Below, one piece after another: positions 1 to 64,000 of a stretch of 64,000 nt of DNA. The translations under genes and the position numbers were made by a program. The stretch is from NCBI RefSeq assembly GCF_000003815.2, contig NC_049996.1, positions 17,409,322-17,473,321 on the forward strand, given 5' to 3'. The notes under the pieces were generated by a model that saw only the letters and a list, made by a program, of their open reading frames with translations, was not told where the DNA came from and did not search any database. This DNA is from Branchiostoma floridae (lineage: Eukaryota > Chordata > Leptocardii > Amphioxiformes > Branchiostomatidae). Within the stretch, counting starts at the first letter, position 1, and the number at the start of each line of letters is the position of its first letter.

Positions 1-22
1 TACGATATTATGTTTTTAGCAG

Positions 23-64
23 GACCAGAGAGACAAAATAATTTACACAGAAGAAGTGGCAAAG
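23..64 (+). CDS. Possible small exon (42 nt)
   Basis: A GTTTTTAGCAG acceptor and a GCAAAG|GTAAGC donor bracket an open 14-codon stretch, DQRDKIIYTEEVAK. Both splice sites are good, but the window edge hides the neighbours and no family is recognised. Confidence 0.28.
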
Positions 65-1700
65 GTAAGCTGTAACAGCAACATGTAACTGGAGAAAATG
101 ATGCGTTGATCATTTGCCAAATTAGCATTGCTTGAGAAATTGCAGTAAACCGACCGGTATTATGCCAATGGATGTTACCTTTATTCATCCTCTGTTGTTC
201 CTTTCTTTCCTGTTAGTAGTTGCACAAAACAAAAATCTACATGAGCATACAAAAAGTCATGAGAAAATGGGCGTATACTGACAAGAATTTTCATTTAATT
301 TTGGTCCGTCACAACCGCTATGACGTAAAACTTTACTGCTGGCCGTAGCATCAAAAATGGCGGGAAAATGGCGGCGTACGTTCAATTTGACCCATTCAGC
401 CGTAGATCCGGGCTATTATGCAACGGTTCCTCACACTTTTACACGGGTTGTAGGTCACCAAAAGAAATTCAAGATTGCTGTTGAATCATGTTCGTCTTGT
501 GCCGTGAGCACATGTGATTATTATCTACAAATCTGGCGATGAACGTGACAGTGTGTTTGTCCCACGACGAGCTCGCCTGCCCCGAAAATGACCTGAAAAC
601 TTTTGGCCTTGTTGTCTTCGAATGCATTGTTATCGATGCTTTGTAAATTATGTATTGGACACCTAGATGTCTGAAGTGTGCATACCTCAGAAATAACTAT
701 TGTTGCATGTGTAGATCTCTTTAAGTTCCACTATCTTTAATCGACCGGTATAAGGCTTATGACCGGTATTATGCCAATGCATGTTAAGGCAATGAGCAAA
801 ACAATAACTATTTGATCGTTCCGATATTTTTCAATCCTTCAAGAAACAAAATATAGTATGGGAGCTGTCAGATTTAGACCGTAAAATTTATTAAAATCCT
901 CCATATCCAAGGCTGAAGAATTCGATGTCAACAGTCAGTAATTGTATTATTACAATCCAAATACACGTAAACATCCAAGGGTATCGTCATTGGTACGACA
1001 AAAAAATTCAGCTCGACTTTTATGAAATAAGTTTACCTTGGACCCGACAAGAGCGCCCCACAACAGAAAAAAAGATTACTGCAGCACTTTCCTTGTTCAG
1101 ATTCAAACAATTCAATCTGCTTTATAAATCATAAGAAATAACATCGTGGTGTATTTCTTAATTAAGATGTTTTCTTAATAAAAATATGATTCTATAATCA
1201 GAATATTTATAACATACTTGCAACTTGAAATGTGATATCAAATTGGATCAAATTTAATAGATATCTAGCACTATGTTTATGAAGGTTAGACATCCAAGTA
1301 AACAATATTCAAATGCAATTCAATTTCTACAACTAGATAATAAATAAAGATTTTGGACGTTTCAAGTGACATCCATCACTCTTCTTCGTCTTCGTCTTCC
1401 TTACCCTCTAAAAACCCGACTGGGGTGTCGCTGAGGGGCATCACTACAATGAACTGGCAGAAACAGTTCAATACAAGTACAGCTAACTGATTGAACATGC
1501 CAATTCACTAACTCTTAAGGATAAAAAAAATCAGCAGATTGTCATTATTGTCCATAGTGCAGCAAGTTCAGACTTTTATTGGTGAGAAAATTATCAACAT
1601 TTCCAAGTCAAATTGCACCAAAATGGATAAATCAGGCGACATTTTAGAGTCATCAAAAGTGGCATGCAGCAACTAGACCTGCACCTCTCTCAGACTGGCC
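65..1700. other. No gene recognised; AT-rich DNA
   Basis: A 61-codon ORF at 357-542 begins in a good context (AAAATGGCGG) but matches nothing I know. The phrase GACCGGTATTATGCCAATG occurs at about 153 and 760, suggesting a small dispersed repeat. Otherwise unique sequence. Confidence 0.5.
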
Positions 1701-1715
1701 TTTCAACTCAGAACA

Positions 1716-1965
1716 TCTGATACACTACGCCAAAACGTAGTTACTCAAGCAACTGGATACGGTTTTGGAAACGGTCAGACATTTCAACTACTATCAAGCA
1801 GTTTTCATCAGTGACACTTAAGAGATCTAGTTGGAGAGGGTTTATATATTCTAGCTGTGGATTGATATGTAAAAGTGTTCTGAAGAACAGTAGTTGAAAC
1901 ATTTGACCATTTCCAAAACCAAATCCAGTTGCTTGAGTAACTGCTATTTGGGGTATCTTATTACC
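1716..1965. mobile_element. Inverted-repeat element (MITE-like), copy 1
   Basis: About 75-bp arms at 1716-1790 and 1891-1965 are inverted copies (core AGTTACTCAAGCAACTGGAT) around a 100-bp middle. Related pieces occur at 14565-14642, 29605-29690 and 39760-39875, so this is a dispersed family. The ORF across it on the minus strand is not a gene. Confidence 0.65.
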
Positions 1966-2206
1966 TGGATGTCTAACCTTCATCGACGCATCTGATACAC
2001 TTGTTGGTATCACTATCATCACTGACTGGAAGCGTAGAAGATTTTGAGAAGATTTTGAGCGTAGAGATTGCGTGTTACGACTAACAGTCACGTATGTTGT
2101 CTAGGTGCATGAATTACTCAATGGATGATTTTCAAAAAGATTCAAACGTTATTTCAAGGAATTCGAAAGTATAGAATTCCGTAATAATCTCAATATGTTC
2201 GTTTTT

Positions 2207-2212
<6 letters not shown>

Positions 2213-2248
<36 letters not shown>
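2213..2248. repeat. (TA)n microsatellite
   Basis: About 18 uninterrupted TA units. A shorter TATA run lies at 15620-15633. Confidence 0.95.
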
Positions 2249-2250
<2 letters not shown>

Positions 2251-3135
2251 TTTCGGACTCCAGGAAGATTAGTGGTACCAACTCGGTGGTATCGCTAATG
2301 GAGATCCTAATACATGTAAAACAAACAAACAAACATACATTATTTTATTGAACATACTGGAGACAGGCCATTGCAATTTTTTCCTTGTTTGTTGGGCAGT
2401 ATCAAACAAGTGAAACTTTAGCAATACAACAGACCGAAAATAAAACTTTAATTTATCATCAATACCTAAAACTGTGTGTTCCAGGGTACAACTAAAATTT
2501 ACTTGCTGTGGCCTAAGGCCAAAACAATTTATTTTCTGGGTTCTCATACATTTCAAGGTAAAAAGCAAACAGTCATTATTAAGTGCAGACAGGGAAGAAA
2601 ACATCAAAACCATCTTTATTGAGTCTTGGACAAACAATAAGTACAAGGACAAGATGTATGACAAATAAAATACTTAGTGTTACATATCCAGTTACATGTC
2701 AACCTTTTTCTGGAATTAGGGCATCCAGAGGGCACAAGGTATTAAGACATGTTAAAATCGTGTGCATCGGACTGCATATTCAACAAGAAGATGGAAAAAC
2801 TAGCACATTGAACTATGAGTATATTCACTCCGTTTTTCCTGTAATTTTTTCTTTAAATCTGAGGACCAACAAATCAGATTGGTGTTGCCTAAATGACAGA
2901 AGTTATCAGGAAACTGGAGCCGCTGGTTTTTAGGTCTGCATGCCCAAATATACAGAAGGGAATGTCCCGTCAGGGTTGGGCTGGGCCGGGTGAACGGTTT
3001 AACACAGGTTGGAGTGATGCTGACGTGTCGTATGTCAGTCTAACCCGGATAACAAGCGCACAGAGACAGCTGGGATCAGTGCTTCATGTAGCAACCGCAA
3101 TCAGCAACAACTGGAGTTACTCTTCTCTCTCTGGA

Positions 3136-3880
3136 GTTACTAACCACGGCTTAAACATCACGCTTTTATGGGATTATCTTTAAACACTCAGGTAAGGTGT
3201 CAGTCAGATTTCAGAAAGCATGTTTTTATAAGTCCGAGTTCTCAGACGTATATAAAGATAAATGAATTTATGCAGTCCTTGTCAAACGTAGCTACTAACC
3301 ACGGTATAAACATCGAGCTTCTTTGGACTCAGGTAAGACACTGTATAGTCAGATTTCAGAAAGCATGTTACTATATATAAGTCGAAGTCATAAATCAATG
3401 ATAAATGACAATGAAAATGGTCCTCATCAAATTTACAGATGAATGAACTAACAGAATTCCAAACAGAATGTAACCCAGCAGAACTATGTCAAACCTTTGC
3501 TGCAATTTTCTCAATCTGGCATACTTTTCTAATAGCACAAAAACACATTGATAACATTCCCCAATCAGCATCAAAAACAAATGACAATGAAAATTGTCCT
3601 AATCAAATTTACAGATGAATGAACTAACTAAGAGGTACTAACCACAATTTAAACATCATGCTTCTAAGGGATTACCTCTATCTTTTTATAAGACGAAGGC
3701 TGATCTTTAATGTATATGATGACGAATGAATTCGGTCATCGTCAAGTTGACGGACGAATAATACTTTATTGTCATCAACAAATAGAGGTAATAACCACAG
3801 TTTAAACACACTTCTATGGGATTACCTCTGAACACTCAGGTAAGTTGTTTTAGTCAGAAAGCAATGTTTGATAAGTCGAA
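3136..3880 (+). repeat. Degenerate repeat cluster with recurring CTCAGGTAAG
   Basis: Four related blocks (3136-3236, 3296-3388, 3630-3690 partial, 3786-3880) share ACTAACCACGG.TTAAACATC, ATGGGATTA.CTCT, ACACTCAGGTAAG and CAGATTTCAGAAAGCATG. A consensus donor (CTCAG|GTAAG) recurs, as in the exon-border repeats of the kinase gene, but no associated exon is recognised. Confidence 0.65.
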
Positions 3881-4636
3881 CGTTGTCCTCAGGTGTATAG
3901 CCTCCATAGCAGGCTCTCTAGGCGCTTTTTATTTTGCTCATAATACACTTTTGCTGGCTATTTCTTTTTGTACTTGGTCGCTGATTGCCGGCCATCCTGA
4001 TTGATGATGTGCAACAAATGCTGCAGTCTGTCCATAGATCCTTATGGTCATACAGAGTCTCTATGGGGATATCAGGTGTCCACTATATGACATATTAGAA
4101 CAACCCCTCCAGGGGAGGTACCAGACATGTACAGGAAGGAATCCTCCGGGATCTGGTAATGTCATTATCTGTGGGCACTGTAGATGGGGTCTGTTTTCAG
4201 TCAGGTTACCGCTGTAAAAATGGAGGCATTGGCTTTAGTCTGTGTGTGTGTTTGTTTGTAATGATGTGTGTCCCTAGTTATTTGCTTATCGGTATGGTGG
4301 TTTTGAAAAGGTGTCCTTTGACACCTGTTCTGCCATACCCACCATTGTCGTTGTATATGGAGAATCCTAATAAATAAATAAATAAATTTGAATACACAAT
4401 ATAACTTAGTACAAGATGTGATGCAGAAGATGGTGCAACTGAAGACTGGCAGGATGGGAAGGTTGTGTTTGGCTCTGGGCCAAAGTTGGTTTCCAGAATA
4501 GGACAGTAGGCTAATAGCCATGATAAATAAAATGGTTGCAAAGGCAGGAAATTTTGTTCTTCTGGCAAATTGCTGCAAACACAATATCGAGCAATAAAAA
4601 ATGCTTTTCGATTGATATTAGCAAAGCATCAATAGC

Positions 4637-4800
4637 CAGGTGGTCCTTATGTAGAGGTGGTCACTTCTACAGGTTTGACTGTATATCAATGGCCAGGTGG
4701 TCTTAATGTAGAGGTGGTCACTTGTACAGGTTTGACTGTATATGAATGGCAAGGTGGTCCTTACGTAGAGGTTGTCCCTTGTACAGGCTTGACTGTGTTT
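4637..4800 (+). repeat. Tandem repeat, about 56 bp x 3
   Basis: Three units share CCAGGTGGTCCTTATGTAGA and GTGGTCACTTCTACAGGTTT then GACTGTATATCAATGG. A related phrase occurs at 39900-40050. Confidence 0.8.
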
Positions 4801-5439
4801 ACTGCAAACTGCACACAGAACTCAGTCCCTGGCACAGACTATGCGGTTGGAAGCCAGCCACTGGCAGTACTTAACTGTGAGTTACATAAAACTGCCATCA
4901 GACAGCGATAAGACTCCCAAACAAGCTTCAGGTCCCCAACCATAACATTACCTTTTACAGATGTAACACGAGAAGGTTGACCTCTGTACCGGAGGTCGGG
5001 AGAAAGATGGACGCCAAATATTGTTGTACAGTCTGAAGTGCACCAGTAGGTCATGGCTGGGACAACAGACAGAAATATCAGCAAAGTGTTTATTTAGCCT
5101 TAAGAACTAGTTATATCAAATGTTTTAAGATAAAAAAAGGGACTGAACATTTCATTTTACTATTTTTATCATTTATAGTAGCTAGTACCAAATGATATAT
5201 CAAATAAATGATGGAAGTAATTAACTTGCAAGTTATCCATTATGATTAATGAAGAAGACAGCTGATATAAAAATAATGAAAAAAAACTTTAAAAGATATT
5301 AAAGATCAAATAAATTTTTTGCAGAATGTAACCTAGCAGAACTATGTCAAACTTTAGGTGCAATTTTGTCAATCTGGCATAATATTATTATACTTCTCTC
5401 ATAGCACAAAAATAAATCGATAAAATTCCCCAATTAGCA

Positions 5440-5720
5440 TCAAAACTGATCACTTGATTTCCATCAAAGTTTCCAGTCAGTTATTAATACTCCATACAGC
5501 AATCACTCATGGTATCAATTTTCAAAATGGATCCTAATTGATTTTACTTAATTAATGCAAATTAATGAAATCAGCTATTGTTGTTATATCAGTCCCTAAT
5601 TGTTCAAATGTTTATGCTTTAGATCAATAATGTTCAATTACTGTATTACATTAATTATGCTTTAAGAATCATTTGAGCATGTTATTCAATTAGCTAAAAC
5701 ACAATTAAGACAAGACAATC
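5440..5720. other. AT-rich block dense in homeodomain/POU-like motifs
   Basis: Contains an octamer ATGCAAAT (5555-5562) and many TAAT/ATTA cores. No repeat family is recognised. It could be a regulatory element, but that is only a motif impression in AT-rich DNA. Confidence 0.2.
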
Positions 5721-5970
5721 AGCCACAAAAGTACATGTACATCTCTAACAACTTACAGGGATCGACTCAGAACTTCCTGAGTTATCTAACAGAAGTCAGT
5801 GCCTTAGGGTCCCAAGCCTCCAAGTGAAATATTTTTCTTTTGACTTCAGAGATGAGCCCATCAGGGACTGGTTCATAGGTTCTTGTGTTATCCCTGGAGA
5901 AATCCCTTTCCTTGGGTGCCAAAAAGCCAATGACTACTTAATCAATGACTTGGAGTCTTGGACACTCATG

Positions 5971-6090
5971 GTAGCCTGGTATCCAGCCGTAATATAGCTT
6001 CCGAGTCTCTTCTCTCCTCTTCGCAAGTACGTAAAGAAGAAGAGGAGAGAAGAGACTCGGGAGCTATATTACGGCTGGATACCAGGCTAC
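5971..6090. mobile_element. Fold-back MITE with 7-bp target duplication
   Basis: Near-perfect inverted arms of about 52 bp (GTAGCCTGGTATCCAGCCGT ... ACGGCTGGATACCAGGCTAC) surround a 16-bp loop. ACTCATG directly flanks both sides (5964-5970, 6091-6097). Transposase type unknown. Confidence 0.88.
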
Positions 6091-6378
6091 ACTCATGGAC
6101 CTTGCAATGATGCAATCATCGATGTTGGAGTCAGTTAAAATGATGAGAAGCTGTAGCAATTTTAGACAAGTGCACTGCACCTGTCTAAGATTGCTACATC
6201 ATCACAGGAATTGCCACAGTCATATTAAGAACATGTAGCAAGTCATGAGTAGATGATAGATGTTGTGATGTAGCAATAATTGTAGCAGTCTGAACTAGCA
6301 TGAGATAATCATCGCAGTCAAGATTAGCTTGAGTAAAGTGTTAGGAATGAATTACATTTTAAATGATAATGCCATAAT

Positions 6379-6560
6379 GTAACAGTTTCGACGTAACAGT
6401 TTGCACCCTGAGTTGATGTATCAGTGTTCCCCTGTAATAATGTAACAGTTTAGACATAACAGTTTGCATCCTGAGTTGATGTATCAATGTTCCCTGGTAA
6501 TAATGTAACAGTTTCGATGTAACAGTTTGCACCCTGAGTTGATGTATCAGTGTTCCCCTG
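6379..6560 (+). repeat. Tandem repeat, 63 bp x about 2.9
   Basis: Units start at 6379, 6442 and 6505, each with GTAACAGTTT, CAGTTTGCACCCTGAGTTGA and TGTTCCC. Confidence 0.9.
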
Positions 6561-6567
6561 TGGTGCA

Positions 6568-6672
6568 GTAGCGAAGCCTAATCTGCCACACCGCTGTGCT
6601 GCCTGTAACAACTGCAGTTACTGTAGCGAAGCCTAATCTGCCACACCGCTGGGCTGCCTGTAACAACTGCAG
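6568..6672 (+). repeat. Tandem repeat, 55 bp x 2
   Basis: GTAGCGAAGCCTAATCTGCC begins at 6568 and 6623, each followed by CTGCCTGTAACAACTGCAG. Confidence 0.9.
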
Positions 6673-7615
6673 GCTGTGCCTAAATATAGCCGTGAGGCTC
6701 ACATTGCGGAGAGGGTTTGTCCTGCGTAATGTGGCCCTCCTCCCTCCTGTCTCTACATGCTCTCACTTCCTCCCCTCCTCAGCCGACCGGTTTATGTTTT
6801 TATGTGAGCACATGTGGGAAACTCTGCAGTGGACATGGTACTGACTCAGAGGTAACGGGACATCGTTAGTGACACTAATTATGGGGACTAATTGATAAGT
6901 TGTGGGCTGGACTATGTTTGACACATGGCATGGTTAAAGATAGACCAGAATTGCTACATGCAGTCCCGGCATTTCAGTGTGTTTAAATCGGCATGTGGAA
7001 GCTTTACAACTATGGATTATGTTATGAACCAAAGTTCTTACTACATAGATCAGTATTGCATCTTCATTTTAAAAAATTTATAACTTTTTCCAATTTTAAA
7101 AGAAAAATTAACTGACAAATCTTGTAAATTGAACAACTTGAGGATTTTGACATTTTTTTCTAGAGAGAGATAATTGAAATAGATGAAATATGAATTTCCA
7201 TAATGTGTCAGTCATATTTTTGATGGAATTGTTAATTGTTTTTTTCTGAATTTACCCAAATACAATAAAGATCTTGCACTTGATATGATTTGTCTACAAT
7301 TAAACTGGACCCCTAATTGTTAGGTTAATTGATAAAATAGCAAACATACTCTTATCAGTGAAAACTGTTTTGTAAGCATACATTTGAGAATAATCAACTT
7401 TGGTATTTCTATCTATGAAACAGTCATACTATTAGGATTTCCCAAAGAAAATTATGATTATTATCAACATAGGATCTAAGTTTCTTGAATACTTATTATT
7501 GAGAACAAAATTATGAGGAGTGATTTACATAATGGCATTTCAACTCAATGGTAATGATTTTAGAATAATAATAATAATTATCATATTATAAATGATTATC
7601 TTTCCTGTTCCTTAG

Positions 7616-7659
7616 TGGTGATGCTGAGAAGTCCCGGGCCGGCCCCCCTCCCCACCCAG
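7616..7659 (+). CDS. Possible small GC-rich exon (44 nt)
   Basis: A pyrimidine-rich acceptor (TTTCCTGTTCCTTAG) and CCCAG|GTAACA donor flank a GC-rich 44-nt stretch within AT-rich DNA. Two frames are open (GDAEKSRAGPPPHP or VMLRSPGPAPLPTQ). There is no homology, so it is only a splice-signal observation. Confidence 0.2.
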
Positions 7660-7959
7660 GTAACACTTGTTGTCTTTCGTCACTCCTCTTGGAGCATCCA
7701 TAACAACATGGGGCTGCCATAGGGGTTACTGGAACACTGCATGCGCAATAACAAGCTGGGGCTGCAATAGGGGTTACAGAAACACCACTGCAGGTTACAG
7801 ATACAGTTAGGTTAAGTTTTACGGTACACAACTTAATCTTATTATCATTATATCATAACTGATTCCTACGGATGATTGATTGATTGATTAATTGATTGAT
7901 AATCAAGTTTTCAAGGCCACGATGGCTTGTTTGGTCCTCTGGTCTTCTCAATTACTTTT

Positions 7960-8610
7960 AACTTTCATGTGATCCAAATTGAGACACTTTAGAATTTAGA
8001 GTTACCTTGCTTAGTTTTGTGGTATGTCATTGTCATGTCAGGTGTTGAGCAGATGTTGGTTACATTTTTAACTTTCATGCAATCCAAGTTTGAGAGACTT
8101 TCAGTGATGGTTACCTTGCCAAGTTTTGTGGTATGTCGCTGTTGTCACAGTGTCAGGTATTGAGTGGATGTTGGTTACATCTTTAACATTCATGCGATCC
8201 AAGTTTGAGAGACTTTCAGTGATGGTTACGTTGCCAAGTTTTGTGGTATGTCGCTGTTGTCACAGTGTCAGGTATTGAGTGGATGTTGGTTACATCTTTA
8301 ACATTCATGTGATCCAAGTTTGAGAGACTTTCAGTGATGGTTACCTTGCCAAGTTTTGTGGTATGTCGCTGTTGTCACAGTGTCAGGTATTGAGTGGATG
8401 TTGGTTACATCTTTAACATTCATGCGATCCAAGTTTGAGAGACTTTCAGTGATGGTTACGTTGCCAAGTTTTGTGGTATGTCGCTGTTGTCACAGTGTCA
8501 GGTATTGAGTGGATGTTGGTTACATCTTTAACATTCATGTGATCCAAGTTTGAGAGACTTTCAGTGATGGTTACCTTGCCAAGTTTTGTGGAATGTCATT
8601 GTTGCTGTGT
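7960..8610 (+). repeat. 115-bp minisatellite with 230-bp dimeric order
   Basis: About 5.5 units (CATGYGATCC landmarks at 8191, 8306, 8421, 8536, exact 115-bp spacing) sharing AAGTTTGAGAGACTTTCAGT and GGTATGTCGCTGTTGTCACA. Alternate units match each other better than neighbours do. Confidence 0.93.
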
Positions 8611-8619
8611 CAGATGCTG

Positions 8620-9560
8620 AAAGGACATAGGTTAGTCATGAGAGGAAAGTCCATCTAAGGTCTAACGCTAGTTCACCTTTATCCCTAGGGTAACCTTATA
8701 AATTTGACCTTAGTTATAGTACCATGACCTTGACGCCGATCATCACCATGGCCAAGGTCAATAATACACTGTATGTAACCCAAAGTCACCTTGCAGGGTT
8801 CTAGATGCAGCTATAGAACTCATATGCCTTAAACCCCAATGTCAGGTCACTTCTGGGGTCACCAGGTCATGACCTCACAATAAACAAATCAGCAGTCCTA
8901 ATCTTCTTGCACATCTGACTAATTCATTCAGCTATTCATTCTATCATTCCTTTTGTTACTACTTCTACTGATACTTCTATTCCTACTTTACTACTATCAT
9001 AATAGCATAGTATTTATGATATTCATGTTTTAAAAGAGATTATTGTGTAATACTATATTGACCTGTGAACATGTGACAAGTGACATGCCTGTCAATTCAG
9101 CCAATGGCTGCAAGTAGGCTGTATTGCAGGAATACTCTTTAAGCAATTAGATTATCATGATTATAATAATAATAATTAATAATATAGGGTGTATATTATC
9201 ATTACAATATTATCATTATCATCATCTATATCCGGGTACTTCTGATATGATGCTTTAGTAGATTTCTTTTAACTTCTCTTCTTCATGTCAGTCTTATATA
9301 TTGAATCTCATGCAGACTTATAAGAGTTCATATATATTAAAATTAATATGCATTATGTCTGACTCAGCAGTACCATCTACTACTAGTAGATAGTCACTGT
9401 GTTCCCATGTTGAAAATTATAATAATCACAGAATGACCTTTGTAATCAGGGTACCCATTAAACCCCATGCAGGCCCTCCAGCTGCAGTTGTGAGTGCACA
9501 GTAGCCCCCAGTGAAACCCGACACCAGGAATGTAGTGCATGCTGGGAATGCCAGATAAAA
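8620..9560. other. No gene recognised; intergenic DNA
   Basis: AGGTCA-type half-sites cluster at 8840-8880 (including an AGGTCATGACCT palindrome). From 8925 on the sequence is TAC/ATT-rich low complexity. No open coding frame of note. Confidence 0.5.
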
Positions 9561-9579
9561 CAGGAGTCAGACAGGAGTT

Positions 9580-9789
9580 ACTGTAAATGCATTTAAGTTT
9601 GCGGGGGATTTAATTTCGCTATAGCAGGAAAAAGGACTTTTTGCAGTGGTTTTAAGTTCCCGGTAGCACCATGCACTGTAGTCTCTTACTGTCATAGAAA
9701 AATGTTCGGGTGGTTTTAAGTTTGCAGTGAAGCGTCCACCGCGAAAACCGCGAACATTAAACCACCGCAAAAGTTTCTGCATTTAAAGT
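9580..9789. mobile_element. MITE family A, copy 1
   Basis: A 210-bp palindromic element starting TACTGTAAATGCATTTAAGT and ending TTTCTGCATTTAAAGTA, with internal GGTTTTAAGTTC.CGGTAGC and GCACCATGCACTGTAGTCTC. Two further copies at 35061 and 62325 are in the same orientation. The minus-strand ORF here is an artefact. Confidence 0.9.
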
Positions 9790-9799
9790 AGTATACAGA

Positions 9800-11000
9800 C
9801 TGGGTTCAGTAAAAGGAGAACTCAACTCAAACCTACCAGACTGCCTCCGAGTGATTAGATTTTTGTTTATTTTAACCTTTGTTTATTCATGAAAGCTCTT
9901 TTTCATTAAGGTCATGAGGGAAGAGGCTCAAGGTCAGACAAAGTACATGATAGTGATACAGTTCACATCATTAAAAGTCCTAAAGAATCTTATAAGTTTA
10001 TAATATCATGCACAAATTTTTACATACATGGTACAAAATACTGTAAATTAACATACTTGGGTATATTTTGTGGTTGTTAGAAAGGACTTTTAACTGTTTT
10101 CAAGTTTGAGGTTGAAACATTCAGTACAGTACTGTACAGTAGTGATAGTTAATGACAATTATCTTTCTTGCATATCCATGCGCAAGATGGAGTAAATGCA
10201 TTAAGTTAGATAACCTTAAAGTAAACGAGGCAAATGATTTTATTGCCTGTTTCCTGTTCTTAAAACATTTTAACAATATTTACATGAAAAATCATATTAT
10301 TATTTTGTGGTACTGTAAATGCATGTATATAATCTTGATACACAAGTCATATTTAAGCAAGTTGACAAGGGCTGAGAGAAAACTTGAATATAATGTGCCA
10401 GAATTCACCTTCTGAAACTCTGTGCGTACCCTGAATAATCTAGCCTCAAAATCAGTGGTCAAAGGTCAAACCAAAACCGTCACCGGTGGAGGTCAGAGGT
10501 CAGTGTGTACCCGATAATCCTCCCACATGTCCTGAGGGCGTACCGTGATCACAAAGCTCCAAACCTGACGTCAAACCTGCCCCAGGGGACTGATAAACGT
10601 GCTTCCCTACAGACTAAACCTCCAACCGTTCCTGAGTGGGTCTTAGGAGATCCACACCAGATTGATTCCTTGTTTCTTGAATTTCTACAAGCAAACATGG
10701 TGAACTTGAAAATCAGCATGAAAACAATATGACGAGAAAGTCACAATTTCATAGAGTGAAGAGAGTCAGATTGCAGATTTATTCTCATCATTGAGCTTTT
10801 ATCTTGTCGTGTTAACTGCTGTAAACTATTTGAGAACCCTAACAATGATATATGAAATAGGAATTGTACAAAAATGTAGTCACTAGTGGCATGTTTAGTT
10901 CTTAGCTGTCTCAGAAGCTGAGGTTGTGACTTTTCTGAGTTAAAAGTCTGACGTTGTGTTAGGTGTGCCCCCTTTGCTACAGATCACCAATAGTCTTTTG
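9800..11000. other. No gene recognised
   Basis: AT-rich to 10,430. Short ORFs (10152-10415, 10505-10732) match nothing known. AGGTCAGAGGTCA, a DR1-type nuclear-receptor half-site pair, lies at 10491-10503. Confidence 0.45.
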
Positions 11001-11002
11001 AT

Positions 11003-11212
11003 AAGAGGGTCTGCATGCTCTTTTACGTAAGGCGTAGGCAGCCAGGTATTTTATTTCCCGTAATTCGTAGGGAAAACCATCTTATCTACGTAAATCGTAG
11101 GGAGATGACGAAATTTAGCGTAATTGCCTTCCTTGATTTAGCGTAATACGTAGGGGGTTCTCCTGAATTCAGCGTAAATTGTTGTCCGGACCCCCCATAC
11201 TGACCCTCTGAT
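11003..11212 (+). mobile_element. Dispersed TACGTAGGG-rich repeat, copy 1
   Basis: Starts GAGGGTCTGCATGCTCTTTT and contains GGAAAACCATCTTATCTACG and GACGAAATTTAGCGTAATTG. An inverted copy lies at 42728-42930. Confidence 0.82.
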
Positions 11213-11279
11213 AAGTGTGCTGGGTCCTTTTACATACAGAGGTTTGATATGTCGCTAAATTGCCTTCAAACACAGACAT

Positions 11280-11375
11280 TGCTAGAATTGAACTCACAGA
11301 ATTCGATTCAGATGGCCAAGCAGAGGGGTTGCATTACCGCTTGCACCACAGGGACACAGACCAGAAGTTATTGCA
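11280..11375 (-). mobile_element. tRNA-derived SINE head, degraded
   Basis: On the minus strand GGTGCAAGCGGTAATGCAAC and GTGAGTTCAATTCTAGC resemble A- and B-box parts of a tRNA. Too degraded to be a tRNA gene. Confidence 0.5.
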
Positions 11376-11664
11376 TATTCTAGTAACACAGACCACTTTG
11401 CTCCATGGAGCACAGATGGATGGTTCAGCCATGTGACCTCTGACCCCTCGGGATATTCCTGTCTGTGCTAAAAGTTTATGACCTTGTTGAGTCGCTTTAC
11501 GACCTTGTTGAGTTGTGCGAATGCGTTCCGGAGTGACTACTGACCTGAATATGCCGTCTGAATAATGTTCTTATTCTGCAGAAGATAAAATATTTATGGA
11601 ATATGATATACTTATAATAAGTTGAGGCCATTTCAATTCATTTCTTTGGTTTTAGGAAACGTTG

Positions 11665-11895
11665 TAATGCCAGTTCACCTTTATCCTGATTTATTTAAAG
11701 TAACCTATATCCATCGCTTTTTGGAAAGAGGTATTAAGGGATATCAAGTCGGCAGAAACTTCAAATTGCAATTCTTTCACACTACAGCAGTTTGAAACTA
11801 TGAACTGTCTGTCGACTTATTCCTAAATATCCCGTATCAAATGTATAAAAGCTCCGGATAAAGGTTACCCCACGGATAAAGGTAACTAGCTAGCG
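11665..11895. mobile_element. MITE family B, copy 1
   Basis: The ends are inverted: GCCAGTTCACCTTTATCC at the left, GGATAAAGGTAACTAGCTAG at the right. The same terminal motif (CACCTTTATCC) ends the element at 28642-28868, and a lone end occurs at 8665-8695. Confidence 0.7.
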
Positions 11896-12089
11896 TTAGA
11901 GTAGAAGTAGGGCATCGTGAAAACAGGGCAGGATTTAGGAAAACATGAACTTGACAATATTTCTTTAATTTCTGAACCTGAGACTCTGTTTTATGTTGGT
12001 ATTCCTGTTCAGAAACGGATTTCGTCAGGTTGGTAGAATAGGGCACATACTTTTAGGAGAAATATAGAAGCTCTGAGGAAGGTGTCTGA

Positions 12090-12835
12090 CAGACATTGAC
12101 TCGCAAGAAAAGTGCCTTTATTTTAAATTGGTTGACGATTTCTCCTATATACAATATTCCAGATCAGCAATTAGTGTTTTAGTTGTAAGTTAAAGAAACT
12201 ATTAAAAATTTGAAGTCAGAGGTGTTGCCTTTCATTATGTTACTTTCAATCCCTCACAATAGGAGTCGGAAGTCTCCGTAATGGGTTTTCCAAGGGGTAA
12301 TTACAACTCAATAGCAGTCGAAATTAGTTCTCTTTTCTTTTTGCTGACTGTCAACTCAACACTATTGATGGTGCAGGCAAAAGATAAAAATCTTTGGGTT
12401 CTAAAGTTACATGCTTAGAAAAGCACCAAATGTAGTTTCCTATCTTGATGGCGTCTTCCTTTCTTTTCATCGCAGGAAATGACTGAAAAATCAATCACGA
12501 ACAGAAATGAACTCCTCTATCTTCTCTTTCAAGTCTTGAGCACACAATAATTCTAGACTTCTTCAATAGGTGTGTCAACTTACAGCAACATCACATCCCA
12601 TTGCTGTATCTTCTGTGCTAATTTTCTTGAAGTGCACAAGAATGGTTCTTCAATCAAGAAGTAAAACCTTGAAATTCAAACCTGCGATCACTGTTTGACT
12701 GAATATCAATAAAATGTAACAAATCGAAGAGGTTTTTACTAAGGCAACTGAGAGTCATATTCTTTGCGATTATATATAAGCTGAACAGAAAAATCAATCA
12801 CTTAACAGAAATGTTATTTTCTTTCTTACTACTAA
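12090..12835. other. No gene recognised
   Basis: Unique-looking AT-rich sequence; nothing supported. Confidence 0.5.
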
Positions 12836-12839
12836 TGTC

Positions 12840-13298
12840 AGTGGTGTTTAAGTACTGCCTATCGTCCTTGCTCAAAGGCACTAGTGATTTTGTGACGACA
12901 GCGATAGCGGTCGTGATTTGTGATCCGGCTGCCCGGGTTCGGCGCGGGTTCGAATCCCGGGAGTCGGGATGTTGTTTCTTTCTGTTCTACTTGCCCCTCT
13001 GGTTGTTTCATTGGTTCCCATGCCGACCCTGTGAGTAACAGGCTAGCGGATGTGCCACACAGGGATGTCGAACTCGGATATTCGAGGACGAATCTTGAAG
13101 AAAAGGGGGAGTAGTGTAACAGTGGTGTTTAAGTACTGCCTATCGTCCTTGCTCAAAGGCACTAGTGCTTTTGTGGCGACGGCTACAGCGATAGTGGTCG
13201 TGATTTGTGATCCAGCTGCCCGGGTTTGGCGCGGGTTCGAATCCCGTCAGTCAGGATGTTGTTTCTTTCTGTTCTACTTGCCCCTCTGGTTGTTTCAC
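12840..13298 (+). mobile_element. tRNA-derived SINE, two direct copies
   Basis: Copies at 12840-13010 and 13121-13298 (281 bp apart) share GTTTAAGTACTGCCTATCGT, CTCAAAGGCACTAGTG, a perfect B box GGTTCGAATCC (12947) and TTGCCCCTCTGGTTGTTTCA. A related, diverged piece lies at 22016-22172 and a tail at 36975-37060. The clover-leaf is incomplete, so these are SINEs, not tRNA genes. Confidence 0.72.
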
Positions 13299-13299
13299 T

Positions 13300-14560
13300 A
13301 ACAGTGACAATATTAACCTTCAAAACCTTACAGTTCAATAATTCTACCTTCTTCTGAACAGTGCAACCTCACCACTAACTCAGGCTCTTTGATCTGAGAT
13401 GTTCGGCCAAAACGTCTATAAATAAAGAAAAACCAAAGACAGACAGAATCGGACTTGCAAAGATTTAGAGGACATTTGGGTTGGAGGTTTAAATCAGCGC
13501 TTTTGATGTGGAAAGTAGTGCATGAACCAAATTGCCCCCGTATTTTTCAACTGTCAAAGTAAAGACCCATTAGGAAGTGATGTACTGTTATTATGGCTTC
13601 AGACTCAGTCTTAGGCTTTGAACTACCCATGAATAAGGAAACAGGGGCATCAAGGAGCGCTTTTTATCTCATCTAAGGAACATATAATCTGTTGTGATCA
13701 ATTTTCCAAAAAAGCAAATTAGACAATATTGAAGCACTGGACATTGAGCAGAGTTATAATTTTGATATAATGTTTAACTTACTGTTTGTGGTAATTTCTG
13801 ATGGTAACTTTTGGAGTTTCAGGCACACAGTCACAGTCTCTCTTACAGGTTTTTATCTATATCATTATTGAAAAGCTCAATGGTTTTTGAACCAAGGAGG
13901 TTTAAACCTCCTTGTTTCAACTAAATAGCCACTCTCTCTCTCTTGCTGGCAACAAACGAAGCTTCTACTACAAAATAAAGTCTTGATACTGGACAATACC
14001 TTATAACAGAAAATATCAGCCTTAGAGCACTATGATAGGCTACATACATTTTGGAACTGTGGCAACACTGTTGGACTACCTTTTGTAATTCTGTATCAGG
14101 GCTCGAAATACCACCTGCATATGCATGTTAGTGCAGGTAAGATTGGAGCTGTGCAGGTATTTCTAGTTTTCTACCTGCACCAAACCTGCACTGGTCCATG
14201 TACTAGGTTTTATACATAAATATCCTATGGTGTAGATGCATTTGGATTGTTATTAGCTGCATTGATTGTTACCACCTATTAAGTATAAACTAAAAATAAA
14301 TGGTTCCTGAACAATTTCAGTATGATCCATACTTCCTAGATTCAGCTGCAGGTAAAATTTGTCTGGTGCAGGTAATTTTCAATGCCACCTGCACCAGTGC
14401 AGATATGCAGAAAAAAGTATTTCGATCCCTGTGTATGGACTCCAGGAAGAATAAAATTTACATGTGATTTGTGAGTTCTAATGGAGATCGAAATAAACAA
14501 ACAAATAAACTTAACCAATACGTAGATCAAGGCGTACACTCTCCAACAAGATCTCTTCTG
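13300..14560. other. No gene recognised
   Basis: Holds a short perfect palindrome (AAGGAGGTTTAAACCTCCTT at 13900-13919) and, at 14100-14410, repeated CACCTGCA/TGCAGGT phrases in inverted arrangement that look like a degraded inverted-repeat element. No coding evidence. Confidence 0.45.
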
Positions 14561-14564
14561 CATC

Positions 14565-14642
14565 ACTGATGAAAAATGACGTTATCTGAAACATCTTACC
14601 ATTTCCAAACTCATATCCAGTTGCTTGAGTACTGCTATTTGG
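14565..14642. mobile_element. Fragment of the 1716 inverted-repeat family
   Basis: Contains the family landmarks CATCACTGATGAAAAATGAC, TATCTGAAAC, CATTTCCAAACTCATATCCA and GTTGCTTGAGTACTGCTATT in the order seen at 39790-39870. Confidence 0.6.
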
Positions 14643-15059
14643 CACTTACCCAATAAGACTTCCCCTGGTGTTTTAAATAGTGATGTTAACCCCAGAACTG
14701 AGCCCCCCCTGCCCAGGTCAGAGGTCAATGTTCCCCCTGTGTTCAATTTTCCACTTGACCTTGAGACAAGCGGAGGTCAATGTCACCATCAGGGCTCCTT
14801 ACCGCCTGAGCGATGGAGAGGGATGGAGCCCAGACGGAGGGAAGACGTCTTGAGACATAACTCTGGCTCCTTGGGAGGGATCTGAGACTCACATTAACCT
14901 CCAAGGGCTGACTTGACCTCTAAGAAACTTAGGGACGCGTCTTTAACCTTGTGATCAAGGAAACGGAAACTTCTAGGACTTGTGAAGTGAGTGAAGAAGG
15001 TTAAAGAAATCCTAATAGTTGTTAAAATCCTTCCAACACCATTTGGTGCACAGGACAGT

Positions 15060-15200
15060 GCCTGTCTCTTATTTTCTAGCCCTTGGGCCACACAGGCTTC
15101 TACTATCATGGGACTAGTCTGCTGGCAGTGGAGTGTTTTGACTCATAAAATACTGAGTGTAAGCAGAGAAGGAAGAGATCTTGTGCCAGAGAGTAATTCC
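15060..15200 (-). mobile_element. SINE body fragment
   Basis: CTTGGGCCACACAGGCTTCT, GGACTAGTCTGCTGGCAGTG and AAGCAGAGAAGGAAGAGATC parallel the SINE body at 20140-20275. Confidence 0.55.
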
Positions 15201-15667
15201 TTGATTGGAATAAAGCTTCCTGACTTTCTGGCCGATTTGACTTGTTGGATCTTGGGTCGATCTAAATTGGACTATCTCTGGGGGAAGTCTGTATTTTCTT
15301 ACATTTACACAGTTTCAGGCAGTAAGTTTAGTTAGAGTCAGTGTTTCTCCACAGCTTCAAGTTTATATACTGCCCTTTTGATGAATATTTACTACTTATA
15401 TTTATACTTACTTGTAGGACAATTTAAATTTGGTAAGAATCTGTTAATCATAGGACATCTGATACTTTTCTCTTTCACTTGATATAAATTCTTATTCAGG
15501 ACTGCACACTCGGGGCAAAGCTTGACCTGCGTCACAGACACTCCTGGACTCACATAAAAAATGTGTGTCCTCAGCATATCTAAGAAATTGTTGCAAAGAA
15601 AAGTCTAAAGAGTTCCACTATATATATATATATAGCTACTAATAAGATCTGCAAAACGGCTTCTTAC

Positions 15668-15924
15668 CTTAGCCGTGCCCATTTCCTCAGTACAGGGGAT
15701 TCCATGGGAGGCTGATTGTGACGATGATGATGATGATGGTAATGCACTTCGTGATGGAGTCCCATTAAAGTTCTTAAAGGAAAATCCCTCGGTGTTCCCG
15801 CATGGTTTAGCCTCAAGGTCAAGGGCACACTTTGTCCATCTGTTCAAGGTCACAGGGTGGTAGAGGTCATGTGTGTGGGTTGGCCAGTCCAGATGTATTC
15901 CTCGGTTGTTGGCAACTTCCAGTC
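15668..15924 (-). CDS. Possible exon of an unrecognised gene (85 codons)
   Basis: On the minus strand a pyrimidine-rich acceptor (TCTTTTGATTTTAAG) is followed by 257 open bases and the donor GCTAAG|GTAAGA. The frame reads LEVANNRGIHLDWPTHTHDL, YHPVTLNRWTKCALDLEAKP and on to a (TCA)n-encoded Ser run and CTEEMGTAK. It enters with one base borrowed from an upstream exon and ends in phase 0. I do not recognise the family and see no partner exons, so it may be chance or a repeat-derived ORF. Confidence 0.28.
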
Positions 15925-16030
15925 CTTAAAATCAAAAGAGAACATCATTGGTTTAATGTAACGTTATACATTGTGTTATGATAGGAGTTATTAAATAACC
16001 TCTACACGTAGAACAAAAGTGTGTGTACTA

Positions 16031-16065
16031 GCATTAGTTTGTTTATTTGTTTGTTTGTTTGTTTG
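16031..16065. repeat. (GTTT)n microsatellite
   Basis: Simple GTTT/GTTTGT run. Confidence 0.9.
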
Positions 16066-16616
16066 TAAATCAACAGAAAATTCCCTTATTTCTTTACTAT
16101 GATACCATTTTGCCCTATGTAGGGCTAGTCTTCTAGGATTTGAAGTTTGAGCAATAAAAACATACATATACACATACATGCAGACATACATATACAGACT
16201 ACAGACTAATCATAAGATACACAAGATAAACATAATGCAAATTGTACAGATAAAAAAACTATTAACTTCACTATCAACTGCAAATTACTGTGTTAGTAAT
16301 AGCATTTAATACACAGTACCCAATCCCTGTCCTTGGTGCTGATTGGCTGTTATTGAATTTTATCAATCATTGGAAAAGTAAGAAATAAAATGACCTTTTC
16401 CACTAAAATGCCATCACTCTGTTCCCTATACATTCTTCAGAATCCACCAACCCACCCACTTCATCAGTGTACCATCCCTAGACCACATAATGATTGCTGA
16501 GTGATCAATCCCTCTTTAGTGCGTAATGACTCTTCCCCGGGGACATTAATGCCCTGTCCCAGGGAGCCGATGTGAGGTGCAGACCTGGAGCAGAGCCAGG
16601 CACAGGACTTAGGCCC

Positions 16617-16952
16617 AATCTATACACAGTTTTTACCGATATCTGTGGATGTGTCGGGAGGGATCTGGAACGCTGGCCGCGGGACACCCATGGCGCTTGC
16701 AGTCATAAACAGCTATATAGCCTAATGAGCCTGCGTTCTATGCTAATGAGCCCTTCCGAAGTCAGGACACATCTACACGCGCGCGGAAGCTGTCGGGGAC
16801 CCCTGTTAAGCTATCGTACGAATGGTCTGGACCTTTCGGGAGAAATTTTCCCGATATCGTAATGGCGATATAGTAGTTCCATCTAGACGATGAAAAAAAG
16901 CGGCGAGAGGTTGTAGGCTCGCCGATATCGGGAAAAACTGTGTGTAGATCGT
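16617..16952. mobile_element. MITE-like element with about 28-bp inverted ends
   Basis: The left end ATCTATACACAGTTTTTACC then GATATC is inverted at the right end (GATATCGGGAAAAACTGTGT then GTAGAT). The interior is unusually GC-rich (CGCGCGCGGAAG near 16779) and has no meaningful ORF. Confidence 0.68.
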
Positions 16953-17036
16953 GCCTTGTCTTACAGCAACTATTTATTTATACAACATAGTCTTACAGTA
17001 ACCATTTACAACCTGGGCCACACAGATTCAGTCTGT

Positions 17037-17330
17037 CGGTTGCAGTGTTTTAGCCAGCCTGAATTTTTTTTCATCACAGGATTTTGAATGGAAATCCTGT
17101 CAAAGGCACAGCAATCATAGGGGGACCTGGGGGCATGCTCCCCTGGGAAAATTTTGAAATCTAGACCCTCTGAAATGCCACTTCCTTTATTTTGAGGGGA
17201 ATTTTGCTGGTAGACTCAGCATGGTTCAATCTGTATTTTTGCCAATTTTTGTCCAGCACAGAGGACATAATGGAAAAAATTATCGCAGCAAAATTAAGTC
17301 AAAGGACGGATACTGGCTAGTACCTTGGTC
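17037..17330. mobile_element. hAT-like MITE, diverged copy
   Basis: Parallels 28995-29358: TTTTAGCCAGCCTGAA, TTTTGAAATCTAGACCCTCT, CTGGTAGACT, TTTTTGTCCAGCACAGAGGA and ACTGGCTAGTACC. Confidence 0.72.
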
Positions 17331-18117
17331 AGTTCTGGTTAAAACAAAATGCTAAAATGGAAAATTAGAACAGAGTCTGTTAACACTGGTATCATGGTAA
17401 AGAATAATGGTACTAGATATTCTTCTGTTAGCCATGCCTCAAACACACTGAAAAATCCAGCATACTTCTAAATTTATATAACAGTACAGATAAACCTGTC
17501 TAGAACAACCACTCAAGGCACAAGAAAAAGTGGTTCGCTATAGACAGGTGGTCTCCATTGACATGTTACCACTAGACTAAGTGAGAGGGTTGGCACTTGA
17601 TGAAAAGTAGCCAAATGCTTTAAATGCTTTGCTTTTTCAGGTTATGTTGCTCACAGTAGAGTTTGTGTAGAAATAAGAACACCCACCAAAACTGCCAACT
17701 CTTGTGGTTAACTGTTATAAAAATAAAAGGACCGAACAATGCAGTTTACATTGTACAATGTCATGTCTTTTCCCACAAGGTGTTATATAGAGAAGACAGA
17801 TGCTATGTACAGTATTTACACATTCACTGTACTGGGGAAATTCTCCTACCTCTTTTTGAGCAGTAGACCATGGCTTTAAGTCCTGTCTAAAGCATAGTAA
17901 CCCTTTCCACTTTGTGTGTACGCCTGTTGAAGCAAGTGTTACAAAGAAAAGTTTAAAAGTTACAATAAGACTACAGCCGGACTTGAATTCCTGTTACCTT
18001 CAGGACAGGAGGATGGGTTACTAACCCGCACATGAAACTGCATAGAATCACTCTCATAGATCTGAAACCCTCTGTAGTTACTAAAGGGTTACCGGTACAT
18101 TATGTGAGTAGATTTCT

Positions 18118-19222
18118 TTTTACCTCCATGAAAAAATGGAGGTATAGTTTTGAGTGTGTCTGTCTGTGTGTGTGTGTGTCTGTGTGTCTGTGTGTGTGTC
18201 TGTGTGTCCGCATATTTGTGGTCAGCATAACTTGATAACCTCTCGATGGACTACAATGATAATTGGTATGTGGGTAGGGGTTGGGAAGACGAAGGTCAAG
18301 GTCAATTTTGGGCCCCCTGGTATGTGGCCTTGGTACTGCAGCGCAACTTCCGGTTTTGCTATCTCGGTGTTCTGAACAAGCTATGGTCACGATTTTTGAG
18401 TATTAGATAGCTCTTATGCTCAGGAAAAAATGACATAAGTTTGGGCCCCCTAGCGTCTAGTTTTGGGATAGCAGGGGCATTTTTGTCAAAAACTTCTGAC
18501 GAGGATAACTCAAGAAGGGAAGAACAGATTTTCATGATTTTTGGTATGTAGGTACCTTAGACAATGTTGTACAAGATAAAATACCAATTATGCAAAATAG
18601 GAGTACATTTGGATAATTAATGAGAATATTCTATCATAGCAGTTTTTTCAATGTATCTCTTGTCCCGTACGTGATATGGTCGTGACATTTGGGTGGTAGA
18701 TAGCTTTTAGCGTCATGACAAAGTGGGGCAAGTTTCAGTCCCCTAACATTCAATTGTGGAACTGCAGGGGCGTTTTTGTCAAGACACTCCAAAGAGGATA
18801 ACTGCAGAAAGGAACGGCGGATTGCCTGCATTTTAGGTATACTGGTAGCTTAGGCAAAGATGTTCATAACGATATACATGTTATGCACATGAGGACATCA
18901 TTTGCATAATTAATGAGTAAGTTGTATAATTCCATAATTTCAATAACTTTACTTCAATAAATGTAAGACATGTATATTATGATAGATGGAACATAAGCAG
19001 ATGCCAAATATGCTAATGAGGAACTGATTTGCATAATATATGCAAAAATTGCAAAACTGCTCAATGATTAATGATGGGAATTTTATACTTGACATATGTA
19101 TGTTAGTCAATGATGAACATCACCATGCATGAATCATGAAAATGTGCAAGTCATTTGCATAAAATTTACAAAAGCTTGAATATTTCATGGAGGTATGAGG
19201 TCGCCGAACTCTAGTTGTTTTG
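18118..19222. mobile_element. Large dispersed repeat bounded by CCTCCATGAAA / TTCATGGAGGTA
   Basis: Begins ACCTCCATGAAAAAATGGAG and ends ATTTCATGGAGGTATGAGGT then CGCCGAACTC. Contains a (TGTG)TC run (18158-18210) and two related inner blocks (near 18480-18560 and 18770-18850, GAGGATAACT, GGGGC.TTTTTGTCAA). No transposase ORF seen; class unknown. Confidence 0.55.
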
Positions 19223-20104
19223 TGTACTAGATATACATAAATTTTGACCAATTTAGCTACACTTCGATTGGTTGTGACAGAGAAGACAGACAATATATAC
19301 AGTTATCTAAAGATTCATTTTACTGGGCAAATTCTCCTAGCTCTTTTTGACAAGTACAATGAACAGCAGACCAAGGACTGGCACCCTTTCCAGTTGGTGA
19401 CTATGAAGCCTTACCCTGTTTTAGAAAGTGTAACGAGGAAAAGTTCAGTAGTTACAATAAGATTACAGCCAGAACTACACTCCTGTTACCTACAGGACTG
19501 GAGGAACAGTTACTAACCCTGCATGTAACTGCAATAGGTGTACGAATCGCAGCCTGTCTAAGAAAGTGTGACAGCAAAAAGTTCAAATGAATTTAGTTAC
19601 AATAAGACTACATCTGGGACTGGAGGAAAGGTTACTAACCCTACATGTAACTGCAATGAATCACTCTCACAGCTCGAACCCTGAATAAAAACGGAGGATT
19701 AATGTCCAGGTTTCACCATGGAGGCTGAATTAATGGTTTTGAGCCTCTGAAGCCTTCTGCAGCAGGGGTTACATTAAGTGAGTGGGTACTAATGGACTTT
19801 GGAGTGACGGACGTTTTAACTCTGGCTGTGAGTAGATCCTTGTGAAGCACACTAAGGCCAGACAAATGTAGCACCTTGTTTCGAGGGACCTTTTCTTCTG
19901 GTTGGAACATATTTCATTTATTTTTTCATTTATTCTATTTAACCAGGTATTACTCTCAGGGCTAATGCCCTGTTTTTCAGGAAAACCTGGGAACACCAAC
20001 TTCACAACTAACATAAATTCTTAACTATGGGTAAGTTCACTAGATTAATAAGTATAAATATAAGAGGTTGATATAAAGTTAAAATTGCCCATACATCTGA
20101 GTGT

Positions 20105-20372
20105 GCAGATGCTTAGGGGTGGCGGTGCCCATCTCCATTTCTGTAGCCCCTGGGCCACACATTTGTGCAAGCCACTACATCAGGGGGCTGGTCTGCTGCT
20201 AGTGATGTGTGTTTAACTTCCATACTCTTCCTAATTTGTGCTGAAAGCTAGGCAGAGAAAGCAGCATGTACCATTTTTAAATAGTCTTTGGTCTGACTTG
20301 GCCGGGGATCGAACTCAGGACCTACCGAATGCAAGGCGAACACTCTACACACTCGGCTATTGCACCAGTCAA
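20105..20372 (-). mobile_element. tRNA-derived SINE, fairly complete
   Basis: Read on the minus strand the head (20293-20372) gives GGTGCAATAGCCGAGTGTG, TTCGCCTTGCATTCGGTAGG and GAGTTCGATCCCCGGCC, clear A and B boxes of a tRNA. The body follows toward 20105. The short minus-strand ORF here is a by-product. Confidence 0.78.
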
Positions 20373-20557
20373 GAGGGTGATATACTAAAATGTAAAATAC
20401 TTGATTGAGGCATTCCAAGCTAAAGAAACTGATTGAATTGAAGACGATAAAAACTTTGCACTTTTTTAAATCATCATAGAGTACCACAACCTTTTCAAAC
20501 AGCGATAAATACTGTACTGTATCTGCTGTGGTCCTATTCTACTTTACTTTGGCGTTT

Positions 20558-20632
20558 TCAGATCCGTTTTTTTGGACCAGCCCAACAACAAAAAGGTTTA
20601 GTACCGGTACACGATACCAGTATCCACCCCTA
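20558..20632. mobile_element. End fragment of the GGTACCGGTAC MITE family
   Basis: TTTTTTTGGACCAGCCCAAC, AACAAAAAGGTTTAGTACCG and GTACACGATACC parallel the right end of the element at 49491-49902. Confidence 0.62.
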
Positions 20633-21010
20633 CATGTAGTTATTCCCATTCTACAGGATTATTTCATCATAAAACACGGAACAGCTTTCTGTTTTTAGAT
20701 AAATAAGATGCAAAACTTAGTCCCTGCAAATTTTGCAAATGGCAACAAAATTTAGCACACTTACTTAGCCTACTATGAATGCATTAAAAGAACATGAATT
20801 CATGAAAATTCATGAACTTCATGGAAGATATTTGGCATCTGATTGTACTCTATAACAAGACAGATATGACTTGGGAATTGATTGACTCGATACAATGTAT
20901 TATCATTCTGTAACGTTAATGAATAAAGATTTAGCGCATCTAGCGCATATACATGATTTGAATCTTAATCATGTATGTTTATTGACGAATATGCATTTGG
21001 AAAGAGAGCA

Positions 21011-21723
21011 NNNNNNNNNNNNNNNNNNNNNNNNNNNNNNNNNNNNNNNNNNNNNNNNNNNNNNNNNNNNNNNNNNNNNNNNNNNNNNNNNNNNNNNNNN
21101 NNNNNNNNNNNNNNNNNNNNNNNNNNNNNNNNNNNNNNNNNNNNNNNNNNNNNNNNNNNNNNNNNNNNNNNNNNNNNNNNNNNNNNNNNNNNNNNNNNNN
21201 NNNNNNNNNNNNNNNNNNNNNNNNNNNNNNNNNNNNNNNNNNNNNNNNNNNNNNNNNNNNNNNNNNNNNNNNNNNNNNNNNNNNNNNNNNNNNNNNNNNN
21301 NNNNNNNNNNNNNNNNNNNNNNNNNNNNNNNNNNNNNNNNNNNNNNNNNNNNNNNNNNNNNNNNNNNNNNNNNNNNNNNNNNNNNNNNNNNNNNNNNNNN
21401 NNNNNNNNNNNNNNNNNNNNNNNNNNNNNNNNNNNNNNNNNNNNNNNNNNNNNNNNNNNNNNNNNNNNNNNNNNNNNNNNNNNNNNNNNNNNNNNNNNNN
21501 NNNNNNNNNNNNNNNNNNNNNNNNNNNNNNNNNNNNNNNNNNNNNNNNNNNNNNNNNNNNNNNNNNNNNNNNNNNNNNNNNNNNNNNNNNNNNNNNNNNN
21601 NNNNNNNNNNNNNNNNNNNNNNNNNNNNNNNNNNNNNNNNNNNNNNNNNNNNNNNNNNNNNNNNNNNNNNNNNNNNNNNNNNNNNNNNNNNNNNNNNNNN
21701 NNNNNNNNNNNNNNNNNNNNNNN
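21011..21723. other. Assembly gap (713 N)
   Basis: Unresolved bases; open frames across it are artefacts. Confidence 1.
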
Positions 21724-22015
21724 GCATAATTGATAAAAATCCACCACAACACGTAACCAAGGACAGACTGATCTGATATGTAGGTTCTCAATTTAAAATA
21801 AAAGTAATGGACTTGAAGTTCAACACAAAAGCAGAGTTCGAGGGGAAGTCTGTACCTTAGTACGCACAGTTTCAGAGAAGGAATATGGTTCAAGTTCAAG
21901 TTTTCTTCCCAGCTTTCTGTTTCCATGTTGTTCTCTTGCTGAATGTTTGCTTCAAAATGTTCTGAGTGTAACAGAGGGGTTCAAGCATCGCCAAACTGAC
22001 CATGCAAAATGGCTC

Positions 22016-22172
22016 TGAGCCTTTTAGCGTAGTGGTTTGTATTACAGGGTTTGTGGTCTGGCAGCCCGGTTTCATCGCAGGTTTGAATCCATGGAGTTAG
22101 GATAATGTTATCTGTTTCTACTCGCCTCTTACCACTGAAATAATTTGGTGTGGCCCAATATTCAAACTCATA
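22016..22172 (+). mobile_element. tRNA-derived SINE, diverged copy
   Basis: A box-like TTTAGCGTAGTGG and B box GGTTTGAATCC, followed by TGTTTCTACTCGCCTCTTAC as in the 12840 family. Confidence 0.62.
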
Positions 22173-22742
22173 CACGTACCTAGTAAGTAGATCATGGCAG
22201 ACGTCAATTCAAACCTGATCAAAAAATCTCCCCATTATTGAGCCGTACATTCGTATCCACAGAAGCGACTATAAATCATATTGGACACAACACGGCTTGT
22301 CCCTGGTGTTAAGGGAAATTGGCAATTTGAGAAGAAAATTCATATCAAGGAACCAGATGTGGCATTTATATTGAAGAACATTGTGCAAATCAGATCATAG
22401 TATACACATTTGTCAGGTTTGTGTCATACACGATGCACATATTGTGAGTCTTAGTGACATGGGGCAGATATGATGAAACATAATACACAGCAAGGGGGTC
22501 ACTGTTTGCAGCTATACGTTATAAATTCCAAAAGTGAACAAAATACAGCTTAAAATGCTCTGTTCAATCCTGGGCACATTTCCCGGTCTAAGATATTGAG
22601 ATGGAATGCAGGACACAGATTAATGGTTTATATAACTCGATAAAAAGCCTTTATAGTGTGCATGGTGAAAGGGCCTTGGAAATCAGATATGGACCACATG
22701 AAAACAGAAGGGTAGGAGCCGTAGGGGATTCTACTCTCATCT

Positions 22743-23170
22743 GACTGTGTTCCCTCAATGAAACTGTGTGTACCAAGGTTCAGGTTTTCCCTCAGGCCAC
22801 ACCAATTTAATTTCTTGGTTCACGGATTTTTTCATAAAAAATCGGGAGCGAGAGGGCGAAATAAAAATAAAAATTGTAAAATGGTTGGGGTAAAGGTAAC
22901 GGCTAATGCAAAACATAAGGAAAAAAAGTTTTCAGCTTGAAAAAAGTACAAAAACACTATTATTTTACAGTAACAGCACCTGTACCCACACTTTAAGGAG
23001 CTTATAATATAAAGGCCAATTTGCTACACCAGAAAGTTGGTGAATGGTTTCATTAATGGTGAAAATTTGCTGAGTGGTAATTTATTTTTATTTTTTTCCC
23101 CAAAAAATAGGAGCGAGCGAATCCGTGAACCAAGAGATAAATTGGTGTGGCCTCAGACTCTGGTTTTCAT
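22743..23170. mobile_element. Inverted-repeat element around GGTTCACGGATT
   Basis: The left arm (22743-22860: AGGCCACACCAATTTAATTT, CTTGGTTCACGGATTTTTTC, GGGAGCGAGAGGGCG) is inverted at 23085-23165 (GGAGCGAGCGAATCCGTGAA, CCAAGAGATAAATTGGTGTG, GCCTCAGACT). The CACCAATTT/CCAACAAAT phrase recurs at about 2510, 2860 and 40845. Confidence 0.65.
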
Positions 23171-23194
23171 TTGGTTTACAATTTTCAGTTAGTA

Positions 23195-23775
23195 NNNNNN
23201 NNNNNNNNNNNNNNNNNNNNNNNNNNNNNNNNNNNNNNNNNNNNNNNNNNNNNNNNNNNNNNNNNNNNNNNNNNNNNNNNNNNNNNNNNNNNNNNNNNNN
23301 NNNNNNNNNNNNNNNNNNNNNNNNNNNNNNNNNNNNNNNNNNNNNNNNNNNNNNNNNNNNNNNNNNNNNNNNNNNNNNNNNNNNNNNNNNNNNNNNNNNN
23401 NNNNNNNNNNNNNNNNNNNNNNNNNNNNNNNNNNNNNNNNNNNNNNNNNNNNNNNNNNNNNNNNNNNNNNNNNNNNNNNNNNNNNNNNNNNNNNNNNNNN
23501 NNNNNNNNNNNNNNNNNNNNNNNNNNNNNNNNNNNNNNNNNNNNNNNNNNNNNNNNNNNNNNNNNNNNNNNNNNNNNNNNNNNNNNNNNNNNNNNNNNNN
23601 NNNNNNNNNNNNNNNNNNNNNNNNNNNNNNNNNNNNNNNNNNNNNNNNNNNNNNNNNNNNNNNNNNNNNNNNNNNNNNNNNNNNNNNNNNNNNNNNNNNN
23701 NNNNNNNNNNNNNNNNNNNNNNNNNNNNNNNNNNNNNNNNNNNNNNNNNNNNNNNNNNNNNNNNNNNNNNNNNNN
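23195..23775. other. Assembly gap (581 N)
   Basis: Unresolved bases; the flanks are repeat-rich, which may explain the gap. Confidence 1.
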
Positions 23776-23869
23776 TTCGTTGGGACAAACATATGGAGCC
23801 CAAATGATATGATAATAATAATAATGGGTAGGAGCCGTAGGGGAATTCTGCTCTTATCTGACTATGTTC

Positions 23870-24720
23870 ACTCAATAAAACTGAGTGTACCATTAGGTAA
23901 GACTTTCTCCTTACGTAGACTATGTTTTCAATTTGATTTCCAGTTCCAGATCTGAAAACCAACAAATTCTGATGGTATGCCCTTGCACTGACACCATATT
24001 ATGTACATTATCAAATCATATAATATCCATGCATCCTGATTCAGTAGAATTGAGCACGATATGATGTACATTTTGTAACTCTGTTTTCACGTTCATCTTT
24101 TAGATGAAATGTTTTCTTAAGATCCGCAAACCAACAAATTAAGATGGTCTGTCCTAATACTGAAATCATCATAGAATGGAAATATATATTTTCCATCCAT
24201 CCTAAAATAGGGCACAATATGATGCACATTTTGTAACTGTTTTCACGTTTATTGTTTGGATCGGCATTTTTTTCTTTAGATCCGCTAACCAACAAATTAA
24301 GATAGTTTGTGCTAATACTGACATCAAATTATGTATATTATAGAAACATATAATCTCCATTCTTTCTGATTTTAAATTAGTAAAATTGGGCACAATATAA
24401 TGTACACTTTGTAACTGTTACATTACTCTGTTTTCAAGTTGATCTTTTAGATCAGCATTTAATTCTTTCAGAAATGCAAACCAACAAATTAAGATGGATT
24501 GTCCTAATACTGACATCATATTATGCATCAGTAAAATTGGACATGATATGAAGTACATATTGCATCTCTGTTTTCACACAAATCATTTAGAACAGCATCA
24601 TTTCTGCTATAGATCCGCAAACCAACAAATTAACTCGACATGCCCCTACTATACTGTCATCGTAATTTGTACATCATATAGGGACATCACATCTCCACCC
24701 TCCTGACTCAGTAACAAGCT
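23870..24720. repeat. Degenerate tandem array, about 150-170 bp units
   Basis: Five or so blocks each contain AACCAACAAATT.AGATGG, CCTAATACTGACATCATATT and CTGTTTTCACGTT.ATC. It may have grown from the adjoining element ending in CCAACAAATT. Confidence 0.7.
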
Positions 24721-24856
24721 GTACACACATAGCACACAGGGCTGGAGTGTGTAAGGGACCAGGTTAGGGGAATGCCCTTATCATTTTACCGTATGGAAAG
24801 AACATTCCAGTTCAGTGCCCGGCTGATAACTCCTGAGGGAGAGGATAAGACGGGGT

Positions 24857-24864
24857 TATAAATA
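24857..24864 (+). promoter_or_regulatory. TATA-box-like site
   Basis: TATAAATA occurs in GGTTATAAATAGC, followed about 25-35 bases on by a GC-rich stretch (GAGCCGCGCCGG). It heads the GC-richer 24.8-26.0 kb region that ends in the candidate first exon. A promoter is inferred from motif and context only. Confidence 0.3.
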
Positions 24865-25380
24865 GCACCGACGAGCCGCGCCGGTATTGACTCTACCCGA
24901 GGTGTGAAGGAGACGTCCTCCTTATAAACACAGAGTTCCTCCCGCAGGGAGTTTTCCTTGAGGAGACTGAGAAGGTACTTTCACTTTCACAAAGGATTGG
25001 GCTGTGAAAAAGGGAAAGTGATGGAAAAGACTTTCTCCTACTGGATCTTCAAGATGCACCTGCCAACGCGTCTTTAAGGATCTGTGTTCTAACTTCAAGT
25101 CTGCATCAAGGAGGAGTTGCAATCCAGATAGGGAAGGAATTCTGAAGACGCCAATTGTCAGAACCCTGGAGCAGTTCCTTAAGAATTTCCTTGAAGACTC
25201 TGAAGCAGACACATGACGTCTTAAGGTCATTACCAGTATCAGTCCGGGCGGATTTCCGACGGATAAAAAAAGCGTCGTCCCGGCGATGCCTTATCGCTGG
25301 CATCAACCTTCAGAAAACCAGCCGGGATGTTTTTGAGCCCCTCATGCCGTCACACTGAGCCATCGCGAGATCTGCTCCGG

Positions 25381-25775
25381 CCATTTCTGCAGCCTCTCAT
25401 CCACCAACCGCTTTGTAACCTCACTCCTCTGGTCTATCAATCCGTCACAAGTTGTGTGGACAACCCTGCGTATCAAACATCGAGTCTTGCAGCCGCCCAT
25501 CCACCAACAGCTTTGTAACATCCCTCCTCTAGTCCACATATCCATCACAAGTTGTGTGGACGACTGTACATATCACAGATCGAGTCTTGCAGCCGCCCAT
25601 CCACCAACAGCTTTGTAACATCCCTCCTCTAGTCCACATATCCGTCACAAGTTGTGTGAACGACTGTACATATCACAGATCGGGTCCTGCAACCGCCCAT
25701 CCACCAACAGCTTTGTAACATCCCTGCTCCAGTCTATCAATCCATCACAAGTTGTGTGAACGACCCTGCGTTTTG
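25381..25775 (+). repeat. 100-bp tandem repeat x 4
   Basis: CCATCCACCAACAGCTTTGT recurs at exactly 100-bp spacing (phase points 25391, 25491, 25591, 25691) with ATCACAAGTTGTGTGGACGA. It lies in the region that would be 5' UTR of the candidate first exon at 25951. Confidence 0.93.
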
Positions 25776-25950
25776 CGGCCTTCAGTATTACGGTTGTATC
25801 CGGCAGTTTCAAAACCCGCCTGGCTATTCAGTAACCACTCATTGGATCAGTGTAGTCGGTTGTTTCGCCGTTCCAGTTCTGCCTCTCCGTAGTCCAGCCT
25901 TTGCTGATGTTTGATCGGTGTTAGTCAAGCGGTTTGAGGCCTGTGGAAGG

Positions 25951-26002
25951 ATGACATGTTTCCTGAGCTGCTGTATTCACCCTGGGGGCAGGGACTCGTA
26001 CG
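25951..26002 (+). CDS. Possible alternative first coding exon
   Basis: ATG in a fair context (GGAAGGATGA), 17 codons (MTCFLSCCIHPGGRDSY) plus one base, then the strong donor TACG|GTAAGT. An in-frame TGA at 25912 with no ATG between marks this as a true N-terminus if transcribed. The single leftover G fits the two bases opening the FN3 exon at 36572, restoring GAT (Asp) and giving a frame-consistent short isoform that begins at FN3-kinase. The Cys-rich N-terminus could be lipid-modified; that is conjecture. A TATA-like box lies about 1.1 kb upstream. No transcript evidence, and phase agreement can occur by chance. Confidence 0.38.
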
Positions 26003-26170
26003 GTAAGTCTGCGTGGGGCGATGGTGCGTTATGTCGTGTTGCTAGAGTTTCATTAATTAATTTAGCACCTAAATCACTAAATTAATTTAGCATCTAAATC
26101 ACATCCTACTCAAATTGTACTTAGAATCACTAGGAGATGTACCCTATTCACCTTGACCTGTACTTACCTT

Positions 26171-26222
26171 GTTAGAAAGCAAAAACGTACAATAAAGGTC
26201 TTCACTCATTCATTCATTATAG
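26171..26222 (+). mobile_element. LINE 3' tail fragment
   Basis: GTACAATAAAGGTCTTCACT followed by CATTCATTCATT matches the 3' end of the LINE fragment at 49999-50305 read on its own strand. Confidence 0.55.
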
Positions 26223-26229
26223 ACAGATG

Positions 26230-27190
26230 GAGCATGCATTTTACTGTAAGATTCAACATTTTGTCCTAAGGATAGGAAGTACAATTCCTATATGATGTTG
26301 AGCTCAGGCAAAGGTGCTAAATGTTTTTGTTGTTGATGGTGGGTTATGTCGTGTCACTAGACTTGGTCTAGAGTTTTATTTCAGAAGGATCCTGTATTTT
26401 TCTGCTAGATGCAACATTTTGTCCTAAAGATAGGAAATATAATTCCTATATGATGTTGATCTCAACAGGCTCCAAAGATACTAAATGTTTTTGTTGATGG
26501 TGGGTTATGTCGTGTCACTAGTTTAGAGTTTCATTTCAGATGGAGCCTGCATTTTTCTGTTAGATGCAACACTAAAGATAGGAAGTACAATTCCTATGTC
26601 ATGTTGAGCGCAGGCAAAGATACTAAATGTTTTTCATTGATGCTGGGTTATATATGTCATGTCACGAATTTGATTAATGACAGAAGAAGCCTGCTTTTTA
26701 CTGTAAAATGCAACATTTTATCCTAGTCAGTAGTAGTAGTAGTAGTATCCAGTTCTAAAGATAGGAAATACAATTCCTATGTCATCTTGAGCTCTGGCAA
26801 AGATACTAAATGTTTTCATTGATGGTGGATTATGTCGTGTCACTTAGTTTGATCAACGACATATGGAGCCAGATATTTACAGTAAAATGTTAGAACATTT
26901 TGTTCTAAAACTAGGATGTATTTCCTATATTGGCATAGATGTAGAAATATAACGTACATCCTAGGCAATGATACTAAATGTTTTTGGTTGATAATAAACC
27001 CATCATGTCATGTCACTTGGGTTTGATCAGTGACATATGGAGCCTGCTTTTTACCATAAAATGCAACATTTCATCGTAAAGCTAGGATGTACATTTATTA
27101 TTTTGGCAAAGATGTTACAATAGGAATATAATGTGCATCCTAGGCAAAGATGATCCATGTTTTTGCTGATGGTGGGTTGTGTAAGGAGTA
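26230..27190 (+). repeat. Degenerate tandem array, about 150-180 bp x 6
   Basis: Units share GCAACATTTTGTCCTAAAGA, TAGGAAGTACAATTCCTAT, ACTAAATGTTTTTG and GGTGGGTTATGTCGTGTCAC. The first landmarks are at 26271, 26429, 26577 and 26757. It follows the donor of the candidate exon 25951-26002. Confidence 0.85.
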
Positions 27191-28560
27191 GGACTTGATA
27201 AATGCAGTGAGATTTCATTTGTGTTACATCTCATTACTTTGGGAGGTAAGATGTTTCAGAAGTAATCACTATGTAACTGTGCGTACCCCAGTAATGTGTT
27301 TAGCCAAGGAGAGAGAATAATCTATGTATGGTTCAGGTTACTCATATGGCACAAATCTCTCGAGATGACGGAGGGTTATGTCTTGCCTGTAGAGCGTGAT
27401 TCAGACAGATTTTCAATTTTGTCTTCATCTATTTTACACACTCAGGGTAAAGCCCCAGGATGCACGCCTTAGATGTGGGAATGTGGGGATCAAAAATATA
27501 ATAATAATCTGTACTGCATGTTCACGCCCGTAGGCTAAATGCACAAATGACCACAATGGATGAAAATGAGAAAAAAAATTATGTATACAGTAAACTCGAC
27601 TAATGGAAAATGATCAAAATTATCATGATAAAGCAGGAAAGAGGATCCTATTGGCCCCTCTATTGAAATTGTTCAACTTACAGTACATTTTCGAAGGGGA
27701 TCTTTTCAAAAACATGATCTAAAAGTATATACATGTACATAAATATACTAAGATATGAAAAGGTGCTCAAAAACAGGGAATGTCTTATGACAGTACTTTG
27801 AAATAAAAAATTTGTATCTGTGATAAGGTGCTTAAAGGATTGGGGATTATGTACCAGGACCTAAGGACTGCCATATGTAAAGCTAGTATTACATGGTACT
27901 TTGTTCAGCCAAGGAGAGAGAATTAACGCTGTATGTTTTCAGTGACATATGGTACAAAGCTAGGGTGCTGTGTGACAGTGAGTTGAGCTTGATTCACAAT
28001 AGACTGAGACAGATTTGTACTTTTCCTTTTTTGTTGACTGTTCTTGTCTTTATAAACAATTTGAAGATAATTGTCATAACTCATTACTGTTGCGTCCCTA
28101 AATTCGGCATTTATTGTTTTGTGTAACTGGGCCCATTGAAAATCAATACGACAGCATTGAGTGGCCACCCATGTGTCTGAAACTTCAATAAAAGATTAAA
28201 CAAAAGACAACACTACATGCAAGTCCTGAATTGTATGATTTGCTTAGTACATACAATAGATACATTGTACATAGTTTACATACAATATCAGTTCAATTTC
28301 ACATCTATTTGGATACTCAATTATTCCATAAATTCCCCTGCAGTCTTCAGAGTTATTGTTATGGGATGGCATCCAAAACGTCCCTCTTTAGTGAATTCAT
28401 CCAGTCACTTGTGTTCATTTTGTACTGCAATACTACAATAATATTTTACCTGTGTGAATGTCTAACCTTTGCCAAAGTATTTGGTATTAAACATCTCTGA
28501 CAGAGCTTACTTGTGCCTTTCAAAGTGTTAGAGGGCACCTTGGATTATGCCACGGATGTT
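27190..28560. other. No gene recognised
   Basis: AT-rich; short ORFs at 27893-28126 and 28217-28500 have no known relatives or splice context. Confidence 0.5.
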
Positions 28561-28641
28561 CCTTACATGAACACACAGCTCGTGTTACGGACTCTTGTGC
28601 TGAACCCAGTAGTTATGACGGGCTTACAGGGCCTACATGTA

Positions 28642-28868
28642 TAATACAGTGTGTCACCTTTATCTGAGGGTAACCTACTGTATATTAGTTGTGCGTAAAA
28701 AAAAACGTATGTAGGGATGTGAAGTCGACGGACAGTGGTTTCAAATCGGAACATTTTGAAAATATTGCAAATTTGAAACCACTGTCAGCAGACTTAATAC
28801 TCCTAAATGTGCTATTTTTAAGACAACGAATAAAGGTCACCCCACGGATAAAGGTGACCCAGTGTTAT
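28642..28868. mobile_element. MITE family B, copy 2, with nested palindrome
   Basis: Terminal inverted motifs TGTCACCTTTATCTGAGGGT and ACCCCACGGATAAAGGTGAC, with an inner palindrome GACAGTGGTTTCAAAT / ATTTGAAACCACTGTC. CAGTG flanks both sides as a possible target duplication. Confidence 0.72.
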
Positions 28869-28994
28869 ATGTACAGTGTACAGTAGCTGTGTCAGGAGGT
28901 CGATGCTTAAACATGAATGTTGTTACATTTGATGGAGTCAGAAGAATTGCCTTTTTTTACTCCCGTTGATGTCTCTTTGCTTCATAGACTGTAC

Positions 28995-29358
28995 CAGGGT
29001 TATAGCCAGCCTGAAATAATTTTCTGTCCCCTCGATTTTGAATACGATCGAGTGCGCAAGGCGCCAGACGTTGCAACATTTCTAGGGTGGTACGGGCGCA
29101 TGCACCCCCAGAAAATTTTGGAATCTAGACCCTCTGAGAAACAAAATTTCCTTCATTTTGAGGATACATTTTACTGGTAGACTAAGCTGTTCAATGGCAT
29201 CTGTTTTGGTGAAAAATTACACAAGGGAGACAGTTTTATTATATCTTTTCATAACGATTTTTGTCCGTCACAGAGGATGGAATGGTCAAAATTTTTTTCC
29301 GTCCCCAGCTGCAAAATTCCTACAAAGGACGGAAGGACGGGTGCTGGCTACAACCCTG
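28995..29358. mobile_element. hAT-like MITE with 8-bp target duplication
   Basis: Inverted ends CAGGGTTATAGCCAGC and GCTGGCTACAACCCTG are flanked by GACTGTAC (28987-28994) and CACTGTAC (29359-29366), 7 of 8 bases equal. End sequence and 8-bp duplication suit the hAT superfamily. No transposase is encoded. Confidence 0.82.
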
Positions 29359-29604
29359 CACTGTACCCATGTCTTGTTGCCACTCACTGACAGGTAATTG
29401 GTATTATAATATTTGTTTATGACAGTGATAAGTGTCAATGGCTGAATTACAAGATGGCAAAGTCTGATAAATGCAGAGCCTTTAGCTGCATCCCTCATTC
29501 CATCTTGACAGAATATGACCCCCAAAAAAATATAAAACCTGTCTTGAAGCCTCTATAGTGTATGCTTGAAGACCACCTGGCCAATGTCGCCACTTTTTGG
29601 TGGT

Positions 29605-29690
29605 GCCTTAGACATTCGTCGATGTAGGTTAGACATCCAGGTAATAAGATACGCCAAAAAGTAGTTACTCAAGCTACTGCCTTAGACATT
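29605..29690. mobile_element. Fragment of the 1716 inverted-repeat family
   Basis: Carries GATGTAGGTTAGACATCCAG then AGATACGCCAAAAAGTAGTT and ACTCAAGC, matching the 1716 arm plus its outer flank. Confidence 0.6.
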
Positions 29691-29699
29691 ATTTTTTAA

Positions 29700-31380
29700 C
29701 AGATGTATTCATTTAAGAATCCTGTCTGTATATAGTGACCAACTGCCCACACAGACCAACTTTCATTGGTGCCCTGAACGTCATTTAGCTGTAATCGCTA
29801 TTCTGTCATTTTGAACGGCTGAATATTAATAATCGGCATGCCTAATATTTCAGACAATTAAGATTTAATTAGATCACACCAGCACTGGTTTTGCCAACTG
29901 TCCACATATTAGACCTGATTCTATAGCCTATCTCTGATCAGTGGTCTTTTTCAAGGGGCTTTTGACTTTTACAGAATCTGATCTTGTTGTATATTTCAAC
30001 ATTTCACTAATGGAACCATCTAAACTACTGCTTAAAAAGATATCAAGTGTACTTTAGTACCAGGCTTGGCAGAAACTGAATGAACACTGGGTTTTGCAAC
30101 TTGTCCACATAGATTAGTTTCTACAGGTTCCCCAAGTGGTGTTCTTCAATGGACACTTCTGACTGTAACAGTTGTAAAGTCCAACATTTCACTAATGGAA
30201 CTACCCATGCTTGTACTTAAAAAGATATCAAGTTGCACTTTAGTACCAGGCTGTTCAGAACCCAGAGGACCTGAATGAAGATAAGATAATGTAACCTGTT
30301 CTAACACTATCTCCTGAATCTAAATGTCTGACAATAACAGCCGACATTTAGATGAGGGAGATAAATGAAATGTTAGAACAGATGATTATCTTGGATTCAT
30401 GGTTTGAATCATCGCCCTACTTTTCTCCTGTAGTGAAGAAGGTTTTCTGCTTGACTGACTTGACTTTATTCAGATCCACTTTTAGCTTACAACATTATGT
30501 TACCAGCTATTCTTCCAGTGGTCTACATAAAATACATTAATACACGCACAACATTACATACATACAAACATAATATGTACATTGCAAACTATACAGCTGA
30601 GAGAAAAAACAATTTCATTTAGTAACTGTGTTCCAGTGGCAAGCCATTCGGTAGAGGAAGCGCTTCCTTTCTGCATTGGTCCTAGGTTTTGACAGTTTGA
30701 TGCAGTTTGTTGTTGTTGACCGAGTTTGGCAACGACTGTTGGTTGACTGGAATGTGAGTTGGTTGTACAATGTTTTTGGTAGTCGTGCGTGCACTATCCT
30801 GCTGGCCAGTTTCATCCATGGCAAAAGCAATATTATAATTCATTACAAAAATGTAATTCTCGTATTTGTGAAAAATGCTTGATAGGAAGAAAATTCAACA
30901 TGAAAACAGAGTTTGTACCAATTGTATCGGATTCCACAATTTGAAGGAGTCCTCTTAATAAAATTTTGCACAAAAAATGTCAATCAATTCTTTGTTGAAG
31001 CCTGTTCATGTAAGAAAGGTACCAGGTACTTTTTTTAAAACTGCTAACCATGATTTAAGGCTATCTGGGACTGCCTCAGGAAAATGACTGTGCATTTTAC
31101 AATTCTATCATCAAAATGGATATCTTTATGGATGTATGATTAGATAGCACGTCAACCGATGATGATGATGATGATGATGATAAGATAGCAGCTTTATACT
31201 AAATTATAGTTCTGATGATGACATAGCGGTATAATCTTTTGTTACTATTCCTGGCCATGCTAATACATTTCCTCGGTGGCCAGGCACTTTTGAAGTAAAA
31301 ATTCAGCAAGAGTACAAGATGAAAACAGAAGGCTGGGTGGAAAACTAAATGAACCAGGCTATAACCCAGAAGGCTTAAGT
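29700..31380. other. No gene recognised
   Basis: Two related blocks (about 29955-30070 and 30120-30250) share CAACATTTCACTAATGGAAC, AAAAAGATATCAAGT and GCACTTTAGTACCAGGCT, a diverged direct duplication. (GAT)n lies at 31157-31180. Confidence 0.5.
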
Positions 31381-31677
31381 CCCAATTGCACCAGTGCCCG
31401 TAAGAGAGGTATGTAGTCTAACTAGACTAGGCTCCAAAGCCACAAATTTGTCCCGGTGGACTGTCGAATACCAGAGGTACCCCTTGGTGTTCCCCACGGG
31501 TAGGTCATGGCCTATATTTGTTACCGGGTCCGGGTTCATTTTAAGTCCGGCTAAAATTCAACCCCGTGCCCGGCTGGGCCCAAAAATACCTTGGGAGCTG
31601 CAAAGTTTCCCACAGGGCCAGGTAGAAGTCAGGCCTCCTTTTTCAATAAGGACCTAAGCCTTAAACTGTACAGACTT

Positions 31678-31862
31678 TCTAGTCTCCAAGCAGATTCCCA
31701 GTGTAAGTATCAAAGCCGGCCAAGGAGTATAGCCGCCGAGAGTCAATCTGTCGCCTACCGGAATACAGAACCTCCGGTCGCAAACACACACCCAGGCCGG
31801 CTACACTCCTCTGGCAGCTTTTGATACAATCTTTTGCTACCGTAGGATCTGACTGGAGATTA
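31678..31862. mobile_element. MITE family C, copy 1
   Basis: Inverted ends CTAGTCTCCAAGCAGATTCC and GTAGGATCTGACTGGAGATT, inner GCCGGCTACACTCCTCTGGC. Same family as 59481-59653. Confidence 0.8.
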
Positions 31863-32198
31863 CAGAGTTTCCCAACAGACTCTGTTTTCATGTTGGTTCC
31901 AAGAACCAAGGAATTACCTTGTCGCTGCCTAAAGAGCACCCCCTGCGGGCTTATTCCCCCTGACTGAGCTGTAAGTGACAGTCTGCGTGGGTAATTCATG
32001 GGGCCACGTGGGTTTTATCTACGCTTCCCACGTGGGTTATTTGTGGTGCCCACGCAGGTAAACACGTGTCGGTGTAAGATAGGGGGGTGTCGCATTAAGT
32101 GGCTTTGCTGCGTGACAATGATGAACAACACTAAAATCACAGCTGGGCTACAGCAATGCTGGAAACTGATGCATTGGATATTTATTCAGAGTAACTGC

Positions 32199-32288
32199 AG
32201 ACTGAAACATTTCTTGAACTTCAGACTGAAACATTTCTTGAACTTCAGACTGAAACATTTCTTGAACTTCAGACTGAAACATTTCTGA
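32199..32288 (+). repeat. 24-bp tandem repeat x about 4
   Basis: CAGACTGAAACATTTCTTGA then ACTT, repeated with no change. Confidence 0.95.
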
Positions 32289-32721
32289 ACTAAAAATTAA
32301 GAAGACAAAATTTTTTTTTTGGGGGGGGGGGGCTAGGATTAAAATAGTGTGTATAACGCAAACTCCGCTATCCGGAGCTGGTAGGACGGGCCTGAGAAGC
32401 GAGATTAAATCAGGCTAGCATTAAAATACCATGGTCAAAAAAACATACTATCTCTTTGCTGCAAAATGTAGTTCGTACATTCAGTCAGAATATTTCCATC
32501 CCCCAACATTGTAAGTTGTTAAATGAAATAAATTTTAAACTTCTCTGCAAAAACTTTATCAATCAGTATTTCAAGCCTTGAGACCCACAACCGAAGCAAA
32601 TTTTGAAGTAAAGCTTAACTTAGCTATAATAGAGGACCCAGACTTTTGTTACTGCTTGCAAAGTGTACGGGCTATATATATCTACTACCAAACAACCATG
32701 ACAAATACCATGTCCAGAATA

Positions 32722-34970
32722 GATAGAAGAAGAAGAACTTTATTGCACGACAACTGTAGAGGATACAGTGTTTGGCAACTTGAACATACAATACATACAG
32801 AACAGAACACTACATGAGTTACTAGTATCTAAAAATCTAACAGACTAATCTATTTTACACATGGTATAATATTTACAATCAGGCTATCATTATGTGCTGG
32901 TTCATGATAGTATAATATCGTCACGTTTTTTATATGAGTTATATATAAATTGACCGACATAGGCAGATATATCAGCAGGACATGATAGTAACATATTGAA
33001 CATTTCTGTCTTGGTAGGTGGTAACATAGTATCAGATTTGCATTTAATAGACTGTAACATTTTTTGTCTCTCTCTATCATAAGTTGGACAATCCATTATA
33101 AAGTGGGATTCATTTTCAATATTATCATGGCATGTTGGACACAGTCTCTCACTGGCTGGTGTGTTGTGATGTCTACCCTTTTCGATTTGTAGGGAGTGGG
33201 CACTAATTCTTAGTTTCGTAATGATATTTCTAAAGGATTTGTTTTGAACAGTTGAAAGGTAATTTTCAAGACAGAAATCTTTTTTGATTCTGCAATAAGT
33301 ACTAAGTTTGCTTAGACTTCTTATTTCTTGTCTCCAGCCAGAGAGAAATGTGTCTATCAGGCGGTTTTTGAATAAATTTCCAAACTGATTGGCATTCACC
33401 GCAGGGTTGAGCCAAACAGTTTGGAAACCGTGTCTACATAACATGTCTTGTACATGGACAGCCCAGTCTTGTTGTAGCTGAACAGAAGTATTGTAAGCTT
33501 TCTTTACGAGTCTGTCATTTGGGAGACTATGTAATCTAAGCCAATATTTTATCAACTGTGTTTGTGAATCAATGTATAGAGGAAAAACTCCAAGCTCACC
33601 CCTGACCGCGGCGTTAATAGAGCTTTTGGGAATGCCGAGAGTAATTTTGCAATAGTTCAATAGTACAAACTCTAAATCCGCAATTTCATAGGATACTGTT
33701 GGTTGCTGTAGTGTTACGTTTTGTCTGTTAAGTACGTTTGATTGATAGATAATGTTTAGTTTGTCACTGTATTTTTGAAATCGAACAAGGACAGGGCGCG
33801 GTGTGGAGGTGTCTGATGTTTTGCCGATACGAGAAGCTCTGAGGATGTGAATTTCTGATCCCAGTGTCGTACTGAGGATCCTAGCTATTGAATCTCTGGT
33901 ATTCTCATTTTGACTTTCTTCTATACCATGGAATATAAGGTCTCTACCTTGAGCGTTAGTTCCAAGAACTTCACCACAGTATAGAAGAATTGGTTTGATA
34001 CAACTGTTGAATAGGTCAAGTGCTAGTCGAATGGATGGATTGAAATTTGTGGATAAAAGTGATTTTAGTTTAAAGGAAGCCCGAAGAGCTTTCAATCTTA
34101 GCTGTTTGTTGGCGCGGTTAAATGAACCTGAGGGGGTTAGATCGACTCCTAGGTATGTATAAGAAGTTGTAATATCAATTGTGCGGCCTTGTATTTTATA
34201 TGTAGAATGTTGACTGTTTGTCCGTCCATTTTTTGTGAATATCATTACTTTAGTTTTCTTTTCATTTATTGATAATTTCCAAATGGAGCAAAATTGGTCA
34301 AGTGTTCTTAGACATTCCTTCAGGCCTGATTCAGATTTTGATAGAAGAACGAGATCATCTGCCCAGAATAAGCTGTTGATGGGTGTGTCTTGTAGAATGA
34401 GAGGATCAGACGCTCGTGAATTTAATATGTTAGGAAGATCGTTTAGATATAAATTAAAGAGGAGGGGGCTAAGGTTACACCCTTGTCGCACCCCACATGA
34501 TGATTGAAAGTATGGTGATAGGCCATTTGGTGTTTTTACGCAATATCTTACGTTAGAGTACATTGATTTAATGATTTTGAAGAAGTTCCCCCCTATACCT
34601 GATGACAAAAGTTTGTAAAATAAACCGTTCCGCCACACAGAATCAAACGCCTTGCGGAAATCAACGAAACAAGCATATAGTTTACCTGCAGGTTTGGAGA
34701 TTTGTTGGTCAATCAGTGTTTTAAGCACAAAAACATTATCGCTTGTTCTAAAGTTTTTTCTGAATCCAGATTGGAAAGGGGACAATAAGTTTTCGCTTTC
34801 TAAGTAATTTTGCAGTCTTTTGTTTAAGATGAATGTGAATAATTTGCCAACACAGCTGGATACAAAAGTTAGATTTTCTGCTGCAGTCCCAAGAAAAGCT
34901 GCCAGGGGCTTCAAATCTAGCCATCTCTTCAATTTGTCAAAACCTAACCACATTCTAAATATCATAGCTT
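32722..34970 (-). mobile_element. 5'-truncated non-LTR retrotransposon (LINE)
   Basis: On the minus strand: a 687-codon reverse transcriptase ORF, then about 180 bp of 3' UTR ending in AATAAAGTTCTTCTTCTTCT. The apurinic endonuclease region is absent, so the copy is 5'-truncated, the usual outcome of target-primed insertion. It lies upstream of the FN3 exon, in what would be the first intron if the 25951 exon is real. Confidence 0.88.
32902..34965 (-). CDS. Non-LTR reverse transcriptase (partial ORF2)
   Basis: A 687-residue open frame. The RT fingers start near FQSGFRKNFRTSDNVF (64-79); catalytic motif A is FVDFRKAFD (100-108), GVRQGCNLSPLLFNLYLNDL (158-177) follows, and the catalytic WADD box is at 201-204. 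A thumb region (YTYLGVDLTPSG) and a C-terminal Cys/His motif, CPTCHDNIENESHFIMDC, complete it. The ORF is uninterrupted, so the copy is young, but it lacks the N-terminal endonuclease. The clade (CR1/Jockey-like or other) cannot be fixed by eye. The C-terminal IYNSYKKRDD matches VYNCFKKREE of the fragment at 50124. Confidence 0.93.
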   Translation of the reverse strand: MIFRMWLGFDKLKRWLDLKPLAAFLGTAAENLTFVSSCVGKLFTFILNKRLQNYLESENLLSPFQSGFRKNFRTSDNVFVLKTLIDQQISKPAGKLYACFVDFRKAFDSVWRNGLFYKLLSSGIGGNFFKIIKSMYSNVRYCVKTPNGLSPYFQSSCGVRQGCNLSPLLFNLYLNDLPNILNSRASDPLILQDTPINSLFWADDLVLLSKSESGLKECLRTLDQFCSIWKLSINEKKTKVMIFTKNGRTNSQHSTYKIQGRTIDITTSYTYLGVDLTPSGSFNRANKQLRLKALRASFKLKSLLSTNFNPSIRLALDLFNSCIKPILLYCGEVLGTNAQGRDLIFHGIEESQNENTRDSIARILSTTLGSEIHILRASRIGKTSDTSTPRPVLVRFQKYSDKLNIIYQSNVLNRQNVTLQQPTVSYEIADLEFVLLNYCKITLGIPKSSINAAVRGELGVFPLYIDSQTQLIKYWLRLHSLPNDRLVKKAYNTSVQLQQDWAVHVQDMLCRHGFQTVWLNPAVNANQFGNLFKNRLIDTFLSGWRQEIRSLSKLSTYCRIKKDFCLENYLSTVQNKSFRNIITKLRISAHSLQIEKGRHHNTPASERLCPTCHDNIENESHFIMDCPTYDRERQKMLQSIKCKSDTMLPPTKTEMFNMLLSCPADISAYVGQFIYNSYKKRDDIILS

Positions 34971-35060
34971 CCCAATCTTAGCTTCTTGAGTTATGCTGTA
35001 CAACTTTAACACAAAAGCTGTTGCAAAGTACATGTATACCGCTTATAACAGTTTCAAATA

Positions 35061-35276
35061 TACTGTAAAATTTAATGCATTTAAGTTCGTGGGGATTTTA
35101 TTTCAGAGTAGCGAGAAAAAGGACTTTTTGCGGTGGTTTTAAGTTTGCGGTAGCACCATGCACTGTTACAGTAGTCTCTTACTGTCATGGAAAAATGTTA
35201 GCGGTGGTTTCAAGTTCGCGGTGAAGTGGCTACCATGAACATTAAACCACCACAAACATTTCTGCATTTACAAAAT
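35061..35276. mobile_element. MITE family A, copy 2
   Basis: Shares TGCATTTAAGTTCG, AAAAAGGACTTTTTGCGGTG, GTAGCACCATGCACTGT and the end ATTAAACCACCACAAACATT with the copies at 9580 and 62325. Confidence 0.92.
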
Positions 35277-35454
35277 GTACAGTACTAGAAAAAACATCAC
35301 CTTCATGTCAAGGTACATGTAATTTAACTTAGACACACTGAATACCCTTGCCACGGCCGTGGGTGAAATGTGATTTGCATTCCGTCCGCAGCTCATGGAA
35401 TGTAATTCTGGCTTATGCTTCACATTTCTTTTCACTTGTCTGATCGAAACGGAA

Positions 35455-35712
35455 TCCCGCTGAGGGAAGGAAAGAAAAGAAACGGCAGGGCTTCGTCTGA
35501 CAGACGTGCTCGCAATTCTTCACTTTCAGGCCATCCTAGGTCAATATTCGGGTTCCAGGATTTAAAATGGCTGAACAAGAACATAAACATAAACATAGAG
35601 ACTGAGGGGAAAGTTTTATCTGACAAGCCAAGTTCAGGGAAGGGAAGAAAATGAACGGCAGGGCTTCGTCTGACAGACGTGCTTGCAGTTCTTCACTTTC
35701 AGGCTACGTCAG
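35455..35712 (+). repeat. Direct repeat, about 75 bp x 2, 182 bp apart
   Basis: GCAGGGCTTCGTCTGACAGA then CGTGCT.GCA.TTCTTCACTT and TCAGGC occur at 35483 and 35665. Confidence 0.88.
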
Positions 35713-35719
35713 GGCAATT

Positions 35720-36571
35720 TGTTGGTTCTAACTGATTCTAAGGGCTATCAACATTACAACACATACATGTACAGGGACTGAGGAGGAAGTCTGTACCATG
35801 ATTTTTTTGCTTAGAGGGGTAGAAGGAATGATTGGTTCAGTCTGTAAAAAGAACTTCAATATATATCAACATATGTCTGCAATTTGCTAATAAAATACAT
35901 CTTATAGACTCAAGAGAAAGTTTGTCCATGATATAGAGTATTACCTTTACCTTTAAGGTACACACAGGATTAAATTTTCAGGAAAAAAAATCAGATGCAA
36001 TTATGGTCCTCAAGTTTTCGTCAAAGCCCTCTATTTTTATCTGGACCACTTGCGAGAATTAAAATGGCTAAGAACCAATGAAGAAATGTTCTCACCTTGT
36101 ATGTACAGATTTCTAAGGGCTTAGAGCTGGTATTTGCAACTTAATCTGATGGTATAATTAAAATCCATTCATAGGCTGTGGTTTCTGACAGGCTGAATTC
36201 CAGTTTATCTCAATGTTTCTAAACATTGCGATTAACAACATCACATTGTTGTCACAAACACACACTCTATCCCACTCTGTGTATTGTCAAACCAGTCTGA
36301 GTTGACCACACAAGCCCCTGAACTAAATCAGTGGCCATAGCTTAGACAGCCTGCAGTCAGAGATTTAGTCTGGTTCCAACCATTAATATTGCTGTCTAAT
36401 GACAAGACTGTCGGGATCCCAGACCAACACGAAGAGGGTGTTCCCATCAAGACTTATGTTTTTGCAATGACTCCCTTGGAAATCAGTTACCAAAATTAAC
36501 TACCCATGGAAAAGATTCCTTTCACTAGAAATAGTTTTTGTTTGTTTACTAGTTGTTGTTGTTTACACCAG
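35720..36571. other. No gene recognised immediately upstream of the FN3 exon
   Basis: Ordinary AT-rich sequence with no repeat recognised. No Ig-type exon is seen. Confidence 0.5.
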
Positions 36572-36713
36572 ATGTGCCAGACCCCCCGAGCGGCAAGCCG
36601 CGCGTCTCCAACATCACCCATGACTCTCTGACGCTGTCGTGGCAGGAAGTCCCCCGCAAACCCGCAGCCGGCATCACAGCTTACATCGTCGAGATATGGA
36701 AGGCAAGCGAAAG
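36572..36713 (+). CDS. Exon: N-terminal half of fibronectin type III domain
   Basis: The acceptor is TTTACACCAG and the exon begins with two bases of a split Asp codon (phase 1). It encodes PDPPSGKPRVSNIT, then LTLSWQEVP with the conserved B-strand Trp, then the C-strand ITAYIVEIW. The donor AAAG|GTCAGA leaves two bases that join the next exon as Arg. GC content is high against AT-rich surroundings. This is the most upstream exon of the gene that I can recognise by homology. Expected Ig exons upstream are not visible in the window, or are replaced by the alternative first exon at 25951. Confidence 0.88.
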
Positions 36714-39700
36714 GTCAGACATAGTTACTTCATCCTCCTAACGCCCCGTCCCCAACGGCATTAGCCTATGGGGCCCTGCTATCTCATGCCCTATCAGCGG
36801 TTATTATGATTGTCGCCACAAACCAGCTGTCAACCAATCAGAAATAGGCTTTTCTTGGGCTAATTGTTGTTGCAAGCTGTCTCGCAAAGGCTGCTGGGAA
36901 GCTACCAGCCAATCATGTTACGTATTACATGGCTCCATCCTCCTACGCCCGATCCCCAACGGCTGACTGCCCATGGCTGCCCAGGAGCTAGGAGACAGCC
37001 GTTCCTACTCGCCTCTCTAGTTGTTTCAGTGGTTTCCACACCGACCCTGCTGAGTAACAGTCCCATTGAGTTTCAATTGTAACAAATATTTCATAAATGT
37101 TCCTACCTTCAACCTGTCCAGTAGTATAAAGAAGACCAAAACAACCTTTCATAAAGAGTTATGGGGGTAAGAACAAATTTGCCATTAACTGTAGAAATGT
37201 TATACACCAAATCAACCTGATCAAGCCCAGATTAATGTTCCATCAGTAGTAGGTAAGGTAAGTAGTTTAAAGAAGACAAAAACAACTTTCGATAAAGAGT
37301 TATGCGTGTATGAATAACTTTGCTGTTAACTGTAGCTGTTATCCACCAAATCAACCTGATCCAGCCCAGATTAATGCAGACTGCAGCAGATATTGCCCTC
37401 TCAGCCACAATGGGAATAATTCCCCGCATCGTTTGCTCCATCATTTGTTTGATATCGACAGTCAAACCTCCCACACGGACGTGCACACGCACATCAAGCA
37501 ATCAGACCTCTCCATTAAAAAACAGTAATCGCTAGTTTGGAGGCACGGTGGGACTTAGTTCTAAACTGGGAGGATCACATGTCTGATTGCAGCAGGGGTG
37601 GTTAAAGACCGGAGGGATCGCGGCACTAAACGGTTCATTATTGCATCGTTTCATCTCTGATTACAGGAGAGGCTGCACTGATCTGTATTCTGGGTTTTAC
37701 CACGACTTTTCAAATAAAAAGTTAGCAAGAGGTCGAGATGGAAAGAAAGGCATGACATGAAATACAGTCCAAATTTACTAAGAACACTGCTGAGTCAGTG
37801 AGCAAGTGATATTTCCAGCTCTTAAAGGGAATATCTCCAAGCCAAGAACTCACAGTGCATTAACAGAACACTTTTTCAATACTCTATATCAGTAGCATCT
37901 CCATAGAGAACTGTCTTCTCACACTCTACACAGCTCCAAGCACACATAATTCAAGATCTCATAGCGCAGCAACAAAACTCATTCAATTTGCCAATAAATA
38001 CTCTTACTACTTTTAATTAGTAGCCTCTCTATAATATAAAACTGTCTTGAAGTTCTAAAATTCTAGGCAGCTCCAGCAGACACACATAACTCAAGAACTG
38101 ATGAGTGTATCGACATAACGCACTGTCAATTCTCTAGTCCATATCAGTAGCATCTTCAGAGAGATCTGTCTCCTCTAACTCTAAACTTAGCAGCTCCAAC
38201 CACACATAACCCAATAGCTCACAGTACATCTACAGAACTCATTGTCAATACTATAGATCTATATCAGTATCATCTCCAAAGAGAGCTGTCTTTTTACACG
38301 CTTAACAGCTCCAAGCACACATAACTCAAGAACTCATAGTGCATCACCAAAGCACATTGTCAATACTCTATATCAGTAGCATCTCCACAGAGAGCTGTCT
38401 TCTTACACTCTAAACAGCTCCAAGCACACATAACTCAAGAACTTATAGTGCATCAACAAAGCTCACTGTCAAATTACTATAGATCTATATCAGTAGCATC
38501 TCCATTAGAGAGCTGTCTTCTCAAATTGTAAACAGCTCCAAGCACACATAACTCAAGAACTCACCGTGCAGTCAACAAAGCACATTGTCAATACTCCATA
38601 TCAGTAGCTTCACCACAGAGAACTGTCTTCTCAAGTTGTAAATAGCTCCAAGCACACATAACTCAAGAACTCATAGCACATCAACAAAGCACATTGTCAA
38701 TACTCCATATCAGTAGCATCTCCATATATAGAGAGCTGTCTACTCAACCTCTAAACACTCAGCTACAAACACACATAACTCAAGAACTCATAGTGTACCA
38801 TACCAACAAGACACATTGTCAATACTCTATATCTATATCAGTAGCATCACCATAGAGAAATGTCTTCTCACACTCTAAACATCAGCTCCAAGCACACGTA
38901 ACTCAATATTTATAACTCATAGCACATCAACAAAGCACACTGTCAATACTATAGATCTATATCAGTAGCATCTCCATAGGGAACTGTCTTCTCCCACTCT
39001 AAACAGCTCCAAGCACACATACTCAAGAACTAAATAAACTGATGTATCGACAAAACTTTGTCAATACTCTTTTATGAGTGACATCTCCATGGAGATAAAT
39101 AAATAGATGGAGAGCTGTCTTCTCCCACTCTAAACAGCTCCAAGCACACATAACTCATCAGCCTCATCTGGCAGAGCTCCAACAATATAAAGCACAGAAC
39201 TGTCATTATCTGGTGTGAGATCTCAGTACCAACCAATCGAAGTTTGCACCCTGCATTTTAAGCGCCTGAAAGCCTATAAATCATTATTGATCACACAACG
39301 TGAACACAGAAAGGGCCAAACCGACTCATTTCCGTGTTCCTCTGACATTTTAAAGTGAAAATGTGCCAAGCAGAAAATCTATTTTCATATCAATATTGAT
39401 CACAGCATGTCAACACAAGAAAGCCAAACTGGTTATAGATCAAAACTTTATCTGGCTGCAACATCTATCAAACTTTTTCCCTGCACTTTCAGCATCTTCA
39501 ACACAATAATTCAGTATTGATTACCTAAGTATGAAAGCTACTAGCATGGAGAATTCGAGCATCGATTTTAACATGAAGACTACAAACTCTCGGGCACCCT
39601 GTACATTTTTAGCTGCACAAGCAAATTGCCCTGTGTTATACCTTAACTGTACATGTATTTTATATGAATATAATGTAAAGTTTTCATGTAGTACTACATA

Positions 39701-42700
39701 GTATTACTTGACGATGGGAGGACAACATTTAAAAATGTGTTTGAATGTCATACTTTGATGAGGGTTAGAATTAGACATACAGGTGGCACTGACGAAAGAT
39801 AAAAGATGTTATCTGAAACGTCTGACTGTTTCCAAAATCATATCCAGTTGTTTGTGAGTATTGCTGTTTGGTGTAACCTATTTGAACTGTATCAATGGGA
39901 CCAGAAATCGTGTGGCCGTGGCCGCGTTGGACAGGTGGCCGCTAAGCCTATTTCTTAATCATTACGAATCCAAGGGACCGAAAAAAAGTGGCCACTATGG
40001 CCAGGTGGCTGCTATGCAAAGGTGGCCGCTAATACAGGTTTGACTGTATCAAGTAAGTATCTAAATGTATCCTTCAAAACAGTGACATGCAACTAGTCTT
40101 AATAACCCACTGCCAGACAGCTCAGTTGAAGTACTCATTATCAAATATAGATGGGACACACAGGCAATCAGCTCCATACAAAGCTGAAGCACTTCGATGG
40201 ATCTCAGCCAAATGTAAAGTAACAAATGGGCTCATCAGTGCTTGCAGCTATCCTGTGGGTCTATTAGCTGCTCAAATGATGCTATATGTTATATCTTAAT
40301 TGTATCTGTACATATCGACTTCATGGTATTCAGATAATGTTAGATAGATGTGTGTATGGGAGAACTGTTGCACAGTGGATGAATGTAAACCATTGCCATG
40401 AGAGTCATTATCAACAGGTAATGTTAGAATTCAACTCATCAAAATTAGTCCCCTGAAGTCTAAGCATCTCCAACCTTAACAACTCAAATGAATAGCAGAA
40501 TTATGCAACAGTAACAATTTCTTTTTAGAGGTAAACAATGAAAGTTCAAGCACTAAAACTAAATGTCTGTGAAACAGTACAAATACACCCATTAGTACTC
40601 AGGCACCCAGTGTGAATGCCATCCAGTGTGACAGTGACTGTGAATGTTTGAGTTGTCCGTAGATGACAGTTTGATGTGTAATCATTATATGTTAGTGTGC
40701 TTGTTGTACGCCCTTAGTGCTTTCTGCGAAGCTACTGTCCAACACTGAGAAATGTTGGAGTGCTGATTACCATAAGGGCATTGACACTGACTGGTCCCAA
40801 GGTCTCAGAATAAAATTTCAGAGTCTCGAAATAAAATTCTGGTTAGGCCACAACATTTTTATTTGTTGGTTCTCGGATTTAAAAAAAGATAAAAATGTGC
40901 TAAACCTAAAAAACATAATCATTGAAAACAAACTGGAAGCCCAGGTTTATGCCTTGTTGCACTCAAAATACAGTGATATTCAAGTTAAGACATTGGAGTA
41001 CATGTAGTAGCCTTATGTTTATTTTTCACAAGGAGTTTCTGGGAATTCCGTTTCGTTCAAATAGAACAAATCACAGTAAGGGATTTTGAAACATTATGAG
41101 AAAATTTGGTGGAGGTGTCTTAGCACTTGACCTGTGTGCATTTCTAAGTTTATAACATCACCAAGTTTATTTGTTTTTCAAACATTCTTAAGGTGCAATT
41201 ATTGATGCCTGCGCAGCCAGCAGTCCAACATTATGGGTGCTCTATCTTTACCCTATTTTTGGTCCGGATCTTTGAGTATTCATTTCACAAATTGCGCAAT
41301 ACAGGGTCTAAAAATATGCCTGGTGAGTCGTATATACCAGCTGTCCTGTGGTCTGTGTGCTAAATCACTGCGGGATAGGGCTGGGGTTACTGAGCCACTG
41401 ACACTGGGGGTATTTAGGACATTGTGAGGGCTGAAATACAGGACGCCAGACTAAATTATTGTTATGACACCCCTATGTTCGGACTCCTCTATATTGTGCA
41501 TGTTCCGACACCCATATTATGTACAATGCCATAGACAATATTCTTACACCCCTATGTTACAAAACCCCAGGCCTATATATGTTCTAGATCTGTATAACCA
41601 AAACAAACCAAAAACAATTCCTATGTGTTGAAATTTCCAACACCTCTATGTTTCGACACCCCCATGTTCCGATATCCCATACCCATAGTATGTTCCGACA
41701 CCCCTATGTTCTGACACCCCTATGTTCTGACACCCCTATATGTACTCAGATGATACCCTTATGTTCTGATGCCCCTAGTATGTTCCCAAACCTCTATGTT
41801 CCAGCACCTCTATATTTCCATGCAGTACTTAATTCCAAGTCAAAGTTTGTGCACTTGTTATTTATCAACAATTGTATCAGGTACAATGTCCTATGTTCCT
41901 CTACATAGGAAACATAGGAAACATGTTATAACATGAGGTGGATATGTCATAGGGTTGGTGAAGGTGTATGCTTGCAGTTGTCAAAGCCTTTCTGTATTAA
42001 AACTGTTACAAATTATTACTAAAGTGACCAGTGTTATATGCCTGGTTTCTTCCAGGCTTCTAACTTTGAGGCAAATTGATTTGGTAGAGAAACCATACAA
42101 GAAACTGTCAGTAATGTCCTGCTGCTTTACAGATACATGATGTGTTCTTAGACTATTGATTGCTTTTATCTATTCCTGGAACTTCCTTTTTGAGACAAAA
42201 ATCTCACAGATCGAATTTTCAACAACCACTGTCGCCTTCTTTAGGATCGATACTGACCGATCACCTCAGAACGTAAACTCGCAAGAGTTACAGACACGTC
42301 ATCTCACGGATGACGTCATCGGCAATTGGTTAAACATGTCAGCAAGTTTATAACGCCCACTGTCTCTGTTCAGTGATTTTGGATTGCCCTGATCTATATG
42401 ACATCCCATACTCTTCTTACAAAGTAGTCCTGTTCAGTTTCCAGTATAATCATTCTAACTTTGTCCAGTGAGACATGATTCAATGTGAATGTGGATTAAA
42501 ACTTTGACCTGTGTTACACCTTAGTGTTGGAGGAAAGTTAATGAGCATTGTACAATCATCACTAGCAACACAGATGAGTTTCCATGACAGTATGATTGTC
42601 CGTGTGTTTGGGGTCCCTTGTAGAAACTGATTCCCTCTAGCTGTGACACATGAACTTGCGCATCGCTCCCTGCCAGGCTAAGTCATATATTAAGGCCTGT

Positions 42701-45700
42701 TATCAGATGGCCTGTCCACTGTGTGCTCCAGGAGGGTCTGCATGGGGGGTTCTGACCATGATTTACACTGAATTCAGAGGAACCCCTATGTATAACGCTA
42801 AATCAAGAAAGGCAATTACGCTAAATTTCGTTGCCTCTTTACGAATTACGTAGATAAGATGGTTTTCCCTACAAATTACGCGGAAAAAAATAGGCTTCCT
42901 ACAACGTAAAAGAGCATGCAGACCCTCCTCCAGTGTGGGGCAGTACCAGGGCTATATTAGGCACCCAGCGGGACCGCACCAGTCATCCTACATATGTACT
43001 GATACGCTACGTCGCAGATAGGGCGGGACGTACCACTTCAAGGGTCACGGGGTGATCCAGCACTTTTTTATCCCCACACCGAAGTGGAGATGAGGTTCTA
43101 TAAACTTAAATCAAAGAAGACATTGCATATGCTGAAGTTGAATCGCAACTTGAGATACTAAAAAAAACTATGACGTTGTATAATTCTTACACAGAATAAG
43201 ACGTCTTAATCTGTTGATTCTTAAAAAGAACCCCCCTCCTTCTGAGCGATAGTGGACCTCCCCCAGACAGACTACTGTCAGATTTGGTTGAATCCGTTCC
43301 CATCAAGTTCAGAGATGTGTTTCATATGAAGGGCGGATCCACCCAGCTGTAAATCACAGGATTTGTTCTGTCACACTTCTACAAGTAAGCTAATTACATT
43401 AACTTCCTTATTCCATTGGATATATTATTTTGCTTGCCATGTTGTGATGCTACCTGTTTGTGGATGCCTCTGTGGCCAGAAATTCTGAACGGAGGTTCAG
43501 TTTCAGAAACACGATCCACTTTCCCTACATACGTCCAAGGTCATAAACTGTCACAGGGACTAGGGAGTCATTTGTGAATCTGTTCCCTCAAGTTTGTAGA
43601 AACAGCACATTATCTATTTTTTTTCAGAAAGTTCTGTAATTTTCGATAAAGAAGATATTTCTTTCTACTTAAAAAACGTAATTGACAGGATCCTAAATGC
43701 TAAGTTTGCTAACAAATTATACCATATTTTAGAAGGTCTTGGATGTAAATCTTAATAGTATGAAAATTTAAAATGCAATGTGATTTAGAGAAAGTTAAGA
43801 CATATCATTAAGACGCACTTGCCAAGGTAAATTCTATATTATGCTTAGTTTTGTCTTAATAAACTTTACTTTTGTTTTAAAAATGATGAGTGACTATATG
43901 TAGATCGATCGATCGACTACAACTTGCTAGCTGCCATGCTAGATAGAAACGCATGGTCAGACATTGTTAATGGCACCTCATATGAGGATGAACTGAACTG
44001 AACTGATATGTACATTGATTTTACTTGACTTGATAATGTATCTAAGAGAAAGGTCGGCCGCCCAAACACAACTAAGAAACTCATTGAGGCCGAACCAGGG
44101 CTGGAGGGGCAAGGGCTACTCTCTGCGATGAAAGACAAGCAGTTCTGGAGGACTAACTTTGTCTGCTCCACCTCACACGAGAATGAATGATGATGATGAT
44201 GATGATAATGTATTTACTTACATTTGTGTGTATTCTAAAGACTAAGTATGAGATGTAGATTATACCTCTACCAATTTACCTTCACCTCTTCCCTCAGGGC
44301 CTGCATGCAGACCAATTTGAGCTTCTCCGGAATGAACAAAGCACCATGCAAAAATTTCCTTTTGTTGTGTCCATTAAGTATTGCTAATCTTTTGGTGGTA
44401 ACATATACTGAAACTTGATTTAAAGTTCTCAGCATGCATGCAGTCAATTACAGCTGCCTTTAACTAAATCTGTGGAGTTCACTGGTTCATCTGCAAATCT
44501 TAATAATATTATAATGTAGTTTGTAAATTGTGATTTGTGTCATTAGATTACAAGAGAAGCCTTCAGCATACCAGGGAAACATCTGTCTGAACTGAACCTG
44601 AAAACGTATAATTAATGTTCCAAAACTTACCTTCCATCTGACAGTCCTGGCTTGTTCCCTTGTCTTCCCCCTGGATGGAAATATGATGAGTCAAATGACG
44701 ACTTCTGGACTGATTGTGAAGTTAAGAAGCTCAGGACAGGATAGTTCACAGTTACTGTAACATGCTTCTGTGTAAGATTTCTCGGGTAGACGCAACCTGA
44801 AGATGCAGTTTCTCTCTTATCCTCTTCTCTTCCTTCAACACAACAAAGAACTGGTCTGAGTCAATGGCGTTTGGTATGAACTGTAAACTAAAGATCCTCA
44901 AGCTTGTTTTTTGTTATTGGATGGGCCGACTACTCACTCTTTGCAGCCAGGGGCTAAATTCCGAGGAACTTACGATAGGCGGGGCTAAATCGCAAGGGTC
45001 TGGAGCGAGCTGCCATTCGGCGCCACTCAGGTGACCTCAATAGGACTGTCGCAAGTGTCTGGAGCGAGCTGCCATTCGGCGCCACTCAGGTGACCTCAAT
45101 ACGACAGTATGAACCTCTTGACAAAGACTTAGAGGAAACTAAAAGTCCTCTTGTCTTCCCTCCAAACGATGGCAGTCTAAGTCTTCTGAACTAAACAGTT
45201 TCTCTGTATGTCATAATCCTTAAAACTTGTCTTGTCCTCTTGTCTTCCCTCTAGACGATCTCGGCCTAAGTCTTTTGAAGAACTAAACAGTGAAGTACCT
45301 CAGGACAAGATGCTGTTTTTGGTGGTTTATCTTTGTCCGACATCCGACAGGAGAATCCATCTTATTGTAATAATCCTTAAAACTTTTCTTGTCCTCTTGT
45401 CTTCCCTGCAGACGATGGCGGTCTGAGTCGATCGTGTTTGGGACAAACTACACGGTAAAGAACCTACAGCCGATGTCTGGGTACATGTTCCGTGTGCGCG
45501 CCAAGAACGCGTACGGCGCCAGCGAACCCGGCGAAGTCACGGATCCCGTCGTCACCAAGGAGAAGAAGACAGGTAGGCAAGACGTCTTGGCTGGAAGATG
45601 AAATATTGTCAGTGATCATCTGTGTTCAATGTAACACACCAGCTTCTGTATCTGTATGTATATTGCCAGTATCTGTATCTGTATCTGTATCTATATAGCC

Positions 45701-46954
45701 GGTATAACCGCCCTTCGGCGTAGCACACCAGCTAAAAATTCACGGGTCTCAGTGGCAAGTGTGCAGATGTTGACACACTGGCAACACCAAATCCGTAGGT
45801 GTTTTTGGCACCTTTAGACAGATTAGCCGTGAGGCTCGGTGGGCGTCACTCCACCGTCATGGGGGCAGGGGCATGGCGAGTATTGAACTCAGGACCTACT
45901 GATTCTGATTCCAACGCTCTAGCCGTTGCGCCACGCAGACACCCGGTCGGGCTGATACCTTGGGTGATACGGAATACACCGTGTTGTATTCTATATGTAT
46001 ATTGCCAGTAGAACAAGTATTTGAATCAATCCAAGGCATGACTATTTCTTGTTCTTGCCTGAGCTGGTTTAAAATACTTAGTTTTTGGTATATCTAACAG
46101 TTTATTTGATAGTCATTTCATACATCATAACTGATGGTAGATAACATCATTTTTTAACCTCATTGATGACATGTTATAAGGATTATATCTATTTCCTTGG
46201 TTCTTGAAAATTTCTGGCAAAATTGAGCAAGCAATCAAGATAAAAACAGACTGCACACGGAGAAAACTTAGGACTATATCTTCACACCTTAAAACTTTCC
46301 TTCAGACTCTGACCTGACCTCTGACCTTTGTTCTTTAGATAGCGACCTCCCCTTCAATCCCAGGCAGGTCAAAGTTCGTAAGGACATTGTGGAGAGGTTT
46401 TATGATGTCAACGAGGTCGTTGGAAGGTGAGTGACAAACCAACTTGTTCTCTATCTGATTCTTCTTACCTAAGATTTAACATCTAACTCAATGGCACAAA
46501 ATTAAGGTTCCATACCATTGAATCAACTTAAGATCAATAGTTTGTCTCTCAGATCTAGATAGAGGTGATCTGATGATTGATGATTTGATCAGTTGATAGA
46601 AGGATTGATTAATTTTTCAGTGATTTATTGATCAATTACTTAACTACTTGATCAATTGATTAACTGACTAATGGACACTGATAGATCTACTGATTCATTA
46701 ATTCTGCAGAAGAAGGTTTGCTATGTTACAGGTATCATTGATTAATTAATTGATTTGTTGATTGATTAGTTGATTGATTGTTTAATTAGTTGATTGATTG
46801 ACAAGTTTATTGATCTATTAATTTATTGACTCTACAGAGGAAGGTTTGGGACCGTGCAGCGGTGTCTGGAGAAGATTGATTGATTGATTGATTGATGGAT
46901 TAATTGATTGACCTACAGAGGAAGGTTTGCCACCGTGCAGCAGTGTCTGGAGAA

Positions 46955-46997
<43 letters not shown>

Positions 46998-47040
46998 CCC
47001 ACAAAGGAAGGTTTGCCACCGTGCAGCGATGTCTGGAGAA

Positions 47041-47074
<34 letters not shown>

Positions 47075-47117
47075 CCTACAGAGGCAGGTTTGCGACCGTG
47101 CAGCAGTGTCTGGAGAA

Positions 47118-47148
<31 letters not shown>

Positions 47149-50100
47149 CCCACAGAGGAAGGTTTGCGACCGTGCAGCGGTGTCTGGAGAAGATTGATTG
47201 ATTGATTGACTGATTGATCCTACAGAGGAAGGTTTGCCACCGTGCAGCGGTGTCTGGAGAAGCTGTCTGGCCGGCTGCTGGCGGCGAGAACTGTCCGCCT
47301 CGACACGGCCGAGCAGCGCGAGAAAATCCTGCGGGAGGTGGAGATGATGCAGCAGCTGCATCATGGGAAACTGCTACAGCTGTACGACGCCTTCGAGCTG
47401 GACAGCAAAATCACCCTGGTGCAGGAGTTGTGAGTCCTCTCACCTTCTCATTTGCATATATGGGAAAATACCAAAAGTGACACTCAGAATACATTTTGCT
47501 CTAGCAAAGGGATTGGGGAGGTATGTACACGTAGGTGGCACTTTTGTGGCGAGAAAACAATCCCAAATGTTAGAAGCTCTGTGGAAGAAGTCTGATCAAA
47601 AATAAAACAGATGAAAGACATTATTTTGGCAGAGTTCCAGCGCTATAGTTCCAGGGTTGGCCGCTGACCTCCGAAAAGAGACCCCTGAACAAGGCCGAAG
47701 TCCCTGACTTCTGGGGTTTGTGCGCTACACGCGCGCAAAGCTGCTACTTCGGGGGAATACGCTATCCCAGTTATAACCAGGCACGGAACACAGGGCATGT
47801 GTATGTGTGCCGGATATATCCAGTTTTGGCAGTTTAAGGGTTAAGACTACCAACCTGATGAAATTATTCTTGGAATATCTCCTCTTCCCCAGCCTGGAAG
47901 GTGGTCCGCTGATGGAGCGTCTTCTGGAGCCTGAGTTCACCCAGACGGAGCGGGAGGCCGCCATCTTCATCCAGCAGGTGTGCGAGGGGCTGCAGTATAT
48001 GCACGGCCAGCAGGTGGCGCACCTGGACCTGCGGCCGGAGAGCGTGATGTGCGCCGACAGGACGGGGTGTAGCATCAAGCTCCGCAACTTCGGCAGCGCG
48101 CGCCGCCTGCATCCGCGGGAAAACATCAGGTTTGGGAAAACTCCATTTTTCACATTTTGTCATCATCTTATGTATTGGTAATAAGTAGCAAGCAACTCTA
48201 GCTCAGCCTTGGTACCATCTGGGTAGTAGTTCACTCCAATATATGTTCGCTTCTGCTACCCGTCTGGGGAACTCACTGTATATTCAAACTTTTTGGTGAT
48301 GTCGTCAGTTGATGAGCGAATCAAGGAATGGGTTCTAGAGCGCTCAGGCACTCCAACACCTGTTCAAACACAGCAATCAGTTATTATAATAACCATTTCA
48401 AGTTTTTTGGGTAGCAGAAGCAAAGTTAACATAACATATGGAAGGTAGCTAACTATTGCCCGGATGGGACCAAAATCTGGACAAGAATTTGAAATTCCAG
48501 GCGTTAGAATCGGAGTGAGTGAATGACAATGTCTGACTGTCCGTATGACTTCTTATCCTGCAGAGTGAAGTTTGAGGCTCCAGAGTTCTGTGCTCCAGAG
48601 GTCGTGAACTTTGGGGTCATCTGGTTTGCTGCTGACATGTGGAGCTTGGGGGTCATGACCTATCTACTGTAAGTTCAAAGTTCAAGTTTCCACCCATTTT
48701 GCATTCTTTTTTAAGTTGCCCGTGGAAGTGCAAGGTAGCTTCACTACGGCTCGTGTTTTTAGCCCGGGTCACCCCTTCTCTTCTCCATAATTGTACGAGG
48801 GGCGTGCAATTAGTAATGGTCCTGACCCATTTCCCATAGCAGGAGATTAATAAACCTTGGCACAGTTATTAGTCTTTCTCTTCATAGGAATCACCCAGAG
48901 TTATGCATTTCTCCCATCGTTTGATGCAGCTCTGGACACCGATTTTGTAGGACACCCCAGGTTGGTCCTCCAACTGATGCCTCATCAATGGCACAAGAGG
49001 GACGACCGAGTCTGGGAGCTGTTTCCACAGACTTCCAGCCACGTTTGAATTCAGGATGCCAGCGTTTTACAAGGTCATATGATGGGGCATCATCACCATA
49101 AGTTTCATTTATTTCATCAAAAGTCTTCTTTGGTGTGCGTCCTTTCAAATACAAAAACCGGATCACTGCGCGACACTCAACTGGTTCCATTTCACACCTG
49201 GTCCATTTCGCACCTGACTAAGTTAAAACACCAATAAATCAGAAACCACAATTAGTTCAGAGCTGTCTTTTGCAACATAACCCATAGAGATATGAATTAT
49301 TACACATACAAAATTTCATTTAGATCAGACAACTGGAAGTGGGTCAGGACCATTACTTATTGCACGCCCCTCGTATCAGGTTCCTTTACGGGCAATCTTT
49401 CTTAATTCATTAATGAGAAATGATGGAAGGTCAAACAGCCAATTTAGCCAGGTGAAATACCTTAACTCATGTTGATCATGTATCTACTACTAGGGCTGGG
49501 TACCGGTACAGAAAATTCAGGTCCAGGTCCGGTTCAGGTCCAAAGGATCAGGTCCAGGTCTGGACCTGAACCTGGACCTGATGCAGTATGACTCATACCA
49601 ATGGTCCATTTCACTACAAAGAAATCTGTTTGGTGGAGTATTAGACTTACACTGACGTTTTAAAATCCTACAACGCTAACTGCACCTGTACGATTGACTG
49701 TAAAACTCTACTCTACTTCACTCTTGTTATTTTCTTCCACCTGCAAGCGTCAAAACGTGTGAATGCCTGACAAAATAATCTGTTAATTTTCTAATCGGTC
49801 CAACATCCGGCCCACCTAATTTTTTCAGGTCCGGTTTTTCTGGACCGGTCCAATAAGAAAAACCGGTTTTGTACCGGTACGCTGTACCGATACCCAGCCC
49901 TATTCACTACGGCTCGTGTTTTTAGCCCGGGTCACCCCTTCTCTTCTCCATAATTGTATCAGGTTCCTTCACGGGCATTCTTTCTTCATTCATTAATGAA
50001 TGAATGAATGACCTTTATTGTACATTTGTGCTCAAACAAGCTAAGTACAGGTCGTAGCGCTAGTGATAAGGTACAATTTTGACAAAAAAAGGTATCTTAT

Positions 50101-53100
50101 CATCTCTACATATGCTAATACAGTCAAGTATGTACAAGTTCAACTTCTTCTCGCTTCTTAAAACAGTTATAAACATAAGGACAAATGGAATCAATAATAT
50201 ATGGCTTATCTAATTGCATGAGAAGTATAAATTTTTCCGTGGTATTCAAGTATCGGAAATTTGGGAACATAAGTTGTATATTTTCAAAAAGGACGTTTCT
50301 TTCGTTTAATGAGACATGATGGAAGGTCAAAATGCCAATTTAGCCAGGTAAAAAATACCTTAACTCAGGTTGATTATGTATCTGCTACCTTATCTGTAAT
50401 GATGTTGTGAGACAAACACCGAGAATGTGAGTGGGTGGTGAAACCAAGTGTACACTGACTCCAGGAAGAGTAGTGTTACGATGTACACTAATGAAAATCT
50501 TAATAAAACAAACAAACAAACAAACACGTACCTCACTTCCATGACAGGCTGTGCGGAGTTTCTCCGTTCGCGGGGAAGTCGGACCTGGCGACCTTACGGA
50601 ACATCATCCGCGGGAACATCGACATGACGCGGGAGGGAGTCAGCAAGAGCTCTGAGGAGGCCAGGGACTTCTTAAGGGGGCTGCTGGCACAGAGCAAGGA
50701 GTAAGACATTCTGTACTTTTCTTAAGATTCACTAAGTCTTAAGAGTTTCCATTGGTGAAGAGGCCAGGGACTTCTTAAGGGGGCTGCTGGCACAGAGCAA
50801 GGAGTAAGACATTCAGACTTTGCTTACGATTCACTAAGTCTTAAGAGTTTCCATTGGTGAAGAGGCCAGGGACTTCTTAAGGGGCCTGCTGGCACAGAGC
50901 AAGGAGTAAGTCTTAGACATTCTGTACTTTTCTTAAGATTGACCAAGAGTTCCCACTGGTGAACCATGATGTGGACTAACAAACTATGGAACCCTCTCAA
51001 TGACAAATGTTTTCGTTTTGTATACAATCTTCAAGCTTTCAAAGCCATTTTCCCCCTTATGTCCCAGCATGATACTTTCCACCATCCATCAACTAAGTTC
51101 ATTGCATAATAAAAGTGGTCAAAAGGCCTTGCATTGAACAAAACCCAATAAAGAAAGTAGGCAATTGTGTTAAAGGTTCTGTGCGAAGACCAAATTTGGG
51201 GACACGCTTAGCAGACTGCAGGATCACTCCAGGCTATGTTTTTGAAGAACTGAATCTGTATAGGGACACCCTTAGTAGACTGTTGGTTAACGCTAGTCTG
51301 TGTGTTTAAAGAACTGAATATACAACTGTAGGGACACCCTTAGTAGACTACAGGTTAACCCTAGTCTGTGTGTTTAAAGAACTGGATATACAACTGTAGG
51401 GACACCCTTAGTAGACTACAGGTTAACCCTAGTCTGTGTGTTTAAAGAACTGAATATACAACTGTAGGGACACCCTTAGTAGACTACAGGTTAACCCTAG
51501 TCTGTGTGTTTAAAGAACTGAATATACAACTGTAGGGACACCCTTAGTAGACCTCAGGTTAACCCTAGTCTGTGTGTTTGAAGAACTGAATCTGTATAGA
51601 GACACCCTTAGTAGACTGCAGGTTAACCCTAGTCTGTGTGTTTGAAGAACTGAATCTGTATAGGGACACCCTTAGTAGACTGCTTGTTAACCCTAGTCTG
51701 TGTGTTTAAAGAACTGAATATACAACTGTAGGGACACCCTTAGTAGACTACAGGTTAACCCTAGTCTGTGTGTTTGAAGAACTGAATCTGTATAGGGACA
51801 CCCTTAGTAGACTGCAGGTTAACCCTAGTCTGTGTGTTTGAAGAACTGAATCGGTATAGGGACAACCTTAGTAGACTGCTGGTTAACCCTAGTCTGTGTG
51901 TTTAAAGAACTGAATATACAACTGTAGGGACACCTTTAGTAGACTGCAGGTTAACCCTAGTCTGTGTGTTTGAAGAACTGAATCTGTATAGGGACACCCT
52001 TAGTAGACTGCAGGTTAACCCTAGTCTGTGTGTTTGCAGGGCGAGGTACACCATCGAACAGTGCCTCCAGCACAGGTGGCTACAGGTGAGACATTGACAT
52101 TCTTACATGTTCAAGTATCTCTGTCCAGTCAATGACTATAATCCTTTTATATTTACCTGGAGAACAATTAGTGTAAAATTATTACATTCAGCAGGAAAGT
52201 CTTGATCATTGCTCCCTCTTGCCAAAACAATTCAGTATGTTAGACTGAGTTGAAAAATATCAATGGGAAGATCAACTTAAAAACAGTCTTAAGGCAAAGT
52301 CTGTACCCTGGTACACACAGTTTCAGGGACTTATTATAAGCAAATAGTCTGTATCTTTATCTGTAAAGCCTTTCAAAGTAGCGCCAGCTTCACAGGCACG
52401 CATCGCAGCAGCTGGTTATATTACACCAGACCTATCACACCCAACTTTTACACAATCTAAAATTCTAACTGTAAGCCCTGTTTAGAGCTATCAAATGCTG
52501 AAGATGCTGCTACAGTACTTTGTAGTAACTGTCCCCTACAAAGAGTTAAGAAATAGCTCAACACTTTCTCCCCCTTCCTTCAACACAGAGGGACAGGAAG
52601 AGCCCAGGGAACTACGTCGTGCCTAAACAGAACATCAAGGACTTCATGGCAAGGAGAAAATGGCAGGTAAAATGAACATCTTATTCTTCAAATGCCTCTG
52701 AAAGATCAACAGGTGTTTTGCCACCTGTTGTAAAGCTAGAAGTAATATGTTTCTGACTAAGAACCCCTTGGGGAAGGCCATTGACAGTCTAGGAAACAGA
52801 GACTGGTTTTCTCCTTGGTGCTGAATTGCTGTAACAAGTTTTCTGTATTTCTATTGCATGTGCTGTATTCCTTATTACCTGACTTGTATATGAACATGTA
52901 TGGTAGCAACAATGTCATTGAAAAGAAGCAAAGTCTTGCTATATGGTCTGCTCTATAGTGCTGTGCAACTTCTTACTGTATACCAATTGTTATGTTATGT
53001 GTATGAACAATGATTATTATAGCAGCATTTCAGTTGAAATGAAGTGAAGTCTTGCAAGATGTATGTTGTTGAAATGTTAGGGCATTGCAGATTTTCTAAA

Positions 53101-56100
53101 AGAATCTTTTATAGTTTGTATTCTAGACTTTATAGTGTAATGAATGTATTTTGGATGTTGCTTAGACGATTATTTTTTTATAGAAATGTAGGCTGAAGCG
53201 ATAATGTTGTCTTGAATGTATATGTCGTGCTCAATGATATGTTAATGAAGCACCGACTTTTTTAGTCACTGCACTTGCACTGCACCATGTTGTACATGTT
53301 TTCTGCACTTTGCCTGAGTTTTGCAGTCGTGGCTTGTCCGCCCACCGTGCGGTGAAAGCCACACACGTGTGTATAGCGCCCTCTATCTTCCCACAGGAGC
53401 ACTTCAGGGGGTTGATGTCTGTGTGGACTAAGGTATCGTGGCTGTGAGGGTGTGTGCTTGTGACTAGTGCATGCAGGGGCAGTTTTTGTGTGCAAGCATG
53501 TTATTCTGACATAGAAGGATCAGAACCAGAGCTGTCTCTAGCTTTCAATTTTTTCCTTTCTACTCATTGTTTGGGAGCCCATGTTGATAGTTTTTGTTTT
53601 TAAATCTGTCCTTTTAAGTTTAAAAATTCATTTTTGTTACTTTCATGTCAAGGAGTGCTGATGGTAGCGGTGGGTACAGAAAATTCAGGTTCAGTATCAG
53701 TCCAGCCCAATATGAACGGTTTACAGGTACCCATCGCTAGTAGACTGGTTGAAATTTTTGTCGGTCCCAACAAGCAAAATCAGTCCTTAGGGAAGGGAGG
53801 AGAACTGGAGACAGCTCTGATCAGCACCTGGTTATCTTTTGTTGGTTTGCTTTGACTTTTATTGAAGATATCAGTTTAGGTTTGTCACACGAGTTTCTGC
53901 ACTGTCATGCCATGCTGATCACTTGTTTTGGCACCATTCTATCACGCCTCCCATTCCATCCTTCACTCCCACCAGAAAATGAGAGCCATGAAACAGCTGG
54001 AGGCCCAGGGCAGTTCGCTGCAGGGTTTTTCAGGTGCCCGCCCCCTCGGCCAGATCACGCGCACTGCCTCTGTGTCCAGCATTGATTCTGGTTTGGATAA
54101 AGGACCCGATGCCAAGCTGAAGAAATCTGCCTCTATTCAGGATGTCACCACAGAGAAAGCCGGGCACCCGAACGGGCCTGCTGCTGGGCAACACAAGACG
54201 ACCCTAACAGTTCCGAGGCCCCCGCTGGTGAAGTCAAGGACGATTGAAGGGACAGCGCCAACAGAACCTGCGACCCCGCCCCAGCTTGCCGTGGTACAAA
54301 CGAAAGAAGCAGCGAAAATCGAAGTACCGAAAATTGTCAGCACCCCGACGTCAAAAAGAGCAGAACTTTTGCCTCCCGATGTCCGCAGACCAGGACAGCT
54401 TTCTAAGTCAAGATCGTTCGACGTCTCTTCATCACAGCCTCAAATCCAGGTGTCTAAGATGCCCTCAGGGTCACAGCAAGTGCCTCAAAGTCAAGTCTCA
54501 GGAGGGCTTCTTAAACAAGCGTCGGCTGACGATGCCTTCATGCCTCCGTCTCAAGACGTGGTTGCCAGGACGACGACCCTTCCACGCAGAGAGCGACCCC
54601 ACTCCATGGTTATCGAGCCAGCCTACCCCCCACCCCCGCAGAAGCAGAGACCTCTAAGTGACAGCGGGAGCTGGTTGCCGTCGGCGATGGTCGCGCCCGT
54701 CAGTCCACGAGGAGGAAACGTGAGTCCGGCAAAAGTCACGGTCATGTCCGGCCCGCTGCGGCCGGTACAGAAGTCAGCCTCGTTCGAGGTCATGGGGGTC
54801 GGGCGGGGTCAGACTCCAAGCCCAACTCCTGCAAAAATCACCGTCATCGCTAGCCCTGGTCCGATGAAATCACCCACGGGGCATTTCTTCTCCCAAAGCC
54901 GTGACGAAAGCCCCGGTTCCGCTCAGCCTCCTCCGAAAATCGATCAGAAGGTTCCGCTGGACGTGCAGAAGCCGCAGACCGACCGTCAGCTGAAGACGCC
55001 GAGCCCCAAACGGCCGCGTACGCCGAGCCCCGCTCGTGTCGTGGTCACCTCTAGCCCCACTCCAACCGGCAGCCCTGCGACATCGCCAAGGGAAGGACAC
55101 CCGCCCAGCGCCAAGGTGCAGAAGTCAGGAGAACCACTCCCACAAACCAAACAGCAAAAACCTGAGATTCAAAAACCAGAGACTCAAAAACCTGAGACTC
55201 AAAAACCTGATGCAAAACAGCAAAAGGAGCCCTTTGCCAGCCGTCAGAAATCTCGCACGTCGCCCACCAAACTCATGAAACAAAAGGCTGTGTCAAGCCG
55301 GCTCCAGAAACCAACGCTCGAAGACCCCAACATAAGCAAACCTGCACAGCCAAAAGTCGAAAAACCAAAGGCACCACCACCTCCTGCAATTTCTGAAACT
55401 CCCCGCACCAAGCCACCTCCTCCTACCATAACTGAAACTCCCCCCTCACCTGGCTCACCGTCCATGGCCTCTCCTTTCAGTTTCAAAAAAGCTGCCATAT
55501 TGAAAGACAAGCCGTTGTCAGATCGTGCCAAGTCTTCTCCTTTCACCAAGGAAAAGGAAGCTGACGTCTACAAAGACATGCCTCCTCTGGAGCAAACCAA
55601 ACCATCTGTTGCGATGGAAACAAAACCTGCACCAAAAGATACCAAAAAGAAAGTCGCCCCATCCGTGCCAAAATCAGTGCCTGCTGTACCCGTAAGCAAA
55701 CCTTCTATAGGACAAACCAAACCAAGCGTGCAGCCAAAAACACCCCAAGTGCCACAAACTACGAAAAAGGAGGTGTCAAAACCAACCTCTCCAGCTCTGA
55801 AACATGTCTCCAAAGTGCCCTCCAAGATTCCAGACGAGAGAAAAGCAGAGGAGAAGAAGACATCTCGAACAGAAGTGCCCAAAATGAAAGTTTCCTTCTC
55901 AGTGGAGGAGAAAGGACCGACGCCTGCACCAGGAAGGCTGGCCGTACCAAAACTTGTCAAAGCAAAGTCGCTCGACGATCGCTCCACAGTCGAAGCCAGG
56001 ATGTCCAAGCCTCAGCTTCTCAAGAAATCCTCCTCCTTCGATGCTCCGGATGATAAGTCTCCTCTGGAGATCATCCTCCAGATGAGGAAGGGTCTAAGAC

Positions 56101-59100
56101 CTGTCAAGAAGCAGCCAGTGAGAGCGCCGCTGGTCCACTCCAAGTCGGTTCCTGATGAGCTGAGTCAGATCACGCAGAAGATCCGAGGGGTGACGACAAA
56201 AGGCGGCGCCGAGAAACCAACTCCCGTCAAACCTACTCCCACTCCTACATTACGTAAATCTGCCTCGCTGGACCTCCCACGGATAACCGTGATCGAAAAA
56301 CCGTCTCTGCAACCGATCAGGGAGAAGCCGGAAACCCCGCCGTCTACACCGCCAAAGCCGAAGGTACACGTCGTTGCTGACCGCATGAAAGTGTCGCCAA
56401 GCAAAGAGGCCGAAACGAAAGCACCAGAAAAGTTCAAACCTCTCTTCGTGCGCAAAGCGGAACCACCGAGCCAACTGAGGATTCCTCCTCACGTAAAGAA
56501 GCAGGAAGAGAAAAAAGAGCGTCCGGAGCTGAGCGAAGCACCTTCGGTCCTACAGCGTGCCAACCTGGCCATCTTCAAACAGGCCAAGCCTCTCAAGTTT
56601 AAGAAAACTCCATCCATGGAGGAGGCTGAGAGAGTGGAGCAACCCAAAGAGCGACGAAGGGCGCCGTTTGCCGAGTTGAGAAAGGTGCCCTCTGTGGAGA
56701 GAAGACAAGAGGAGCTAGAACAGAAAACTAAGGTAGAAAAGAGAGTATCTGTCGGTACAGAGAAACAGAAGGTGGTAGAGAAAAGACCGCCAACAGAGGC
56801 GGGGAAGGAACTGGGCGTGGGGAAGGGACCAGACGCAGCTGTGCCAAAGCTCGAGAAGGCTGCACCTGAGGTGAAGGAGAAAAAGGTGGATGAAAGAAAG
56901 GCTCCTGAAGTGGCAAGAAGAAAGAAAGGGGTGGAAGAAGTTAAGAAGGCTCCAGAGGTTCCTAAGATGGAGATTGCAGCTCCTCAAGAGGCAAAGAGAA
57001 GTCCAGAAGCTCCACGGAGGGAGGCAGGGTCTACCCCAGCCATCTCCACTGTGCCTGCAGAAGTAAGGAGATCCACGGAGTTGGTGTCTGTGGTGATCAC
57101 GGCTTCAGCACAGGTGAGGGACAGTAAAATCATCTGTGTTATTATCTTGGAACCTGCTTGATACAAGAGTACTTGTTCTTTATAAAGTTGGCTTAAAATT
57201 TGTCAAACAGTAGTAGTAGTAAGAGTGAAATTCATTAAGTAACCTTCATTGTCAATTTTTGCCCTTTCTTTGCAACGTTTTATCTCATTTTACTGTAGAT
57301 CTATATAAAGTTCACAGCAACTTTGACAAATTAAGGCAACTTCTAATAGGACGTAAGCATAATATGAATGAACTTAGGAATCATGCATTCTACTGTCACA
57401 AAAAGTCATAAACATCAATTGTAATATCATCAGCTTAAAAAAGGTTATGTCGCAACTCTAATCTAATACATTGAGGTGTCCTTTGCACACCCTTACACAG
57501 CCTGAAGAAGTGCTCCCAGCTGTATCACAGGTGACGGAGAGAGTAGTAGTGCCGCCTCAAGCAAGACCGGCTTCCATCGCTCCCGCTGTTCCAGTTGCCA
57601 TGGCAACAGAGAAACCAGCTGAGGAGAAGGCTAGGGAGCCAGTACCGAAACCAGTTCCTCCCAAGAGAGAGGTGGTGAAACCATCTCCATTATTATTAGG
57701 GAAGGTTGAAGAAGTTGAGAAAGTCTCTCCTAAGACATCCCCAGTGGCTAAGATGTCTCCACCAGCTAAGATGGTTCCTGAGAGGACCCCAACACCTCCT
57801 CCGTCCCCTAAGAAGTCACCCGTAGCTAAGATGGCACCCGGTTCACCCCAACCACCTGTGGAACAGCCGACTCCCCCATCGGCTCAAGTGGTTGCATCCA
57901 TACAGAAGGAACCAGAACCAGCGCCAGCTACGAGGAAGGAACCACCCGAGGTGAGTAGGGGTGTAAACCAGTCATTTCTGAATGAGGCATCCAACATTAA
58001 CTGATCATACAGTTTCTTAAAAAATAACAGAAGATATGAAGTTATATGTAAGGAAGGTCCGGTCAATTTGGAAATTATAAAGAAGAAGTTTCAAAAGCAT
58101 GTTTTGTGATTTTTGACCCAGTTCCGTTAACTTTCACAGCCAGCGCCCAAGCCGAAGCCTCCGGCCTTCTCCCGTGTGGCGGTCATGGAGGTCGCCAAGA
58201 GGACAGGGGAGGTCAGCAGCTTCTCATTGGCCACATATTCTGTTTCCGTGGCAACTGTTTCTGTGGCAACTGTTTCCATGGCAACTGTTACTAGGACAAC
58301 CTTGCTTCCATGGCAACTGTTTCCATGGCGACTGTTTCCAGGGCAACTCTGTTTCCATGGCAATTCTATTTCTATCACAACCGACTCCATAAGAAATTTT
58401 GTAAGGAACGTAGGAAAATAGTTGAAAATGTTGCCATGGTAACAGGTGTCAGCTGTTCCCCTGTGCTTCTGTCTTCAGCCCTACCTTTAGTTAGTACTAT
58501 ATCTATTACAGTAATTGTTGTGTACACACTGCACCACCTCCCCCTCTCAGCTTCATGCTGCTATTAAAGTACTTACACCTGTTACTCTGTGTAACTGTTC
58601 ATCCCGTCTCACAAGTTCCTTTCTCTCCTTTCTTGTAGAATTTCCACCTGTAGTTAGAAAGTACTAACTTTGCTTTCCTTTGTGCTACAGCTGAAAACTT
58701 TGTCCACTCTTTTGTCGTATATCTTATTTAATTCCTGACAAGTAGCATTTTCTCCCTCTCACTGTACATTTGTATTGTCTTGCTTTCCCACATTGTAAAA
58801 TGTATCATGTCCCAATGTTCAACACTTCTCTACTATGAAATGTTTTGCAAAATCAATGTATCAATTTAGTGAAATATAGTTGCCTTTGAAGTATTGGTTT
58901 CATTCTTATATGTGTCCTTACTCCAAATTACTTAAAGTCACCAAATGTGAAAAAATTGGCATGCCTAACATTCAAATCACCTACCAAACATCAGGATGGT
59001 GTGTAGAAAAGAGAAAAATGACATGAACTTGTAGAACATTCTTAAAACCATGCATAAAGTTTATCTCCCTTTCTTCCATCTAAAGTGCATTTTTCCTGAG

Positions 59101-62100
59101 TTGAAATCTGACAGTGACTCTACCCCAGCTTCAGTGAAGTGTTCTGGTTTACAAAGAAATAAACTTGTGACCAGATTTTGATGACCTTGACCCCTGCAGG
59201 TCACAATTATGGCTGAAGAGGTCAAGAAACCGGTGGCCAAAATAGAACCTGTGCCCCAGGAGGCGGAGGTCAGAGGTCGCACCATAGAGGAGGTGGTCGC
59301 AACCATCCCGGTGAGTGTGTGTCAAGATGGAGCAGTTGTTTTATTCTTTTTTACTTTTACCTACAATATCTTGAAATCCTCAACTTGGAAGTTCTGCTGT
59401 TAGCAGAACGAAACTACCAAGAGAATACTATTAACTGTTACATTCAATCTCTTGGTTCTTGCATCTAAAACTAAGCTGACTAATCTCCAAGCAGATCCTA
59501 CGGTAGCATAAGATAGTATCAAAAGCTGGCAGAGGAGTGAAGCCGGCTTAGGAGTGTGTTTGGCTACATGGCAAATGGACACCTCTTGGCTGACTACACT
59601 ACTTGGCTAGTTTGGTACTATCTTATTCCATCGTAGGATCTGCTTGGAGATTAAAACTGACCTGGATTTCCAAAAATCAGCATGAAAACAGAGTCTGAGG
59701 GAAAAGCCTGTGCCTTCGTCTACACAGTTTCAGGTAGTGATTGATGATGATATACCTTATATCCATGTCACATTATCCACGATCTTCGGGCGTATCGATG
59801 GAAGATCGGCCATATTTAAGATCGACAGAGGGTTGCGCGTATTTTTCACCTGAAAACCGTCCCTGTCACATATAAGCCATACTTTGTACCTTGTAAAATT
59901 GTTGCGCAATAAAGTTATAATTATAAGCGAGGCTCGCATAATCGTCGTCCGATCGATTTTCGCCAAATTCGACAGGGGTATTAGGCAGACACTCTATGCA
60001 TAGCTGTGCATGGGAAGGTAGTGTAATTGGACTTACCTGTAACTTGGGGTGACCATGAAATGTCTGACGTGTTGCGAAATCTCTAAACCATGGGACTGAT
60101 GGATGGACGGATGGATGTAGCTTTGTATAAAATAAAATGTAACAACAGGAATAAAAGGCAAGAAAATGTAGACTAACCTGTAGCTTGGAGTGAAATGTCC
60201 ATCTCGCCAACACAAATGATTCTCCCCCTGCAGGAGGGGAAGCGTCCGCTGGCCAGGATGACGTCGCTGAAGCGGCGTGGATCGACCGGCTCGGACATGT
60301 CGGGCGTCTCGTCTCCCGCCGACAGCGAATCAGAGGAGTACTATAGCGGCACCTTCTCCGAGTCAGGTACACACCTGTAAAACATAACACACCTGTTATA
60401 TAACACCTGTATAACACACCTGTATAACACAACACACCTGTAAAACACACCACACCTGTAAACACAACACACCTGTATGTCACAGTGAATCAGAGGAGTA
60501 CTATAGTGGCACCTTCTCCGAGTCAGGTAACACACCTGTAAAACACACCTGTATATCACACCTGTATGTCACAGTGAATCAGAGGAGTACAACAGTGGCA
60601 CATTCTCCGAGTCAGGTAACACACCTGTATAACACACCTGTATTACGCCATTTATCGTTTTTACCGTTCTGTTCGCAGACACGGAGAGCAGTTGGTACTT
60701 CACAGCCAGCGAGGAAGTTACGCCGTTTATCATTTTTATGGTTATAATAAAGGATTGTTTATTTATGTTTTGATCCGAGGAGATTGTTTGATCCGACCAC
60801 ACACTGACCCGCCACGGTCAGCTTTAGTTAATTAACTCCAGGCAGGATAGTCCGGGGCATCATTCCCGGACCGCCTTCAATGCATGCGGACACAGAGAGT
60901 GGATGTTACGCTAGTTATCGTTTTTACCGTTCTGTTCGCAGACACGGAGAGCAGTTCCTACTTCACAGCTGGGGAGGATGAAGAGAACACAGCTCCAGTG
61001 TTCCTGAAGAGGATGCTGCGACAGACAGTCCAGGAGGGGAGCACCACCAGGTTCGAGGTCGTCGTCATCGGACAACCCAAACCTGCAGGTACGTCTGGTA
61101 CCACATATAGTCTGGTACGCAGTCAGGTACCGTAGTCAGACCCCAAAACCAAACCTGAAGGTACGTCTGGTACCATAACCATAGGTACCTAAGTCCAGTA
61201 CTGCAGCCAGGTACCATAGCATTAGGACCGGCTGCATATATTACCATAACCAGATACTAGTTAGACAACAAACTGAAACGTAAGATACTGTACTGTAGTC
61301 AGGTACTACCACAGTCAGGTACTGCAGCCCAAGTACCAAGGACCAGTTGCATAGTCAAGTACCTCTGCTTTGCACCATAACCAGGTACTGTAGGCAAGTA
61401 GGCATATATAGTCAGGCTGTGGAGACTCCAGATGAAAGGTTGCTGAAAAATTTACAGGCCACAGCACTTCATTCAAAATGTACAAATTTAGCGGGCGCTC
61501 AAGATGAAAACCTTTCTTATGGGGCATCCTTTAGGGTGCTTTCAGGTTGGGTTCTGTCATGCATCAAATCTCCTTCTTCCTTCCCTCTCTCCAGTGATGT
61601 GGCTGAGGAACAACTTCCCAATTAAGGAATCGGAGGATTTCCAGTTTCTGCAAGAAGGAAACATCTACTGTCTGGTGTTGCGGGAGGCGTACCCGGAGGA
61701 TGCCGGGCTCTACACCTGCCGAGCCATCAACTCTGTAGACGTTGTTTCCTGCAGCGCTGAGCTACGCGTCGAGGAAGGTACGGTGCTTACTGTTTGATTC
61801 ATTTGTTTTAGTGGGGACTTATTTTTACAGTAGGAGAGTAAAGGAGGCTTTTATGGTGTTCCATGCTCTGCATTGAAACAAATTTGGTAGATATACAATG
61901 GAAACAGACATCCCGCAGAGCAGACTTACGCATCGAGGAACGTCCTTAACGTACAGTTATTTTTGTGGGGAATTTCGTGGTAGAGAGGAAAGGAGATTTG
62001 ATGGTGATTTAAGTTTATGATGGAGAATTATACTGTACATGTAGTAAATTATATATAATCATAAAAACGTGCGTTTGCAGAGTGTTTTGGGGTAGAGAGG

Positions 62101-64000
62101 TAGCTGCAAAAACTTCTCAAAAATAGAAATAAAACCACTCGGTCTGTGAACATTTCAAGGTGTAATGCACTTTTTTCTAAACTGTAGCTTCCATACAAAT
62201 CTGCTAAAGCAGAGTGACTTGTTCTGTGGTTTGGAAAGGGGTTGCAGCAGTAGTGTGAAAAATGCACTTTTGCTGTCATCACTGTGCAGGAGACAAGTTA
62301 GAACCAGTCACAAGGCATGTATGATACTGTAAATGCATTTTCGCGGGGATTTAAGTTCGCAGTAGCGGGAAAAAAGGCCTTTTTGCGGTGGTTTTAAGTT
62401 TGCAGTAGCACCATGCATGCACTGTAGTCTCTTACTGCCATGGAAAAATGTTCACGGTGGTTTTAAGTTCGCGGTGAAACGGCCACCATGAAAACCGCGC
62501 GCATTAAACCACCGCGAAAGTTTCTGCATTTACAATAAGCTTAACTGTGGTGGAACTGTATCCATAGGCAATGTCCTTGGTGCTGAAATGTAGTGCTTGT
62601 TGTACATAAAATACAGCCTCCCAAACACATCTCCGTAGCAAAACATTATCAATAGTGCACCCCTGCTGCTAAGAGCCTCCAGAGAGCACTCAGCTCCAGA
62701 AAGAGAAGATCTGGTGATGTAAGGTTAAACTTGTATGTTAAAGGTTAAATGTTAAAGGTTGAATGTTAGAGGTTGATGCTGTTGTCCATAGAGATGACAG
62801 ATAAGGAAGGAGAGCCGATGGTCCATCCGGAGTTCCAGCAGAAAATCTACATGTGGTGATGTGAGGTTAAAGGTTGAATGTTAAAGGTTAAAGTTTGATG
62901 TTGTTGTCCACAGAGCTGACAGACGAGGAAGGAGAGCCCATGGTCCATCCAGAGTTCCAGCAGAAGATCAAGCCGTGCGAGGTCACCGAGGATGACCCTG
63001 CCAGGATGGACTGTAAGGTCACAGGTGTGCCAGAACCTGAGGTCACCTGGTGAGACAATCCTTCCACCTTTACCTGTCACCTGTCTGTATCTAGTAGTAG
63101 TATCCGTTATTTGACTTTTACTGCTGCTGGGATCCCTGACACAGTTAGGCAGCAGTTCTTCTATGCAGCTCTGTCCAGCGGGCTCACCCAAGCAATTATG
63201 TAGCCAATATAATGCAGCTCTTTTGTGTAAAGTTACTCTAACAAATCAGCTTTGCAGTCACGCACTATACATATATAGGTGCCAGATAACCAATGTCGCC
63301 CCCAGTCAGCATTGTTCCCCCCGTTACAGTTGCTCAAATGAACAGAGACTCCTTCATTGCATTGATTTTTGTTTCCCAAAAAGATTTTTGCGAAGGTACA
63401 AGGATGGAGTAGAGATCAAGCAGAACCCAGTTCCTGTTTGTTGTTTGTCTGCTTTGTTGATTTTTTGTTTGTTTGTTTATTTCTGCAGGTACAAGGATGG
63501 GGTGGAGATCACGCATGACCCTGAGTACCAGTTCCTGTTTGTTGTTTGTCTGTTTTGTTGATTTTTTGTTTGTTTATTTCTGCAGGTACAAGGATGGGGT
63601 GGAGATCACGCAGGACCCAGAGTACCAGTTCCTGTTTGTTGTTTGTCTGTTTTGTTGATTACTTGTTTGTTTATTTCTCCTGTTTGTTGTTTGTTTTGTT
63701 GATTTTTTGTTTGTTTGTTTATTTCTACAGGTACAAGGATGGAGTGGAGATCACGCAGGACCCAGAGTACCAGTTCCTGTTTGTTGTTTGTCTGTTTTGT
63801 TGATTACTTGTTTGTTTATTTCTGCAGGTACAAGGATGGGGTGGAGATCACGCAGGACCCAGAGTACCAGTTCCTGTTTGTTGTTTGTCTGTTTTGTTTA
63901 TTACTTGTTTGTTTATTTCTGCAGGTACAAGGACGGAGTAGAGATCACGCAGGACCCAGAGTACCAGTTCCTGTTTGAAGATGAGGAGTCGATGTGCCTG
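36572..64000 (+). CDS. SPEG/obscurin (UNC-89)-like giant muscle pseudokinase gene, 18 exons, 3' end beyond window
   Basis: Exons are 36572-36713, 45412-45572, 46339-46426, 47226-47429, 47893-48129, 48564-48668, 50548-50700, 52040-52085, 52589-52666, 53976-57113, 57501-57950, 58140-58211, 59200-59310, 60234-60366, 60942-61088, 61595-61777, 62914-63049 and 63925-64000. All introns are GT-AG and all junctions keep one frame. Domain order is FN3, kinase, basic tail, Pro/Lys/Ser-rich linker of about 1,300 residues, Ig, Ig (partial). Known SPEG and UNC-89/obscurin proteins have kinase 1, a long linker, Ig-FN3 and kinase 2, so a second kinase probably lies beyond 64000. FN3 directly before the kinase resembles titin and UNC-89 more than vertebrate SPEG, so the exact orthologue is open. 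Likely role: sarcomeric scaffold or signalling. Family assignment is confident; catalytic inactivity is inferred from missing residues. Confidence 0.88.
36975..37062 (+). mobile_element. SINE tail fragment in first intron
   Basis: CTCGCCTCTCTAGTTGTTTC then CACACCGACCCTGCTGAGTA match the region between and after the 12840 copies. Confidence 0.5.
37875..39170 (+). repeat. Intronic satellite-like array, about 107-128 bp x 10-11
   Basis: CAGTAGCATCTCCA landmarks at 37890, 38144, 38264, 38374, 38491, 38602, 38711, 38839 and 38963, with AGAGCTGTCTTCTCA, CAGCTCCAAGCACACATAAC and CTCAAGAACTCATAGTGCAT. It occupies 1.3 kb of the intron 36714-45411. Confidence 0.9.
39760..39875. mobile_element. Fragment of the 1716 inverted-repeat family
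   Basis: Contains TTATCTGAAACGTCTGACTG, TTTCCAAAATCATATCCAGT and GTATTGCTGTTTGG. It lies in the intron 36714-45411 of the kinase gene. Confidence 0.6.
39880..41460. other. Intronic DNA, no further gene
   Basis: Contains a GGTGGCCGCTAA-rich patch (39905-40055) related to the 4637 repeat. Otherwise unique. Confidence 0.5.
41470..41830 (+). repeat. Short degenerate minisatellite CACCCCTATGTTC
   Basis: Many units of about 15 bp (ACACCCCTATGTTCTG) with insertions; spurious ORFs cross it. Confidence 0.88.
42728..42930 (-). mobile_element. Dispersed TACGTAGGG-rich repeat, copy 2 (inverted)
   Basis: Reverse complement of the 11003 element: CAATTACGCTAAATTTCGTT, TAGATAAGATGGTTTTCCCT and AAAAGAGCATGCAGACCCTC. 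It lies in a kinase-gene intron. Confidence 0.82.
42940..44990. other. Intronic DNA, no further gene
   Basis: AT-rich. A minus-strand ORF at 43917-44171 is repeat-like. A (GAT)n run lies at 44186-44208. Confidence 0.45.
44997..45110 (+). repeat. 59-bp direct repeat x 2
   Basis: GTCTGGAGCGAGCTGCCATT starts at about 44997 and 45056, each running through CGGCGCCACTCAGGTGACCT then CAATA. Confidence 0.92.
45145..45440 (+). repeat. Exon-border repeat at the second FN3 exon (acceptor copies)
   Basis: The intron end plus exon start is present three times: true at 45412, copies at 45255 (acceptor CCCTCTAG intact) and 45166 (AG mutated to AA). Shared core: CCTCTTGTCTTCCCT then ACGATGGC.GTCT.AGTC. Confidence 0.85.
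45412..45572 (+). CDS. Exon: C-terminal half of FN3 domain
   Basis: Starts after CTTCCCTGCAG. The protein continues RWRSESIVFGTNYTVKNLQP, then SGYMFRVRAKNAYGASEP, the F-strand and FG-loop signature of FN3 (Y-x-F-R-V-x-A-x-N-x-x-G). The donor is ACAG|GTAGGC, ending in phase 1. The start of this exon has two degraded upstream copies (about 45166 and 45255). Only the 45412 acceptor keeps the FN3 fold and the frame. Confidence 0.9.
45715..45945 (-). mobile_element. tRNA-derived SINE in intron
   Basis: The minus strand reads GGCGCAACGGCTAGAGCGTT, CAGTAGGTCCTGAGTTCAAT and ACTCGCCATGCCCCTGCCCC, a tRNA-like head, with the body to about 45715. It lies between the second FN3 exon and the kinase-start exon. 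Confidence 0.75.
46339..46426 (+). CDS. Exon: FN3-kinase linker and first strand of kinase domain
   Basis: Acceptor TTGTTCTTTAG. Encodes DSDLPFNPRQVKVRKD, then IVERFYDVNEVVGR, the typical entry into titin/MLCK-type kinase domains (F-Y-D-x-x-E-x-x-G-x-G). The donor GGAAG|GTGAGT splits an Arg codon inside the glycine-rich loop. Splitting the loop over two exons explains why the next exon's start is so short before the loop ends. Confidence 0.9.
46700..47262 (+). repeat. Exon-border repeat at kinase N-lobe exon (five acceptor copies)
   Basis: Intron end (CCTACAG) plus the first 37 nt of the exon (AGGAAGGTTTGCCACCGTGC...GGAGAAG) is repeated at 46838, 46919, 47005, 47082 and 47156 before the true exon at 47226, spaced 70-86 bp and joined by (ATTG)n. 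The 47005 copy has lost its AG. Each usable copy would read EKID then stop. Confidence 0.95.
47226..47429 (+). CDS. Exon: kinase N-lobe (glycine loop to hinge)
   Basis: Joined to the previous exon it completes the glycine loop GRGRFATV. The beta3 segment reads LLAARTVRL: Arg (47287-47289) stands where the ATP-anchoring Lys of VAxK is expected. Helix C contains ILREVEMMQQLHHGKLLQLY with the conserved Glu, and the exon ends at the hinge, LVQEF. The first 37 nt of this exon occur five more times just upstream (46838, 46919, 47005, 47082, 47156). Only this last copy continues into kinase sequence, so its acceptor is taken as the true one. Confidence 0.92.
47893..48129 (+). CDS. Exon: kinase catalytic loop region, degenerate
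   Basis: Acceptor CTTCCCCAG. Encodes FLEGGPLMERLLEPEF, helix E (FIQQVCEGLQYMHGQQVAHL), then HLDLRPES at 48020-48043 in place of HRDLKPEN: the catalytic Asp stays, the metal-binding Asn is Ser. NFG at 48086-48094 replaces DFG, losing the Mg-binding Asp. Titin kinase is known to carry EFG at this place, so such change is familiar in the family. Donor CATCAG|GTTTGG. Confidence 0.92.
48564..48668 (+). CDS. Exon: kinase activation segment and helix F
   Basis: Acceptor TTATCCTGCAG. Encodes VKFEAPEFCAPEVVNFG with an intact APE motif, then DMWSLGVMTYLL, the structural D-x-W-S-x-G of helix F. The donor is CTACT|GTAAGT. Structural residues of the C-lobe are kept while catalytic ones are lost, as expected of a folded pseudokinase. 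Confidence 0.92.
48796..49373 (-). mobile_element. Internally deleted mariner element
   Basis: A 578-bp element with inverted ends CGAGGGGCGTGCAATTAGTA / TACTTATTGCACGCCCCTCG continuing to about 36 bp, flanked by TA on both sides (48794-48795, 49374-49375). The interior encodes on the minus strand the N-terminal helix-turn-helix part of a mariner transposase; the DDE catalytic part is missing. Confidence 0.92.
48891..49190 (-). pseudogene. Mariner transposase, N-terminal fragment
   Basis: The frame starts MEPVECRAVIRFLYLKGRTP and contains TFDEINETYGDDAPSYDLVK, RWHPEFKRG, then GRPSCAIDE: the helix-turn-helix DNA-binding region and the GRP linker typical of mariner/SETMAR transposases. After that the frame passes into the far terminal region, so the catalytic domain has been deleted. 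It cannot act by itself. Confidence 0.88.
49491..49902. mobile_element. MITE with TAGGGCTGGGTACCGGTAC ends
   Basis: Ends TAGGGCTGGGTACCGGTAC and GTACCGATACCCAGCCCTA are inverted; the interior has GGTCCAGGTC repeats and their complements. Flanks TCTACTAC / TTCACTAC agree at 6 of 8 bases, so an 8-bp hAT-like duplication is possible. A right-end fragment lies at 20558 and a shortened relative at 53660-53790. Confidence 0.75.
49999..50305 (-). mobile_element. LINE 3' fragment (related to the 32.7 kb LINE)
   Basis: On the minus strand a short ORF2 end (50124-50330 frame; YLNTTEKFILLMQLDKPYII, VYNCFKKREE) is followed by a 3' UTR and GTACAATAAAGGTCATTCAT with a (CATT)n tail. TTAATGA flanks both ends as target duplication. 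Copy A of the duplication shows the unoccupied site. Confidence 0.87.
50548..50700 (+). CDS. Exon: kinase C-lobe helices G-H
   Basis: Acceptor CATGACAG. Encodes LCGVSPFAGKSDLATLRNII, then SSEEARDFLRGLLAQSKE, matching the usual G-x-S-P-F and A-x-D-F-x-x-x-L-L elements. The donor AAGGA|GTAAGA is the first of three near-identical donors (50701, 50804, 50906). Using either later donor would read an immediate TAA stop, so the first is chosen. Confidence 0.91.
50650..50910 (+). repeat. Exon-border repeat at kinase C-lobe exon (three donors)
   Basis: The last 44 nt of the exon (GAGGCCAGGGACTTCTTAAG...CAAGGA) plus donor GTAAG and about 55 bp of intron repeat at 102-103 bp spacing: donors at 50701 (true), 50804 and 50906. 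Confidence 0.95.
51170..52039 (+). repeat. 64-68-bp minisatellite ending on the 52040 acceptor
   Basis: About 12 units of GGGACACCCTTAGTAGACTG, CAGGTTAACCCTAGTCTGTG and TGTTTGAAGAACTGAATCTG (type A, about 64 bp) or TGTTTAAAGAACTGAATATA (type B, 68 bp). The final unit passes TGTGTGTTTG directly into the true acceptor CAG. Confidence 0.95.
52040..52085 (+). CDS. Exon: kinase helix I (46 nt)
   Basis: Acceptor TGTGTTTGCAG abuts the end of a long minisatellite array. Encodes ARYTIEQCLQHRWLQ, the standard R-x-T-x-x-x-x-L-x-H-x-W-L closing the kinase fold. The donor CTACAG|GTGAGA ends in phase 0. Confidence 0.9.
52589..52666 (+). CDS. Exon: post-kinase basic tail
   Basis: Acceptor CTTCAACACAG. Encodes RDRKSPGNYVVPKQNIKDFM then ARRKWQ. 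A tail of the form K-x-x-x-x-R-R-(K/R)-W-Q follows the kinase in the MLCK/titin/twitchin family, where the region autoinhibits and can bind calmodulin. That function here is inference. The donor TGGCAG|GTAAAA is phase 0. Confidence 0.88.
53397..53432 (+). CDS. Possible alternative micro-exon (12 codons, phase 0)
   Basis: The stretch has an acceptor (CTTCCCACAG) and a donor (ACTAAG|GTATCG) 36 nt apart and encodes EHFRGLMSVWTK without a stop. It lies in the intron between two phase-0 exons (ending 52666, starting 53976), so inclusion would add 12 residues right after the basic tail without changing frame. There is no homology support, and a chance occurrence is possible. Confidence 0.3.
53660..53790. 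mobile_element. Shortened relative of the 49491 MITE
   Basis: Contains GCGGTGGGTACAGAAAATTC, AGGTTCAGTATCAGTCCAGC and CAGGTACCCATCGCTAG, parallel to both ends of the 49491 element. It lies in the intron before the large linker exon. Confidence 0.6.
53976..57113 (+). CDS. Exon: giant linker exon, 1,046 codons, Pro/Lys/Ser-rich
   Basis: Acceptor CTCCCACCAG, donor GCACAG|GTGAGG, both phase 0. An ATG at 53928 lies in the intron and is not the start. The exon continues the kinase tail (KMRAMKQLEAQG) into low-complexity, probably disordered sequence rich in Pro, Lys, Ser and Thr, with a charged Glu/Lys end. About ten copies of a short basic-Ser-x-Ser-hydrophobic-acidic motif punctuate it (54060, 54120, 54405, 54771, 55965, 56022, 56137, 56253, 56601, 56679). 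A QKPE(T/I) repeat lies near 55153-55220. Known SPEG and UNC-89 have comparable inter-kinase linkers. GC content and codon use contrast clearly with flanking introns. Confidence 0.93.
57501..57950 (+). CDS. Exon: linker continuation, Pro-rich (150 codons)
   Basis: Acceptor CCCTTACACAG and donor CCCGAG|GTGAGT are both phase 0. Encodes PEEVLPAVSQVTERVVVPPQ and continues Pro/Lys/Val-rich, with repeated SP(V/P)AKM blocks (MSPPAKMVPERTPTPPPSPK, KKSPVAKMAPGSP). No globular domain is visible. Ser-Pro and Thr-Pro pairs are many, so proline-directed phosphorylation or SH3 binding is conceivable but not shown. Confidence 0.88.
58140..58211 (+). CDS. Exon: linker, 24 codons
   Basis: Acceptor AACTTTCACAG, donor GGGGAG|GTCAGC, phase 0 at both ends. 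Encodes PAPKPKPPAFSRVAVMEVAK then RTGE. It is phase-symmetric and short, so it could be skipped without shifting frame. The downstream intron begins with a GTTTCCATGGCAACT-type minisatellite. Confidence 0.75.
58240..58375 (+). repeat. 15-bp minisatellite GTTTCCATGGCAACT
   Basis: About eight imperfect units with changes such as GTTTCTGTGGCAACT, just after the donor of exon 58140-58211. Spurious ORFs cross it on both strands. Confidence 0.93.
58570..59060. other. Intronic DNA, nothing recognised
   Basis: AT-rich intron body; no coding or repeat structure seen. Confidence 0.5.
59200..59310 (+). CDS. Exon: linker, 37 codons
   Basis: Acceptor GACCCCTGCAG, donor ATCCCG|GTGAGT, phase 0 at both ends. 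Encodes VTIMAEEVKKPVAKIEPVPQ, then EAEVRGRTIEEVVATIP. It is a charged, Val/Pro-rich linker with no recognised domain, and a phase-symmetric cassette. Confidence 0.8.
59481..59653. mobile_element. MITE family C, copy 2 (intronic)
   Basis: Inverted ends of about 37 bp: TAATCTCCAAGCAGATCCTA and TAGGATCTGCTTGGAGATTA, with the inner AAAGCTGGCAGAGGAGTGAA shared inverted with 31798-31820. It lies in the intron 59311-60233. Confidence 0.86.
60234..60366 (+). CDS. Exon: linker end, basic then acidic Ser-rich
   Basis: Acceptor CCCCCTGCAG. Encodes EGKRPLARMTSLKRRGSTGS, then DMSGVSSPADSESEEYYSGT and FSES. Basic RMTSLKRRGS fits a basophilic kinase site; the following SESEEYYS is acidic. The donor GAGTCAG|GTACAC (phase 1) is the first of three copies (60367, 60527, 60616). 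Extending to a later donor meets a stop after GTHL. Confidence 0.87.
60320..60625 (+). repeat. Exon-border repeat at linker-end exon (three donors)
   Basis: The last 42 nt of exon 60234-60366 (GAATCAGAGGAGTACTATAG, CACCTTCTCCGAGTCAG) with the GT recur at 60485-60526 and 60574-60615, separated by an ACACCTGTA(AA/TA)CAC minisatellite. The copies' donors are GTAACA; the true one is GTACAC. Confidence 0.93.
60650..60718 (+). repeat. Extra copy of the start of exon 60942 (acceptor copy)
   Basis: TTATCGTTTTTACCGTTCTG then TTCGCAG and ACACGGAGAGCAGTT.CTACT at 60652-60710 duplicates 60915-60972, spacing 263 bp. Read from the copy, the frame gives DTESSWYFTASEEV and later a stop. Confidence 0.92.
60942..61088 (+). 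CDS. Exon: acidic spacer and N-terminal half of first Ig (I-set) domain
   Basis: Acceptor GTTCTGTTCGCAG. Encodes DTESSSYFTAGEDEENTAPV, then FLKRMLRQTVQEGSTTRFEV and VVIGQPKP, the A to B strands of an I-set domain. The usual B-strand Cys is replaced by Val (RFEVVVIG). The donor CCTGCAG|GTACGT is phase 1. A mutated copy of the exon start lies upstream (60679). Confidence 0.88.
61089..61594. other. Intron with GGTACC/CAGGTAC-rich minisatellite
   Basis: At 61085-61390 short units such as AGTCAGGTACC and CTGGTACCATA recur. They resemble the donor that begins the intron (GCAG|GTACGTCTGGTACC), so this too may derive from the exon border. Confidence 0.6.
61595..61777 (+). CDS. Exon: C-terminal half of first Ig domain
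   Basis: Acceptor CCTCTCTCCAG. Encodes VMWLRNNFPIKESEDFQFLQ with the core Trp, then LREAYPEDAGLYTCRAINS, the D-x-G-x-Y-x-C-x-A-x-N signature of I-set Ig domains, ending ELRVEE. The donor GAGGAAG|GTACGG is phase 1. F-strand Cys is present although its B-strand partner is missing, so the domain probably lacks the canonical disulphide, which is common in cytoplasmic muscle Ig domains. Confidence 0.92.
62325..62535. mobile_element. MITE family A, copy 3 (intronic)
   Basis: Same landmarks as the 9580 and 35061 copies, inserted in the intron between the two halves of the Ig region (61778-62913). It carries the most intact CGCGG-type motifs of the three. Confidence 0.92.
62760..62855 (+). repeat. 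Extra copy of the start of exon 62914 (acceptor copy)
   Basis: GTTGATGCTGTTGTCCATAG followed by 58 nt matching the exon (ATGACAGATAAGGAAGGAGA, TGGTCCATCC.GAGTTCCAGC) starts at 62792, 122 bp before the true exon. Read through, the frame reaches stop after KIYMW. Confidence 0.93.
62914..63049 (+). CDS. Exon: start of second Ig (I-set) domain
   Basis: Acceptor GTTGTCCACAG. Encodes ELTDEEGEPMVHPEFQQKIK, then EDDPARMDCKVTGVPEPEVT and the first bases of Trp, i.e. the A to C strands of an I-set domain with B-strand Cys (MDCKVTG). The donor CACCTG|GTGAGA is phase 2. A partial copy of the exon start at 62792 ends in a stop. Confidence 0.9.
63396..63977 (+). repeat. Exon-border repeat at second-Ig exon (five acceptor copies)
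   Basis: A unit of about 97 bp holds TGTTTGTTTATTTCTGCAG plus 53 nt of exon (GTACAAGGATGGGGTGGAGA ... CAGTTCCTGTTTG). Copies start at 63396 (degenerate), 63489, 63585, 63731 and 63828; the true exon is 63925. Every copy reads FLFVVCLFC and stop. Confidence 0.96.
63925..64000 (+). CDS. Exon: second Ig domain continued (cut by window edge)
   Basis: Acceptor TATTTCTGCAG. Completes Trp and encodes YKDGVEITQDPEYQFLFEDE, then ESMCL, the C to E strands of the Ig fold. This is the sixth and last copy of a tandem series of exon starts (63396, 63489, 63585, 63731, 63828, 63925). Only this one continues into Ig sequence, the others running into a TGA after FVVCLFC. Confidence 0.9.

Follow-up and report, generated by a model that had tools for sequence, protein, structure and literature searches.

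Why should one gene carry, beside so many of its exons, incomplete tandem copies of the exons' own borders, and does such copying favor splice borders over other intron DNA? The question arises from a 64,000-nucleotide stretch of the Branchiostoma floridae genome (C18:17409322-17473321), hereafter the window, in whose coordinates all positions are given unless stated otherwise. The initial annotation of the window reported that seven exon borders of one gene, at 45412, 47226, 50700, 60366, 60942, 62914, and 63925, recur in the adjoining introns as tandem units. We followed these arrays through the whole gene and compared their placement with chance, with each other, and with other parts of the genome.

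A large muscle-type gene and its copied borders

The arrays belong to one very large gene of muscle type with Ig, FN3, and kinase domains, which extends beyond the window to approximately 97.3 kb; the following 40 kb were added for the full gene model. Between 45412 and 64000, 17 exons join into a single open frame of 1840 codons that codes for part of an FN3 domain (under the curated cut-off), a kinase, and I-set domains. The whole-gene model comprises 51 exons with 101 splice borders and a stop at 97343; the exons beyond the window are predictions, supported by phase and Pfam domains, and add further Ig and FN3 domains as well as a second and a partial third kinase. On reading, we take the gene to resemble SPEG/obscurin. 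The solved kinase sequences nearest to the first kinase are MYLK4, twitchin, and titin. Active kinases carry an HRD/KPEN-like motif and DFG; the first kinase (48020-48100) has HLDLRPES and NFG, the second has DFG, and based on these motif departures the first may be a candidate pseudokinase. A possible optional mini-exon at 53397-53435, between 52666 and 53976, was excluded from the gene model.

Each of the 33 borders of the 17-exon model was aligned to as much as 1200 bp of flanking sequence per side. All seven borders named above have clear copies, with scores of 88.5-196 against a reversed-flank background of 15-25 (and a single value of 38, beside 63925), and most other borders have none (Table 1). 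The multiple recurrence described in the initial annotation is therefore present, with a range of one to six copies per border in one assembly rather than one to five, and the exonic part at these borders spans 18-56 nt and not the 37-58 nt originally given. Two weaker copied borders had escaped notice: donor 61088 (copy at 61146-61175) and perhaps donor 61777, whose alignment score of 31 falls under our later threshold. It had also been pointed out that acceptor copies lie only upstream and donor copies only downstream, which is true but uninformative, because the copy joined to the remaining exon is the true copy by definition.

Table 1. Exons and tandem arrays of the gene located in the window
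Feature	Position	Strand	Remarks
Exon, first half of FN3 domain by eye	36572..36713	+	Phase matches 45412; begins the 8.7-kb intron preceding the first copied border
Array at acceptor 45412	45145..45429	+	Two older border copies (45145, 45209), exon part 18 nt
First kinase domain exons (46339, 47226, 47893, 48564, 50548, 52040, 52589)	46339..52666	+	
Array at acceptor 47226	46604..47262	+	Six border copies with (GATT)n, exon part 37 nt
Array at donor 50700	50653..50963	+	Two border copies, unit ~103, exon part 48 nt
Minisatellite adjoining acceptor 52040 exactly	51191..52039	+	64-68-bp unit
3.1-kb linker-coding exon	53976..57113	+	Both borders without arrays
Array at donor 60366	60322..60646	+	Two border copies, exon part 45 nt
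Array at acceptor 60942	60643..60978	+	Single copy at 60643-60715, exon part 37 nt
I-set domain exons, running past the window	60942..64000	+	
Array at donor 61088	61074..61175	+	Weak copy, exon part 15 nt
Array at acceptor 62914	62742..62969	+	Single copy, exon part 56 nt
Array at acceptor 63925	63384..63977	+	Five border copies, intron part TTTG-rich, exon part 53 nt

Acceptor 52040 is indeed adjoined by a minisatellite, as had been observed, the array stopping at the last intron base. The exon start has no conspicuous copy in it (score 16 vs 20 for the best of 100 other exon ends). The unit of a so-called mirage minisatellite spans the border and holds the splice site; those of the border-crossing arrays do so, and that of the 52040 array does not. 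A large 109-123-bp array inside the 8.7-kb intron (37839-39157) is an ordinary interior array with no recognizable copy of either adjoining exon end; a dispersed-repeat piece (45734-45900, in the intron after 45572) occurs in at least 39 further places at 95-98 percent identity; and the ends of 48810-49380 look by eye like inverted copies of one another, as in a DNA transposon.

Based on single alignments, tandem arrays with intronic copies of the border cross 27 of the 101 splice borders of the gene, about a quarter, comprising 15 acceptors and 12 donors. These are divided between the window part (9/34, including the exon running past 64000) and the continuation (18/67). A looser count, in which a merged array crosses if its span does, gives 29 splice borders (15 acceptors and 14 donors) plus the stop-codon end at 97343, and includes the coding-repeat array at 83949 and the stop-codon array at 97343. 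The strict count requires a single alignment to cross the border by 8 nt on both sides and excludes the stop codon; 75745, 94556, and 97343 are thereby removed and the crossing arrays reduced from 30 to 27 of 40.

Each unit combines the splice site with 11-75 nt of exon and with intron DNA. The largest arrays, beyond the window, contain approximately 20 copies of donor 73425, 11 of 70990, and 8 of 67144. The exonic share of the copies (mean 0.32) falls short of that predicted by uniform placement (KS p 0.0014, 28 arrays, 83949 and 97343 excluded), and trimming of alignment ends by divergence may bear on it. At 83919-84194 (L010-L011) a 72-bp coding repeat (APQSSRNRSPSQ-like) also extends across acceptor 83949 and so includes 30 intron nt. 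Some copies were themselves called exons by the exon finder (71419-71460, 74018-74119, 88551, 88809, and 89735), and we read these as false calls rather than real exons.

Placement of the arrays in the gene and the genome

The expectation under chance was obtained by dropping a unit of given length at random on the introns and borders of this gene. The suggestion that the arrays favor borders beyond chance is borne out for this gene, with 27 of 40 arrays crossing a splice border by the strict count where 6.9 are expected (P 1.1e-12). The window part, defined by arrays starting before 64000, contributes 8 of 15 (2.5 expected, P 9.6e-4), and the continuation, which the initial annotation did not cover, 19 of 25 (4.4 expected, P 1.5e-10). 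When the coding-repeat and stop-codon arrays are left out, the strict figure becomes 26 of 38 against 6.6. The loose count (30/40) lies far over expectation at every score cut tried and reaches 13 of 15 (2.2 expected) among the strongest arrays (score >=150, with 83949 and 97343 included). When whole arrays were randomly placed with exons kept intact, 2000 trials gave on average 13.9 crossing arrays and never more than 22, compared with 30/36 observed (loose).

Old border copies might stay visible through the conservation of the exon, and we therefore also masked the true exons. The adjoining exon end then outscores all of 100 others in 19 of 31 arrays (5.3 expected, P 2.4e-8; array 97344-97629 skipped), and in 18 of 31 when the weak case 95243 (23 vs 19) is removed (P 1.9e-7). 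The possibility that border duplications merely stay recognizable for longer than intron ones, owing to the conserved true exon, is thus refuted as the main cause of the excess, and we regard it as very unlikely. Many single-copy cases are a short stretch around the border, as old duplications would be, and such a bias may inflate the weak array class, but the strongest arrays almost all cross a border by the loose count given above, and the intron half of the copies (pooled identity to the true border 0.925) is no more diverged than the exon half (0.89).

Circular shifting of the arrays (loose) produced a mean of 31.0 crossed borders against 30 observed and hence no excess, a count that is uninformative because shifted arrays may cover whole exons; scored by arrays crossing, the shift gave 17.8, with a maximum of 25, against 30/36 observed. 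Duplicated bases do not peak at the borders, coverage being 0.28-0.32 at 1-10 nt and 0.41-0.57 at 601-1000 nt. The signal is the anchoring of arrays on borders, not base coverage. The initial annotation offered replication slippage or repair primed at R-loops as processes that might favor borders. GC content and GC skew were rejected as markers of copied borders: exon-side GC is similar at copied and uncopied borders, and intron-side GC is higher at copied donors (0.47 vs 0.38), a difference that lies within the arrays themselves.

Arrays that do not cross a border number 10 in 49.6 kb of intron, three of them ending within 6 nt of one, and their density matches that of random genome DNA, in which 21 regions of 10 kb (204 kb without N) contain 47 arrays. 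The border arrays are therefore the raised class. With arrays also present off the borders, at random-DNA density, the earlier proposal that selection tolerates growth only at borders is not upheld.

Of the 77 borders predicted in the same random regions, 4 are crossed by an array, where 2.5 are expected. Three of these crossings are doubtful (L017 is part of a coding repeat, the sites of L020 are weak, and L032 has a better chain on the other strand), and a border in L033 was crossed in a first pass and uncrossed with the retrained model. Exons of the random sample include false ones, the exon finder making 49 calls on reversed sequence vs 78, a control that over-counts as it keeps composition. 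A 111-bp array in one random region (L030, 844-1638 of that region) copies an exon end several times and is likely a mirage in another gene, coiled-coil-like by eye. In three TCP1-type chaperonin genes none of the 53 predicted borders is crossed, the one weak array lying in an intron, and a 4.6-kb stretch of another Ig gene, in which six Ig exons were matched by Pfam, has no array. The gene differs from the random regions (29/101, loose on both sides; P 6e-5) and from the chaperonin genes (loose count; P 1.4e-6). Border preference as a genome-wide rule is thus unsupported in this small sample; rather, the excess appears specific to this gene or locus, as judged from a few regions with predicted exons.

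These comparisons bear on two further explanations. The first is that tandem duplications arise at random, those that break exons are purged by selection, and the gene was noticed as the extreme of the distribution. The occurrence of mirages in other genes, the random-region figures, and the fact that the gene was singled out for its array density agree with this; however, the continuation lay outside that choice and has the same strong excess, which strains the explanation, and non-crossing arrays stand at genome background with only border arrays in excess. We consider it quite unlikely. The second is that the gene is a bystander in a region of Ig genes close to the C18 end (17.45-17.51 of 18.55 Mb) with a high rate of tandem duplication. 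All border arrays counted fall in one stretch, and among the 150 Ig matches listed many map to the + strand of C18 (16.83-17.32 Mb). If the locus were a general hot spot, however, arrays inside introns should also be more numerous, and these stay at the background level, making this account unlikely, if slightly less so than the first.

Evolution of the copies and choice of splice site

Changes private to one copy amount to 28/1155, 24/1119, and 29/1125 at codon positions 1, 2, and 3 and 63/2317 in the intron (2.4, 2.1, 2.6, and 2.7 percent). This flat distribution gives no sign of the copies being translated or protected, and the copies decay like neutral DNA. By contrast, the true exon differs from all copies at 3/213, 4/209, and 12/211 sites (position 3 vs 1 and 2, P 0.011), mostly at third positions, and is therefore constrained. 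Variants common to several copies are likewise biased to third positions (7/132, 7/132, and 24/129, P 8e-5), so most of them seem to have passed through a coding state; apparently the array was seeded from the exon on more than one occasion, or the two exchange sequence. Shared variants on the intron side (14/265) are below the third-position level, and simple whole-unit budding predicts otherwise. Divergence grows with distance from the exon in eight of nine arrays of at least three copies (sign test P 0.02), three of which are significant alone.

All differences between copies and true exon taken together show a third-position excess (78/1273, 67/1239, and 274/1243 by codon position). Coding constraint on the copies was rejected as its source, given the flat copy singletons. 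The excess reaches its maximum at third positions where the true exon carries A/T or CpG, and this points to the exon lineage as the place of change. By our reasoning, its size still goes beyond what simple neutral decay explains.

The splice dinucleotides are largely retained: 28 of the 30 acceptor copies still have AG, and 59 of the 63 donor copies have GT (stop-codon array excluded). With a matrix trained on this same gene, and with the arrays at 83949 and 97343 left out, 51 of 87 decoy splice sites score at least as high as the true site. Use of a decoy would lead to an in-frame stop in 86 cases and to a frameshift in the remaining one, and the correct protein therefore needs the innermost pair of sites. 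From the sequence we infer that splicing would pick this pair. The retained dinucleotides and strong decoys might also be expected if the copies were functional, as alternative exons or as selected decoys that tune splicing, but with copy-specific changes flat across codon positions and equal to the intron, and nearly every extension meeting a stop, such a role is highly improbable.

The least probable explanation is an artefact of assembly, with collapsed or expanded haplotypes. Some 58-bp units at 67144 are identical, and a globin mirage is said to look aberrantly assembled in the draft genome (PMC3087553, in the passages available), but the PGBD5 repeats were confirmed by new data according to those of PMC3902484. 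The copies here have diverged from the true border in both halves and differ from one another, so assembly error is unlikely for most arrays, the exact copy numbers resting on one assembly.

The explanation that we favor, and consider fairly probable, is that tandem duplications straddling a border are far commoner in this gene than intron-internal ones and grow into minisatellites. Short duplications would arise across the exon-intron border and then expand, new copies budding mainly beside the exon by slippage, template switching, or unequal exchange. Splicing would use only the copy joined to the remaining exon, and the extra copies would leave with the intron, allowing arrays to persist neutrally. 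The border preference would then be mutational and specific to this gene or locus. If so, borders, or polymerase pausing or co-transcriptional splicing at them, would be sites of duplication, through which introns could lengthen and new ones be gained. A bolder form, which we advance tentatively as the less probable of the two, is a splice-border-directed copying, active in some genes only, that repeatedly draws short border pieces from a transcribed gene and adds them beside the exon. Introns would in that case grow outward from exons and preserve past synonymous states of the exon as fossils, and the spliceosome would ignore dozens of decoys of equal strength through the innermost site pair. 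The arrays are a natural splicing experiment, in which one must be chosen from up to approximately 20 similar donors in a row.

Comparison with known mirage minisatellites

The initial annotation likened the arrays to the mirage minisatellites of amphioxus, and they do look like those in print, as far as passages of PMC3087553 and PMC3902484 describe them; the same passages are the source of the statements below. Mirages are on record for Adh3, two globin genes, TnC, and PGBD5 (PMC3087553, PMC3902484), and similar structures at two further loci are attributed to papers on retinol dehydrogenase and presenilin (PMC3087553). They are reported not to disturb splicing, and their copy number varies between haplotypes in BflGb6 and between sequence versions in PGBD5 (PMC3087553, PMC3902484). 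The phenomenon is considered possibly general and its mechanism unclear (PMC3087553).

As in the present gene, the tandem units of the Adh3 mirages (Canestro et al. 2002, NAR, as cited in PMC3087553 and PMC3902484) span the exon-intron border. They are 10-72 bp long and unstable in length, with somatic instability shown there and splicing reported as unaffected. The B. floridae globins have both versions found here, acceptor-side in BflGb6 and donor-side in BflGb9, with units of approximately 150-160 bp; the BflGb6 mirage has six and three units in two haplotypes, 81-100 percent identical (PMC3087553). The lancelet PGBD5 gene also resembles ours in having repeats, of 60 and 108 bp, that overlap or adjoin splice sites and vary in copy number between two sequence versions (PMC3902484).

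The differences concern extent and placement. The globin genes have one affected border each (PMC3087553), compared with 27-29 of 101 in this gene, together with a test of border preference. PGBD5 has repeats in two places, and placement statistics are absent from the passages of PMC3902484, unlike here. Intron gain by tandem duplication (PMC4974935 and PMC2891723, in part) shares with our arrays an intragenic tandem duplication tied to splice sites, but it yields a new intron, of which we saw no sign in this gene. In the open-licence literature searched, outside which the original Adh paper falls, we found neither a mirage count over a large gene nor a placement test. Each array is thus of the known mirage kind, and the new part is their gene-wide spread and their preference for borders.
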